NCBI GenBank assembly: GCA_943736015.1
Contig: OX031064.1
Span: 34,647,361 to 34,711,360, forward strand
DNA length: 64,000 bases
DNA from: Tridacna crocea
Lineage: Eukaryota; Mollusca; Bivalvia; Cardiida; Cardiidae
Direction: 5' to 3'
Within the stretch, counting starts at the first letter, position 1, and each line of letters begins with the position of its first letter. Position numbers and translations under genes: made by a program. The notes under the pieces are model-generated. The model did not search any database. It was not told the origin of the DNA and saw only the letters and a list, made by a program, of their open reading frames with translations. Shown here one piece after another: positions 1 to 64,000 of this stretch.

Positions 1-690
1 TTGAAGGCAAATAGTATAGATCCTTATAAGACTACATAACCAGGCAAATTGGGAACAATAAGACCATGATGGTCCTATATCACTCACCTGAATATTAAGC
101 AGTACAGGTCTACAGTGAAGATAAATACCAAATATCAAAGTTCAAGGCCAAATAATTCTGACAGGGTATGTAACTGTGCAAAAAGCATTTTCTTCTTTTC
201 CCAAAATGCTTTCACAACCCTTTTTCTTCAAGGTCATAGAAAGTCAAGATTGTATGGTAATGGGATTGAAATAACTTTCAGAGGCAAGGCATTCATTTCC
301 TGGTCAAAATGGTGGTCAAATGACAGATTAAAAAACATCACTCGCTCATTGTTAAGACACAAAAGACATGTATGCCAATGACTTTAGAAGATAACCGTCA
401 ATGCGGATGGATGAGCCAACTGACTTTAATTGGTCCGTAATGAAATTATACATTTAGTCCCCTTTTTTGATAATATGTTGTTTCATGAAATAAAATCAAG
501 TAACTATTGTCTGTGTCTTAACAAGATGAACTTTAATTACATTTTGTCCTGTAATGAAAGAGATATTGGTCCACAGTAGAAATATACACCAAGCCCCCTT
601 TTTCCATGACATGACATTTAATGAAAAAATATAAAATATTGTTAGTGGCAAACTATCATAAGGAACACATGTACATAACTTCCATCTTGT
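1..690. other. No gene recognised
   Basis: AT-rich sequence with a loose direct repeat around GTCCGTAATGAAATTATACA (430-460 and 546-590). No splice-bounded open segment stands out. Confidence 0.5.
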
Positions 691-730
691 TTCAGTGCAG
701 AAGAATTTTAAAGATTTCCTTCTTTGTTCC

Positions 731-1215
731 CATGCTCAAACTTGTGACCACCAGGGCTGGGCCAGTTTGAACCCCTGGGGCATCATATGAACAAACTTGG
801 TAGAGGTCCTCTAGAAGATAGTACATACAAAATATCAAAGCTCTAGGACTTCCAGTTTCAGAGAAAAAAAAGTTTTCCGTCTTTGTTCCAATGTTTAAAA
901 TTTGTGACCCCTTGGGCGGGGCCAGTTTGAAGCCCGGGGGCATCATATGAGCAATCTTGGTAGAGGTCCAATAGCAGATATTGCATACCAAATATCAAAG
1001 CTCTACAACTTTGTTTCAGAGAATAGATTTTTCAAAGTTTTCTTTTATTATTCCCATGTTCAAACTTCTGACCCCCACGGTGGGGCCAGTTTTGACCCCC
1101 AGGGGTATTATATGAACAATCTTTGTAGAAGTCCACTAGGAGATACTACATACATGTACCAATTATCACAGCTCTATGCCTTCTAGTTTCAGAGAATATT
1201 TTCAAAGATTTTGCT
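731..1215. repeat. ~160-bp tandem repeats, three units
   Basis: Units start near 731, 892 and 1052, each with TTTGTTCCCATG..AAACTT, GGGCCAGTTTGAACCCC, GGGGCATCATATGAACAA, TTGGTAGAGGTCC and CAAAGCTCTA. Similarity is about 75-80 percent by eye. The pattern is familiar from bivalve genomes. Confidence 0.7.
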
Positions 1216-1224
1216 CTTTTTTTT

Positions 1225-1435
1225 TTTCTTTGGTTGCCATGGCAACCAGAGTTATGGGTGGAATAACTTTGGTAGAGATTCAAATAAGGGACATCCCTGC
1301 CAAGTTTCATCACGACTGGCCTAGTGGTTTAGAAGGAGAAGATGTTAAGAAATTGTGGACGATGCACGGCAGACATAGGGCGATCACAAAAGCTCACCTT
1401 GAGCACTTTGTGCTCAGTTGAGCTAAAAATGTGTT
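1225..1435 (+). repeat. 3' tail of the ~160-bp repeat block, bivalve-type
   Basis: After TTGCCATGGCAACCAGAGTT comes a tail ending in AAAGCTCACCTTGAGCACTT and the inverted TGCTCAGTTGAGCT. The GAGCACTTTGTGCTC dyad is the recognisable part. Confidence 0.5.
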
Positions 1436-2335
1436 GTTTTTTCCAATATTGGGTATTGTTTTCTTTATGATTTAAGACACAGAATAAAGTATTTGCATAT
1501 CATTTACTATCATAGTGCACGATAGTTTTGTTGCAAGCCTTCAAATAGAGGTTCTTTTCCCTCTTCAGTCAATGAAACTAAAACCCAATTCAAAAGTACC
1601 ATGCTTTACTTTCACTTTAATAGTTCAGTTTTCATGACCTGAAATAAATAAATAAATAATAAATAAATCTTTGTTAGATTTAATACTTGAAGTGTTTTGA
1701 TCCATGATTGCAGACGAGCGCTTACTTTCAGTTTCCTCTGACTCGTGACACTCGTCAACCTCATTCCGACTACAATCATAACGTGGCTTCATAAAGATAT
1801 AGTCTTTTAACCTTTTAGACCCCTATGGATTTAAATTTTCAGTAATATTTACTGTTGTAGTACATTTGCAAGTCAATTCACTCCAGCTCGTCTCCCGGAA
1901 AATACAAAGCACAGCTTCATTGTATTTTAGAATAAGTACCGAGTTCTCCGAAATCAATACGCTGGATCCCGGTTTATTTAAATGTTGGAATAACTATTCC
2001 GGGACCAGTGAACCTACAAAAAGACCGTATGTATTTGGAAAATTCACCTTCTTCGGTCTATAGTATCTATTGTAGAAAATATTAGACCTTTATCAAAAAA
2101 AGGAGGACGCAGACCGCCGATTAATATGGTCCTGAATTCTTGCTTCATACCCAAAACGTTTCGTACTTTTCCCGGTTTTTTCCCGACTTTTCATAGATAT
2201 AACAAAATTCAAGACTTTTTCAAGACCGGGAACGGGTTTTACGAAATTCCCGACTTTTTCCCGTTTTCCCGACTGCGTGGGAACCCTGTATACAGAAGGA
2301 CATCACTCTACATAAATTAATGCCACTCTATATCG
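1436..2335. other. No gene recognised
   Basis: Contains an AATAAAT microsatellite at 1645-1668 and a stretch rich in CCCGACTTTT and CCCGGTTTT at 2165-2275. No convincing exon. Confidence 0.5.
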
Positions 2336-2338
2336 CTT

Positions 2339-2598
2339 GCAAGACAAGAAAAAGGGCATTCGGACATTTGCGTAAAGTGTCATCTTGGATCAGCCTGCGC
2401 AGTCCGCGCAGGCTAATCCGAGATGACACTTGACGACTACATTAGATTTTGTGCCGTAGTAGACTTGGGCAAAACAGAAAATTTCATTGAAAAGCAAAGT
2501 GCGATCTCGGATTAGCCTGTGCGGACTGCGCCTGTGCGGACTGCGCAGGCTGATCCAAGATGGCACTTTACGCATGTGTCCGAATGCGTCTTTGTAGG
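2339..2598. mobile_element. Family E palindromic element
   Basis: Inverted ends AAAGGGCATTCGGACATTTG and its complement near 2590 flank two inner hairpins of the CAGCCTGCGCAGTCCGCGCA type. Family E elements in this window run about 250 bp and end in GGCCTGCAA-like sequence. The right inner arm carries a short duplication (GTGCGGACTGCGCCT). Confidence 0.72.
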
Positions 2599-2677
2599 CC
2601 ATATAGATTTTACCATGTTTTTGTTGCACTGTGTTTATAGAGCTGAATTCATGTACCATTTTAGAACTGAATATTCA

Positions 2678-2683
2678 TTTATT
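2678..2683 (-). terminator. Candidate poly(A) signal AATAAA for the minus-strand gene
   Basis: The plus strand reads TTTATT, so the minus strand has AATAAA about 27 bases beyond the stop codon of the terminal exon. The position fits the end of the SLF2-like transcript. Confidence 0.45.
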
Positions 2684-2709
2684 GCTACTTTCAAACAGGC
2701 CTGATATAT

Positions 2710-2805
2710 CTAAACGGCAATCCAAACCTTTGTTCTATTCATCTGAGCAACATTGTCCTTTAAGCGTAATTTCTTTACAAGATCTATCAGCACTTTCAGC
2801 TCCTC
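2710..2805 (-). CDS. Terminal exon of the SLF2-like gene
   Basis: The exon follows a TGCAG acceptor and reads 31 residues beginning EELKVLIDLVKKLR and ending VWIAV before TAG. It starts in phase 0, matching the exon at 3462. An alternative donor (AAG/GTTTGG) lies inside it, so an additional downstream exon cannot be excluded, but the nearby AATAAA favours this as the end. Confidence 0.65.
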   Translation of the reverse strand, partial: EELKVLIDLVKKLRLKDNVAQMNRTKVWIAV

Positions 2806-2998
2806 CTGCAAAAACAATACAGGCAGAATTTTCAAGTTTTAATTCTTTCAGACATATTGTTAACACTTGAGCCATTCTCTAACAAACAGGGGTTCAATTC
2901 ATCTCCATGACATACTATACAAAGCAAATTATCCCATTACCACACAATCCCTATTTTTTATTGTGGGAATAGGAGAAAATAGGGCAAAGAGAGATATG

Positions 2999-3061
2999 GA
3001 GAGCGAGAGAGTGAGAGTGAGAGAGGGAGGGAGGCAGGGAGGGAGGGAGAGAGAGAGAGAG
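2999..3061 (+). repeat. (GA)n / GGGA microsatellite
   Basis: Purine-only GAGA and GGGA tract of about 60 bases. Confidence 0.85.
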
Positions 3062-3461
3062 ATCTGTAAGATCAAGACCATTCTTAACTTGTAGTTCTCC
3101 AAATAAACCTAAAAGATATAATCAGTCTAGAGTCATGATCTGTTAAATTGTGATTTAAGATTGTTTTTGTCCAGAGTATATCAGCCAAGTGGTCAGAGTA
3201 GATCAAATATCAGACTGTATGTTTTGTGCAGTCTCATCTTGATCTATACTGGCTGCACAGAAAACACAATTTATGACAGGGGCTTTAAAAGTCAGTAACT
3301 TCCTTATTATACGTAATTCCAAAAAACTTCTTAATTTCAAAGTATCCCAAATTCCAATTGTCTAAACCACTTTTGTTATTTTCTAAAAGCAAGAATAAGA
3401 CTAGAAAGTAACATAGAATGGTTGATGAAACCCAGCTCTGATCCATTTTGTGATTTCCTAC

Positions 3462-3593
3462 CCGATCTGTTGAAGTAAGATTGTAGTTTGATGCCACACA
3501 GTTATCTAGGAGAGTAATAACACTGGACAGTTTATATAAATCTTCAAACAACAGGGTGCTCATTGCTGGAATAAACTGGTACAAGTCTTTTAT
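3462..3593 (-). CDS. Penultimate exon of the SLF2-like gene
   Basis: Forty-four codons lie between CTTCACAG and GTAGGA, phase 0 at both ends. The peptide (starts IKDLYQFIPAMSTLLFEDL) is a pair of leucine-rich helices, like the preceding exon, and fits an alpha-helical repeat fold. Confidence 0.72.
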
Positions 3594-3799
3594 CTGTGAA
3601 GAGATAGAAAGCTGAAATATTGGCAAAGGTAAAGATTTACTAGGGTGAATAATACTGAAAAACAATTCTTTCACTAATAACTTAAAAGTGTTAAACAGAT
3701 TTGTCACAATGAGATGAATATAATGAGTATCCACTACATAATTTATGTTTATTTCTTTACCAAATGACAAAATGTGAGCATGGTGCAAAATGGAAAGCA

Positions 3800-3988
3800 T
3801 TCGCAGAAGACAATGGCTACTTGAAACATAAAAATTTCCCTTTAAATGGAAGAAAACATTGTTGTAAAAGGGTAGAAAAAATTGTGGAAATGCAGAAAAT
3901 CCTGGTTACCAGCATTTTCTCCTGTTTCCACAATGTTTTTAAAATCCTTTCCCCTCAAAAGCGTTAAAAGTCAGGGTTTCTTGGTTAA
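3800..3988 (-). mobile_element. Decayed family A MITE
   Basis: The core CTGGTTACCAGCATTTTCTC and the right-hand GTTAAAAGTCAGGG remain; the left end is lost. Confidence 0.6.
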
Positions 3989-4564
3989 CAGTTCAAGGCA
4001 ACAGATACAGAAATATTTGTCTTTGAAGTTCATATAATCCCATCATCTGAAAGCAACTATCAATCATTATTAAATCTGCTTGTTTTTATGTTTCTTTTAT
4101 TTTGTATTTACATTCTTACTACTGCACCACACAGAAAAAGAGGAATGAACTAGAGCTGTCACCGAATGTGACTTAATACCCCCTCATCAGCGGTCGGACA
4201 CACAGGCTGATTCCAGTATACCCCCAAAAATATTCGTTTTGCGGGGGTATAATTATGTCCTAATGATGAGCATCAAGTCCTAAAAAGTGGTCGGCCATGC
4301 TGGGATTGCAGGTGAATCAAAATACAAAAAAAGCCACCAGATCAATTGGTTAACCCCTAAAACAATTTTGTCACAGAAACTGTTTCTTTTCAATTTATGT
4401 TTTCAATACTGTTGAAAAAAATCTGTCCTCCCAATCAAACTTTGGTAACTGTGTAATACTTATTAGTTTTTAGAAAAGCATAAAAACAGCTATAATAGCA
4501 CATATAAATGACGTATTTTAGGCTTCCCAATTGAAAGCATTTTACATTTCATGATAAGTAAAGG

Positions 4565-4730
4565 TCAAATTATGGATCTGGTCTAAGAAAACATGAAAAA
4601 TATCCTGGAAAAAGCGGAAAAAGCTGGTCATCAGCATTTTCTCCTTTCCCACCATATTTTCAAAAGCCATTTTCCTTATTTCCTCAATGCTGATTTTCTC
4701 AGTGCTGCATTATTTGGTTAAAGATTTGAT
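4565..4730. mobile_element. Strongly decayed family A MITE
   Basis: Palindrome reduced to AAGCTGGTCATCAGCATTTT with flanking CTCCTTTCCCACCATATTTT. Ends not preserved. Confidence 0.45.
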
Positions 4731-4740
4731 GAAGTACAGC

Positions 4741-4969
4741 TTAACCCTTTACTCCATAGATACTCATTTCTATGCATTGCTTGCAGGAACCTTTGGAAAA
4801 CATTGTGGCAAAAGGTGAAATTGCTCATGACGAGCAATTTCACCTTTTGCCACAATGTTTTCTACACTATCAAAAGGTATCATATACACATAAGAAACGG
4901 CTTCATCCTTGCTGTTATTTAGGGTCAGTTACAGATACCATACAAATGCCTTATGGGGTAAAGGGTTAA
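4741..4969 (+). mobile_element. Family B TTAA MITE (reference copy)
   Basis: Defines family B: TTAACCCTTTACTCCATAGA at the left, TTATGGGGTAAAGGGTTAA at the right, and a central palindrome from GGAAAACATTGTGGCAAAAG through GCTCATGACGAGC to its complement. The right inner part includes AAAGGTATCATATACACATA. TTAA flanks and CCC/GGG termini suggest mobilisation by a piggyBac-type transposase, which is not encoded here. Confidence 0.88.
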
Positions 4970-4997
4970 ACAACAAAAACACTTAGTCATTTCAAAC

Positions 4998-5180
4998 CTT
5001 TAAATCATGTAATTCAGAATCAGAAACTTCCACATCCTTCAGTAAAGACAAAAGCATTAGATAAGACAAACGACGCCGTTCATACATCCCTCTATGACCT
5101 TCAGGAAGCAGTTTACATATGTGTGTCATGTCATGATGGTGTGACGATATGTTAAGGAGGATGCGACACAATGGTATTCT
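4998..5180 (-). CDS. Exon of the SLF2-like gene with the HHH..LLP block
   Basis: Sixty-one codons between TTTTTTCAG and GTTTGA, phase 0 both ends. The peptide contains RIPLCRILLNISSHHHDM, then CKLLPEGHRGMYERRRLSY and a Leu-rich helix. The His triplet followed by LLP and an Arg-rich helix is the part that most recalls SLF2. The donor GTTTGA is weak by consensus. Confidence 0.75.
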
Positions 5181-5287
5181 CTGAAAAAATAACAGAACAG
5201 GATGCTCATCTGAGAACAGGGTCTGTACAATTCACCAATCATGCTAAATGGCATTGCTATTCTTGAGAAGTCTCTGTGAGCATGGTA

Positions 5288-5507
5288 TTAACCCTTTACC
5301 ACACAATCCAGACTTTTAATGACCCTGAGGAAGGAGACTTCAAAAATCATTGTGGGACAAGGAGAAAATGCTGGTATTCTCCTTTTCCCACAATGTTTTC
5401 TACTCTGCCAAAGTCAAGTTTTTCTTTTTGAGTCAATTCAATTTTGCCATCTACAAATGCTTTCAATTTGGACAAGGCTAAAATTTTGTTGTGTGGTAAA
5501 GAGCTAA
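5288..5507 (+). mobile_element. Family A TTAA MITE (reference copy)
   Basis: Family A: TTAACCCTTTACCACACAAT on the left, TTGTGTGGTAAAGAG-YTAA on the right; left arm AATGACCCTGAG, right arm CTTTCAATTTGGAC and CTAAAATTTTGT; about 225-232 bp. The palindrome is GAAAACATTGTGGGAAAAGG to GCTGGTAACCAGC and back; in this copy it is shortened at the centre (CTGGTATTCTCC). Confidence 0.88.
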
Positions 5508-5660
5508 GGCAGTCTTCAATATCATTTAAGTTACATTGAAGTGAGCAGTGCATCTATCTATGCTTTCCCAGGATTTCTTTCACAAGTATTTTGAAAGCCA
5601 TTGCCAGCCTTTCCAGTGTCTAAAAACAATGATCTGGGCCGAGAAAGGAATGAATCCTGC

Positions 5661-5885
5661 TTAACTCTTTACCAGACGACAAACTTATAGGTTGGTCCAA
5701 CTTAAAAGCATTTGCAGACGATAAAATAAATGTGATTGATAAGTTTGATTTGGGAAGGGTAAAAAAACATTGCGGGAAAAGGAGAAAATGCTGGTTACCA
5801 GCATTTTCTCATTTTCACCACAATGTTTTCAAAAGGCCTCTACTACATGGTCGTTAAAAGTCGTCATTGTGTGGTAAAGGGTTAA
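5661..5885 (-). mobile_element. Family A MITE, inverted
   Basis: Intact TTAA at both ends; core GCTGGTTACCAGC. Lies 110 bases from the next copy in the same intron. Confidence 0.88.
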
Positions 5886-6013
5886 TGGCTATTATCAAAT
5901 CCTTGGAGAGAAATTTGCCAAAATTCATATCTGACCCGGCCACCCCCTAGACTGAGGCCCTGTACCCTATCGTATGAGCTACTGGTCTAAAAGTAACATG
6001 GTTTCTGATTGGC

Positions 6014-6241
6014 TTAACCCTTTCCCAAACAAGCCCTGGTTTTTACGTGTATGCAGTAAAAGTCTTCTGAAAACACTATGGGAAAAGGAGAAATTACTCG
6101 TAACGAGCAATTTCTTCTTTTCCAACAGTGTTTTCTACCTTTTTTGAGAACTTTGTGCCACTTTCTCCAAATCTAAAATTGTCGTCTGCAAACTCTTTCG
6201 GTTTGGAAGAGTCCAAAATTTGTCGTTTGGGAAAAGGTTAA
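6014..6241 (+). mobile_element. Family C TTAA MITE (reference copy)
   Basis: Family C: TTAACCCTTTCCCAAACAAG left, GTCGTTTGGGAAAAGGTTAA right, core TACTCGTAACGAGCA, inner right part TTGAGAACTTTGTGCCA and CAAACTCTTTCGGTTTGGAA. Confidence 0.87.
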
Positions 6242-6494
6242 ATGATGTGCTTGTTCAAGTGATTGTTTTCTCTCCTTTTCTCAGGATACCAGTATATTTG
6301 GAACCATCCCTCATATGCATGCAAATATTCAACCTTGCACAAATTTTGAGTTATTTCTGTTCATAAGACTAAGGCTTCATTTTAAAAATGAATCTAGATC
6401 TATGTAATACAAAAGACCCACAATAGTTATAAATCACAAAATGACCCATATTGTACAAAATATCAAAATTAGCAACTACAGAGCAACTCTTTAC

Positions 6495-6573
6495 CTCCTG
6501 TTCCCAGTCTGTTTCTGAATAACTCTGCATTATCATGTCAATAGAATTATGCAAACTACTTAGTCCAAACAAA
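6495..6573 (-). CDS. Exon of the SLF2-like gene
   Basis: The exon between ATTTCAG and GTAAAG supplies one base to the preceding codon and then 26 codons (starts LFGLSSLHNSIDMIMQS). It links the exons at 7300 and 4998 without a frame break. Confidence 0.72.
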
Positions 6574-6802
6574 CTGAAATTAAAGAAAATACAGAAAACA
6601 ACAGACAATGTAAAGGAATGCATTGTGTAAAAGGAAATATAATTATTCTATTTATTTTCTGACTGGCAGAATTTATACTAAATTCTAAGCTCTCACCAAA
6701 CAAGTCATTGTTAAAGAACAGTAAGAATTTCAATGGTAAAATATAATTTTTGACTATTAACAACCTCAGCAAGATCTACTTTCTCTATATATCTACCATT
6801 AC

Positions 6803-7033
6803 TTAACTCATTAACAAACAAAAAAAAAAAATTGGCTTATCCAACTCGAAAGCATTTGCAGACAACAAAGTAAAAGTGATTAGAAATTTGACATTTGTTT
6901 TGTTAAGGGTAGAAAACATTGTGGGGAAAGGAGAAAATGCTGGTTACCAGCATTTTCTCCTTTTCCCACAATGTTTTCTAAAGGCTTCTTTCTAAAGGTC
7001 GTCAATAGTAGGGATTGTGTGGTAATGGGTTAA
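6803..7033 (-). mobile_element. Family A MITE, inverted
   Basis: An A-run interrupts the left end; palindrome perfect over about 30 bases each side of GCTGGTTACCAGC. Confidence 0.85.
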
Positions 7034-7299
7034 TCATAAAGTTCGGCTCCAGCCAAGTGTCCTAAACAAAGCTGATAGAACTCTGAAGCACATGTACTGG
7101 CAGATTCCAACTTTTTTTGTAATGAAACAGTGACCTTAAACTTACAACATAGCAAGTTCAAAATTTCATTATTTGGTAACGAATTAAATTTTTCAGAATG
7201 TAAGCCTATGTAAGAAAGAGCATCATATACATGTACATTCATACAATTTAAATCTGAAATGCTAAGCCTTTGATTATTAATGTTTATTAGAATACTTAC

Positions 7300-7377
7300 T
7301 CTTTGAACAGTGGATCTAAAGCTATCTTGCAAGTTACTGTCACATATAAAGTTAATTCCTTTGGATTGTGTACACAA
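7300..7377 (-). CDS. Exon of the SLF2-like gene
   Basis: Bounded by TTTCAG and GTAAGT, 78 bases with phase 2 entry and phase 2 exit. The in-phase reading is CVHNPKELTLYVTVTCKIA and on to DPLFK; the other open frame seen here breaks the phase chain. Confidence 0.7.
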
Positions 7378-8162
7378 CTGAAACAAAGAAAATGACTTAT
7401 TTCATGCTTTCCAGTAGGATATCGAGAAACAGCAGTGAAACTATTTTTCGATCTTACACTGGTACCACCAGTGAAAATACCCATTTTCATGTTCTTATTG
7501 CCCAGATTAATTGGGAGTGCCTCACAACCGAATAGAAATATGACGTCATTTACCTTACATTTCTCGCACTAGATGTAATATTGTAATGCATTGCTATGCT
7601 GGAGGGGTACGCCACAGGGAATAATGGAAAAGAACTGTACTGGATTTTGACAAGGTTCCTCCCAGAAAGGGTTAAAAGCACAAAATAAAAGTAATTTTTT
7701 TTTGGGGGGGGGGGTGTATGTGAAAGATCAAAGTTTATTTCATCTCGTGAACACCATTGGTAATATTTTCACAAGTGGCTGTGGTGTGACAAAAGACATT
7801 TTTTTTTCCTTTGGTAAAGAGTTATATTAACTTAAGCAGTACAAGCTGACAGAAGGATATATAAGTTCAATAGTTCAATAGTTTTATTCTTTGACTTTAA
7901 CCATGAGGTTCCTCATCAATTTCATGTACAAATACATGTAGAACAAATAGACGTAAATAAACAAACAAAGGGTAATAATGGACAAACAATACATGGACAT
8001 TATAGCTATCACAAATAATACATTAGAAAATAATGAAATAATGAAATGAAATAAATAAAATAAAATAACATAAGGAACTCTTGTATGCAAAAACATCTGC
8101 AACTCCGCTTTTCATCTTTGTATTTCCCCATTCAGTTAATTTCAAAAATATTAACGACCCAC

Positions 8163-8294
8163 CTGTTTTTCATATGTGATATGGCAATAATTTGTAAAAC
8201 TAGCTTTATCTTGTCTCTGAGACTCTCGTCACTAACTGCTGTGTGCTTCTGTTTAGTTGAGGTCTTGATTCTTGCCTGGTTTAATAGTTTATTT
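8163..8294 (-). CDS. Exon of the SLF2-like gene
   Basis: Bounded by CATTGTAG and GTGGGT. It reads NKLLNQARIKTSTKQKH, then a helix DKIKLVLQIIAISHMKN, entering and leaving in phase 2. Lys-rich linker followed by the start of the helical repeats. Confidence 0.72.
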
Positions 8295-8416
8295 CTACAA
8301 TGCAGAGAAATGAGCAGTTAGTCTTCCATGAAAATAGGCTTTTCTGTTTTGAAGTTTGATATTTTTCTGAATCATGTTACAGGAACTTACTTTTCAGTCA
8401 AGTTTTAGACAATTCT

Positions 8417-8645
8417 TTAACCCATTACCACACAATCCCTTCTTTTGATGCCCCTGAGAAAGAAGCTTTTTGAAAACATTGTGGGAAAAAGAGAAAATGC
8501 TGGTAACCAGCATTTTCTCCTTTTCCCACAATGTTTTCTACCCTTCACAAAACAAATTTCAAATTTTCAGTCACTTTTATTTTGTCGTCTGCAAGTGCTT
8601 TCAATTTGGACCAGTCTAAAGTTTTGTCGTGTGGTAAAGAGTTAA
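8417..8645 (+). mobile_element. Family A MITE
   Basis: Complete, TTAA both ends. Carries GATGCCCCTGAGAAAGAAGC on the left arm. Confidence 0.9.
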
Positions 8646-8883
8646 TAGAGGTATCTATCAAGCAAACAAACATATCAGCTATACTCTGGCTGAAGGGGTT
8701 TTAGTGCATCTCTGTGAATCATTAAAAAAGAGTATCCTAAGAACACCAGTAGAAACTCTTAGATTTTTTATGCCCCAAGAGTGGAAAACATTTGAAAACA
8801 CTGTAGGAAAAGGAGCAGCAGTTTAGTTAATTAACTATTCCAGACTTTTTAGACTGAAACCCAAGTCAGAAACAAATACATGT

Positions 8884-9020
8884 ACAGCACAAATTGTGAT
8901 TTTTACCCAAAAAGGTCTAAGACATTGTTGCCAAAAAGAAAATTTCGGTTATCAGAATTTTTCTTTTGTAAAACAATGTCCCAAAAGGCCTCTTCCTGGG
9001 TTGTAAAAATATTCATTTTT
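8884..9020. mobile_element. Decayed MITE remnant
   Basis: Weak palindrome around TTTCGGTTATCAGAATTTTT with ACATTGTTGCC / AACAATGTCCC arms. Confidence 0.4.
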
Positions 9021-9107
9021 TGGGTAAAAGTTAAGTACATGTATATACATTTCTGTGAGGGAGGAGATCCCTCTACACTAACATTATTTTCAATTAAGGT
9101 TACCCAC

Positions 9108-9171
9108 CTGACAATATCTGAATCAAACTCTTTTTCAAGTTCTCCTGGAATTAATGAATCTAATGAAGCAC
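9108..9171 (-). CDS. Short exon of the SLF2-like gene
   Basis: Sixty-four bases between GAACAG and GTGGGT read ASLDSLIPGELEKEFDSDIV, phase 1 in and phase 2 out, consistent with both neighbours. Confidence 0.7.
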
Positions 9172-9371
9172 CTGTTCAAAGAAATAAAGAGAGTTAAGCA
9201 TTTATTGAATTCTACCAAAAAAAGTATCTTTACATGAAATGGGAATATACTTCCAATGACTCAAAATTCCTAACCGAACTGGAAAAATGTAACTACTCTA
9301 ATGATGTAAAATTCAAGTCATTCCCCTAGTTAGAGGTAAAAAACAATGGTTCACGCTCTGTGAAAATGTGG

Positions 9372-9601
9372 TTAACTCATTCCTAAACAACAAAATTTTC
9401 GGTTTGTCCAAATTGAAAGCATTTGCAGACGACAAAAGAAAAGTGACTGAAAATTCTGAAGTTTATTTTCTGAAGGGTAGAGAACATTGTGGAAAAAGGA
9501 GAAAATGCTGGTTACCAGCATTTTCTTCTTTTCCCACAATGTTTTCTAAAGGCTTCTTTCTCAGGGACGTCAAAAGTAGGGATTGTGTGGTAATGGATTA
9601 A
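9372..9601 (-). mobile_element. Family A MITE, inverted
   Basis: Complete, TTAA both ends; CAGGGACGTCAAAAGTAGGG on the right. Confidence 0.88.
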
Positions 9602-9716
9602 TTCATCAGCAAAATGTACTGACCCTTGTCTGCCTGAATAGGCTGAAATTAATGTTTTTAAATTTTATACTATCTGTTAATTTTCTACATTTAATAGGAC
9701 AAATCTATCTAATGTT

Positions 9717-9941
9717 TTAACCCTTTACCAAACAATCCCTGGTTTTTACGGCCCTGAAAAAAGAAGCCTTTTGAAAACATTGTGGGAAAAGGCGAAAATG
9801 CTGATTACCTTTCTCCTTTTCCCACAATTTTTTCTACCCTACTGGAAACAAATCTATATTTTTAACTTTCGTTTATTTTGTCATCTGCAAGTGCTTTCAA
9901 TTTAGACGAGTCTAAAATTTTGTTGTTTGGGAAAGGGTTAA
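9717..9941 (+). mobile_element. Family A MITE
   Basis: TTAA both ends, but the palindrome centre has lost about eight bases (GCTGATTACCTTTCTCC). Confidence 0.87.
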
Positions 9942-10168
9942 ACACAATCCTTTGAAAATATTGTAGAAAAAAAAAGAGAAAAATGCTGGTAAACAACAAG
10001 AATGGATTCCACTTTCAAACATAAACATATATTTTAAGTCTGAAGTAAATGTATTCAACAATGACAGAGGTATAAGAACATGTATAAGTTTTTGCACAAA
10101 TAGCATACAACAAGGCAATGCAATACCCTGTTGTTGTCTTCAAAAAAAGCAAAACCAAAAAATCTTAC

Positions 10169-10306
10169 CAAAATTACATAAAACTGTGATGAAGTCGTAA
10201 ACAGAAGGACACCAGATCTCTCCTCCTCTAATTCTTTGTTGATGGATGACGTTTAACAGTGTCTTGTTGCAGCCTTGTCTCATCAAGAAGTTATCATCGA
10301 CTGACA
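10169..10306 (-). CDS. Exon of the SLF2-like gene
   Basis: Between a TTTCAG acceptor and GTAAGA donor, 138 bases, phase 1 in and out. The peptide begins SVDDNFLMRQGCNKTLLNV and contains GGEIWCPSVYDFITVLCNFG. In the SLF2 reading this is the end of the conserved N-terminal half of the CANIN-like region. Confidence 0.75.
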
Positions 10307-10468
10307 CTGAAATAAAACAGTTTTATATCTTTCAGCATGAATGCTTCTTTTCCATACCCAAACAGTTGAATTCACAAAAGTGTAATAAAGGCTAAAGGTC
10401 AGTTTCTCACAATGAAGCTTAAGTGCTGGAAATCAACATTACCTTCTCCTGCAACTTTATGTCCAGTT

Positions 10469-10686
10469 TTAACTCTTCCCCACTTTGAACGACCCTGAGA
10501 TAGAAACCTTTGGAAAACATTGTGGGAAAAGGAGAAAATGCTGGTAACCAGCATTTTCTCCTTTTCCCACAATGTTTTCTACGCTGCTGGAAACAAATTT
10601 CAATTTTTGAGTTACATATAATTTGTCGTCTGCAAGTGCTTCCAATTTGGACCAGTCTACAATTTTGTTGTTTGGTAAAGAGTTAA
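10469..10686 (+). mobile_element. Family A MITE
   Basis: TTAA both ends; the left end is shortened (TTAACTCTTCCCCACTTTGA). Otherwise a perfect palindrome. Confidence 0.87.
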
Positions 10687-10869
10687 ATCTAGAATAAAGG
10701 CTCTTATAAGATCTGAAAATGGGCTATACTTGGCTAAGAATTAGGTTACTGAGAGAATTTATGTAAAAAGTTTATGTACAACCTAGAGACCAGATTTTCA
10801 CTCCAATGATTATGAAAGCTTGGTAGAATGTTTGTCAAAATACCTCAAAAAAGATTGAAAACGGGTTCA

Positions 10870-10930
10870 TGTTTAATTAAAAAGACTCATGTGAGCTACT
10901 TCAGGGCCATCATGGCCCTCTTGTTCTGTT
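10870..10930 (+). repeat. Bivalve-type dispersed repeat tail
   Basis: GTGAGCTACTTCAGGGCCAT continues as CATGGCCCTCTTGTT. The same AGGGCCAT..ATGGCCCT dyad closes the tandem block near 44.0 kb. Confidence 0.5.
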
Positions 10931-11029
10931 AAACTAGGATCTGGATTTTAGGGGACAGCCATACAGGCAGACCAACAGTAGGACAGTTGAAAAAAAATTA
11001 AAAAACATAAGGAATCTTGTTATCCCTTT

Positions 11030-11226
11030 ACCAAAGGCCAAAACCTTAGACCAAACCATCCTGAAAGCATGTTCAAGTAACAAATCAGATGTATTGCCAA
11101 CGATGGGATATGTCTCTGATAGAATAGAAAACAATGTGGAAATAAGAGATAAAGCTGGGTACAGCTGGGTACCAGCATTTTCTCTTTTTCCCACTATGTT
11201 TTTTAAGACCTTGTGGTTTGGGGTTA
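11030..11226. mobile_element. Decayed family A MITE, left of a B copy
   Basis: Keeps CCAAAACCTTAGACCAAACC, GCTGGGTACCAGCATTTTCT and a right half ending in GGGGTTATTAA, which is also the left TTAA of the adjacent family B copy. GCTGGGTACA is duplicated at its centre. Confidence 0.55.
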
Positions 11227-11455
11227 TTAAAACTTTACTCCATAGATACTCATTTCTACGCATTGCTTGTAGCAGCCTTAGGAAAACATTGTGGCAAAAG
11301 GTGAGATTGCTCGTGATGAGCAATTTCATCTTTTGTCACAATGTTTTCTATGCTATCGAAAGGTGTCATATACACATAAGAAATGGTTTGATCCTTGTTG
11401 TTATTTAGGATCATTTTGAGATACCATAGAAATGCCTTATGGGGTAAAGGGTTAA
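11227..11455 (+). mobile_element. Family B MITE
   Basis: Complete; core GCTCGTGATGAGC. Confidence 0.87.
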
Positions 11456-11954
11456 AACTTTTGATTGTCTGGTGAAAGATTATTGAGATCAGGTTATGTA
11501 CTTACTTAAAAAAAGAAGCCATCTAAAAACTTCATTTTTGCATACTATTTTTGTGTAGCAGAGACAGAGGATATCCGATTCTACAAATGTCTGATACTGA
11601 TCTGAAATAAAACATGAAGAATACATGGTGGACGTCTTGGACTGGGATAGTAAAGGTGAGCCTAAGGCTAATCAGATAATATTCTGAAACTGAGACCAAT
11701 AGAGTTTCCCAGTCCACAACAACAATCATCTATTCTATACATCCTGCTTTTCATTTATATGCCCATAACTTTCACAAAATTCTAAGGTAACAAACAACAA
11801 ACAAGCAATAAAATATGATTTTGCCACAAAGCCACAATGAAATGTGCATCTGTTAGTACAGATGATTCCATAAGATTGTGTTTTACATATCATGCCATTG
11901 AATGTTCTTTATGCGACGTGTAGTACTGGTAGTAAGTGTAAATGCACCTATAAC

Positions 11955-12181
11955 TTAACCCTTTTCCAGACGGCAAATTTTGGACCAGACCAAATTGAAA
12001 GCATTTTGCAGACGACAAATTAACAGTTGCTAAAATGATGATTTTTCTATACAATAGGGAAGAAAATATTGTGGGAAAAGGAGAAAATGCTGGTTACCAG
12101 CATTTTCTCCTTTTCCCACAATGTTTTCAAAAGGCTTCTATTCCTGACCCGTAAAAACAGGGATTGTTTGGGAAAGATTAA
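11955..12181 (-). mobile_element. Family A MITE, inverted, C-like ends
   Basis: The ends are TTAACCCTTTTCCAGACGGC and TTGTTTGGGAAAGATTAA, intermediate between A and C termini, with an A core. A twin with the same ends lies at 62755. Confidence 0.87.
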
Positions 12182-12277
12182 AGAGTTCTACCGATGGAAT
12201 TAAAAGGTATACCTTTCACACTTTACCACACAACAACTTTTTTACTCATCTGTAATCAAAGCATTTGTAAAAGAGAG

Positions 12278-12505
12278 CTAAACCTTTACTCCATAAATAC
12301 TCATTTCTATGCATTGCTTGTAGGAGCGTTTGGAAAACGTTGTGGCAAAAGGTGAACTTGCTTGTGACGAGCAATTTCACCTTTTGTCACAATGTTTTCT
12401 ATGCTATCAAAAGGTGTCTTATACACGTAAGAAACAAGTTTCATCCTTGCTGTTATTTAGGTCAATTAGAGAATCCCTAGAAATGCCTTATGGGGTAAGG
12501 GTTAA
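12278..12505 (+). mobile_element. Family B MITE
   Basis: Left end mutated to CTAA; right end TTATGGGGTAAGGGTTAA intact. Confidence 0.85.
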
Positions 12506-12713
12506 CATGTTCCAAGTAATGAAACTGGTAACTGAAAGGACAGAAAACAATTTGGAAATACATGCAACCCTTCAATTAAAATAAATATAAGCAACCCTTC
12601 AATATAGTATCAGCATTTTTGAGACTTGAGTGACAAAATTTTTGAGACAGAATTGGTGTTATGGATCCACAATCATGATATGACTTGTTTGGTCAAAAGG
12701 ATCACAGAGAAGC

Positions 12714-12960
12714 ATTAATCCTTCATCAAACGATCTGTGGTTTTCATGACTCTGGGGAAAAAAGTCTTTGAAGACCTTGTAGTTAAAGAAGAATTGCTTG
12801 TTACAATTAATTTCTCCATTACCACAACATTTTTTACACTATCAAGGAACTTTAACTCATTGGTATCATTTTTTGAATTTGTCATCTAAAGACGCTTTCA
12901 ACTTGGATATGTGCAAATCTTGTCACTTGAGACAGTGTTTCTTTTGCCAGAACGACACAT
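12714..12960 (+). mobile_element. Decayed C-type MITE
   Basis: Begins TTAATCCTTCATCAAACGAT; palindrome reduced to GAATTGCTTGTTACAATTAA. Right end lost. Confidence 0.45.
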
Positions 12961-13343
12961 TTATGACAAACTATGCCTTGAAAAAAATGTTCCTCAGACA
13001 TTTTTATTTAGAAAACCCAGTCTTAGTGGAATTATTTTCTTGGACCAAAGTAAAAAGAATCAAAGTACTGACAGTACTGAAAAAACAGCCAGAAGACGAT
13101 TAATTATTAAGTGACAGATTTCAAGCGATAATGTATTCAGGAAAGAGGAGACAACTTAAAAAGGAGGCACCCTTGTATTCTGGAAAATAACAGAGCGTCT
13201 TTCTGATTATTCATGCTAGAAATTTCAAACTGCTCTTGTATTTTTTTTTATAAAACTCATTTGCGATCTAATACAAATATGATCTGGATGATTTAGCACG
13301 GCTCCCTTTTTCCTTAAACAGTTCAAACCTAAAGCAAGGCTAG

Positions 13344-13410
13344 GGATGGCTCGATAGCTTAGTTGGTAGAGCATTTCTATGCAGCACTGGGTCTCAGTGT
13401 GAGATTAAGT
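13344..13410 (+). repeat. tRNA-derived SINE head fragment
   Basis: GATAGCTTAGTTGGTAGAGC is a good A box of an RNA polymerase III promoter in tRNA context, but no B box follows and the sequence breaks into a half MITE. A SINE fragment, not a functional tRNA. Confidence 0.5.
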
Positions 13411-13555
13411 CTAGCAACCAGCATTTTCTCCTTTTCCCACAATGTTTTCTACCCTTCCCAAAGCAAATTTCAAATCTAGAGTCACCTAAACTTTGTCATC
13501 TGCAAATGCTTCCAATTCGGACCAGTCTAAACTTATGTTGTTTGGTAAATAGTTT
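13411..13555 (+). mobile_element. Right half of a family A MITE
   Basis: Starts exactly near the palindrome centre (AACCAGCATTTTCTCC) and runs to TTGTTTGGTAAATAGTTTTA. The left half is missing, replaced by the SINE fragment, so a break at the hairpin centre is likely. Confidence 0.75.
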
Positions 13556-13584
13556 TAGAGTTTAAACTTTCTAAACATGTCTAC

Positions 13585-13794
13585 CTTGTGTAATGGATAG
13601 TAAATGTCGTTCTGTAGCTGTACCATTTTCACTGACTGTAAATCCACAATCACATGGATGTAGGGTCTTGTCAAACATGTAACCATACTTGTCCTTATCA
13701 AACACTTGAAAACCTGGTCTATCTTCAGGAAATCCTATGTCACCTTCACTGAACTGTCTCAGAATCTGCTCTTGATCTTCTTGAAGTTCCATTT
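13585..13794 (-). CDS. Largest exon of the SLF2-like gene
   Basis: Two hundred and ten bases between a TGCAACAG acceptor and GTAGAC donor. It reads MELQEDQEQILRQFSEGDIG, then PEDRPGFQVFDKDKYGYMF and LHPCDCGFTVSENG. The ATG near its start is probably internal because the upstream exon joins in phase (E-E-MELQ). The PGFQVF block with downstream CDCGF is the most conserved-looking segment of the gene. Confidence 0.78.
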
Positions 13795-13895
13795 CTGTTG
13801 CATGAATAATAATGGAAAAAGAGGTTTGTGTATGAAGGCGTTTCCTTCTGCAACAAATTTCTTGTGAAAAATAGGTTATACAGATAACCGAAAGT

Positions 13896-14123
13896 TTAAC
13901 CCTTTCCCAAACAAGCCCCGATTTTTACGTGTCTGCAGTAAAAGTCTTTTGAAAACACTGTGGGAAAAGGAGAAATTGCTCGTAACAAGCAATTTCTCCG
14001 TTTCCCACACTGTTTTCTACCCTTTTTGAGAACTTTCTGCCATTTTCTCCAAATCTAAAATTGTTGTCAGCAAACTCTTTTTGTTTGGAAGAGTCCAAAA
14101 TTTGTCGTTTGGGAAAGGGCTGA
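13896..14123 (+). mobile_element. Family C MITE
   Basis: Complete except that the right TTAA has become CTGA. Core GCTCGTAACAAGC. Confidence 0.85.
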
Positions 14124-14139
14124 TCCAAGAATACTGTAC

Positions 14140-14359
14140 TTCAACTCTTTACCAAACAACAATATTTTAGGTCTGTACAAATTGAAAGCATTTGCTGATG
14201 ACAAAATGAAAGTGACTGAAATTTTGAAATTTGTTTTGTGAAGAGTAGAAAACATTGTGGGAAAAGGAGAAAATGCTGGTTACCAGCATTTTCTCCTTTT
14301 CCCGCAATGTTTTCTGAAGGCTTCTTTCTCAGGGTCCTCAAAGGTAGGGATTGTGTTTT
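14140..14359 (-). mobile_element. Family A MITE, inverted, right end lost
   Basis: Left end TCAACTCTTTACC; right side runs into GTGTTTTTAAAAAACAAC. Confidence 0.8.
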
Positions 14360-14367
14360 TAAAAAAC

Positions 14368-14480
14368 AACTTTTTAAAAACATTGTTGAAAAAGTAGAAA
14401 ATGCTGATAACCCACATTCTCCTTCTCCCATAACTTTTTCTACCCTTTTTCAGACAAATTTCTCGATTCTATAGAAAATT
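14368..14480 (+). mobile_element. Partial family A MITE
   Basis: Arms AAAACATTGTTGAAAAAGTA and CCCATAACTTTTTCTACCC around a decayed GATAACC centre; joined directly to the previous truncated copy. Confidence 0.5.
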
Positions 14481-14767
14481 GCGGTGGCATCTTCAAACAC
14501 TCTCATGGGCTAGTGTTAGTACTAGTGTATAGAGTTATAGAAGTATACACAAATGAAAGCCTTGGGGCAAAAAAGAAAGAGTTAATCAAAAGCAATTTCT
14601 CCTCTAGCCACAATGTTTTCACAAGATGTCTGCATCAAGACTTTCAAAAGTCTTCCATGGAAAAGAATGATTTGGGCACTAGAATGGGGAACAAATAAAT
14701 AGGCCATTTTTATTTGGTAAGAGTAGGATCGTAAGTGTCGCAATACAATGCTTACATCCCTATTTAC

Positions 14768-14822
14768 CTTCTATTGGTGTTTCTTCCTCTTTGTTAAGAA
14801 TATTGACAAATCCGCCATCTGT
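14768..14822 (-). CDS. Exon of the SLF2-like gene
   Basis: Fifty-five bases between ATTTTCAG and GTAAAT encode TDGGFVNILNKEEETPIE plus one base, phase 0 in and 1 out. Confidence 0.68.
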
Positions 14823-15134
14823 CTGAAAATGGGAAAATGACAATAAGATCTAGTTTGGCTCTCGTAAGCATAGATAAAAGTAACACATGCGAGTGCCAAA
14901 CATCTACTGTGATTGCTTTTGTAAGAAAAATTTTCAAACCCTCTGCTGTGATTGGTTTTCCAGTGAGAACTGACTTTGTTGAAAAATGTATTGAAGACAG
15001 ACACAGCTCTCTTCATTAAAGATAAGAAAACTGAAAAACACTTGACATTATTTTAGTTTGTTTCTCTGACTGCTCTAACATTTTCTTGCTTAGTATTCTG
15101 TAGAAGTGCTGAGAAGCTAACCAGTGAGATGTGT

Positions 15135-15361
15135 TTAACACTTTACTACATAGATATTCATTTCTACACAGCTTGTAGGAGCCTTTGGAAAACATTGTGG
15201 CAAAAGGTGAAATTGCTCGTGACGAGCAATTTCACCTTTTGGAACAATGTTTTCTATACTATCAAAAGGTGTCTTATACACATAAGAAATGGCTTGATCT
15301 TTGCTGTTAATTAGGGTCAATTAGAGATACCATAGAAATGCCTTATGGGGTAAAGGGTTAA
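15135..15361 (+). mobile_element. Family B MITE
   Basis: TTAA both ends; the core GCTCGTGACGAGC palindrome is perfect. Confidence 0.88.
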
Positions 15362-15430
15362 GACTTTCTATATTTACAACAACATGTACTTGGTAGATAA
15401 ATACTAAAATTGATCAAGATATAAACATAC

Positions 15431-15475
15431 CTTTAGTTCTGTTCTTAGATCATTGTAGTCTTTCACATGCATTGC
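15431..15475 (-). CDS. Microexon of the SLF2-like gene
   Basis: Forty-five bases between TTTTTTAG and GTATGT encode AMHVKDYNDLRTELK, phase 0 both ends, a predicted helix continuing that of the exon at 16479. Confidence 0.65.
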
Positions 15476-15886
15476 CTAAAAAATTGACATGAAAGTTTTG
15501 ATAAGTAATTTGATGCAACATTTTCCACTTCGTTCTGATAATTTTCACAGTGTATACCCATACATTTTGTTTGAAAAGATTTATATTTTCCAATTTAATC
15601 ACATTTTTAAATGACCCTGCTGAAATAGGCTTTAGAAAACATTGTGGGAAGGGGTTAAAAAGATTGATTCCATGCTCAAGTAAGTTCAAGTTAACTTAAA
15701 TTCTCATTCAAACTTAAAAATGGAATGAAAATCTGAAATATAGACGTTGATTTAACAGAGACAAAGAAAAGCTCTACAGTTCAAATATTACTCTTAAAAG
15801 TCTATCAAATTACATTTTTGTAAAGTGCATGCTCAGCTGAGTTAAGCAAGAAAAAAAGCTTATATGTACTGACCCTAACCTCAGAT

Positions 15887-16113
15887 TTAACTCTTCATTG
15901 AATGAGAAAATTTTAGGCTTGTCCAAACTGAAAGCATATGCAGGCTACATCATAAATGCGATTGAAAACTTGAAACTTGACTTTTGACAAAAAGAAAACA
16001 TCGTGGGAAAGGAAGAAAATGTTGGTCTTCAGAATTTTTTCCTTTTCCCACAATGTTTTCAGAAGGCTTCCTCCTCTGGGTCCAAAAAAAAGGAATGTTT
16101 GGTACAGGGTTAA
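15887..16113 (-). mobile_element. Family A MITE, inverted, diverged
   Basis: Ends intact; palindrome centre mutated (GTTGGTCTTCAGAATTTTTT). Confidence 0.82.
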
Positions 16114-16226
16114 ACAGTTGGTTATGCCCAGACATTCTGACTGAATCAACACTTGAATTGCAAATTTTTTTTTTTTTTTTTTCACACACTGAAAATTTTC
16201 ATTTTAACTATTCAGCACTCCAAGGG

Positions 16227-16459
16227 TTAACCATACAATCCAGACTTTAATCGATAATCAGGAATACAACTTTTGAAAACATTGTGGAAAAAAGGAGAAG
16301 ATACCAGTAACTAGCATTTTCTCCTTTCCACCCAATGTTTTCTACCCTTCCGAAAAAAAAAAAAAGGAATTACAATTTTTGAGTCGCTTACATTTTATCA
16401 CCTGCAAATGCTGTCAAATTGGACAAATTTAAAAATTTGGCCTTTGGTAAAACTTTTAA
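16227..16459 (+). mobile_element. Family A MITE
   Basis: TTAA both ends; an A-run interrupts the right arm. Confidence 0.83.
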
Positions 16460-16478
16460 GACAAACCTATACATGTAC

Positions 16479-16583
16479 CTTTTCAGTCTGTTCTTGGAGG
16501 AGGTTATCTAAACATAGTCTAGATTTAACAGCTCTCTTTAGATTGTCAGTGTTCTGCGGTGTGGCGGGACTATTGCATAGGGA
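16479..16583 (-). CDS. Exon of the SLF2-like gene
   Basis: One hundred and five bases between TTTTCAG and GTACAT, phase 0 both ends. The peptide starts SLCNSPATPQNTDNLKRAV and continues with a charged helix ending LLQEQTEK, a possible coiled coil. Confidence 0.7.
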
Positions 16584-17217
16584 CTGAAAAAATATAAATA
16601 ATTAGTTAAGCTACATTTGTTTTGCCTTCTGCTAATGCTTTCAACTTGGACCGAAGTCTGAAATTTTTTGGTAAAAGAGTTTACACAAGTTTCAAAAATA
16701 TATGCACATAGAACTAAAAATCTTTATTTTTCTGGAAAGAAAATCCTTATAAAAAGAGAATATTTATTTTTGTGGGTGAATAATCAAAATTTATTTAGTG
16801 GTGTGAAAATCATTGGTAATATTTTCACATGTGGAACAGCCACGAATGAAAATATCACTAATGATGTTCACAAGATGAAATTAAATTTTGATATTTCACT
16901 AAAAAAAAAATTCATGATTTTAGCCCCTTATAATCCACCTTTATTTCCAGAAAATTTGCCAAAAACTATGAAATAAAAGTGTCCTATTTCTAGAATAAAA
17001 TGAACTGTGTATTATTCATGAATACCTCGATAAACAGTGAGGTAGGAAGCAAAAATTGCTCACTTCAAGTAATTTTGTTATAAAGAATCTATAGGGAAAT
17101 ATTATGATGCAACGAATAATTGATTGTTATGAGCAATAGATTTATTTCTTTTTGCCACATAATTTTGTCTACTGTAGACTGCTACAAGACCTAAGTCATT
17201 TGCAAGAAGTGCCAGTA

Positions 17218-17441
17218 AACCCAACGCTTTATCAGATGATAAAATTTTGGATTTCTCCATTTTGAAAACATCTTCAGACAATAATACATGTATACAAGTG
17301 GTTACAGTGATGAGATTTGTATTTGAAATAGTACAAAACAGTGTAGGATTAGGAGACAAAGCTGGTAACCAACATGTCCTCCTTTTCCCACATGCTTTTC
17401 AAAGGGATGTAAAAAGTAGGGTTGGTAAGGCAAAGAGTTCA
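17218..17441 (-). mobile_element. Diverged family A MITE, inverted
   Basis: Core AGCTGGTAACCAACATGTCC; ends only loosely conserved (AACGCTTTATCAGATGATAA, GGCAAAGAGTTCAA). Confidence 0.6.
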
Positions 17442-17499
17442 ATGCAAAATCATCTTTTTGTAAAATCAAAAACATGGATACATATAATAAAAATCTTAC

Positions 17500-17560
17500 A
17501 TCAGTACTTGAGTTCAAGTTAAAACTATGGTCTACACTAGGCTCTGGAGATGGTCTGTTC
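17500..17560 (-). CDS. Exon of the SLF2-like gene
   Basis: Sixty-one bases between TTACACAG and GTAAGA read NRPSPEPSVDHSFNLNSSTD, a low-complexity linker. Its entry phase matches the acidic exon at 19076 directly. Confidence 0.6.
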
Positions 17561-17614
17561 CTGTGTAAAAATAGATGGCAATATTTATTTACCCTTTACC
17601 AAATTGTCCTATAT

Positions 17615-18102
17615 GGCCTGCAATAAGCGAATCGGACATTCAGACAAATGCATAAAGTGTCAACTCGGATCAGCCTGGGCAGTCCACATGGGCTAATCCG
17701 AAACAAGACTTTCCGTTATTTAGCAATTTTCAGTTTCGCGCAAGTCTACTGTAGCACAAAATCTAATGTTGTCTTAACCCATTACCACACAATAATTCCT
17801 ACTTTTGACGCCCCTGAGAAAGAAGCCTTTAGAAAACTTTGTGGGAAAAGGAGAAAATGCTGGTAACCAGCATTTTCTCCTTTTCCCACAATCTTTTCTA
17901 CCCTTCACAAAACAAATTTCAAATTTTCAGTCACTTTTATTTTGTTGTCTGCAAATGCTTTCGACTTGGACAGGCCTAAAATATTGGTAGTTTGGTAATG
18001 AGTTAAACTGCTGTCTGGGATTAGCCTGTGCAGACAGTGCAGGCTGATATGAGATGACACTTCATGCAAATATCTAAATGCTCTTTTTGCATGTTGCAGG
18101 CC
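17615..18102. mobile_element. Family E element split by a family A MITE
   Basis: GGCCTGCAA at the left and TTGCAGGCC at the right bound two E half-hairpins (GATCAGCCTGGGCAGTCC and GATTAGCCTGTGCAGACAG). Between them a complete family A MITE has landed in a TTAA. Confidence 0.8.
17774..18006 (+). mobile_element. Family A MITE nested in family E
   Basis: Complete copy with TTAA both ends. Removing it and one TTAA restores a contiguous E element, so A transposed after E. Confidence 0.9.
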
Positions 18103-18189
18103 GTATATAACAACCCTGTGAGAGACAGTAATTGAAAGCATTATGGAAAATGAAGAAAATACCGGTAGCCAGCATCTTTTCCTTATGCT

Positions 18190-18417
18190 CTAACCCTTTC
18201 CCAAACAATCCCTGGTTTTTACGACCCAGAGGTAAAAGCCTTTTGAAAACATTGTGGGAAAAGGAGAAAATGCTGGTAACCAGCATTTTCTCCTTTTCCC
18301 ACAATGTTTTCTACCCAACAGGAAACAAATATCAGTGTTTGAATCACGTTTATTTTGTCGTCTGCAAGTGCTTTCGATTTGGACAATCTAAAATTTTGTT
18401 GTTTGGTAATGAGTTAA
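18190..18417 (+). mobile_element. Family A MITE
   Basis: C-like left end (CTAACCCTTTCCCAAACAAT), A-type right end with TTAA; perfect palindrome. Confidence 0.88.
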
Positions 18418-18550
18418 ATAAATTTCCTGCATGTCTAAGGACCCTTCTACTTCATGATTTGTTGGTTGTAAAACGGAATGGATTTTATAGATCCATAACT
18501 ATCTGATTACTTACTTCATACATTACTTCATAAAAATGCATGAAACCTAC

Positions 18551-18625
18551 CTTTTGCAAAGCATGGCTCAACTTTGTAGCCTGGTGAAGAAGTTCTTCAC
18601 GAGAATTATACAATATTTGTTTATA
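18551..18625 (-). CDS. Possible skipped or false exon between acidic exon and linker exon
   Basis: Seventy-five bases between TATATAG and GTAGGT are open as YKQILYNSREELLHQATKLS plus HALQK, a convincing-looking helix. But the open frame does not match the phases of its neighbours, and in the frame they impose it has a stop. It may be a different gene model, a poison exon, or chance. Confidence 0.25.
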
Positions 18626-18784
18626 CTATATAGCATCAAATAATCCAAGATAAAAAGCATGCAACAAAGAGATAGAGAAAACTTAATTAAAAACTACTTC
18701 CATAACATAAAAATCTGTATTTGTCTGCAGATATGACAACTTTAGAAATATTGTATATTGAAAATGGTGCATGACTAAGATGTG

Positions 18785-19014
18785 TTAACCCATTACCACA
18801 CAAAGCCGACTCTTAATGACCCTATGAAAGAAGCCTTTTGAAAAAAATTGTGGGAAAAGGAGAAAATGCTGGAAAACAGCATTTTCTCCTTTTCCCATGA
18901 TGTTTTCTACCCTATCAAAGAAAAATTGCACAATTTGAGCTACACTAATATTGTCGACTGCAAATGTTTTCAATTTGAACAAGGCTAAAATTTTGTGGTC
19001 TGGTAAAGGGTTAA
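18785..19014 (+). mobile_element. Family A MITE
   Basis: TTAA both ends; centre changed to GCTGGAAAACAGC, still palindromic outside. Confidence 0.88.
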
Positions 19015-19075
19015 AACTATATACTTCTTCGTGGAAAACAAGAATAATAACTCCCACGAAATTATATGTACTTAC

Positions 19076-19175
19076 GCAACTTCCTCAAGTGACTTCAAAA
19101 AGGCTGGAGCAGTGTGAAGTAAGTCGTCATCATCCTCTTCATCGTCATCATCATCAGTGTAGTTCAGGAATGATG
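19076..19175 (-). CDS. Acidic exon of the SLF2-like gene
   Basis: One hundred bases between TTTTTCAG and GTAAGT read ASFLNYTDDDDDEEDDDDLL and then HTAPAFLKSLEEVA. The run of about a dozen acidic residues is typical of disordered protein-binding stretches in nuclear proteins. This is the most upstream exon I can place with fair confidence. Confidence 0.65.
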
Positions 19176-19230
19176 CTGAAAAAGTGTTACTTCATATATA
19201 GAGATATAGTATAACAGTTGGTTTATATGC

Positions 19231-19445
19231 TTGAACCCTTTCCCAAACAAACTTGTTTTTTACATGCCTGCAGAACAACTCTTATGAAAATTTTTATGGG
19301 AAAAGGAGAAATTGCTTGTAACAAACAATTTCTCCTTTTCTCACAATGTTTTCTACCCCAATGAAGAACCATCTGCCATTTCTATCAAATTCAACTTTGT
19401 CGTCTGCAAACTCTTTCAGGCTGGAAGAGCCTAAAATTTGTCATT
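19231..19445 (+). mobile_element. Family C MITE, right end missing
   Basis: Left TTGAACCCTTTCCCAAACAA, core GCTTGTAACAAACAA; ends at AAAATTTGTCATTG without the terminal TTAA. Confidence 0.78.
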
Positions 19446-19829
19446 GCTTATTCATTTATCATCAATACAGGAATACTACATCTAAATAAGAAAACAGCTC
19501 CAGAATGAGCAATCTTACTCTCTGATAACATAATATTGAAAGTGCAAAGAATTTTGTACTGTCTGTACCAAGTCATAGCACTAATGAGATCCAATGTTAT
19601 AACCTGACTTTCTCAAAGACCTAATTCGAATATACATAAACAATAACAAAGCTTGTCGCGATCAATGGCGTCCATGTAATCAATAGGCTTCTCCATGCAT
19701 TTTGGCACACATATATCATAGCAAACAACACAGTACTTAACTGAAATGTTTGGGTTTTCTGTGATCCTATATATGTGTACTGTGATAGGTTATCTGATAT
19801 ATTTTCGAGCTACAAATGGTGAAAATTAC

Positions 19830-19909
19830 CTATTTTTGGGCACAAATGGGGCTTCAAGCTCTGGCTGCATGAAGAATGCAGTCTGATCTTCTATCTCTAC
19901 ACTGTCTGC
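19830..19909 (-). CDS. Low-confidence upstream exon of the minus-strand gene
   Basis: An open acidic segment KADSVEIEDQTAFFMQPELE lies between TTAG and GTAATT. Its exit phase does not fit the acidic exon, and part of it overlaps a decayed copy of the family F palindrome (GCAGTCTGATCTT), so it may be repeat-derived. Confidence 0.2.
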
Positions 19910-20714
19910 TTTGCTAAGACACCCTGGACCAGAGGGAACATGAAATTAAATGAACTTGGTCCTTTTGATTTATTCTATGCTCTAATAGTTACAAAGAATG
20001 ATATATATACACATGTACATACTTGGACTTTCTGAGATTTTTCGGGCTATCGGATCACTCGTCTCCATACTGACTTCAGTGTATTAAACCCAGATTTTGC
20101 ATCAGTCATCAAACTAGAACTGCTTCTGTGTACATCACCTGTATCATGATAAGTTGATATTTTATCTGCTTATGTATGATTTTAACCATTTACCAAACAA
20201 TCATCAGGGCACAGGAAGTTGACATTCTGTAATAAAAATATAATTATCATAAAATATGTAAAAAAAAAAAATACTCCCCTATATATAAAGAAACACATAT
20301 TTTTTTGCATATTTTATCAATTTCTTTTTTCATTATACTCTTAGAATGTCAAATTCCTGTGATCAGGGTTACGGTTTGTCCTATTAATAAGCATTGGTAT
20401 AAGCCATATTTCGTTCTAAAATTCTTCAAGTTCATTACAAAAAATAAAGCAATTATGAAATATTCACCAGATGTTGAAGGGTAAATAGGCACATGTCTAT
20501 GACATCCATTTGATCTTTGGATGGCAAAAGAATGATTTCCCACAACACATTTCTCCCCTTGTCAACTCCCACCAAGTTGTTTAACCATAATTTTTTACTC
20601 AATTTTCTATTCTATTTGTTTCACCCCTGAACCATTTCCCAGCTAGTTTTGCCGCCCCCATAACCATTTTTCCTCTGATTGTTTATATGTATATTCTACA
20701 AAATATGACACCTT

Positions 20715-20715
20715 A

Positions 20716-20746
<31 letters not shown>
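20715..20746 (+). repeat. (GA)n(CAGA)n microsatellite
   Basis: GAGAGAGAGA followed by GACAGACAGACAG. Confidence 0.85.
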
Positions 20747-20765
20747 GCACTTTTGAGACTAATAC

Positions 20766-20994
20766 TTAACCCCTTACCACTCAATCCCTACTTTTGACGA
20801 CTCCGAGAAAGAAGCCTGTAGAAAACATTGTGGGAAAAGGAGAAAATTCTGGTAACCAGCATTTTCTCCTTTTCCCACAATGTTTTCTACTCTCCACAAG
20901 ACAAATTTCAAAGTTCTAGTCACTTTTATTTTGTCCTGTGCAAATACTTTCGATTTGGACAAACCTAAAATTTTGTTGATTGGTAATGACTTAA
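20766..20994 (+). mobile_element. Family A MITE
   Basis: TTAA both ends, near-perfect palindrome. Confidence 0.9.
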
Positions 20995-21507
20995 ATGACA
21001 ATAAAAAACCATGATTATGACAGAGATCTAGCGACGTTCAACATTAAGAAAGAAAAAAAAAGAAAAAATAACAAGGAGGAGGAAAGTGTATCTGTTTACT
21101 GATGTTGTCAGGGTTTTAAATAATTCAACATTGGATTTTTTCATGAACATTGGCGAGTTCTGATTGGCTGATTTTTTTCCATAGCTCAAAAAAAATCAGC
21201 AGTGCTGGAACTACTTTTGCGGTCAATGTAAAGTACACAAACATGTATATGAGATTTTATTATGGTTTTCTTTATGATTTTTGATCTTTATCGAGTCCAA
21301 AGTTCAAATTGTGAGGTGAAATTATTTTCTCTAAATATTGAAAAAAATATCCAACAGTAAATTCGAAGAGAGAGCTACTCTGCTCTATGCAAAATTAATC
21401 ATTTATAATTATCAATCCTATAGACTTTTTTTTGATAATTAAAAAAAAGCACGATGTTGCAATACTTGGGTTTGAAAATATTGGCTGACAATTTAATTTG
21501 AGTGTAG

Positions 21508-21602
21508 GACAAAAGCCCTCTAGGATAAAACCCCCATGGACAGAAGCCCCCTAGGACAAAACCCCCATAAGATAAAAGCCCCCTAGGACAAAACCCCCAT
21601 CC
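21508..21602 (+). repeat. ~32-bp tandem repeat with inverted copy
   Basis: AGGACAAAAGCCCTCTAGGA type units (AAACCCCCAT, AGCCCCCTAGGAC) repeat about three times. The complementary CCTGGGGGTTTTTGTCCATG and GGTTTTTATCC occur at 21652-21690, forming an inverted pair. Confidence 0.7.
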
Positions 21603-21705
21603 CTATATAAACAGCATAAAAACAACATATATTTTTCATAGTATCCATATGTCCTGGGGGTTTTTGTCCATGGGGTTTTTATCCTGGGGGAGGGTCCTAG
21701 TCGTG

Positions 21706-22849
21706 GGGGGGGGGGGCGGGGGGGGGGGGGGGAGTCCGCACCCCATTTATATCATCACATCTACAAGGCGAAACGACGTAGGAGGAAATGGTTTGGGGGC
21801 GAAACGATTCGGATTCCTTGGACTAGGTTTTCCCTTGATTTTTCTCAAAATCCATAAAGGAATGCATCCTTTCAAACTTTAGAAAAAATAATACTGTTTT
21901 GGAGGTCGATATTAAAATAAATAAGCGGTCATATAAACCTCATGAAGACTGATTTTTTTTTCAACCATACCTTGCTCAGAATTTCGTCTTTGGGCCGAGA
22001 TTTCCTTACAGGGACTACTAATTCTACTGTAGGATCGGATTTTTTTTATTGTTTCATAAAATAATTTTCGTTATATATACGTTTCAAAATGACTTTAAAA
22101 AATATTTTTATTGTATTTTGCGTTCCTGTAACTAACAGCAAAGTCTGATCTATATGATTTCTTCCGAAATTGCTATGAATTTAATGATACGTCCCTTTGT
22201 TTTTCAACATGGCTGAAAGTGAAAGTAGGATATTTTGTCGTTTGCTACAGTTTGTTGTCAAAATATGAATAGTAATAGAACTTTCAAAAGAATACTGGTA
22301 TTAGTTTAAAATTTGTATTTTTGAAATTATTTCTGTTTTTTATATTCAGTTAACTAACTTTAAATCCAGAATTATTTATGTCGAACTTGGAGTAGAGTAT
22401 TCGGCCCAAGAAGTTTCAGCAACTTACTAAATAGTGAAGAAGACTCGACCCCAAGAAGATTCCACAGAGACGAAGAGTTGGGCCACACAAAAAAGTTTTT
22501 CAACCATTTTAAGAGTAAATTTATTTTGTTTAAATTTCTGTGTTCATGTAAGAGGTAACATTTTAACTTTAAAGTGGCCTTGCAGAGTTTGTGACAAAAA
22601 TTTCGTGAAAAAAAAATCATCCTTGTAATCCCAAAGCTCATTTTTTTTATCTTTATTTTAATATCGACCTCCAAAATAGTATTATTTTGTATTAGTTTGA
22701 AAGGATGCATTCTTTTATGGATTTTGAGAAAATCTAGGGAAAACCTAGTCCAAGGAATCCAAATCTTTTCGCCCCAAACCATTTCTTCCTACGTCGTTTC
22801 GCCTTAAAGACCTGATGATATAAATGGGGTGCGGACACCCCCCCCCCCC
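21706..22849. mobile_element. 1.1-kb foldback element with ~200-bp inverted termini and G/C-run ends
   Basis: The left arm 21725-21922 (GGGGAGTCCGCACCCCATTT, AAGGCGAAACGACGTAGGAG, TGGACTAGGTTTTCCC) is repeated inverted at 22652-22849 with roughly 85-90 percent identity by eye. Homopolymer G and C runs cap the two ends. The interior has no recognisable transposase. No clear target duplication was seen because of the homopolymers. Confidence 0.78.
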
Positions 22850-23234
22850 ATTTCATTGGCCCACACATTCAGTGCGAGTACTGGTGTAGTTCCCAGGAAG
22901 CAGAACCGAGAGTGATTCTATATAACTAATATAAGTTGTAAGAACTTGTTTCTCAATCGATGTAAAATAAATATGTTTAAACCACAGCTTTTAAATTTTC
23001 ATTCATGAAACCCCAGTAGTTGAAAACCATCTGATGACAAGAGAAATTAGAGATTTGCTACGGCCCAGGTTGACACAGACGGGAAACATGGTCTATTTTT
23101 ACAAGAGCAATTCGCTCATTCACATACCGGAAATACACAGATGAAGCTTCAAACATAACATCCGAAGAAGACATTATGGAAAATAGTTACATGTTTGTTT
23201 AATTTGGTGAGATGTGAACAATCTAAATACCCAC

Positions 23235-23398
23235 CTTTAAGATCTTTGACAATAAGGACTTGCTCACAAATTTCACAGTGACATATGCAGCACAGTGATA
23301 CATGCAATGGCTTGATACATGCAATGGCTTGGTCACACCATTCAAGCACTAACCATAATGCATGTTGCTTATCTGTCACAAATACATTTAAACACATA
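23235..23398 (-). CDS. Unassigned Cys-rich candidate exon
   Basis: Between CTACAG and GTGGGT on the minus strand is a 164-base open segment reading VLEWCDQAIACIKPLHVSLC and then CICHCEICEQVLIVKDLK. The Cys/His cluster could be a zinc site. It contains an internal direct repeat (CATTGCATGTATCA twice). It could be a 5' exon of the SLF2-like gene; I do not recognise it. Confidence 0.3.
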
Positions 23399-23430
23399 CT
23401 GTAGAAGCTAGGTTGGTAGCAAGTCTTGTT

Positions 23431-23678
23431 TTAACTCTTTACCAAACAATCCCTTTATTTTACAAATTTACAACCCTTTAATAGAAGCCTGTTGAAATCA
23501 CTGTGGGGAAAGGAGAAATCGCTGATAACTATCATTTTCTCCTTATCCCACAATGTCTTCTATCCTGCTGGAAACAAATTTCAGTTTTTGTTGATGCTTA
23601 CTTTGTCGTTTGCAAGTACAAGTACCGGTACTTTTACTTTGGACCTGTCTAAAATTTTGTGGTATGGTAAAGAGTTAC
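23431..23678 (+). mobile_element. Family A MITE, diverged
   Basis: Left TTAACTCTTTACCAAACAAT; right TATGGTAAAGAGTTAC. A short GTACAAGTACCGGTAC insertion sits in the right arm. Confidence 0.8.
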
Positions 23679-23751
23679 ATGTAAGCATTTACATATCATC
23701 GAACTGTTCTCTGTGATAATAGGTTGAAGGTAATTATGCAAAATGGCTCAA

Positions 23752-23978
23752 TTAACCCATTACCACACGATCCCTACTTTTGATGCCCCTAAGAAAGAAG
23801 CCTTTTGAAAACACTGGGAAAAGCAGAAAATGCTGGTAACCAGCATTTTCTCCTTTTCCCACAGTGTTTTCTACCCTTCCCGGAACAAATTTCTATTTTT
23901 TAGTCACCTTTATTTTGTCGTCTGCAAATGCTTTCAATTTGGACCAGTCTAAAATTTTCTCGTGTGGTAAAGAGTTAA
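23752..23978 (+). mobile_element. Family A MITE
   Basis: TTAA both ends; lies 73 bases from the previous copy. Confidence 0.9.
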
Positions 23979-24146
23979 GGCTTATTATTGTTTTGATTGA
24001 CTTGGTCTTTTATGATAATCTCATTATTGCATATATCATTGTAAACTTTGCTGAGTTCTCTTGCGACATTTTCTACATTTAAATGAAGGAAGTGAAAACC
24101 ATGTGATCAGCACACTTTCTAAAATCTTTCATGTCATGTCATTCTT

Positions 24147-24371
24147 TTAATCCTTTACCAGACAACAAAATTTTATCCTTGTCAAAATTGAAAGCATTTG
24201 CAGATGACAATATCAGTGTAGCAAAAATGGTGATAGTCTTGATAGGGTAGAAAACATTGAGAGAAAAAGAGAAAATGCTGGTTACCAGCATTTTCTCCTT
24301 TTCCCCCAGTGTTTTCAGAAGGCTTTTTTCCCAGGGTTGTCAAAAGTCAGTATTGTGTGGTAAAGGGTTAA
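24147..24371 (-). mobile_element. Family A MITE, inverted, upstream of POLL
   Basis: Complete, TTAA both ends, about 575 bases before the POLL start codon. Confidence 0.88.
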
Positions 24372-24945
24372 ACTGATATAATAACATTGAGACTATCTGT
24401 TAGATCACAATCATGAAGGTTTTGTTAAATCATGTGACCACAGATCAGCACTGCAGCCACTTACAAATTGCTATTAAAATATTGAAATATGTTATATGAT
24501 ACATTTTCAAATCACCTATAGGATAATGATAGAGATGTGCTTTCTTCCAAATGTCTGAATGAAATGTTTTCACTTTAAAGTCAAGACAAGTTGCATTATG
24601 GATAGTTCTCACTCTTTGCTTCAATTCAGGAAGAGAGCTTGTGTGTTTCTTTGCATGGAAACCTGTAAACTAAGGGTGTCACTCAGCACTGTTGCTGTGA
24701 CCTTAAACTGCCTCATACCTGAAATAGGAAATAGGGTTACAGTTTGGATAGCACAACTCTTTGTTATCATTTGGTTGAATTTTAGTATTGTTTGTTTGTT
24801 GGCAAGTATGAATACTGTGTTTGAAGCATACATTAAGTGTTTCAAAAGTTGAGAAATTGTTCCTACTAAGTCTTGTTGTTCGGTCATTTCTCTTGCAGGG
24901 CCTAGATTACATTTATAACAGTAATTAACTTTATGTTCAGAGAAA

Positions 24946-25590
24946 ATGTCAAACAGAAAGAGAAAAGAGGAGAACCTTGAAGAACCAGAGGGCAAGAGGA
25001 GAAACTGCAATGTTGACTCTGACAGCTTTTTGTCCACTGTAACAGGATTCATTTTGAAGGCTGGCTTACAAAAAGTGAGACTGCAGATTTTTGAAAACCA
25101 GTTGAAGAAATTTGGTGGAATTCTATCCACTGATTTAAATCCCTCTGTAACACATCTGATTGTAGATGACAACATGGATATAGACCGACTCTGCAGAATT
25201 CTGAAATTGGAATCACCTCCAGATGATGTTGCCATTGTGAAAACTTCATGGCTGAGTTCATGTTTCAAAGAGAAACAACTTGTAGATGTAGAAGGTTATA
25301 TCCTTGATGTTTCAAAGTTTGATAAGAATTCAGAAGAAACATCAAATGTTGATAAGACAGAAGCAGACATATCAGACAAAAGTCATGTGTCTGCTAAAGT
25401 AAAGTCAGAATTACCTAAAGTTGGAATGATGTTTGGATGCCATGGAAGTAAAGTGAGTCCTAGGAAAACAAAGTCTGACAGTGACAGTGATTATTGTCCA
25501 AGTGATGAGGAACCAGGAACATCTAATTTGTCAGATTTTGAAGAAACCTCATCTACGGTCGATCCTGACAGGCCAGTAAAAAATCTGCCG
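24946..25590 (+). CDS. POLL: POLL exon with BRCT domain
   Basis: The ATG lies five bases after a TTATGTTCAG acceptor, so an upstream 5'UTR exon is likely. The 215 codons begin with a basic stretch (MSNRKRKEE, RKRKEE and EGKRRN suit a nuclear signal). A BRCT domain covers roughly residues 25-120 (FENQLKKFGGIL, VTHLIVDD, VAIVKTSWLSSCFKE, including the conserved Trp). An acidic, Ser-rich linker follows (SDSDSDYCPSDEEPGTS). It ends at CCG/GTAAAG in phase 0. BRCT of Pol lambda binds Ku and XRCC4-ligase IV at DNA ends. Confidence 0.92.
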
Positions 25591-25776
25591 GTAAAGTTAT
25601 GTCACATTAATCTTTGTACTGTCACTTTGTTGCTCAGCTAGAAAGGCTTTGTTGGTAGACTGCAGTATGATATTAATCTACAGTGTTCATAAAAACAAAA
25701 GACTTTTACTGTAGATGCTTAAAAACACAGGTTTGTTTGGGAAAGGGTTTCTAAGGAATTGCCAAAAAAAAAAAAA

Positions 25777-26895
25777 AAGCCTCAGCCTACATTATGGCTC
25801 CGTTTTCTCGATGACATATTTTTTATATGGGACCATTCATTTGATGAACTCAAATCTTTCATTAAAGACATAAACAATTTTCACCCAAACATTAAATTTT
25901 CAAGTTGTATCTCAGAACACTCTGTTAATTTTTTAGATGTCCGAGTTACCAAAAGTGATTTACTGGGAATAGAAACTGAAATTTTCATCAAAGAAACAAA
26001 CATTCACCAATACGTTCATTATACATCATGTCACCCTAAAAATTGCAAGGATGGTATCCCGTACAGTCAGGCAAAGCGCTATCGTAGAATTACATCGAAT
26101 GATGACAAATTTTATTTATCTCTCGATGATCTACGGAGGCGTTTTGGGGACAGGGGATACCCTTCATCAGTTGTAGAATGTGCATTTTCCAAGGTCTCCA
26201 AAATGTCACAATCAGATGCCTTACAACCTTCTACGCAAAACATTAAAAACATTGTACCCTTTACAATTGTTTATAATCCATCCCTGCCATCAATCGGTAA
26301 GACGATTCATAAATACTGGGATATTTTGAACCTTTCTAAAAATCCAGGAACAAGAGAAATATTTCAGAATTACAAACCTATGGTGGCTTTTAAAAGATCG
26401 AAAAATCTAAAAGATTTTCTAGTTCGGTCTGATTTCAATTCAGATATTTGTGATGCATTTTCGTCTCAAAGCTGTAATTCAAATCGTTGTTCACATTGTT
26501 TGCATATTAACACTGGATCAAGTTTTTCTAGTCATACTACTGGTGAAACTTTTCAGTTGCACAATGACACCAACTGTAAAACAAAAGGTGTAATCTATCT
26601 GGTAACTTGTAAAAAATGCCAATGTCAGTATGTTGGACAAACTCGTCAACAAGTGTCAAGAAGAATGAATAGCCATAGATATGATATATGCAATTTTGAA
26701 AATCCTGCATTCTCATCTTCTGTAGCAACACATTTTAATTCCAGTGATCATTCCTTAAATGATTTTTCTTTTATGCCGATTGATATTGTTAAAGACGATT
26801 TTAATCGTCTTTGTAAGGAAGCTTTCTGGATTCATAAACTGCAAACTTTACACCCGAATGGTCTGAATTTAAAACTATTGTATAACATAAATTAG
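25777..26895 (+). CDS. Penelope-like reverse transcriptase C-terminus plus GIY-YIG endonuclease
   Basis: About 370 open codons with no start of their own. The RT catalytic box is RFLDDIFFIW near the 5' end; downstream KETNIHQYVHYTSCHPKNCK and YSQAKRYRRI are typical of the Penelope thumb/linker. A Cys cluster (CNSNRCSHC, then HNDTNC) precedes GVIYLVTCKKC and QYVGQT, the GIY and YIG halves of the endonuclease, with RRMNSHR after it. The Cys motif and GIY-YIG place it among endonuclease-bearing Penelope elements of Neptune-like type. The N-terminal RT fingers and palm are missing, so it cannot be autonomous. Confidence 0.88.
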   Translation, partial: KPQPTLWLRFLDDIFFIWDHSFDELKSFIKDINNFHPNIKFSSCISEHSVNFLDVRVTKSDLLGIETEIFIKETNIHQYVHYTSCHPKNCKDGIPYSQAKRYRRITSNDDKFYLSLDDLRRRFGDRGYPSSVVECAFSKVSKMSQSDALQPSTQNIKNIVPFTIVYNPSLPSIGKTIHKYWDILNLSKNPGTREIFQNYKPMVAFKRSKNLKDFLVRSDFNSDICDAFSSQSCNSNRCSHCLHINTGSSFSSHTTGETFQLHNDTNCKTKGVIYLVTCKKCQCQYVGQTRQQVSRRMNSHRYDICNFENPAFSSSVATHFNSSDHSLNDFSFMPIDIVKDDFNRLCKEAFWIHKLQTLHPNGLNLKLLYNIN

Positions 26896-27330
26896 TATGC
26901 TCTGTCTCTCATCTTGATTATTGTTATTAATTTTTTAACAGGCTGAGTTAATCGTTGTTTCCTATTATTGTTTTTTTGTGTATAATTTGTATAGGAAATG
27001 AAGTATATTAATGATCCGATGACACTCAGCATGATTCAAACTTTTACATTTCAAACGTAATAGTGAGGACCTCGTTCGAAGGTTCCGCCTTTGATGAGTT
27101 AGCCGATCAGAATCTACACTATCTATATAGTCTAATATGTTCATTTCACGGGAGACACACCTTGATTGGAAAACATTTCGCTGATATGGCGTCCAATCTG
27201 GATCTGTTTTCCCTTATATTTACATTCTTTTATTTAATCACTTTTCCGCGAAACAGTGTTTTTCCGCCAAATTATTTCATATTAATTAATGTTTTTTTGA
27301 CGTGACGTCATGTCCGTTAATAAATGTTAT

Positions 27331-27365
27331 TCCTGAAGAAGGCGTTACGCCGAAACGTTGGATAA
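27331..27365 (+). ncRNA. Hammerhead-ribozyme-like motif at the Penelope 3' end
   Basis: CTGAAGA is followed by a GGCG-TTA-CGCC hairpin and GAAACG, the order of the hammerhead core (CUGANGA, stem II, GAAA). Penelope-like elements are known to carry such motifs. An AATAA/TTATT hairpin precedes it and could be stem I, but with an unpaired C and only a short stem III, so activity is uncertain. Confidence 0.5.
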
Positions 27366-27605
27366 AATATGAAATGTTGTTAAACGTGTTGTTTTTTGTT
27401 TGATTCTTACTTAAGGAATTGCCAATAATCTTACAGAGCTGCAAAGTTTTCATAACATGTTTTGCCTTTTTCTGCTGTTCAATGGCAGAAACTTGAAAAA
27501 AAAAATAGAATTTAGTGTATTAAGATAAACATTTTAAAAGACTACTCACATTTTCTTGTTTGTTTACTGCATGCAAAAAAAATTTTTTTTTGTTGTTTTT
27601 TATAG

Positions 27606-27683
27606 AAAGGGAACTGGGTTTGCACTCAATCTTCGAAGGTGGAAGTGATGAATCACAACAAACATATTACAGATAAGCTGGAG
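27606..27683 (+). CDS. POLL: POLL exon leading into the lyase domain
   Basis: Twenty-six codons between TTTTTATAG and GTATTA read KGNWVCTQSSKVEVMNHN then KHITDKLE, matching the vertebrate WVCAQ..NHN.HITEKLE segment just before the 8-kDa domain. Phase 0 both ends. Confidence 0.92.
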
Positions 27684-28076
27684 GTATTATTGCATAAATT
27701 AAATCTTTAGGGGATAACTCTTTTATATTCGTCCTCTTGTATGGAAATGATAATTTTCAAAGTAGAAAATGGTTTGACTTTCTACTGTACTATAACTACG
27801 ATAGGTGACTATATTTGCTTGTGAAATTGCCATAGGACATTGTTCAAATCCATATAAAAATAAGCCTTTATAAATATGACTAGTTTTGCTGAAAGAAAAG
27901 GTGAAAACATGTATGAAAATAGCAAAGGTGAATTCCTTAATATGTTTATTTCTACAGGATGTAGTGATAATATTGAAAGTTCGGTACTCTTGATAGTTAA
28001 GTCAGCTGAATGCTCCATTAAAAACTTGTATGAAAGAACCAACCGGTGATAAATGCCCATTTTGGCTTTAGGAAGA

Positions 28077-28205
28077 ATTTAAGTCCTTACCAAACAATCT
28101 CTGGTTATCATGACTCTGAGAAAGAAGCCTTTTGAAAACATTGTTGGAAAAGGAGAAAATGCTGTTTTCCACCCTTTCCAGAAAAAAAATTTTTTTTGAG
28201 TCACA
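28077..28205 (+). mobile_element. Left part of a family A MITE in a POLL intron
   Basis: Left end TTTAAGTCCTTACCAAACAA; the right half of the palindrome is deleted, joining GAAAATGCT to TTTCCACCC. Confidence 0.72.
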
Positions 28206-28539
28206 CTAATAATAAATAATATTAAAAAAAAAAGTAAACATGAAAGCTCCATTATTTAAAGAGGCCCCTATCAACATTGTTTACAGTTTTGATTGTCAGT
28301 CAATTTTCTTCTGATCAATGTCCAGGTTCTAATACAAATCTCCCTGTTTCTTTTTTTTTAACCACACCATTTATATCAGTAATATGTCCATGTTTACACA
28401 AATGACTGATATCTGTACCATTCTAAATTGTTTGAAATTTAACAGTGTTTTTGCTCACCGGCTGTAGATAGGCATCTTTAATGCTTATTTTTTGTCTACT
28501 ATTGGAAATGGTTAAAACAGAGAAGTTCTATCATCAAGA

Positions 28540-29100
28540 AATTATCTACATTAAACATACAAAAGGTATGGTTATTTTATACTGAAGGAAATAACTAGAA
28601 AAAGACACAAAAGTGTTCATATTTCAATTAAAACAATAGTACACGAACATGAATGATGTCATGGCGTAAAGTACAAACTTTGGCACATGCTGTCGTTGGT
28701 TTTTCCAACTTCAAGTGCTCATGACAAAAAAAATAAGTTAAATCAGGACCTAGAAAAGGATTATATACTAGTGTATTATCAAAAAATAGTCTCTGCTGGA
28801 GTAGGGTTTATATGATAAATTGTAATATTGAATAACTAGTTATTTTTAAGAGTAAGAAATGATTGAAAAAATTATAGGAGTTCTGACATTAGAAGATCAA
28901 TTTTACCATAGGAAATGAATAAAAATTATGAAAGTTTCAACAATGTATGGTTATCGGTTATTTTTTAATGCAGGAAATGATAAAAACATTATATAAGTTT
29001 TAACTTTACATGGTTATTTTTTAATGTAGGAAATGATTTAAACATTATGAAAGCTCCAGCAATAAACGGTTACCTTTTACTGTAGGAAATGGTGAAAACA
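28540..29100 (+). repeat. Degenerate ~55-bp tandem repeat before the third POLL exon
   Basis: GGTTATTTTTTAATG, GGAAATGATAAAAACATTAT and TATGAAAG..CC recur several times, the last unit running into the real acceptor and exon (GTAGGAAATGGTGAAAACAT). The exon edge therefore resembles the intronic repeat. Confidence 0.5.
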
Positions 29101-29193
29101 TATGAAAGCACCAATGATAAATGGAGGGCATTCGGATATCAGAAAGCCATTCAGGTTCTACGGCGACAACAGAAACCTATCTCAAGTTTTGAG
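29086..29193 (+). CDS. POLL: POLL exon, start of 8-kDa lyase domain
   Basis: Thirty-six codons between TACTGTAG and GTTTGT. The peptide EMVKTYESTNDKWRAFGYQK continues AIQVLRRQQKPISSFE, the first helices of the dRP-lyase domain. Phase 0 both ends. Acceptor-like ATGTAGGAAATG motifs are repeated several times in the upstream intron (28.9-29.1 kb), a local tandem duplication of the region. Confidence 0.93.
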
Positions 29194-29213
29194 GTTTGTT
29201 TGACTTACTTCTT

Positions 29214-29345
29214 TAACTCTTTACCAGATAATAAAATGTTAGACATATCCAAATAAAAAGCATGTGCAGACATACAAAAGGTTAAATTCGTCTGTAAAAG
29301 AGTCGAAAGCGCTGTGTGAGAAAGAGAAAATGCATGTCTTTGTGA
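29214..29345 (-). mobile_element. Partial MITE
   Basis: TTAACTCTTTACCAGATAAT at the left and a decayed arm; the right half is absent. Confidence 0.5.
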
Positions 29346-29483
29346 CATACATGTTTACATCACAGCCACTGATCTTCCATGATCATTTTACATGTACGTA
29401 CCTAAGTGCAACATGGATAGATTTGTATATTATTAAGGTTTCAAGGTGAAGAATATTACCGCAAGTTGCTCTCTGACTTGGGT

Positions 29484-29711
29484 TTAACTCTTTACCAACC
29501 AATGCCGACTTGTAACGACCCTGAGAAAGAGGCTTTTTGAAAACATTGTGGGAAAAGGAGAAAATGCTGGTAACCATCATTTTCTCCTTTTCCTGCAATG
29601 TTTTCAACCAATTCAAGGAAATATGCGTTCTGTTGAAAAAGTTTGAATAATTGTCTGTAACTTCCTCCAATGTGGATGAATTAAAAATTTTGTTATGTGG
29701 TAAAGGTTTAA
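29484..29711 (+). mobile_element. Family A MITE in a POLL intron
   Basis: TTAA both ends; right arm diverged (GAAATATGCGTTCTGTTG). Confidence 0.82.
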
Positions 29712-29905
29712 TCCAGTAATGTTATATTTGGAGGATATTTAAGTAAGTAAAGAGCAATTTTTGTGTTATTCTATTCTTTTAAATCCAAAACTATATCATC
29801 TATCCCATGCTAAAGAAAAATAATTTTTAGCTAAAAATCTTATAAAAAGCTATTCTTTAGATAGTAGCGTTGATATTTTGGCACATACGTTGTAGTAGAC
29901 CCCTA

Positions 29906-30041
29906 TTAATCGTTTACCAAACAACCCCTGGTTTTAATGACCCTGGAAATAAATTCAGTTTCTAATTTACGTTTAATGTGTCACCTGCAAGTGCTTTCAA
30001 TTTAGACCAGTCTTAAATTTTGTTGTTTGGTAAAGAGTTAA
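29906..30041 (+). mobile_element. Family A MITE with the palindrome deleted
   Basis: Both ends are present, TTAATCGTTTACCAAACAAC to TTGTTTGGTAAAGAGTTAA, but the whole hairpin is missing (GACCCTGGAAATAAATTC). Its right TTAA is the left TTAA of the next copy. Confidence 0.83.
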
Positions 30042-30264
30042 CTCTACCACACAATCCCGACGTTTAACGACCTGGAGAAAGAAGGCTTTTGAAAACACTG
30101 TGGGAAAAGGAGAAAATGCTGGTAACCAGCATTTTCTCCTTTTCCCACAGTGTTTTCTACTCTTGCCAAACCAACTTTTAATTTTTCAGTCACCTTTATT
30201 TTGTGGTCTGCAAATGCTTTCAATTAGGACCAGTCTAAAATTTTCTTGTATGGTAAAGAGTTAA
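30038..30264 (+). mobile_element. Family A MITE abutting the previous one
   Basis: Complete; shares its left TTAA with the deleted copy. Confidence 0.88.
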
Positions 30265-30278
30265 ACACTTCAAGCTAT

Positions 30279-30508
30279 TTAACTCTTTACCACACAAGAA
30301 AATTTTAGACTAGTCCAAAATGAAAGCATTTGCAGACGACAAAATAAAGGTTACTGAAAAATTGAAAATTCGGATTTGCAAAGGGTAGAAAACACTTTGG
30401 GAAAAGGAGAAAATGCTGGAACCAGCATTTTCTCCTTTTCCCAAAGTGTTTTCAAAAGGCTTCTTTCTCAGGGTCGTTAAAAGTCAGGCTTGTGTGGTAA
30501 AGAGTTAA
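30279..30508 (-). mobile_element. Family A MITE, inverted
   Basis: Complete; 15 bases after the previous copy and in the opposite orientation. Palindrome centre GCTGGAACCAGC. Confidence 0.9.
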
Positions 30509-30802
30509 AAGAAAGTCTTTGGTTGACTGGTCATATTTTCTGTATAAATCTAGTGGTAGATTACAGGTATCATTCTGATAGATAAATATCACAGTCTATT
30601 GCAATCATGGTCTACTGACCAATAAGCAAGTTTGGCATGCAGGGCAATCATGGTCCTCATTGATTGTTTAATTTAGGCTACGATAAAAGCAAGAAAGTAC
30701 ATGTAGTGAAAAGACCTAGGATTGGTTAAATTTCCATATTTCATCATTCACTCTGGCAAGAAAACACTGTAGTATGTAAATTTTTCATCATAATATTTCA
30801 AG

Positions 30803-30982
30803 GAAGCAATGGCACTACCAGGTGTTGGTAAAAGACTTGCAGAAAAAATATGGGAAATAGCAGAAAGCGGACAACTGAGAAAATTAAATGAGTTTAAAGC
30901 CAATGATGATATAAGAATAATAGAGACATTCATGAATGTATGGGGAGCTGGTGCCACTACAGCTAGAACCTGGTACCAGCAG
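30803..30982 (+). CDS. POLL: POLL exon, helix-hairpin-helix of the lyase domain
   Basis: Sixty codons between ATTTCAAG and GTAAGT. It begins EAMALPGVGKRLAEKIWEI (the first HhH motif; the Lys of GKRLAEK is in the lyase site region) and ends with NVWGAGATTARTWYQQ (the second HhH, fingers start). Phase 0 both ends. A 32-base part of it is nearly repeated inside a MITE 410 bases downstream. Confidence 0.95.
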
Positions 30983-31158
30983 GTAAGTGGTCTATACCGG
31001 ATAACAAAATTGTTGACCAATTTTTCCCATCTCTAAAGCCCTTTCAAATTTTATTTGGTTCAAATGACGGGATTCCTCCAAAAGGAAGAAAATATTGTTG
31101 CAAAAGGAGAAAATTCTGGTCACCAGTAATTTCACCTTTTTCAGCAGCTTTTGCATAA

Positions 31159-31469
31159 TTAACCCATTACCACACAACGACGACCTTCAACACCCCAAAA
31201 AGAGAAGGCTTTTGAAAACATTGTGGAAAAAGGTATTGGGAAAAGACTTGCAGAAAAAATATGCAGAATATGCTGGTAAAAAGCATTTTCTCCTGTTCCC
31301 ACAATGTTTTCTCCCATTACCACACAATCCCTACTTTTGATGACACGGAGAAAGAAGCCTTAAAAAAAAATATTGTGGTTACCAGCATTTTCTCTTTTTC
31401 CCACAATGTTTTCAAAAGGCTTCTTTTTCAGGGCTGTAAAAAACCAGCGATTGTTTGAGAAAGGGTTAA
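31159..31469 (+). mobile_element. Composite family A MITE carrying a POLL exon fragment
   Basis: A left end (TTAACCCATTACCACACAAC) leads to a palindrome whose left arm is interrupted by about 30 bases nearly identical to the POLL exon at 30821-30852. At 31313 the right half switches into a second left end (CCCATTACCACACAATCC), and the composite closes with AAAGGGTTAA. Two copies have recombined. Confidence 0.82.
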
Positions 31470-31611
31470 CTTATTATCAAACAACAAAATTTTAGAATTG
31501 TAGGGTAGAAAACATGGTGGGAAAAGGAGAAAATGCTGGTCACCACAAAATATTTTTTAAGGCTGCTTTCTCAGGGTCGTCAAAAGTAGGGATTGTGTGG
31601 TAATGGGTTAA
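31466..31611 (-). mobile_element. Internally deleted family A MITE sharing a TTAA
   Basis: Begins at the right TTAA of the composite copy; the palindrome is asymmetric (GCTGGTCACCACAAAATATT). Confidence 0.8.
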
Positions 31612-31968
31612 AGAGTTAGAGAAATTCGCAGAACACATGCATTACATTATATGGCTGTAATTATGTTGAAAAGGATGTTGAAAAACAAACAAGCAAACAG
31701 TAAGAACTCATTATCTCCTGAAACCTTGAAAATATCTTTGTAAAATAAATTATAATAATGCATTCTTGTTGGGAACATGATTACAAGTTAAAACATTGTG
31801 GCCAAAGGATAATTTGTTGAACAATTATTTCTCTTTTTACCATGATCATGGCTAAAGATGGTACTTAAGTCACCAATAGATAAGCATATGATAAATGGTT
31901 ATCTTCATCTATTATTCTTGTTAGGTTGTGATAGTATACCATTCTACGTTAATTTCATAATTATAATC

Positions 31969-32758
31969 TTAGAGCCTACCCATATACTGTACAATCCTCA
32001 GTTTTATTGACCCACATCTTCGCAAGCCAAGGATGATGATCCACTATGCTACTCTACCCTTGGTGGATCAAGCTTGATTTCGACAGTCTCACTATACGCA
32101 TTTTCATTGGTTGCAGCTAGCTCTAACTGCACAAATCAAATTAGCATTTCATCTTTGTTAAAAATAGAACAAGGTCCCGACCTTTCAAATAAAAATAGAA
32201 GGTAAACATGCATATCTCTGTGGATGTGTGCAGGATCTGTAATGATATACTAGTATTACCGTAAAAACATAGACAAACAATATTTACAGAAAGTTTCAGT
32301 GTGACCAATCAATTATTGGAGGTTTTAGACTATATCCCAGCACCTGACCATGGAATGTCGAAGCATGTTTGTGGTTGGCGCTTCATGTTGAATTATTGCA
32401 TTCGTAAGTGGTTTGTAAAACAATATTTTATTGGCTATAAGAAATAGATGTAAAGGGGGATAATAACCAGCATCTGATAAGGGGCATATTGCAGGTATTT
32501 CAAAATAGGGCTTGATTCATCAAGCCACATAGTGATTGTAACCTTGGCTTGCAAAGATGAATGACCCAGAGAACAAGAGCTTTTGAAAGCATTGTGGGAA
32601 AAGAAGAAAATGCCGGTAACCAACATTTTCTTTCTTTCTCACAATGTTTTCTACCCATCTATAGATAAATCACTTAATATTTGTGAGCTTTTAATTGTCA
32701 TCTGCAATTGCTTTTAATCTAGGCAAGTTGAAAGTTTTGCCATTTAGGAAAAAGTTAA
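31969..32758 (+). mobile_element. Family A MITE split by a MULE-like element
   Basis: Left remnant (CTGTACAATCCTCAGTTTTA) and right remnant (AGCTTTTGAAAGCATTGTGG to AAAAAGTTAA) are separated by the 545-bp insertion at 32015. Confidence 0.75.
32015..32559. mobile_element. MULE-like TIR element with 9-bp duplication
   Basis: Ends CATCTTCGCAAGCCAAGG and CCTTGGCTTGCAAAGATG. Flanked by ATTGACCCA (32006-32014) and AATGACCCA (32560-32568), one mismatch. The interior includes TTCATTGGTTGCAGCTAG, shared with the element at 45186. No transposase. Confidence 0.78.
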
Positions 32759-32784
32759 CATTTCTACCATTACACATATAACAG

Positions 32785-32913
32785 GGACTTAGGAGTTTAG
32801 ATGATCTCAGGGAAAAAGCCAACCTCACCTATCAGCAAAAGATAGGCCTGAAATATTATGATGACATTCTTGATAGAATGCCGAGGGAAGAGGCTGGAGA
32901 AATTGAACAAGTG
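32785..32913 (+). CDS. POLL: POLL exon, fingers subdomain
   Basis: Forty-three codons between ATATAACAG and [49 protein letters not shown]. This is the canonical Pol X fingers segment (GLKYY.D....PR.E). Phase 0 both ends. Confidence 0.95.
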
Positions 32914-34015
32914 GTAGGGCTGTTTTTTCTTTAGTTTCTTTCTCGATTCAAAGTGTCAGAGTAACATTCCTCATTTCTCTGCATTTTCGTGATCTATATA
33001 CAGGGTTTTAGTCTGACAGTTCCTTTTGGGGGTTCTTGGGACTAGATTTCTATGATTATGGGAGTCCTGGCTGAAAAATTGGGAGTCCCTTGGTTGTACA
33101 AATTTGAATACCAGTACCAGTTATTTTTTCCATATATTTCAATTTCAAAGCGAGTTAAAAAAGAAAAACAACTATTTCAAGCATCTGCAGACGACCACTC
33201 CTGTCTGCTATAGATCTATATTTTCATTTCATAAAACATTTTTTTTCACTCATGAACAGAAATATAGCTTCCAATTATTGCTTTTGACAGAGATTTGTGT
33301 AAATAAACTGTTTAAAATTGATTATTACAGATGAGAAGATAGTTTTTTAGGTCCCCCTGATCGGACAATGCCACGCTGCTCATTGTAGTTTGATGGGTTT
33401 TTACGCTTTTTTGCAATCTATTTTTTCGTGACAATTAATTTTTTGAGAAGTATTATTACATGATTTGACATCGGTTAGTCAGTTTGAAAAGCAGATAACT
33501 TAAAAATCTGCCACTTTACACTAGATGAGAGGAATAACACCTTTGTCACTCTGTCATATATGACTCACCAACTTCATCATCATCCACATGTCCTTCGCAT
33601 TTTATCGTGTTTGCTCCATACTTCTGCCGGATGCGAGCAAGCTAGGTGAAATGAAGCACTAGATGATAATTTCTTGCATCATATTGACATTTAGGCAGAT
33701 ATTTTTCATTGTCAAAGACAGGTCATTTCAAATTTCCAAGTGTCAAAACCTAGGCTCAGGGATCAAATGAGAAGCATGCCGAGTTGTCAAGTTTTGTCAA
33801 GACATCCATGGACAAATATATCTTTCTCATTTTTGCGACCAATTTTCATGTTTGTTATCCACTATGTTTAATCGAAGATTGTGATTAATCATTGTCAAAA
33901 AACCAAGAATTCAAGTTTAGGCACCAAGCAAGTTCAAGAACCGACTGCTGATTCCAGGATTTCTCAATCATTTTTAGGAATTGGAAGCCAAAAACAACCG
34001 ATCATCACCACTAAC

Positions 34016-34137
34016 CCACAATGTTTGCTTCCCTATCAAAGCAAAATTGCACCATTTCAGCCACTTTGAAATTGTCGTCTTTAAATGCTTTCAATTCAGA
34101 TAGGTCTAAAATGTTAGCTGTGTGGTATCGGGTTAAG
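34016..34137 (+). mobile_element. Right half of a family A MITE
   Basis: From CCACAATGTTTGCTTCCC to TGTGTGGTATCGGGTTAA; begins at the palindrome arm. Confidence 0.65.
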
Positions 34138-34212
34138 GGTTAGATTACTAGGGCTAACTTCCTACAATTACTAACAAATTTTGAGGATAAGATGTGAAAA
34201 AGCCAGGTGAAG

Positions 34213-34415
34213 TTAACTCTTTATCAAACAATCCCTGAGGTAGAAGCCTTTTGAAAACACTGCTGGAAAAAGAGAAAATGTTGGTGACCACCATTTTCTC
34301 CTTTTCCCACAGTTTTCTATCCTGCTAGAAACAAATGTCAGTTTTTGAGCTATGTTTATTTTGTTATCTGCAAGTGCTTTCAATTTGGACCAGTCTAAAA
34401 TTTTGTAGTTTGGTC
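34213..34415 (+). mobile_element. Family A MITE, right end clipped
   Basis: Left TTAACTCTTTATCAAACAAT; stops at GTAGTTTGGTCC without TTAA. Confidence 0.78.
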
Positions 34416-34552
34416 CTGTACTTTGTACTATCTCCTGTAAAATAATTGTCTTCTAGGGTAGTTGTGTTTATAGGCAAGCAGTGGTGACTGTAACATAAGA
34501 TGTAGCACACTCACATGTTGTACCTTAAGATGGATATTGTCCAATATTTAAG

Positions 34553-34721
34553 GTGCGAATTGCTGCAGAAAGCATTCAAGAAGGAGTTATTGTGCAGGCA
34601 TGCGGCTCATACCGCCGAGGTAAACCCACATGTGGAGATATTGATATTTTACTAACGCATCCTGATGGGAAGTCGCATAAAGGACTGTTTGGAAAAGTAC
34701 TCGCTAAATTGAAAGAAGACG
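34553..34721 (+). CDS. POLL: POLL exon, palm with first two catalytic Asp
   Basis: Fifty-six codons plus one base between ATATTTAAG and GTAAGT. It holds CGSYRRGKPTCGDIDILLTH then PDGKSHKGLFGKVLAKLKED. The GSYRRGK...GD.D motif contributes phosphate binding and two of the three metal-ligating aspartates. No later exon with the third Asp, the YFTGS motif or the C-terminus was recognised downstream. Confidence 0.95.
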
Positions 34722-34769
34722 GTAAGTGGACCACTTCTATGATTGGACAGGGATAGTTGAATAACTTGG

Positions 34770-35240
34770 CCTTTCGAGTAACGCTCTACCACACAACCCA
34801 TGACCCTTCGAAAAAAAAAAGACTTAGAAATGTGAGAAAAGGAGGAAATGCTAATAGCCTACGTGCTGTCCTTTCCCAACAGACTCCCTTTCACCCAATA
34901 AATTTTCAGTTCAGCAAAATCCTTGTAATTTTGAATACAACAAGAGATTGCTGTCTTTTGTTACAATTGTACAGACTGGTAAAGGTGACATTTTTGTCTT
35001 CAGGCATGTGCCGATTTATGATACTTTAGGTTTCGGATGGTGAATTGATCATTTGTACAAGCTCTAGAAGCCTTTAAATGCATAAATCCAACAATCTGGT
35101 ATCTTCTCTGGAATAAGTGGGAAAAGAGAACATACATGTTCTCCATTTCTTACAACCTTGTTTGACTGGTAAAGCCCATCTTATTTTCAAAGTAAATGCT
35201 TTCAGTGTAAACCAACTTAGACTTTTGTAATCTGGAAAAG
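34770..35240. mobile_element. Two decayed MITE remnants
   Basis: CTCTACCACACAACCCATGA with a decayed centre GCTAATAGCC, then at about 35040-35240 a weaker copy ending TAATCTGGAAAAGAGC. Confidence 0.4.
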
Positions 35241-35266
35241 AGCTTTTCCACAGGCAACAATTTTGT

Positions 35267-35495
35267 TTAACCCTTTACCAAAGAATCCCTGGTTTTTACG
35301 ACCCTGAGATAGAAGCCTTTTGAAAACATTGTAGGAAAAGGAGAAAATGCTGGTAACCAGCATTTTCTCCTTTTCCCACAATGTTTTCTACCCTGCTGGA
35401 AACAAATTTCAATTTTTGGGTCTCATTAATTTTGTCGTCTGCAAATGCTCTCAATTTGGACCAGTCTAAAATTGTGTCATGTGGTAAATGGTTAA
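35267..35495 (+). mobile_element. Family A MITE
   Basis: TTAA both ends, near-perfect palindrome. Confidence 0.9.
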
Positions 35496-35602
35496 GGTTG
35501 ATCTTAAAATTCTAATATAGTCCTAAGCTGTTTTTTACACAAATGCCAGAGATGACTTATTCTGTTTTTAAGAATGTCTGGACTGACTGAAATTTCATAA
35601 AA

Positions 35603-35833
35603 TTAACCCTTTCCCAAACAATCCCTGGTTTTTATGACCCTGAGATGGAAGCCTTCTGAAAAAATTGTGGGAAAAGGAGAAAATGCTGGTTACCAGCATT
35701 TTCTCCTTTTCCCACAATGTTTTCTACCTTTCCCGAACCAAATTTCATTTTCTCAGTCACATTTATTTTGTCGTCTGCAAATGCTATTTCAATTTGGGCC
35801 AGGCTAGAATTTTGTTGTTTGGTAAAGAGTTAA
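35603..35833 (+). mobile_element. Family A MITE
   Basis: C-like left end (TTAACCCTTTCCCAAACAAT), A-type right end. Confidence 0.9.
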
Positions 35834-36349
35834 GAAAGAGAAAAATAATATTGTCCATGAAGTTGAAGGGAAATAACTCTTACTTTTTTGAAAATGAGAA
35901 ATTGCTATAAATTTGGGGTATTTCCCTTTAAAACAAAAGAAAGAGAAGGAAAACCAGCTGTGCAGAAGTATTTTTCTGCATTTTTCTTATAAGCTGCTAC
36001 TTTGCATGGAATAGGCAACAGATTGTAGACAAACTTCCCCACTCAACACTACACCATACAAAGTTTTAGACTTGTCCAAGTTCAAAGCTTTTGCAGAAAG
36101 TCAAAACATACATGAAAAAAGAGAAAATGCAAAAAAAGGAGCATTTGCTGTGGTAAAAAAGGAGTCTGATACGACTTTGTGACACACTACACTAAACAAA
36201 TTATTACAATAATGGATATTAAGTAATATTAAGTTTGTGTAACAATTAACCTGATTATGAAATAGAAAGATCCTATGACATACAGAAAATAGACCAATAG
36301 CAAAAATAGTTTGAACCAGGTGACAAGGGTTGATATTGTTTGCAGATGC

Positions 36350-36643
36350 ATAAACCCTTTCCCAAATAATCCCTGGATTTTATGACCCTTAGATAGAAGC
36401 CTTCTGAAAACATTGTGGGAAAAGTAGAAAATGCTGGTTACCAGCATTTTTTCCTTTTCCCACAATGTTTTCTATTCTTCTACAGTCAAGTTTCAACATT
36501 CGAAATTTGATTTGTAAAGGGTAGAAAACATTGTGGGAAAAGGAGAAAATGCTGGCTACCAGCATTTTCTCCTTTCCCGCAATGTTTTCTAAAGGCATCT
36601 TTTTAAGGGCATCAAAAGTATAGATTGTGTGGTAATGGGTTAA
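36350..36643. mobile_element. Chimera of two family A MITEs in opposite orientation
   Basis: A forward left half with its palindrome (36351-36475) is joined at CTTCTACAGTCAAGTTTCAA to an inverted copy with a second palindrome ending GTGTGGTAATGGGTTAA. Two palindromes in one TTAA-bounded unit. Confidence 0.75.
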
Positions 36644-36773
36644 AGTACCTTCCTCAACTGTTGTTGCCCATGCAGCCAGTTTAGGTCAGGATCAGACTGC
36701 ACAAAGTAAGGAGTCTGATCCTGGATTCTAGGCAATAGCAACCCTGATTTTGTATTTACTTGGGTCTAATTGC

Positions 36774-36979
36774 TTAACCCTTGATGATAAAATATTAGCT
36801 TTGTCTTAATTGAAATCATTTCAATGTAGTTCAAGTGGTGCAATCTTGCTATGGTAGAAAACATTGTAGAAAAAAAGAGAAAATGCTGGTTACTAGCATT
36901 TTCTCCTTTTTCCACAATGTTTCCAAAAGGCCACTTCTACAGCATCCTGAAAACCTGGGATTATTTGGTAAAGGGTTAA
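36774..36979 (-). mobile_element. Family A MITE, inverted
   Basis: TTAACCCTTGATGATAAAAT to TTATTTGGTAAAGGGTTAA; palindrome slightly mutated at the centre (TTACTAGC). Confidence 0.8.
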
Positions 36980-37178
36980 GTAAAAAGTTTGTTTGGTTTG
37001 TTAAATTTATTTTAAGGTAGAAAACATTGTAGAAAAAAGAGAAAATGCTGGTTACGAACATTTTCTCCTTTTTCCACAATGTTATCAAAAGCCCACTTCT
37101 ACAGCATCTTGAAAACCAAGGATTATTTGGGAAAGGGTTAAAAAGTTTGTTTGGTTTGTTTGATTTATTTTACCGTTT
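36853..37178 (+). repeat. ~163-bp tandem duplication of a half MITE plus flank
   Basis: GGTAGAAAACATTGTAGAAA to GTTTGGTTTGTTAAATTTAT is repeated from 37016 with about 93 percent identity. The duplicated unit contains the palindrome, the right end and 40 bases of flank. Confidence 0.8.
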
Positions 37179-37665
37179 ATCAGTTAAAACACAGTAACTT
37201 GAGCATACAGTTGCTCAATGTGAGGGTGTATTCTTAAATCCCATTTTCTCTGTTATGACTATTTTATATATTGTATGTGTGCTTGCTACAAGATATTACT
37301 TTTTAGTAATTACGTATGTATGTAGTTAATGAAGATGTGGAATAACTCATTAGTAGACTGACCAAGAAAAAAAAAATGTCCTGAAAAAGGTGTAAACCAA
37401 AATGTTGGTACAGATTATTCTGTCAAACTTATTTATATTGTCATAGATTTAATCCCATACACTGGATTGAAAAATAATCAGATTCAAAAACAATCACTGT
37501 TGTACGTGCAGAACCACTGTTTTATTTCTTTGTCAGCCAAGGCAAGTTTTATGACCTTTTCTTTAATCACGTGCATGTCAGAGGCTGTTCAAGAAATGAG
37601 GTTGACAAGCACTTTTCGCTTATCTTCTTATGCTGTATTTCTCAGAATGAACCACTGTTTGTTTT

Positions 37666-37898
37666 TTAACACTTTGCCAAATGGCAAAATTTCTAACTCA
37701 TCGAAATTTAAAGCATTTGCAGACTACAAAAAAGACATGTCTCAAATGACAGTTTTAATCTTTGAAAGGGTAAAAAAACATAATGAAAAAAGGTAAATAA
37801 TAACGCTGGTTACCAGCATTTTCTCCTGTTCTAACATTTTTTTCAAAAACCTTCTTCCCAATGGTCATGAAAATTGTGGATTGTTGTTAAAAGGTTAA
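37666..37898 (-). mobile_element. Diverged family A MITE, inverted
   Basis: TTAACACTTTGCCAAATGGC to GTTGTTAAAAGGTTAA; left half of the palindrome eroded. Confidence 0.75.
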
Positions 37899-38218
37899 TC
37901 TGTCAGTAAATGTGGCAGAGCAAAACAAAACTAATTTGGCGCAGACAACTTTTGGAGACCTTACAAATATTGCTTCAGTATTCTGTGTTTTTAATTATTT
38001 TCTGTGGAGGTTTTTTTCTGTTTCTGTATGTATCCTATACCAAACAAGTCTGAGTTTTACTTTAAGTCACCAATGGCTTTTCCTTTTGAAAGTATTGGTA
38101 TTCAATAAAAATGATGTGACGCAAATGATGTGAATTATCCCAGAAGAGGTTGGAATGCATTGTGGGAAAGGAGATGCTGTTTTTAAAAGGCCCTTTCCTT
38201 GAACTCGCACAATAATAG

Positions 38219-38447
38219 TTAACTCTTTACCACACAATCCCGACTTTGAAAGACCCTGAAAAAGCAGCCTTTTGAAAACACTGTGGGAAAAGAAGAAGAT
38301 GCTGGTAACCAGCGTTTTCTCCTTTTCCCACAGTGTTTTTGACCCCACCCAAACCAAATTTTAATTTTTCAGTCACCTTTATTTTGTCGTCTGCCAATGC
38401 TTTTGATTTGGACCAGTCAAAAATTTTCTTGTATGGTAAAGAGTTAA
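38219..38447 (+). mobile_element. Family A MITE
   Basis: TTAA both ends; palindrome near-perfect (GGTAACCAGCG). Confidence 0.88.
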
Positions 38448-38534
38448 AGGCTTTTTCCTCAGGGCTGTTAAAAATTGTTTGGTAAGGGGTAAATGCTCTA
38501 GCTTTTTAACCTTTTACCAGGCAATCCCAAAATT

Positions 38535-38708
38535 TTAACCCTTTACTCCATAGATACTCATTTCTATGCATTGCTTGCAGGAGCCTTTTGAAAACAGTGA
38601 AGTGAAAAAATGAAATTGGTCGTGATGAGCAAGAAATGGCTTCATCCTTGCTGTTAATTAGGGTCAATTAGAGATACCATAGAAATGCCTCATGGGGTAA
38701 AGGGTTAA
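38535..38708 (+). mobile_element. Family B MITE with internal deletion
   Basis: Both B ends intact, but the right palindrome arm is gone (GGTCGTGATGAGCAAGAAAT). Confidence 0.83.
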
Positions 38709-38744
38709 ACTCTTGGCTGCTAAGCCTGACCAGAGACATACAAT

Positions 38745-38855
38745 ACACATTTTATGTCTCTGGCCTGACTCACTGACCTCTTGCTGACAGTGTAGATCTA
38801 GATCAGACTTCACAGGTAGTGTAGTCTGATCTTAGATCTACGCTGTCTGATATGA
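38745..38855. mobile_element. Partial family F element
   Basis: Hairpin GTAGATCTAGATCAGACTTC against GTAGTCTGATCTTAGATCTA. Ends unclear. Confidence 0.55.
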
Positions 38856-38914
38856 TGATCTCATTATCCAAAACATAACATTGAAATAACAGTATATGGG
38901 TTTTTACCATCAAA

Positions 38915-39145
38915 TTAACTCTTTACCAAACAACAAAATTTTAGACTGGTTCAAATTGAAAGCATTTGCAGCTGACAAAATAAACCTAACTCAAAAATTG
39001 AAATTTGTTTCCAGCTGGGTAGAAAACATTGTGGGAAAAGGAGAAAATGCTGGTTACCAGCATTTTCTCCTTTTCCCACAATATTTTCAAAAGCTTTCCT
39101 TCTCGGGGTTGTTAAAAGTCGGGATTGTGTGTGGTAAAGAGTTAG
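38915..39145 (-). mobile_element. Family A MITE, inverted
   Basis: Left TTAACTCTTTACCAAACAAC, right GTGTGGTAAAGAGTTAG. Confidence 0.87.
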
Positions 39146-39232
39146 GAAAAACATTTCAGTTCTTTAGCAGGATAGGCAGTGTTGTTCCTAGGCCAAAATT
39201 TTTGGGGGACACAGGTGTCCCCCTACCTTAAT

Positions 39233-39482
39233 TTCAAGGGGACACTGGAAAAATCTAGGGGACACATTTCATACTTCCACCCGGCTCTTGTAACCACGAA
39301 AGTTTTATGAGCCGATTTTTTCTGAAATATTCTGTCCTTTTTCTTACTTGTTCCGGAGGTCGAAAAAGCCGCGATCGATTCCGGGTTTTCACAGTCCTCT
39401 GTAATTCAATTTCGTCTGCAACTTTTCTATTTTTAACCTTTCCCGACATAAAGTCGGTCAACCGCATCTGGCGTTTCGCCAT
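39233..39482 (-). pseudogene. Possible N-terminal fragment of a hAT-derived zinc-finger protein
   Basis: The minus strand opens MAKRQMRLTDFMSG, then a basic region, then KLSWLQEPGGSMKCV before a stop. The sWL....GsM.C arrangement resembles the start of the TTF-type zinc finger in ZNF862-like, hAT-derived proteins. No further domain follows, so this is at best a remnant; other readings are possible. Confidence 0.25.
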
Positions 39483-39762
39483 ATTGTTTTATTGACAACA
39501 GTAAGACTGGTTTAAATATCGGATTTCCCTAAGTGACTTTATCTCAGTAAATTCCGCGGTCACAGTCTACGTTATGCAGGTGCCCATTGTAATTAACGCA
39601 ATGTATGTAAATACCGAAATGGACTCTAGATAAGGAAAATTAGTCGGATTTTCGTGAGCGCGCCCGATATCCCGCAATGGCTTAAATTTTAAGGGACATG
39701 GTTAAAAAAATTGCGGGAATCCCGCAATCCCGCGGCCTAGGCACAACACTGGGATAGGGGTT

Positions 39763-39948
39763 AACCATCTTGAGAAAGCTTTGGAAAACATTGTAGGAAA
39801 AGGAAACTGGTCTTCAGCACTTTCTCCTCTTCTCACGATTTTACCTGACCTTAGCAAACCACATCCAATCATTTGAACATTTTAGTTTTGTCTGCAGCTA
39901 CTTTCATTTTCATCAAGTCTTGACTTTTGGCTGTTGGTAAAGGATTAT
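39763..39948 (+). mobile_element. Decayed family A MITE
   Basis: TTAACCATCTTGAGAAAGCT to CTGTTGGTAAAGGATTA with an eroded palindrome. Confidence 0.6.
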
Positions 39949-39989
39949 GTAAATGACAAAAATTATGATGAAAAGAAAGAAAAGCTCTT

Positions 39990-40207
39990 TTCTACACAAT
40001 CCAGACTTTTAATGACTCTGACAAAGAAGCCTTTAGAAAAATTGTGAAAAAAGGAGAAAATGCTGCTAACCAGCATTTACTCTTTTTTCCACAATATTTT
40101 CAACCCTGTCAAAGTCAGAAACCATCATATCAACAAAATTTGATTTATTGTCTGCGGATGCTTTGTATTTGGTGCAGTCCAAAAACTGGTCATTTAGTAA
40201 AGAGTTA
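39990..40207 (+). mobile_element. Family A MITE
   Basis: Left end worn (TTTCTACACAATCCAGAC); core GCTGCTAACCAGC; right end TTTAGTAAAGAGTTAG. Confidence 0.78.
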
Positions 40208-40389
40208 GCACTATTGAATATGAAATAAAATCTTTATTTCATATGTGCTTTGGTCTCAGAATTGTGGTCACAAAGTAATAGTCTTTTGTCTCCAAATGTC
40301 AGGAACACTGAACAAAAATTCAGGCTACTTTGTTTCTGACATTTTCTATAATGGTAATGTCAGAGAAAAGTAGGCTATTGTACATTAAT

Positions 40390-40618
40390 CTATCCCTTTA
40401 CCAAACAATCCCAGTTTTTCACGTCCAAGTGGAAGAGGCCTTTTGAAAACACTGTGGGAAAAGGAGAAAATGCTGGTTGTCAGCATTTTCTCCTTTCCCC
40501 ACAATGTTTTCTACACTATCAAAGCAAGATTGCGCCATATGAACCACACTGAAATTTTTGTCTGTAAATGTTTTCAATTTGGACCAGGCTAAAATTTTGT
40601 CATGTGGGAAAGTTTTAA
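40390..40618 (+). mobile_element. Family A MITE
   Basis: Left CTATCCCTTTACCAAACAAT; right CATGTGGGAAAGTTTTAA; centre GCTGGTTGTCAGC. Confidence 0.82.
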
Positions 40619-40884
40619 CAACCCTGATGGAAACGACCTTTTAAAAACTTTGTTGAATGGCTTGCTCTAGGAAACAGTTGAAAAACGGCGAAAGTAGTAA
40701 ATGCTGTTTTTAAACATTTTTCCTTTTTTCCATAGTTAGTTAACAAAATTCTTCTTTGCCAGGTTCGGAATTGATAAAGGATTTAAGTCATTATTAGTGA
40801 ATATTTAATCGAGCAGATTATGCAACTTTGTTTATATTAATATTTTAACCGTTATTGTATAAGCTTTAGCTATGCAACATTTTA

Positions 40885-41575
40885 AAAGGGGCATCTACGT
40901 AAAATGGCATCTCCGATCAGCCTACTTAATCGGTCCAGACTGATCCGAAACGGCACTTTATGACTACATTACGTTTTGTCCTTCAGTAGACTTGCGTAAA
41001 GCAGTAAATTAAATATGAACGGAAAGTGTTATTCCGGATAAGTCTGCAGGGCCGTAGGAACGGGGGGGACAGGGGGGGCCGGGCCCCCCAATAATTTGAT
41101 CACCAATAAAATGACTGTGCCAGCATTTCGCTGAAAATTGCTAGACAATCATCGTGCATAAAGAGGATGAAATAATAGAAATTCCGAACGATTTAAAATA
41201 GTTCTAAATAAACCGCGGCGAGCCATGGAAATTTTTCTTCTACTTTTGTTATCTGACAGACACCAAACAGTTTCTGACGTCACATTGCATTCCGTGTGAT
41301 TTTCTGCTTTACTTTTTCTCCAATTCTCATAATTCACTACATTGTTGGACAAATTTCCTTCCTTTTCAGTCATTAGTTTTAGTAGGTGGGTTATTTCTCA
41401 CTGCATAACCAAACGCAATATATGTAAAAGCAGGACAAGCCGGTTCTCAAATGATGTTGCCCCCCCCCCCCCCATCCAAAATTACTTCCTACGGACCTGG
41501 TCTGGGCGGACAGTGCAGGGTGATCCTTAACGGCACCTTTAGCTTAATTATTCTTGAATACCCCTATTCGCAACT
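40885..41575. mobile_element. Diverged family E element split by a hAT-like element
   Basis: Left part AAAAGGGGCATCTACGTAAA with the GATCAGCCTA hairpin, right part GGGCGGACAGTGCAGGGTGA; the 453-bp insertion at 41047 lies between. Confidence 0.6.
41047..41499. mobile_element. hAT-like TIR element with G/C-run sub-ends
   Basis: Ends CAGGGCCGTAGGAA and TTCCTACGGACCTG (one mismatch in the first 13), each followed inward by a G or C run. Flanked by GTCTG on both sides (41042-41046, 41500-41504). CAGGG-type ends suggest hAT, though an 8-bp duplication is not seen. Confidence 0.6.
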
Positions 41576-42107
41576 TTAAGGTCATATCGTTGTCTATACG
41601 TTACATTATGTGTTGTACGTAGTATGAAAATTTTTTTTTTTTCACCATTTTTATCGTCTGTATCAAGACCGACATTATGGCGATAGTATAAGTAACCATG
41701 GTGATTGCCTAATAATTATAAAATTGAAGCAACTAGTATTATAAGCACAAACACTGCTCATAGCGAGGTTGTATTTCTTTTTCATACTTATTAGCCATGA
41801 GACTTTCTTCCATGTTCTCTGCTCCAGGTGAGTGACAATGGTTTATTAGGTTAGGGAAGCGATATAGCACTGTTCAAAGAGGCTGGGCTAGCGTGTCAAA
41901 CAGTCCAGCCAGTAAAACTCTTGAAATATATCTACCTTTACAAAAAAATTCTCAGAAATCGAGCTGATATATCTATTGAAGCACATTGGAACGCCAGAGA
42001 TGAACCAGGGTGTGTTCCAAATTTTCTGAGAGTATGCCACGACCACCGCTCTAGGCACACTGATAAAAGGCTAGCTACACCCCCTACAGTTGTTGGGCAA
42101 AGGCCGT

Positions 42108-42336
42108 TTAACCCTTTACCCCATAAGGCATTTCTATGGTATCTCTAAATGACCCTAAATAACAGCAAGGATGAAGCCATTTCTCATATGTATATGACAC
42201 CTTTTGATAGCATAGAAAGCATTGTGACAAAAGGTGAAATTGCTCGTCACGAGCAATTTCACCTTTTGCCACAATGTTTTCCAAAGGCTCCTACAAGCAA
42301 TGAGTAGAAATGAGTATCTATGGAGTAAAGGGTTAA
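42108..42336 (-). mobile_element. Family B MITE, inverted
   Basis: TTAACCCTTTACCCCATAAG to TATGGAGTAAAGGGTTAA; perfect GCTCGTCACGAGC core. Confidence 0.88.
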
Positions 42337-42472
42337 TGCGTAGGTCATATTCTTCGTAGATTCGACCTGCCTGCCTTGAGGCATCACCCATCCCATATAA
42401 AAGGGAAAAGTAGGGTTTTTTCCGAAGCTATTACCAAAGCCTGTTGGGGCTAATTTTTGCATAGGCTACATT

Positions 42473-42625
42473 CTAGCTGATCACAGCCGAATGAATCGCA
42501 CAAGGTAGCGTTTAATTCAGTAAACCATTATCTTCAAAAAGTAGTTTTCAGAAGTAGTTCGGTTCTGTACCCAGAATGCCCAAATCAGATAGATGTGTGT
42601 TGAAGAATGCCATCTAGCAGAGGAT
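42473..42625 (-). repeat. Left arm of a diverged inverted repeat pair
   Basis: Reads on the minus strand as GCTAGATGGCATTCTTCAAC, GGGTACAGAACCGAA and TTGTGCGATTCATTCGGCTG, matching 44040-44196 on the plus strand. Confidence 0.6.
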
Positions 42626-43186
42626 AGTGGAGCAAATGCAGTCCTGTTGTTATAGAATTCCATTACATTGAGCTGATATAGCAACCATGGCGACAAATAA
42701 ACCAGTGTTCCCCGGAGACCAAGGCCTCTATTATAACACGTGTCTGATAAATAGAATATTTTCCAGTCCAAAATCTGTGTCAGTGTCAGACTTTATAGCG
42801 ATGAATAATGGGAGCTGTCATCAGGAAACTATCATAATTTTGAATCTACGTAAAACTGTGAATTCGCATTTTTACCTCAGAAAGAGGAAAGAGAAAGAAT
42901 GCCAAGAAATTGTTGAGTTTAAAATATCGGTCATGTGACACAGTTGTCAAGTTTCATTTATGTTTGCGTTTTATCGTTTTCTGCGTTTGTCATATTCCAT
43001 GAAGATTCGACCTATCTGCTATGAAGTCTAAACTTATTCCGAAAAAAAAACATTAACTTAATGAAAAATTTCAGCCATGTTCCTGTCGATATTCATATGA
43101 CCTTTGTCCGATGATCAGCTGATTGGCTCCTATCGGCTTCTTTTATGTCTTTAAGTTGGTCATTGGTTTAGGTTTGACCCTATTGA

Positions 43187-44030
43187 CCCAAGGGTGACCC
43201 TTTTCAAAAATTGTTCGCGAAATTTTGATCCATCAAGAAACATGGCTCGGTGAATGGGGGCTTCTTGCACTATATAGAAATGAAGAAATTCTTAAAAAAG
43301 CTTCTTCTCTGAAACCGCTGGCCAGATTTTTAAAAAAATCACAGAGATGTTCCTTGGGTGACCCTTTTCAAAAATTGTTCGCAATAATTTTACAGAGATG
43401 TTTTTTGGGTGAGCCTTTTCAAACTTGTTCGTGAAATTTTGATTCGTCAAGAACCATGGCTCTGGTGATTGGAGGGCTACTTGCACTTTAGGGCAATGAA
43501 GAAATTCTTAAAAAATCTTCTTCTCTGAAACAGCTGGTCAGATTTTGGAATATTTTCACAGAGATACTCCTTTGGTGACCCTTTTCAAAATTTGTTCGTG
43601 AAATTTTGATTCGTCAAGAAACATTGCTTTGGTGAATGGGAGCTACTTGCACTATATGGAAATGAAGAAATTCTTGAAAATTCTTCTTGTCTGAAACGGC
43701 TGCTCAGATTTGAAAATTATTTCACCGAAATATTCCTTGAATGACCTTTTTCAAAAATTGTTCGCGAAATTTTGATAGGTCAAGAAACATGGCTCTGGTG
43801 AATAGGGGCTACTTGCACTGTGCGGAAATTAAGAAACTCCTAAAATTTCCTCTTCTGAAACTGCTGGTCAGATTTTGAAAGGACTTACACAGGTGACCTT
43901 TTAAAAATTGCTTGGCAAAATAATGATTTTGTTTCCAGTGTTTCAATACCTTCCAAAAAAAAAAGGGCTATGGTCCTCTCAAAAATTCAGGTGAGCGATC
44001 CAGGGCCATCTTGGCCCTCTTGTTTGTTTA
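43187..44030 (+). repeat. ~170-bp tandem repeats closing with AGGGCCAT..ATGGCCCT-type tail
   Basis: About four units carry GGTGACCCTTTTCAAAAATT, GTTCGCGAAATTTTGAT, TCAAGAAACATGGCT and GGGCTACTTGCACTATA. The block ends GTGAGCGATCCAGGGCCATC then TTGGCCCTCTTG, the same kind of tail as at 10.9 kb. Confidence 0.72.
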
Positions 44031-44039
44031 CATGACGCC

Positions 44040-44196
44040 CAATGTCATCATCTCCCGCTAGATGGCATTCTATAAATACATATAGTCATCAATCTAATTT
44101 GTGCATCCTGGGTACAGAGCCGAATCACTTTCCTTCGCGACAACTCAATAAAACGCTACTTTGTGCGATTCACTCAGCTATGATCAGCAGTTTAGA
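44040..44196 (+). repeat. Right arm of the inverted repeat pair
   Basis: GCTAGATGGCATTCTATAAA, GGGTACAGAGCCGAATCACT and TTGTGCGATTCACTCAGC match the complement of 42473-42625. Confidence 0.6.
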
Positions 44197-44232
44197 GAAA
44201 TCTGGGGCTAAAACAGGACAGATTTTTCTCCT

Positions 44233-44342
44233 GAGTTTTAATGACCCTGATACATAAGCTCTTTGAAAACTTCTGTGGAAAAAGGAGAAAATGCTGGTAA
44301 CCAGCATTTTCTCCTTTTCTAACAATATTTTCTATTTGTCTA
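44233..44342 (+). mobile_element. Family A MITE core without ends
   Basis: TTTTAATGACCCTGATACAT through GCTGGTAACCAGC to AACAATATTTTCTA. Confidence 0.72.
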
Positions 44343-44485
44343 CTTTTAAATTGTATGAATTTTGTCAAATAGGAATGCTTTGAATATCATTTGGTTTAAA
44401 AAAAATGCCATGTAGAAAAGCTTTAAAGAAGTGTCACGTTTTCAGTTACACGAGGGGTTGACACTATAATAGTCGGATTTCTTAG

Positions 44486-44667
44486 AAACAGTTCAAAGCA
44501 CAATAACGCCAACAAAACATTTTGGCCCTCACGTGCTAAAACGACATATGTTAGGCCATTTTTTGCAAGAACTTCACAATGACATTGAAGCTGTAATTAT
44601 TTCTCAAGGCCCAAAAAAGGAAACTGTCGTAAAAGATTTAGAAGAACTCGTGAGTTGGAAATTTCCA
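44486..44667 (+). CDS. Unrecognised candidate exon
   Basis: Between TTCTTAG and GTATGT is an open segment of about 60 codons reading TVQSTITPTKHFGPHVLKRH, then MLGHFLQELHNDIEAVIISQ and GPKKETVVKDLEELVSWKFP. Composition and splice signals look exon-like. It does not match POLL. I do not recognise the family; it could be an exon of another gene or a transposon fragment. Confidence 0.35.
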
Positions 44668-44794
44668 GTATGTTCAATTTTCAGCTTTTATTTGATAAGG
44701 TAATTACTAATTAGGTATTATATAGGGTGTGAATGACGCTTCTATTTTTCTCCAGTTAAATTGATTTTTTTTTTAGTTTATACATCTCATCTGT

Positions 44795-45025
44795 ATAAAC
44801 CCTTCACTCCACAGATACTCATTTTGACGTATCACCAACAGACAGCTTTTGAAAACAATGTGGGAAAAGGAGAAATTGCTCGTAACGAGCAATTTCTCCT
44901 TCTCACACAATGTTTTCCACTCAATCAGATATTTGTATCCTCATTTGGACATATTTTTGACATCATACCTTTAATTGCTGCTGAAATGTAAGAGCCTCAA
45001 ATTGGCATATCAGGTAAAAGGTTAA
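44795..45025 (+). mobile_element. Family D TTAA MITE (reference copy)
   Basis: Family D: left ACCCTTCACTCCACAGATAC, GACAGCTTTTGAAAACA arm, core GCTCGTAACGAGC, then CACTCAATCAGATATTTGTA, CATTTGGACATATTTTTGAC and right CAGGTAAAAGGTTAA. The left TTAA is mutated to ATAA. Confidence 0.82.
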
Positions 45026-45185
45026 GAAGCTCTTTTATGATTTCGTTGATACGCACGCGAATGCGGGGCACGTTTTATTAGCAGACTGCGCTACTGACAG
45101 ATGGCTTTTTGAGACTGCAGTGGGATTCTTTTGAAAAGCAAAAATAGCAAAAGAAGATGTAGCTCGTTTCGAGCAAAGTTGTTTC

Positions 45186-45580
45186 CATCTTCGCGAGCCA
45201 AGTTTACGATCATTACGTGGATCTTGGATCTTACCTTGGCTGATTGAGCCCGATTTCGAGATTCCTGCGATGCGCCCTCTATTGGATGCTGGTTGTTACC
45301 CCCCCTTTTACATCATAATTCTAAAAGCAAATGAAATATCGTTTTACAAACCGCTTACGAATACACACGAAGCGATAAGCAGACATCCACGTGGGTTTCC
45401 ACGTTTACCTTCTATTCGAAAGATAGCGACCTTGTTCTATTTGCTACGAGCGATTTCATTCGTTGCAGCTAGAGCTGGCTGCATCCAATTAAAAAGCGTA
45501 TCGGGTGAATGTAAAAATCAAGCTCGATCCGCCAAGGGTAGAGTAACGTAGTGAATCATCAGCCTTGGCTTGCGAAGATG
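45186..45580. mobile_element. MULE-like TIR element with exact 9-bp duplication
   Basis: Ends CATCTTCGCGAGCCAAG and CTTGGCTTGCGAAGATG, flanked by AGTTGTTTC (45177-45185 and 45581-45589). Shares CGTTGCAGCTAGAGCTGGCT with the copy at 32015. 395 bp, no transposase. Confidence 0.87.
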
Positions 45581-46076
45581 AGTTGTTTCGAGCAAAGTTG
45601 TTCTCAATCACATACTAGTTGTGAATGTACTTGCACGTACATTCAGTCGCCATGGACCGCTTGGGAAGGGAGGGAAGCGGAGTCGGGGGGGGGGATGAAT
45701 ACTTTTGCGACACAACTGTAAAAGGCTGGCTTTTGCCCTCCTCTTTGTAACGGTATCGACTATCGAATGAATGAACGGTTATTTGCAATTGATTTATAAT
45801 TTACTTTAATATTTACAGATTTATTTGATATATTTATTTAATATATTTATTCCATGGGCCTCAGCGTGCTTTGGTTGTCATTTTGGGCACCAATATACAA
45901 GGGATGCCACCGTTAGTCGATACCCCACGGTGCATATTAACACGCCTTAGCCATTCATCCATGGAGTTTTTTTTCCCCAAGAATTGGTTATTAAAAAAAT
46001 ATATATTTTTCTGTGGCTTACACCGTAACCTATGACTACATACATGTGCTCCACACATATTCTGAAACATACAATC

Positions 46077-46306
46077 TTAACTCTTTATCAGACGACAAAA
46101 TTATAGGTAGGTCCAAATTGAAAGCATTTGCAGACGACAAAATAAATGTGACTAAAGAATTAAAACTTGTTTTAGGAAGGGTAGAAAACATTGTGCTAAA
46201 AGGAGAAAATGCTGGTAACCAGCATTTTCTCCTTTTACCACAATGTTTTCTATAGGCTCCTTTCACAGGGGGTGTTAAAAGTAAGGATTGTGTGGTAAAG
46301 GGTAAA
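46077..46306 (-). mobile_element. Family A MITE, inverted
   Basis: TTAACTCTTTATCAGACGAC to GTGTGGTAAAGGGTAAA; palindrome arm reads TTGTGCTAAAAGG / CCTTTTACCACAA. Confidence 0.87.
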
Positions 46307-46489
46307 GCAGCAACTAGTACATTGTTAAAACCAGAAAAATTGAGTTTAATTGGGTATATTTCCTTCGGTTTTGCACAAAATACCATACATGCTCCTCAGA
46401 ATTTAATATTGAACATTTATTATTCATCTCATAGTGGCATTGTCTTCGACAAATGCCACAAAAAGCATGAAATGCTGTCCCCAAACGGA

Positions 46490-46650
46490 AAATATTTGCA
46501 GACAACAAATTAAATGATGCACAAATAATGAAACCTGTCCTTGATAGGTTTAAGATTATGGGAAAAGGAGAAAATACATGCTACAGGCATTTTCTCCTTT
46601 TTCCACAGTGTTTCAAATGTCCTTACTCTCGGGGTCGCTAAAACTGGTAA
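46490..46650 (-). mobile_element. Partial family A MITE
   Basis: Left TTTGCAGACAACAAATTAAA, centre ACATGCTACAGGCATTTTCT, right GGGGTCGCTAAAACTGG. Confidence 0.6.
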
Positions 46651-46659
46651 CAAATGCTG

Positions 46660-47640
46660 GTCTCAGAGAAAAGTGAACCGTTTATTGTTTGGAAAAAACA
46701 CGAGTTCGTCCTTAATTACACTTTATACCCGCTGATCCCAAATCTTCTTACATCCTTCCTAAACTCCTTCATTGCCATTTAATCCTTAGTCTGCTAAATA
46801 ACTCAGAAGAAACTTTCTGTTCAATAGTAATAAAGCCTGAATTTGATTATTCAAAAGTAATTTCTCTTATGGGACTGTGTAGATCCAAGATCGGACTGCA
46901 AGTTCTGTTGCCAGTGCACCTATTCGTGCTTTCGTTAAGTTTCTATTATCTGCACATCATGTTACAGTCTTCACAAGCTATGGCCTGTTTTCCCATATAA
47001 ACATCGCCGAGGCAGTAATCAACTATGAAATATTTATAGAAGCTTTTTGGATTTTTGTCCAAACTTGGAATAGCATTATTCCTATTTGTTCATTATGCTT
47101 CACCATTCCACAATTTTCATTTAGGAGTATACATAGTCACCTAGGTTAGTAGGAACGTACCGTAGAATCCGAGCATTCGACAGCCTGTTCTTCACTTGTC
47201 TGCAATTGGTTTGCGTTTGTTACATACATACGGAGAATTGGTTGGCTGATTTTGTCCAAATATAAAAGAAAAAGACACTGTAATGTCTCATTATTGAGTC
47301 GACCCCTTCCTCACCCCTGAGTAGAAAGAGGTAGAAGGAGCCAAAATGCTATTGCTGCACCATCGTGAACAAAAAAAAATCGGCTCGATTTTTGCCAAAG
47401 TGCGTACAGAGAACAAAATAACACATAAACAACGAAAGAAAGGGGGAAATGATGAGAATTCAGTCGATCGAGATATGGTTAGAAAGGAATGTGCACAGAT
47501 AAGCCTAGCAGGCAGGGCGTGCAATGCGACCTGTAGATATCAACGGAAAAATAGGTGTTAATAATTGCATTACAGCACGGGCGGTAAAAAAAACCTCGTA
47601 TATCTACAGCCGAGTCATGAATAGATGATGTTTCAATACA
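46660..47640. other. No gene recognised
   Basis: Holds a short family F-like GTGTAGATCCAAGATCGGAC at 46875 and nothing else I can name. Confidence 0.5.
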
Positions 47641-47646
47641 TTTGCA

Positions 47647-47712
47647 AAAAACATCCACTCACGTCAGCCTGCGCAGTCCGCGCAGGCTGACATGAGTGGA
47701 TATTTTTTGCTA
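47647..47712. repeat. Perfect hairpin related to family E
   Basis: ATCCACTCACGTCAGCCTGC pairs with GCAGGCTGACATGAGTGGAT around CGCAGTCCGC. A sister hairpin is at 59748. Confidence 0.75.
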
Positions 47713-47787
47713 TTGATGAATTTTCTGCTTGTTTTAGGATGGTTTTATCTCATGATTTAGCCGGTTCCAGAGACAATAATATGGCCT

Positions 47788-48036
47788 GCAACACACGAAA
47801 AAGGGCATTCGGACATTTGCGTACAGTGTCATCCCGGGTCAGCCTGCGCAGTCCACACAGGCTAATCCGAGACGACACTTTCCGTTCTTATGTTATTTTC
47901 TGTTTTGTGCAAGTCTGCTTTAGCACAAACCGAATTCAGTCGTAAAAGCCGTCTCTGATTAGCCTGTGCGGAGTGCGCAGGCTGATCTGAGACGACACTT
48001 TACGGAAATGTCCGAATGCCCCTTTTCGTGTGTTGC
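47788..48036. mobile_element. Family E element, best preserved
   Basis: About 35-bp inverted ends: GCAACACACGAAAAAGGGCA then TTCGGACATTTGCG, mirrored to GTGTGTTGC. Two inner hairpins of CAGCCTGCGCAGTCC type. Confidence 0.82.
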
Positions 48037-48377
48037 TAGCCAATTACATGAATACTAGTATCATGCGACGCCTTTCCCGGTATAATGGATTACGTAGATG
48101 CGTTAAACCTCTTTTCTCTATACGCCGGTCACCTTTGTTATCTTTCGCATATTTTCTTAGTTGCATAACTGTAATAAATCAGGGACGAAATGTCAGCCGG
48201 TATGTTAGATAAATTGTTCGGCACAAAGTATAGAAACTAGAGAACTAGGCCGAACGTGCCCAACATTTTTTGGTACAAATTTTCGAAGAAATTTTAGAGA
48301 GCTAAGGTAGTGTAGATCACGGTCTTACTGCAAAGATTGTGCGATTGAGTCCGATCGTGAATAATAGATTTTTGATA

Positions 48378-48485
48378 TTTGTGATTGATTGATTGATTGA
48401 TTGATTGAATTTCGTTTCGTTTTCGACCCTACCGGTTGCTTGCTTGTTTGTTTGCTTGTTTGTTTGCTTGCTTGCTTGCTACCTT
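48378..48485 (+). repeat. (GATT)n and (GCTTGTTT)n microsatellites
   Basis: GATTGATTGATTGATTGATT at 48382 and alternating GCTTGTTT/GCTTGCTT at 48437-48480. Confidence 0.85.
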
Positions 48486-48628
48486 CCTTCCGCCCATCCG
48501 TCCGTACTCAGTCGCTTATTAAATCGTTTCTCGAAAGGTAAAGATGTCGGATGCAATTTTTGATCAGTATCTTCTTACGACGTCATATTAATTAGCTGTA
48601 AGGTTTGCCAGCATTTCCCACCGATATC

Positions 48629-48990
48629 TTTAACCCTTCATCTAACAGTACTGGTTTTAACCCTTTACCTGATATGCCAATTTGTGGCTCTTCCATTTTA
48701 GCAGCAAATAAAAATATGATGTCAAAAATATGTACAAATGAGGATACAAGTATCTGATTGAGTGGAAAACATTGTGGGAAAAGGAGAAATTGCTCGTTAC
48801 GAGCAATTTCTCCTTTTCCTACAATGTTTTCAAAAGCTGTCTGTTGTTGATACGGCAAAACGAGTGTCTATGGGGTAAAGGGTTAACCGATCCTTAAATA
48901 AAGGGCTTTTAAAATCATTTGTAGGAAAAGGAGAAAATGCTGTTAATGCTCCTTACCTACAACGTTTTCTGCCCTGTGTAGGACGAATTC
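48629..48990 (+). mobile_element. Family A MITE split by a family D MITE
   Basis: TTAACCCTTCATCTAACAGT..GGTTTTAA precedes the D copy; CCGATCCTTAAATAAAGGGC, GGAGAAAATGCTGTTAATGC and CTACAACGTTTTCTGCCCTG follow. Confidence 0.65.
48657..48886 (-). mobile_element. Family D MITE, inverted, nested in family A
   Basis: Complete with TTAA both ends: TTAACCCTTTACCTGATATG to TATGGGGTAAAGGGTTAA, core GCTCGTTACGAGC. Confidence 0.87.
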
Positions 48991-49007
48991 TATCATTGTA
49001 GTTGCAC

Positions 49008-49234
49008 TTAACCCTTATCTAGCCAAGCAAGTGATATGAGATTTTTGAGCCAATAGTAAAAAAAACCTCAAAGTTTGCTATAACAAAGGTTATTATTATT
49101 TTTTTTTTTGGAGAAAATATGTCCTTATCGGAGAGTGTAGATCAAAGATCAGACTGCACGTTTTGTACAGTCTGATCTTGATCTACATTGTCTGCAATAG
49201 GTCAGTGAGTGAAGCTTAGTAGCCTAAGGGCTAA
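49008..49234. mobile_element. Family F TTAA element
   Basis: Left TTAACCCTTATCTAGCCAAG; hairpin GAGTGTAGATCAAAGATCAG against CTGATCTTGATCTACATTGT; right AGTAGCCTAAGGGCTAA. Confidence 0.8.
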
Positions 49235-49674
49235 TTACCCGTTTATATTGTTTTCAAAATTGACAAGTCAGAAGTTTTGTCTGCCTTGGTGAAAAGGGTT
49301 ATATACAGTTATTTTATTGCCCAAAAATAGTGAGTAAACCCAGTTGACCCTTCGTTAGTTATAGGAGTATTAGAGACTTGGGAACAATTCTAGTGCAGAA
49401 TAAATTACCTTATTGACAATCGGTTACAGTCAGTAATGCTATCTAAATCCATAGGCTGCTGAGCGCTTCGCACTGGCTATTTGCAGACAGTGTAGATCAG
49501 GATCAGACTGCACAAAACGCTTTTCATTTTTCAGTTATATCTTGGCAGCCAGTCCATTTCTAATCTGTATGTGTAATGTCATTTAAGAATATCTCACAAA
49601 ACATTTTTTTCTCCGCAGCCACTAGCTGTTTTTCCACGCATACATTGTTGAACGATGTATAGCGATAAAATGAG

Positions 49675-50040
49675 AATGAATGAATCCTGTCGCAAGTTTG
49701 GCGATGGGATAATGAATGAATCCTGTCGCAAGTTTACCGATGAGACTCGAATGAATGAATCCTGTTGCAAGTTTGGCGATGGGATAATGAATGAATGAAT
49801 CCTGTCGCAAGTTTACCGATGAGACTCGAATGAATGAATCCTGTCGCAAGTTTGGCGATGAGACAAGAGTGAATGAATCCTGTCGCAAGTTTACCGATGA
49901 GACTAGAGTGAATGAATCCTGTCGGCAAGTTTAACGATGAGACTAGAGTGAATGAATCCTGTCGGCAAGTTTACCGATGAGACTAGAATGAATGAATCCT
50001 GTCGCAAGTTTACCGATGAGACTAGAATGAATCCTACCGC
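49675..50040 (+). repeat. ~39-bp minisatellite
   Basis: About ten units of GAATGAATCCTGTCGCAAGT followed by TTACCGATGAGACTAGA or TTGGCGATGGGATA. Two sub-types alternate at the left. Confidence 0.88.
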
Positions 50041-50244
50041 AATGACAACCCTCAGTCCTCGAAAAACCGAGCTTAGTATTGAACCAGCAACTCATTTCAA
50101 ACAGAGAACCTGCGTTCGTATCCTGGAGAATCTCGTTTTGGGTCTCTCTGGTAGCAACGAGTTTTCCATGGGAATGTCTTAGGGCAAGACTCTTATGACG
50201 ACTAGCCTAGTCCAGGTGAAACCCATGGCCCATGTGAATATGTG

Positions 50245-50352
50245 TACGCTATCGCTAAAAAGTTCCTGAAGAAGGCGTTACGCCGAAACGTTGGATAAGA
50301 TATGAAATGTTGTTAAATGAGTTGTTTTTTGTTTAGTACTTACGCTATCGCT
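50245..50352 (+). mobile_element. 84-bp Penelope 3'-end insertion with 12-bp target duplication
   Basis: TACGCTATCGCT flanks an 84-base insert (50257-50340) nearly identical to the last 90 bases of the intronic Penelope copy, including the hammerhead-like core. It is an extreme 5' truncation. Confidence 0.82.
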
Positions 50353-50689
50353 GTGATATGGCTGACAAAAACGTTGAAAGTGACGTAAAGCACCGTTCGG
50401 TAAATCAACGTGTGCTTCAAGTCCTGTACTTTACTTATTGAACTGGTCGTTGAATTAGGATGCTCCAAAATGCAATGGCAATAAACAAAGAAAAACTACA
50501 TATGAAGGAATCTATGTACAGTGTATTTGTTTGGTCTTTAACTCCGTTTTCAACTTGATTACAGTTATTTAGTACAGCTGTCCATACTTTCGTGGAGTTT
50601 CTTTTTCCGCTTTTTTACACCGTATTGTTTTTTAAACAATTGCTACTTTCCGGCCTACTCATCGTCGAAACAATGGTCGCTGGTAAGAG

Positions 50690-50800
50690 ATATAAATCTT
50701 GCCGTAATGACTACCATAAATCCTCGGGCGGAAATTGACCGAGATGGGGATCGAACTGGTGACCCCATGGTCTCGGTCCTGCACGGTATTGACTATGCAT
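50690..50800 (-). repeat. tRNA-derived SINE fragment
   Basis: The minus strand carries GTTCGATCCCCATCTCGG, a strong B box of an RNA polymerase III promoter, preceded by ACCATGGGGTCACCA. No matching A box was found at tRNA distance, so this is a SINE rather than a tRNA. Confidence 0.5.
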
Positions 50801-50878
50801 CAGTGCTATATATTCATTCAAAAAACATTTTCAAGTGACAAAGAAAACGTAGTTCAAATGATTGGACTCGCGTAAACC

Positions 50879-51109
50879 TTTTTACCCATTACCACACAAT
50901 CCCTACTTTTGACACCCCTGAGAAGGAAGCCTTTTGAAAACACTGTGGGAAAAGGAGAAAATGCTGGTAACCAGCATTTTCTCCTTTTCCCACAATGTTT
51001 TCGACTCTTCCCAGAACAAATTTCTATTTTTTAGTGACCTTTATTTTGTCGCCTGCAAATGCTTTCAATTTGGACCAGTCTACAATTTTCTCGTGTGGTA
51101 AAGAGTTAA
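50879..51109 (+). mobile_element. Family A MITE
   Basis: Left TTTACCCATTACCACACAAT, right CGTGTGGTAAAGAGTTAA. A decayed remnant follows to about 51235. Confidence 0.88.
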
Positions 51110-51449
51110 AAGGTATAAAACATTTGAGTAAAACAGAAAATGCCGATGATATACTTTTTTTCCTTTACCTCATTATTTTCAACAAGCCTCTTCTCCTTTG
51201 TAACTCAAAAATACGGGATCATTTGGTACAGGGCTAAGTTGTATTTATGCATTTACGGGTTAATATCCGTTCGGTGTAATAGTATCGAGAATTCTCCGGG
51301 GAAATTATAAATATCACCGTAACAGCATTTCGATATTGTTTACCACTTTAGGTATCTGCAATAGACACGCCAAACCGCATCCAACCAGTAAAGCATTGTG
51401 CGATATTTTAACCCGCTCTAAATATTGATGTTCCATTCGTGTCCTTCCT

Positions 51450-54400
51450 GTCTTTTTCCTGGCAACCAAACTGACACTGGTAAGCCCACAACAGTCCTTC
51501 CGCCGATAAAATCTGGTTGCAACCAAACTGACGCTGGTTTGCCAAAAGTATAATACTTCCGCCGATAAAATTTGGTTGCATCCAAACTGACACTGGTTTG
51601 CCCACAACAGTCCTTCCGCTAATAAATTTTTGGTTGCGACCGAACTGACGCTGGTGTGCCCACAACAGTCCGTCCGTTAATAAAATTTGGTTGCAACCGA
51701 ACTGAAGCTGGTGTGCCAAAAGTATAATTCTTCCGCTGATAGAATTTTGGTTGCAAGCCAACCAAACTGACGCTGGTGTGCCAAAAGTAGTTCTTCCGCT
51801 CATAAAATTTGGTTGCAACCAAACTGACACTGGTGCGCTCACAACAGTCTATCCACTAATAGAATTTGGTTGCAACCAAACTGACGCTGGTGCGCCCACA
51901 ACAGTCCTTTCGCTAATAAAATTTGTTTGCAACCAAACTGACACTGGTGTGCCAAAAGTATAATTCTTCCGCTAATAAAATTTGGTTGCAACCAAACTGA
52001 CGCTGGTGTGCCTACAACAGTCGTTCTGCCGATAAAATCTGGTTGCAACCAAACTGACGCTGGTGTGCCAAAAGTATATTTCTTCCGCTCATAAAATTTG
52101 GTTGCAACCAAACTGACACTGGTGTGCCCACAACATTCCTTCCGCCAATAAAATTTGGTTTGCAACCAAACTGCATACCACCGCTAGTGTGCCAAAAGTA
52201 TATAGTTCTTAGGCTGATGAAATTCGGTTTCAACCAAACTGACGCCGGTGTGCCAAAGGTATAGTTCTTCCGCTAATAAGATTTGATTGCAACCAAACTG
52301 GTGCTAGCGTGCCCACAACAATCCTTCCGGCGATAAAATCTGATTGCAACCAAATTGACTCCGGTATGCCAAAAGTATAGTTCTTCCGCTTATAAAATTT
52401 TGTTGCAACCAAACTGACACTGGCGTGCCCGCAACAGTCCTTCCGTTAATAAAATTTGGTTGCAAGCAAACTGACGCTGGTGTGCCAAAATTAAAGTTCT
52501 TCCGATGTTAATATTTGCTAGCAACCAAACTGGCACTGATGTGCCCACAACAGTCCTTCCGCTAATAAAATTTGGTTGCAACCAGACTGACGCTGGTGTA
52601 CCAAAAGTATAGTTCTTCCGCTGTAAAATTTGATTGCAACCAAACTGACGCTGGTGTGCCAAAAGTGTAGTTCTTCCGTATATAAAATTTGGTTGCAACC
52701 AGACTGACGCTGGTGTGCCAAAAGTATAAATCTTCCTCTGATAAAATTTGGTTGCATCCAAACTGACGCTGGTGTGCCCACAACAGTCCTTCCGCTAATG
52801 AAATTTGGTAGCAACTAAACTGACGCCGGTGTGCCAAAATTATAGTTCTTCCGCCGATACTATTTGGTTGCAACCAAACTGACGCCGGTGTGCCAAAAGT
52901 ATAGTCCTTCCGCCGATAAAATTTGGTTGCAACCAAACTGACGCCGGTGTGCCAAAAGTATGATTCTTCCGCTGATAAAATTTGGTTGCACCCAAACTGA
53001 CGCCGGTCTGCCAAAAGAATAGTTCTTCCGGTAATAAAATTTGGTTGCAACCAGACTGACACTGGTGTGCCCACAACAGTCATTCCGCCGATAAAATCTG
53101 GTTGTTGTGCCAAAAGTATAGTTCTTCCTCTGATAAGACTTGGTAGCAACCAAACTGACGCCGGTGTGCCAAAAGTATAGTTTTTCCGCCGATAAAATTT
53201 GGTTGCAACCAAACTGACGCTGGTGTGCCCACAACAGTCCTTCCGCGAATAATATTTTGGTTGCAACAAAACTGACACTGGTGTGCCCACAACAGTCACT
53301 CCACTAATAAAATTTGGTTGCAACCAAACTGACGCTGGTGTGCCAAAAGTATAGTTCTTCCGCCGATAAAATTTGGTTGCAACCGAACTGACGCTGGTGT
53401 GCCCACAACAGTCCTTCCGCCGAAAAAAATCTGGTTGCAACCAAACTGACGCTGGTGTACCAAAAGTATAGTTCTTCCGCCATTAAAATTTGGTTGCAAC
53501 CAAACTGACGCTGGTGTGCCCACAACAGTCCTTCCGCCGAAAAAATCTGGTTGCAACCAAACTGACGCTGGTGTGCCCACAACAGTCCTTCCGCTTATAA
53601 AATTTGGTTACCACCAAACTGACGCTGGTGTGCCAAAAGTATAATTCTTCCGCTGAGAAGATTTTGGTTGCAAATAAACTGACGCTGATGTGCCCACAAC
53701 AGTCCTTCCGGTAATAAAATTTGGTTGCAACCAAACTGACGCTGGTATGCCAAAAGTATAGTTCTTCCGCCGATAAAATTTGGTTGCAACCAAACTGACG
53801 CTGGTATGCCAAAAGTATAATTTCCTTCGCCGATAAAATTTGGTTGCAACAAAACTGACGCTGGTGTGCCTACAACAGTGCTTCCACTTATAAAATTAGA
53901 TTGCAACCAAACTGACGCTGGTGTGCCAAAAGTATCATTCTTCCGCCGATAAAATCTGGTCGCAGCCAAACTGCCGCTGGTGTGCCAAAAATATAGTTCT
54001 TCCGCCGATAAAATCTGATCGCAACCAAACTGCCGCTGGTGTGCCAAAAGTATAGTTCTTCCGCCGATAAAATCTGGTCGCAACCAAACTGACGCTGGTG
54101 CGTTAAAAGTATAATTTTTCCGCCGTTGATATTTTGTTGCATCCAAATTAACGCTGGTGCGCCAAAAGTATTGTTCTTTGGCTGATAAAATTTGGTTGCA
54201 ACCAAACTGATCCTTGTGTGCCCACAACAGTCCTTCCGCCGATAAAATTTGCTTGCAACTAAACTGACGCTGGAATGCCAAACCTTTAATTCTTCCGCTG
54301 ATAAAATTTTGTTGCAACGAAACTGACGCTGGTGTGCCCACAACAGTCCTTCTACCAATAAAAATTGGTTGCAACCAATCTGAAACTGATGTGCCAAAAG

Positions 54401-55240
54401 TATACTTCTTCCGCTGATGAAATTTTGGTTGCAACCAAACTGACGTTGGTGTGACAGAATTATAATATTTCCGCTGATAGAATTTGGTTGCAACAAAACT
54501 AGCGCTGGTGTGCCCAAAACAGTCCTTCCGCTGATAAAATTTGGTTGCTACCAAACTGACACTGGTGTGGTGTGCCCACAACAGTCCCTCTGCTGATATT
54601 TTTGCTTGCATGGAAACTGACGCTGGTGTGCAAAAAGTATAGTCTTCCCTCTAAAATTTTTTGTTCTACGGAAACTAACACTGGTTTGGTCGCAACTGTT
54701 GTTACTCTGAAAATTTGGATGGAGGGAAAGGGACGCCTACAGTGAACCCTCTTTTGAAAAATATTGATTGCATTCAAACTGAAGCAGATGTGCTCACATC
54801 CTCGGATACCCCGGGGTCTCCCTATTTGCTACGCTACATCGACCCCTGGGACAATTAATTGAATTTCCCTCGCTTTACCGCTGGCCGAATGCTGGCTTTT
54901 CATTGGTTCCATCATCATTTTGTGATGGGCGAGTGGACTGTACGCTATGACGTTTCGTATCGATTTTCGGCGGATGATTCAAAGTTTTATTAGTCAATTG
55001 TCCCAGGGTCGATGTAGCGTTGCAAATAGGGAGACCCTGGGGTATCCCAGGATGATGTGCCCACAGCAGTCCTTACTCTGAAATATTTTGATTGCATGAA
55101 AACTGACACTGGTATGCCAACAACAGTCGTTTATCTGAAAAATTTTGATTGCATTGAAAATGAAGCTAGTGTACCCACAACAGTCTTTACTCTGAAAAAT
55201 TTTGGTTGCACAGGAACTGACGCTGGTGTGCCTACAGTGG
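51450..55240. repeat. 57/59-bp minisatellite array, two unit types
   Basis: More than 50 units of GTTGCAACCAAACTGACGCT then GGTGTGCC, followed by either CACAACAGTCC (57 bp) or AAAAGTATAGTTC (59 bp), then TTCCGCCGATAAAATTTG. The two types are interspersed. Units decay towards both edges, most at 54.6-55.2 kb. The minus strand is largely stop-free in all three frames, giving open stretches of 292 and 338 codons that I regard as non-genic because the 59-bp units shift frame. A MULE-like element interrupts it at 54797. Confidence 0.93.
54797..55054. mobile_element. MULE-like MITE with ~60-bp inverted ends inside the minisatellite
   Basis: Left CATCCTCGGATACCCCGGGG, right CCCTGGGGTATCCCAGGATG; the arms extend through ATTTGCTACGCTACATCGAC. 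Flanked by ATGTGCTCA (54788-54796) and ATGTGCCCA (55055-55063), one mismatch. 258 bp. Confidence 0.88.
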
Positions 55241-56210
55241 GACTTATTATTATGATTGCATCTAGAGCAGAAAATGGGAAAACACTTTTGCTTCATACTG
55301 TTGAATCATTTTCTTGCGTCATGATGAAGCAGAAGTGATCATTAAAAGTCAAACCAGTGCGAAATACAACATGATATTCGCGGAAATATAAGTCATTGTT
55401 ACTTACGGTGGTAATTTAATACCATCATAGATTATGGATATGGAGCAACATTTTTCAAGCAACAATTTGTTATCTTGCTTCGTGGTTGTTCTATGCTGAA
55501 AAAAAATGATTTTTAACCGATGTACATAAAAACAGATCGTGAACTAAAATATCATACAACTTTGTGGTATGTTTTGTCTGGTTAAACAAATTTGGCCACT
55601 TAATCTATTGGTTTTTTTTTTGTGTGTTATATTACTTTTATTTTTGTTTTTGCTAACGAACAGCGCACGTAAAATCCCTTTCTTGGATCACTGGCTCGAA
55701 TGATATGTGAAGTTGTGAGGGATGAATCATTTAAAAGACACAGTACTTACCAGAATTTTCCTGGGAAATAATGCCATGTTGTAACGTGTTGCCTATGGTA
55801 CCGACCCTGATTATTCATTAGTCAGTCGACTTGATCGTACCAGAGCTAAGAGCTTGACACCCTCCACAAGTGTATCTTGAAATACGTTCGATTTATTCTT
55901 GTTAGGCTAACCGCAAATACATGTATATCAAAATTAAAAATACTAAAAGTTTTACAATTTTGAATAAATAACAGGTAGGAAAAAAAAAAAAAGAATTAAT
56001 TTGTATGATTTTAGCAGTGGTGACGCTACAGCGATACAGTTGGAAGGGATGAAAAATGCATCGCCTTTTATAATTACATGGGAAAAAAAGCTTGCAGTTG
56101 CTCCTGAATGTTTTCGAAATGCACCCTTTACTTCAAAGCTAGAACCCGTGAAAATTTCAGGCTGAAGTTTTACACTAGTGTACAGGACAATAGTGTATTT
56201 TCATGGTACT
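55241..56210. other. No gene recognised
   Basis: AT-rich, with an A-run at 55979. No splice-bounded open segment stood out. Confidence 0.5.
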
Positions 56211-56255
56211 GGATACCGTACTGGATACGGTACTGGATACCGTAATGGTAGCCGT
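56210..56255 (+). repeat. 12-bp tandem repeat
   Basis: GTACTGGATACC and variants occur about four times. Confidence 0.75.
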
Positions 56256-56299
56256 CCGTCCTCCCGTTGTTCCTTCCTTCCGTCATTCTGTTATACCAT

Positions 56300-56875
56300 C
56301 TGTCTCCCCGGAGCATAACTCAAAACATATTTGAGGTGTAAACACGATACTTCACAGTTTGGTAGATCTCATCAAGGAGAATTGCAGTATACAATAAATA
56401 TAAATTTTGATTGCATAGTTCAGGAGTTATTGCCCTTTGTTATTTTTCTTACTTAAATTTTGTCCAGAGCATAAATAAAAAACTATTAGAAGTGTAGACA
56501 TGATAATTCACAGGTGCATAGATTATATTAAGGAAAAATACGCTGCTCAAGATTCGTAACTCTTGGTTGCATAGTCAAGGAATTATTGACCTTTGTTATT
56601 TGTTCTCACTTTAATTTTGTTCAGTGCGTAACTTGAAACGACATGAGATGTAAATATGAAATTTCACCTGTTGATAGGTAACATTGATGAGAAGTGCCGT
56701 GTACAATAACCATAACTTTCGTGCGTAACTTGAAACGACGTGAGATGTAAATATGAAATTTCACCTGTTGATAGGTAACATTGATGAGAAGTGCCGTGTA
56801 CAATAACCATAACTTTCAGTGCCATGAATTAGAAGTTGTTGCCCTTTGTTGTTTCCCATGCTTGTTTTGTTTTCA
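56300..56875 (+). repeat. ~180-bp diverged tandem repeats with a recent 95-bp duplication
   Basis: Units share GCATAACTCAAAACATAT, TTCACAGGTGCATAGAT, AACTCTTGGTTGCATAG and TTATTGCCCTTTGTTATT. Within them 56628-56722 and 56723-56818 are almost identical (CGTAACTTGAAACGACATGA to CAATAACCATAACTTTC). Confidence 0.78.
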
Positions 56876-56899
56876 TACTAAGTTTAGACCATAACCATA

Positions 56900-56993
56900 A
56901 CAGGAGACGCACATCCTCTATTGAGCAAGCATTCGATGGAGGATGGCCATGTCAACATGGCTTTTGTTCGCATTCAGATGACGCTTGTTTAAA
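56900..56993 (+). CDS. Weak candidate exon
   Basis: Between CATAACAG and GTACGT an open segment reads RRRTSSIEQAFDGGWPCQHG then FCSHSDDACLK. Splice signals are good and Cys/His spacing is suggestive, but no family is recognised and no partner exon was found. Confidence 0.2.
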
Positions 56994-57347
56994 GGTACGT
57001 ATGTTGATGACGTCACACAGATGTCATGAACGACACGTACGGAAATACAATTCTCTAAGGATATTGAAATATTTTTTCCAGCTTTCAGCAAATGAGAAAA
57101 TTATTTTTTTTTTCGTCTGCTCTTGGCCAGGAAGAAAAACAATATCTGATGAAAGATCAAAAGATGATTTCATTTGTGAGCACCAAAGTTAATTATTTTT
57201 ACTGATATCTTCTCCACATGTGGTGTACAGTCGGTGACATTACATTTGATATTTCGCCCAAATAACATCTTAGTTATAAGTTGTATATACATTTTTTCAT
57301 CCAGCGGAGAATATCAAATTTGAACAACGACCTATGTAAAGGCGGCT

Positions 57348-57779
57348 TTAACCCTTATTCTGCTGATCAACTCTTTACCAAACAATCCTGATTTTTAACT
57401 GAAAGAGAATACCTTTGAAAACATTGTGGGAAAAGGAGAAAATGCTGGTAACCAGCATTTTCTCCTTTTCCCACAATGTTTTCTTCCCTATCAAAGATAT
57501 AAATCATCATTTCAGCTACATCTAATTTGTCGTCTGTAACTGCTTTCAAGTTCGTAGAGTTGAAAATTTTGTTTTTTGGTAAAGAGTTAACTAAATTAAA
57601 GTTTTCATTTCGATAATATAACCCAAAATACTGCCATTTCAAATTTGTGATTTTGGGAATAATATATCTTTATCGGACAGTGTAGATCCAAGATCAGACT
57701 GCACGTTCTGTGCAGTCTGATCTTGATCTACACTGTCCGCAAAAGGTCAGTGAGTCGCGCTTAACAGCCTAAGGGTTAA
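57348..57779. mobile_element. Family F element split by a family A MITE
   Basis: Left TTAACCCTTATTCTGCTGAT, right ACAGCCTAAGGGTTAA, hairpin AGATCAGACTGCACG / CGTTCTGTGCAGTCTGATCT. Confidence 0.83.
57366..57590 (+). mobile_element. Family A MITE nested in family F
   Basis: ATCAACTCTTTACCAAACAA to TTTTTTGGTAAAGAGTTAA; perfect palindrome. It landed 18 bases inside the F left end. Confidence 0.88.
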
Positions 57780-57859
57780 TGCATTTTCTTGAAACACTAC
57801 AACGAGGTACTCGTTACACAGTATAGGTCCTTTTTTGTAGTAATTATAAAACTCGGGTG

Positions 57860-58008
57860 AATCATGAGGTAGACTATATTGTCACATGACTTGCAGAAAA
57901 GATAATGAGGTAGAGTTGTCACATGACTTGCAGAAAGGATAATGAGGTAGAGTTCTCACATGACTTGCAGAAAGGATAATGAGGTAGAGTTCTCACATGA
58001 CTTACTGA
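57860..58008 (+). repeat. ~37-bp minisatellite, four units
   Basis: Units of CACATGACTTGCAGAAAGGA plus TAATGAGGTAGAGTTCT. Confidence 0.87.
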
Positions 58009-58653
58009 AACGTTGACAACTTAACACCCCCCCCCGCCCAACTTTCGACCCACGTCAGCCTTGGCGGACTGTGCTGGTTGATAAACTTTGATACTTGCAG
58101 ATGGAATAAATTACCTTTTTCTGTAGCATGGTTGGTCTATATTGTGCGAAAGATAAGGTAAAAAGCGGAAACAGCAATGTAAAACGGAAAGGATCACAAA
58201 TTTTCAGTAAGGGAGGTGGGTTGGGGGGGGTTATTCCACTTAAGGACAGTTTTGAACGTAGGACAACTGCACAAATGATTCCGATGCTCTATGATACGAT
58301 CTTTGCAAGCGAAAAACTAGGAAACTGGGAAAAGGGTGGAACACTTAATACCAAATTTGGGCCAAAATGGTCCGGACATGGCCGGTTCGCCGATGACGGC
58401 CTTGCACCGACCGCAATATTAAAATAAGGTGCCATGGAAAACTGTTTTCCAAAAGAAAAATACAAAATAAAACAAAGCCAAGTTAGAACCAGGAATTTGT
58501 TTATCTACACGTAAGCATTCGTGGGCAGCAGAGTGACATTGTATTGTCAACAACTGCTAGAACGTTGGTCTTATTCGACAAAACAGGTGTTACGCCATCT
58601 GAGACCGTATTGGCACAGAATACTTGGAGTTTATCCGCTAAAATGAAAATATT

Positions 58654-58861
58654 TTAACCCTTTACCAAACGATCCCTGGTTTTTACGACCCTCAGATGGA
58701 AGCCTTTTGAAAACATTGTGGGAAAAGGAGAAAATGCTGGTAACCAGCATTTTCTCCCTTTCTCACAATTTTTCCACTCTACATAAAAAAATCAGTGTTT
58801 GAGTTACGTTTATTTGTCGTCTGCATTTCCTTTCAAATTTTGTCGTTTGGTACAGGGTTAA
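58654..58861 (+). mobile_element. Family A MITE
   Basis: TTAA both ends; the right arm has lost about 20 bases (GCATTTCCTTTCAAATTTTG). Confidence 0.85.
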
Positions 58862-59012
58862 AGGAACGAATTCATAGAACCTTAATGCTTCAGGAAAACA
58901 CTGTGGCAAGAGAAGAAATTGCTCGGTACGAGCAATTTCTTCTCTTTTCACAATGTTTTCAAAAGGCTGTTATCTGCAACACTTTGAAAAAAAGTTGTCT
59001 GTAAAGGTGTTA
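58858..59012. mobile_element. Short C-core MITE sharing a TTAA with the previous copy
   Basis: Core GCTCGGTACGAGC with arms GAAAACACTGTGGCAAGAGA / CTCTTTTCACAATGTTTTCA; right end GTAAAGGTGTTAA. Confidence 0.7.
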
Positions 59013-59469
59013 AAGTGTTAGAGTACAACGTCCGACGTCACTCACACATGCTACGTGTTTTAAACCTCAACGATCATGCTGGGGCGAAAGGCGTTAGTGA
59101 CGAAAACCACGCTGTGCGATCTATCACACTGAAATCGGATGAAAGACCGATCTTTATTACTGTAGATTTCACACTCTTTTGTAATTGATTTTTTTACAGA
59201 CTTTCCAAAAAAAAAAAAGAAGCTGTCGCAGAATACAATTTTAATTCGGATCATTCGATTGACTCTTTTTTACAGGGTAGAAAATAATGTAGAAAAAGGA
59301 TATTAACATTGGAGCATTTTCATTTTCCACATTCTCTTTCAATAGTGTCATTTCATAAGGTCGTTAAAGGTACGTTAAAAAAGAGTTCATCCCATTTTTC
59401 TGTAGCAGGAAGAAAATTACTGTTTTATAAGTAAAATCGATAAGGACGTGACTGCTTACCCCCTATTTC

Positions 59470-59545
59470 AGTGGTGGGAATGCCGCCAGTAGAATTTGAA
59501 CCCAGGACTCTACAAACTGAGCTCTGAGGTCAACTATTAATTGGT
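59470..59545 (-). repeat. tRNA-like SINE fragment
   Basis: On the minus strand GAGCTCAGTTTGTAGAG (A-box-like) is followed closely by GGGTTCAAATTC (B-box-like). The spacing is too short for a tRNA. Confidence 0.4.
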
Positions 59546-59747
59546 ATAGGATTCGAAATGTATTTATCAGCCGTTATGCTATGGAGACCCTATAGCGTTA
59601 CTAACTAAATAGATACATGTAATTTCATTGTAAAACTGAAAATTGAAAGCATTTAATTATTTGTTTTCATGTATTCCTGTATTGAACAGCCATGTTCTAT
59701 GAAAAAGGGGCTTAGTGAGTCTGAAAAATTATCGACTCATGTGACTA

Positions 59748-59822
59748 AACAATAGCAAAACATTTCGACTCGTGTCAGCCTGCACAGGCTGACATGAGTC
59801 GAAAGGATTTGCTATTGTTTGA
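59748..59822. repeat. Long hairpin related to family E
   Basis: AAACAATAGCAAAACATTTC and CGACTCGTGTCAGCCTGC pair with the mirrored GACATGAGTCGAAAGGATTT and GCTATTGTTT. Confidence 0.78.
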
Positions 59823-59982
59823 TTTTCTGCATGTGAAAGCATCAGTCTACTCTATGAAACAGTCAATTGTTATACAAAACGGATTTTATGGATCCATTAA
59901 GATGCGATTGATCACGTAGTATAAAACATCACATTGATGCATTAATCCCCCATTTGCCAGAGCATGACATTTGTTTTGATTT

Positions 59983-60212
59983 TTAACTCTTTACCAAACG
60001 ATAAAATTGTAGACTGGTCCAAATTCAAAGCACTTTCAAACGACAAAACAACTATCACTCAAAAATTGAATTTTGTTTCCAGCAAGATAGAGAACATTGA
60101 TGGGAAAAAAGAATATGCTGGTTTTTCAGCATTTTCTCCTTTTCCTACCATGTTTTCAGAAGTTTTCTTTCAAAAGGTCATTAAAAGTCGGGATCGTATG
60201 GTGAGGGGTTAA
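59983..60212 (-). mobile_element. Family A MITE, inverted
   Basis: TTAA both ends; palindrome centre reduced (GCTGGTTTTTCAGC). Confidence 0.85.
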
Positions 60213-60255
60213 AGCCAACTCTGCTTGCGGTTGAGAAGTCTTTGTCTATATTTCC

Positions 60256-60485
60256 TTAACTCTTTACCACACAATCCTGACTTTTAACAACCCTGAGAGA
60301 GAAGCCTTTTGAAAACATTGTGGGAAAAAGGAGAAAATGCCGGTAACCAGCATTTTCTCCTTTTCCCTCAATGTTTTCTACACTGCTGGGAACAAATTTC
60401 AATTTTTGGGTTACATTCATTTTGTCGTCTGCAAATGCTTTTGATTTCGACTAGTCTGAAATATTGTCGTTTGGTAATGAGTTAA
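60256..60485 (+). mobile_element. Family A MITE
   Basis: TTAA both ends; near-perfect palindrome. Confidence 0.9.
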
Positions 60486-60821
60486 AGAACCAACTTGCAA
60501 AACAAACTGTAGTTTATTGACTTTTTAAAACCCATGAGTAACAGGAAATTAATATTTTGAAAAGGAAAAAAAATCTAAATATCTTTTTACTAGGTCAAAG
60601 ATTCTTTTGTTCACGACAGTCTCCTTCTTTTGTTTTATACACGTAGTTATTTTTCAGTCACTGACCGCTTGGTTATCGATAAAGTTGTCACATAAAATAT
60701 GATATACTTGATAAAGTTGGTTTCCTAAAGTCAAATGATCCGCCAAAAATTTGTAAAAAGAGACCGACAATGAAGTAAGCTTTTGAAAACAAAAATATCA
60801 AATTGGTGTGTGATGAGAAGA

Positions 60822-60852
60822 GGGGGGGGGGGGGGGGGGGGGGGGCGGGGAT
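60822..60852 (+). repeat. Poly-G run
   Basis: About 24 consecutive G, then GCGGGG; likely unstable and hard to assemble. Confidence 0.9.
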
Positions 60853-60991
60853 TACGAAATTTTAAGATTAAACGGGAAGAAAAAAAGTTTTATGAAAATG
60901 TATGTGATTTGATACGATATATTGTAAAGGTGCACATTGCATATTGAAGTCTGGATTCAGATTTATGAGCTCCGGAATGATCTCGAATGCG

Positions 60992-61209
60992 TTAACCCTT
61001 GTCCTGATAAAAAAGTCAAATGAAAAATTCTGGTCGATAGGATAAATCTGAATAATTCTACATGAATCTCAAATGTATACTTTGAAGAGAAATGTCTACA
61101 TATCGGACAATGTAGATCAAAGATCAGACTGCACGTTCTGTGCAGTCTGATCTTGATCTACATTATCCGCAAAAGGTCAGCGAGTCGCGCTTAACAGCCT
61201 AAGGGTTAA
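60992..61209. mobile_element. Family F TTAA element (reference copy)
   Basis: TTAACCCTTGTCCTGATAAA to ACAGCCTAAGGGTTAA. Hairpin CAATGTAGATCAAAGATCAG against CTGATCTTGATCTACATTAT, then GGTCAGCGAGTCGCGCTTAA. CCCTT/AAGGG termini inside TTAA place F near the A-D group although the interior is unrelated. Confidence 0.85.
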
Positions 61210-61329
61210 TATATGATCCTAGCTTATCATCATCTATCTTTCTGCACGAACCATTTAGGAAAAGATTCAGATATAAATCCATTAGGCTATGCATGTAATC
61301 CATTAGGCTAAACATTCGACTCGAAGCGC

Positions 61330-61505
61330 TTTTGTAGAAAGTTTTGAATGGAAGTAGAAGAAAATGCTGGTAACCAGCATTTTCTCCTTCTACCACAACT
61401 ATCTTACCTCGCCACAATACAAATTTTAATTTTTTAGTCGCACTTGTTTCTTTTGGTCTGCAGGTTGGACAAGTCTTTGATTTTGTGGTCTTGTAAAATT
61501 TAAGG
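61330..61505 (+). mobile_element. Decayed family A MITE
   Basis: Perfect centre GCTGGTAACCAGC with short arms; right side CAGGTTGGACAAGTCTTTGA. Confidence 0.7.
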
Positions 61506-61509
61506 GCCA

Positions 61510-62015
61510 ACTTAAATTGCCGGCCTTCACCATTTTTTTACAGTTTATTCTTCTGTCAGCGACTATGTGTTACCAGAACCATAATAATATCTTAACTTAA
61601 GGTGGTATGAGCCAAATTTGCCTGCAATTTCTCTCTCTTCCCCCCCCCTACGAGTCACAATGTACTTGCTCTTGTCTTGTTTAGGTTTCTTTTAAATTTA
61701 GTTGGGGAAAAAACGACCAGTTTGACTTACGGTATTTAAATTATAATTATGATTATTTGGTAAATTAAAGTTAACTTTTTATCATTTACAGTATTCCAGA
61801 AATAAGTTGATGTAAAACGAAAGAGGATTTACTGTCTATTGTGACGTATCGTATTGCAATTTACAATACCGGGTTTTCCCAGGTGTCATTAGGACAGTAT
61901 TGACGTCACAATGCGGTTTTCTGCTCGATAAATCTTAGGAATGTGAAACGTTATCTACCGTATCGTAAAATTCTATTGATTGCTGTTATCTAATATCCAA
62001 ATGATTATAGCCATG
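61510..62015. other. No gene recognised
   Basis: AT-rich with a short CCCCCCC tract at 61640. Nothing else seen. Confidence 0.5.
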
Positions 62016-62017
62016 AT

Positions 62018-62097
62018 TTAACCCTTAACCAAATAATCCCGAATTTTAATGACCCTTAGGAAAAATGCCGTTGAAAACATTGTGGGAAAAGAATACT
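62018..62097 (+). mobile_element. Left half of a family A MITE
   Basis: TTAACCCTTAACCAAATAAT to AACATTGTGGGAAAAGAA, broken inside the palindrome arm. Confidence 0.75.
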
Positions 62098-62185
62098 GAT
62101 GTGTTCGTCAAACAACCTGTCTACAAGATTCAAAATTCGTATTGTTTATTCATGGTTTGTTTCTCCATTCCTCCCTCATTCCCCC

Positions 62186-62224
<39 letters not shown>

Positions 62225-62235
62225 TCTCTCTCTTT
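62186..62235 (+). repeat. (CT)n microsatellite
   Basis: TCTCTCTC run of about 34 bases plus a shorter one. Confidence 0.9.
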
Positions 62236-62499
62236 CTGTTTTTCTTTTTTTCCAGCCTCACAGACTATAGAGTCAGCCTTCTAATAGATTTTGCACCAAG
62301 AATGAATTTAGCTATTACACTGTTTCTCTACATTGCTTTTACCTAAGAATTAAAAAAAGAAACGGAAAGAACAGCGCTCGACATAAAACTGGGCCATTTT
62401 ACATACTTGACAAATTTTTGACCTAGTGATCGATATTTTTTATCGGCTGTAAACCTGACCGCAAGCTATTGTGGTATCCATGAAGCTGCAGGCTGGCAA

Positions 62500-62592
62500 A
62501 TTTAGGGACCTTTTGCGGACAGTGTGGGTTAACATCAGACGGCACAAAACGTGCAGTCTGATCTTGGATCCACACTGTCCGATAGACGGATT
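62500..62592. mobile_element. Partial family F element
   Basis: Hairpin CAGACGGCACAAAACGTGCA / GTCTGATCTTGGATCCACAC. Confidence 0.6.
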
Positions 62593-62754
62593 TAGAATAC
62601 TATCACCCACATTTATCTGGAGCTCTGTGGGCTAATCTAGCAGAGTAAGACAAAACTTATACATACCGGTTGTCGGACAAATAAACGAAAAGCAAAAGAC
62701 TTTGATTTCGTGTTCCATCAGACAGCTTTATAGTCAGTCGTCTTATGAACCTCC

Positions 62755-62982
62755 TTAACCCTTTCCCAAACGACAAACTTTTGGACTAAACCAAATTGAA
62801 AACATTTGCAGACGACAATTCAGCTCTTGCTGAAAAGATGATTTCTGTCTACGATAGGGTAGAAAACATTGTGGGAAAAGGAGAAAATGCTGGTTACCAG
62901 CATTTTCTCCTTTTCCCACAATGTTTTCAAAAGCTACTATTCCAGACCCGTAAAAACCAGGGATTGTTTGGGAAAGGGTTAA
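62755..62982 (-). mobile_element. Family A MITE, inverted, C-like ends
   Basis: TTAACCCTTTCCCAAACGAC to TTGTTTGGGAAAGGGTTAA with a perfect A palindrome; same sub-type as 11955. Confidence 0.9.
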
Positions 62983-63221
62983 CTCAAGAAATGCCTCCTT
63001 AACTCGAGACCAGACGATAAAAAGTCAGATTTGTCTAAAGCGGACAAAAATGATCACAAGCACCGTATCACTAAAGCAGCACAATCAGAGAACGCAAGTG
63101 ATTTTTCAAAGTTCATCAGTGACCTAAACCTTTGACCCGTGTGATCCATAAACAATAGGGCACCTCCATGGGTCGTGAGCAACACTTGTATAAAGTTTCA
63201 GAGTCCTAGATCAAATGGCTT

Positions 63222-63455
63222 TTAACCCTTTACCCCATAAGGCATTTCTATGGTAGATATATCTCTAATTGATCCTAAATTACAGCAATAATGAAGCCGT
63301 TTCTTATGTGTATATGACACCTTTTGATAGTCTAGAAAACATTGTGGCAAAAGGTGAAATTGCTGGTCACGAGCAATTTCACCTTTTGCCATAATGTTTT
63401 CCAAAGGCTCCTACAAACAATGAGTAGAAATGAGTATCTATGGAGTAAAGTGTAG
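63222..63455 (-). mobile_element. Family B MITE, inverted
   Basis: TTAACCCTTTACCCCATAAG left; right end TATGGAGTAAAGTGTAG, TTAA lost. Confidence 0.85.
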
Positions 63456-63464
63456 AGCCCGGAA

Positions 63465-63560
63465 ACTAAACAGTGCGGACGGATTTACGGACAGACAGAC
63501 AGTCATGGTTTTGGGCGGATTTACGGACGCACGGACAGACAGAGAGTCATGGTGAAACCT
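63465..63560 (+). repeat. ~60-bp direct duplication
   Basis: GGCGGATTTACGGACGCACG and GGACGGATTTACGGACAGAC units, each followed by AGAC..AGTCATGGT. Confidence 0.65.
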
Positions 63561-63599
63561 AAATACTCCTCTACTTCGTAGGTGGGTATATTTAAGTGT

Positions 63600-64000
63600 T
63601 TGCATACGCCATAATGAATATGCCTCAAATGAAGTAGAAATTTGTGAAAAGGTAAAAAACTTTCTAAGAAAGAGAGAAAATGCGTTTGATTAATCTAACT
63701 GCCTTTTTAATGTGTCCCTCTGCCTCTGTCTTTCCGGGTCTCTCTTTCAGTCTCTTTCATATGCCCATAGTCTTCTTTTGTCTCACTCTCCTCTTCGCCT
63801 TGCAGTTTACCTCAGAGATTTCAAGAAAGTTTGATGTACTTCTCGGAATAAATCACATACTTTCACAGATAAGTGATTTATCAATATGTCAAAATTTTAG
63901 AGAACGATAGGTTGTCAGGATTTTCCCTTTAAACCCTAACCTGTAAAGCCTTCTAGCCTATATACCGAATGATATTTTTTCAAATCTTACTTTTTGGAGA
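63600..64000. other. No gene recognised
   Basis: A 76-codon plus-strand open stretch here is hydrophobic and looks like chance in a pyrimidine-rich region. Confidence 0.5.

What the first reader, a model, noticed from the sequence alone, without database searches (positions are those of the whole stretch)
4741..63455. Extremely dense swarm of related TTAA MITEs, about one per kb
I count about 50 near-complete and about 20 partial copies in 64 kb, in four related families plus family F. All have TTAA flanks and CCCTTT/AAAGGG-type ends, as piggyBac-superfamily targets and termini would predict. They occupy around a fifth of the window and nearly every intron of two genes, yet spare the exons. 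No transposase is visible. Density of this kind from one mobilisation system would be notable.
Basis: partly seen in the sequence, partly recalled or inferred. Interest (0 to 1): 0.75.

Follow-up and report, generated by a model that had tools for sequence, protein, structure and literature searches.

The report
Dense TTAA mobile-element fossils with palindrome cores
This stretch of animal-like DNA is packed with about a hundred whole and broken copies of tiny, gene-less jumping elements that share a mirror-image stretch of DNA in the middle, and that stretch has changed much less than the rest of each copy, so it probably matters for how the elements move.

Summary
The swarm is real and slightly denser than reported. 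Profiles of three families (F1-F3) give 100 matches in 64 kb (55 span >=85% of the ~229-bp unit, 45 partial), 26.5-27% of the window, against 0 in the reversed window. Five nested insertions serve as empty sites and show precise TTAA insertion. These are non-autonomous, piggyBac-type TTAA elements; with no genome held, a partner transposase and genome-wide counts could not be tested.

In 40 of 40 scorable F3 copies it is less diverged than the flanks (medians 5.6% vs 19.8%). Between families cores are 85-90% identical, far flanks about as alike as shuffled sequence, and arm changes are paired above chance (48 vs 12.1). Family G, also TTAA-flanked, has the same layout with a different hairpin core. 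Coral CMITEs (PMC2872659) are the precedent for a core more conserved than the termini, but their published 60-bp core holds no such palindrome. New variant of a known kind; the palindrome's role is inferred.

The parts
4741..4969 (+). Family F2 full copy (229 bp, TTAA both ends)
4796..4862 (.). 67-bp palindrome of that F2 copy; 1 arm mismatch; DNA fold -36.8 kcal/mol
35267..35495 (+). Family F3 representative full copy, TTAA both ends
10513..10579 (.). F3 core identical to consensus (67/67), arms fully complementary, DNA fold -37.2 kcal/mol
8417..8645 (+). F3 full copy, core 1.5% and flanks 9.5% diverged
62755..62982 (-). F3 full copy: core 0% diverged, flanks 28% diverged
44796..45025 (+). 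Family F1 full copy
48657..48886 (-). Family F1 full copy nested in an F3 copy at its internal TTTTAAC site (precise TTAA insertion)
11227..11455 (+). Family F2 full copy nested in an F3 copy at the same internal TTAA (precise)
11020..11258 (-). Approximate span given to the host F3 copy of the F2 insertion; its near-end piece continues after 11455
17774..18006 (+). F3 copy inserted precisely in a G+C-rich interspersed repeat; three empty paralogues in the window
57367..57590 (+). F3 copy (core 67/67) nested in a family G element
38915..39145 (-). F3 copy nested in a family G element
42108..42336 (-). F2 full copy
63222..63455 (-).
60992..61209 (-). Family G full copy (218 bp, TTAA both ends) with a different hairpin core
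49008..49234 (-). Family G full copy (227 bp; near end TTAG)
57348..57779 (-). Family G copy interrupted by the F3 copy 57367-57590
61104..61170 (-). Family G core stretch as folded, DNA fold -30.8 kcal/mol
36351..36643 (.). Head-to-head element: two near ends and two palindromes, no far end
31159..31469 (.). Second, more decayed head-to-head arrangement
36853..37172 (-). Tandem duplication (162 bp x 2, 90%) of a partial F3 copy with flank
29906..30041 (+). F3 copy lacking the core (profile positions 44-138 absent)
24925..25638 (+). DNA polymerase lambda BRCT exon ORF, no MITE match inside
30797..30982 (+). DNA polymerase lambda helix-hairpin-helix/fingers segment
34553..34753 (+). DNA polymerase lambda palm segment

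Best explanation
A group of non-autonomous, piggyBac-type TTAA elements (MITEs), about 229 bp long, amplified from several source copies and moved by a transposase encoded elsewhere. Shown: precise TTAA insertion, fixed length, and a core palindrome far better conserved than the flanks, with arms that changed together between families. Inferred: the machinery needs one 'near' end carrying the 67-bp palindrome plus a short CYCTTT tip at the other end, so the palindrome was held by selection in the source copies while the far flank drifted or was exchanged. The likeliest role is a symmetrical docking site for a dimeric transposase (or host cofactor), comparable to the palindromes that piggyBac-family C-terminal domains bind. 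The sequence data do not show what binds it, or whether it acts as duplex or as hairpin.
For: TTAA ends 58+58 vs 4.6 left-type per shuffle on average. 100 matches, 0 in the reversed window. Five nested insertions with a single four-base site in the empty paralogue or consensus. Core less diverged than flanks in 40 of 40 scorable F3 copies, medians 5.6% vs 19.8%, Wilcoxon 3.6e-8. Consensus lengths 230/229/229 with the core at position 56 in each. Between families: core 85-90% identical; far flank 0.58-0.63 vs shuffled means 0.59-0.60; near flank compared in register 0.46-0.62 vs shuffled 0.26-0.27, p 0.004 or less. Paired arm changes 48 vs 12.1 (sd 3.1) in 50 of 61 cores; in F3 alone 22 vs 6.3. 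Family G, with a different core, repeats the pattern: near 0.81-0.97, core 0.91-0.94, far 0.49-0.55 among 3 copies. piggyBat carries palindromes on its left end only, bound by C-terminal-domain dimers (passages of PMC11707139).
Against: No transposase and no genome to search. The piggyBac and piggyBat palindromes in the passages seen are 14-19 bp, much shorter than 67 bp. CC[C/T]T, the hallmark quoted in PMC2872659, is met at only 17 of 39 left and 9 of 43 right F3 ends. Within F3 the near flank is hardly better kept than the far flank (0.79 vs 0.775). Far flanks of F2 and F3 keep a weak in-register likeness (0.38 vs 0.28, p 0.015; the other two pairs p 0.21), so they are not wholly unrelated. 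The near flank compared with gaps does not exceed the best of 200 shuffles (0.62-0.68 vs maxima 0.68-0.70). One copy lacks the core (29906-30041), possibly a deletion after insertion. Only 2 of 24 variants private to one copy are on both arms, and after leaving out copies with the AATTG-type core the paired count is 12, below the highest of 2000 whole-arm permutations (13; mean 4.4), so the pairing rests mainly on a few family-level events.
Confidence: 0.6

Rival explanations
1. The core is kept alike by gene conversion between copies and by template-switch correction between arms (hairpins promote breaks and copying), with no selection for transposition.
For: Palindromes are known substrates for such correction (recalled). 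Arm changes are paired above chance, and 4 of 42 F3-flanked cores carry the F1/F2-like T at position 26 on both arms, which conversion could explain. The conserved block is not cut exactly at the palindrome: it runs on about 11 bases to the left and 6 to the right before dropping.
Against: Only 2 of 24 private variants are on both arms, so correction is not evident in resident copies. The block still ends within about a dozen bases of the palindrome on either side, where long conversion tracts should reach further into the flanks.
Confidence: 0.22
2. The core is simply the shared ancestral internal sequence of young families; nothing about it is functional, and the flanks were replaced by recombination.
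For: Gapped far flanks of F1, F2 and F3 are no more alike than shuffled sequence; MITEs are known to pick up new internal sequence (recalled).
Against: Within F3, where flanks still align, the core is less diverged in 40 of 40 scorable copies, and the same changes appear on both arms between families. F2 and F3 far flanks keep a weak in-register likeness, which favours drift over replacement.
Confidence: 0.12
3. Another TTAA superfamily (Kolobok) moves them.
For: Kolobok also makes TTAA duplications, and its KolobokP lineage is especially rich in bivalves (passages of PMC9587614).
Against: Kolobok termini are 5'-RR and YY-3'; these mostly begin CC or CT and end GG or AG.
Confidence: 0.07
4. 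The hairpin acts as RNA (small-RNA precursor or protective transcript fold), and that is what is conserved.
For: The core hairpins fold strongly as DNA strands.
Against: No Rfam family at gathering score in the window. Arm mismatches show no strand bias towards G.U pairs: 40 vs 42 in 44 cores.
Confidence: 0.08

Closest known systems
CMITE, piggyBac/TTAA MITEs of Acropora corals (Wang et al. 2010, PMC2872659; parts 1-3 of 4 read)
   Same: TTAA duplication, CCCTTT-type ends in most families, several families sharing an internal region more conserved than the termini, tandem copies, insertion at a TTAA inside another element, a copy in a presumed intron.
   Different: CMITEs are ~100 bp, not ~229 bp; the published 60-bp part of their 75-base core has at best 5-base arms, no better than shuffled. 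Here the core is a 67-bp palindrome with paired changes, and density is about 1.6 matches per kb.
piggyBat and piggyBac ends (PMC11707139, passages only)
   Same: Asymmetric ends; in piggyBat imperfect palindromes on the left end only, within 120 bp of the tip, bound by dimers of the transposase C-terminal domain.
   Different: Those palindromes are 14-19 bp. No transposase is available here to test binding.
Kolobok / KolobokP (PMC9587614, passages only)
   Same: TTAA duplications; KolobokP is rich in bivalves.
   Different: RR and YY termini; KolobokP has long terminal direct repeats of 450-660 bp, longer than these whole elements.

Membership tests
piggyBac-superfamily MITE | TTAA target-site duplication with precise insertion | tested here: met
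   Five nested insertions with single-site empty counterparts; 33 of 46 F3 copies with <=1 mismatch to TTAA at both ends
piggyBac-superfamily MITE | CC[C/T]T terminal motif in the TIR | tested here: inconclusive
   F2 consensus and the G1 copy have CCCT on both sides, F1 CCCT/CCTT; F3 ends are mostly CCCT or CTCT, motif met at 17 of 39 left and 9 of 43 right ends
piggyBac-superfamily MITE | Short, homogeneous size, no coding capacity | tested here: met
   230/229/229-bp consensuses; 55 of 100 matches >=85% of that length; a 229-bp unit has no room for a transposase
piggyBac-superfamily MITE | Autonomous partner with the same ends and a piggyBac transposase | not testable with these tools
   No genome held; no transposase domain in 40 of 150 ORFs scanned
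CMITE | Internal region more conserved between families than termini | tested here: met
   Core 0.85-0.90; left TIR 0.79-0.86, right TIR 0.64-0.79, far flank 0.58-0.63. The two 14-base TIR values are close to what shuffles can reach
CMITE | ~100 bp length and the published core sequence | tested here: not met
   229-230 bp; the published 60-bp core has no comparable palindrome
Kolobok | 5'-RR and YY-3' termini | tested here: not met
   Ends mostly CC/CT and GG/AG

The most novel reading that the evidence does not exclude
TTAA elements in this lineage are mobilised through a one-sided end built on a ~67-bp palindrome whose symmetry, not its letters, is what selection keeps: two families with different core sequences (F and G) have the same layout, and their far ends are nearly free to change. 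That would be a distinct class of piggyBac-type cis-requirement, letting one transposase carry many different flanks and helping to explain the density.
Probability: 0.3. Interest if true: 0.65.

Novelty: new variant of a known kind. Interest (0 to 1): 0.5.

Why it matters
Why some MITE families reach huge numbers is an open question, and the CMITE paper left the role of a conserved core unexplained. Here the core is a long palindrome whose arms changed together, with the same layout in a second family, so the question becomes a direct test: bind, delete or unpair the palindrome in a transposition assay. It also gives a compact signature for finding the autonomous partner.

Tried and rejected
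Homology between F and G: near flank plus core of F1 and F2 aligned with G better than ordinary shuffles (5 and 0 of 1000 reached the score), F3 did not (66 of 1000). Palindromes double-count, so the test was repeated with shuffles rebuilt as palindromes: p = 0.016, 0.032 and 0.185; arm alone p = 0.19, 0.15 and 0.73. I do not claim that F and G are related.

An ungapped palindrome search on two G copies gives only 15-16-base arms, because one-base gaps interrupt the stem; the ~31-base arms rest on the folded structure and the alignment.

RNA-level constraint: no G.U strand asymmetry (40 vs 42), no Rfam family at gathering score. Arm correction in resident copies: 2 of 24 private variants paired, so not supported.

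Other sources: the core 27-mer and looser core patterns gave 0 matches in IMG/VR and 0 in GTDB contigs; one F3 copy gave no match in plasmid or phage records. Core and repeat words searched as text gave six papers, none on transposons by title. Seven paper searches in all: no listed title or abstract start names a palindrome-core TTAA MITE; apart from the three papers opened, these were seen as listings only, and the library omits most subscription papers and Repbase.

Empty sites: of 53 elements tested, 28 had a blast match across the junction. I inspected 16 alignments for 13 elements: 5 are clean, 8 are not.

Rows dropped: 11 of 61 cores with more than 9 changes in an arm were left out of the covariation count; 6 of 46 F3 copies were left out of the core/flank comparison for missing columns; the arm-mismatch count used 44 of 61 cores.

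The second gene was not identified: an ORF at 44473-44700 has only a weak NIF match below cut-off and no structure match better than E 0.14. The organism is unknown; a mollusc is only my recollection of similar G+C-rich repeats.

The odds of the conversion rival were raised a little and those of the flank-replacement rival lowered.
Full report
What was checked. No whole genome is held for this window, so the evidence comes from its 64 kb and from the literature. The window is 36% G+C and animal-like: a DNA polymerase lambda gene lies on the + strand, with a BRCT exon at 24925-25638, a fingers segment at 30797-30982 and a palm segment at 34553-34753, kilobases apart.

The swarm. TTAA followed by a CCCTTTACC-like end occurs 58 times as a left end and 58 times as a right end, against 2-8 left ends in each of ten shuffles. 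Forty paired elements cluster into one large family (F3), two smaller ones (F2, F1) and outliers. Profiles of F1-F3 find 100 non-overlapping matches, 8 of them with E>1e-5, covering 26.5-27.1% of the window; 55 span at least 85% of the unit and 45 are partial. The same profiles find nothing in the reversed window. Adding family G brings coverage to 28.6%. Density is uneven: 4 matches start in 48-56 kb, where there are minisatellite arrays, and 22 in 32-40 kb. None of the three polymerase segments tested holds a MITE base, as expected if exonic insertions are removed.

Precise insertion without another genome. Because the elements land in each other and in other repeats, other copies serve as empty sites. 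Of 53 elements, 28 had a match across the joined flanks. Of 13 elements inspected, five are clean: 17774-18006 in a G+C-rich repeat with three empty paralogues; F2 11227-11455 and F1 48657-48886, both at the internal TTAA (ACTTTTAACGACC) of F3 copies; and 57367-57590 and 38915-39145 in family G copies. In each the flanks resume after a single four-base site. The paralogues of the 17774 site carry GTAA, GTCA and ATAA there, consistent with TTAA being needed in the copy that was hit.

The palindrome. The three family consensuses hold a palindrome at positions 56-122: two 33-base arms around one base, matching at 33, 32 and 30 of 33 positions in F3, F2 and F1. F1 rests on two copies only. Three F cores fold at -32 to -37 kcal/mol as single-stranded DNA, against -5.8 for one neighbouring flank stretch. 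A scan for palindromes with 20-base arms (17 or more paired) found 55, of which 50 lie in F1-F3 matches, and none in one shuffled window.

It is constrained. In 40 of 40 F3 copies with enough columns (of 46), the core is less diverged from consensus than the flanks: medians 5.6% and 19.8%, Wilcoxon p 3.6e-8. Copy 62755-62982 has an unchanged core with flanks 28% diverged. Since a dead copy should decay evenly, the extra flank divergence most likely built up in source copies while the core was held. The conserved block is a little wider than the palindrome: consensus frequency stays near 0.7-0.9 for about 11 bases on its left and 6 on its right, then drops. Between families the core is 85-90% identical, while the far flanks aligned with gaps are at shuffled level (0.58-0.63 vs means 0.59-0.60). 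Compared in register without gaps, the near flank is clearly alike (0.46-0.62 vs 0.26-0.27, p 0.004 or less); the far flank is not for two pairs (p 0.21) and weakly so for F2-F3 (0.38 vs 0.28, p 0.015). Total length and core position are the same in all three to within one base.

The arms change together. Using 50 of 61 cores, 48 changes are the same on both arms, against 12.1 (sd 3.1) when right-arm letters are dealt out anew; the highest of 2000 permutations was 23 by column and 29 by whole arm. Within F3 it is 22 against 6.3 (highest 16 and 19). Without copies that carry the AATTG-type core it is 12 against 4.4 (highest 11 and 13), so there the signal is modest. Much of it is a handful of family-level changes, at positions 14, 21, 26 and 31, and only 2 of 24 variants private to one copy are on both arms. 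So pairing was kept in the sources, not repaired in resident copies.

A second family with the same layout. Family G (full copies 60992-61209 and 49008-49234; 57348-57779 interrupted by an F3 copy; several partial) is a 218-227-bp TTAA element with CCCTT ends and a core hairpin of about 31-base arms and a 5-base loop, beginning 36 bp inside one end. Its near flank and core are 0.81-0.97 and 0.91-0.94 identical among three copies, its far flank 0.49-0.55. A fair control does not establish that F and G cores are homologous (p 0.016-0.185), so the shared layout may be convergent or very old.

What it most likely is. TTAA insertion and C-rich ends point to piggyBac-type mobilisation. Kolobok, the other TTAA superfamily in the passages seen, has purine-purine 5' ends (PMC9587614, passages). 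The CC[C/T]T hallmark is met only in part: F3 right ends are most often CTCT. The mechanism I favour is that the near end plus palindrome is the end the transposase grips, and the far end needs little beyond its tip. piggyBat offers a parallel: palindromes on the left end only, within 120 bp of the tip, bound by dimers of its C-terminal domain (PMC11707139, passages), though each is far shorter than 67 bp. Within F3 alone the near flank is hardly better kept than the far flank, which speaks against a strong version of this. Two head-to-head copies with two near ends and no far end (36351-36643, 31159-31469) fit a self-sufficient near end, but could be rearrangements. That the palindrome binds transposase is inference.

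What is known. The closest precedent is CMITE in corals (PMC2872659, parts 1-3 of 4): TTAA MITEs, mostly with CCCTTT ends, and an internal region more conserved between families than the termini, of unexplained role. This case shares that, but the unit is twice as long and its core is a long palindrome, whereas the published 60-bp CMITE core has none beyond chance. Seven paper searches listed no title or abstract start naming a palindrome-core TTAA MITE, but Repbase and most subscription papers were not searched, so these families may already be catalogued.

Limits. One window; no transposase found (40 of 150 ORFs >=75 aa scanned); no copy number; organism unknown.

Noticed in passing
60992-61209, 49008-49234, 57348-57779, 38763-38916, 62504-62587 and smaller pieces: Family G: a further TTAA element family with its own hairpin core of about 67 bp; its near half is conserved and its far half is not.
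   Followed up: yes
25723-26892: ORF of 390 aa with a GIY-YIG domain directly downstream of the polymerase lambda BRCT exon, like a Penelope-like element remnant (the Penelope name is recalled).
   Followed up: partly
51462-54659: Large minisatellite, 59-bp unit with 116-176-bp periods, readable as long repetitive ORFs on the - strand; no MITE match starts inside it in the list.
   Followed up: no
49673-50032: 39-bp/79-bp tandem array (about 9 copies of the 39-bp unit).
   Followed up: no
2329-2606, 47779-48042, 40893-41042, and the flanks of 17774-18006: G+C-rich interspersed repeat with inverted arms and a hairpin around GCCTGCGCAGTCCGCGCAGGC; one copy is the host of an F3 insertion.
   Followed up: partly
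36351-36643 and 31159-31469: Head-to-head MITE arrangements with two near ends and two palindromes (or remains of them) and no far end.
   Followed up: partly
36853-37172: Tandem duplication (162 bp, 2 copies, 90%) of a partial F3 copy plus flank, recalling the tandem CMITE arrays.
   Followed up: no
59763-59804 and 47655-47699: Two further near-perfect hairpins (CAGCCTG...CAGGCTG centre) outside the TTAA families.
   Followed up: no
43383-43880, 56620-56822, 57882-58010: Other tandem repeats: 166 bp x 3, 97 bp x 2.1 (97%), 37 bp x 3.5 (95%).
   Followed up: no
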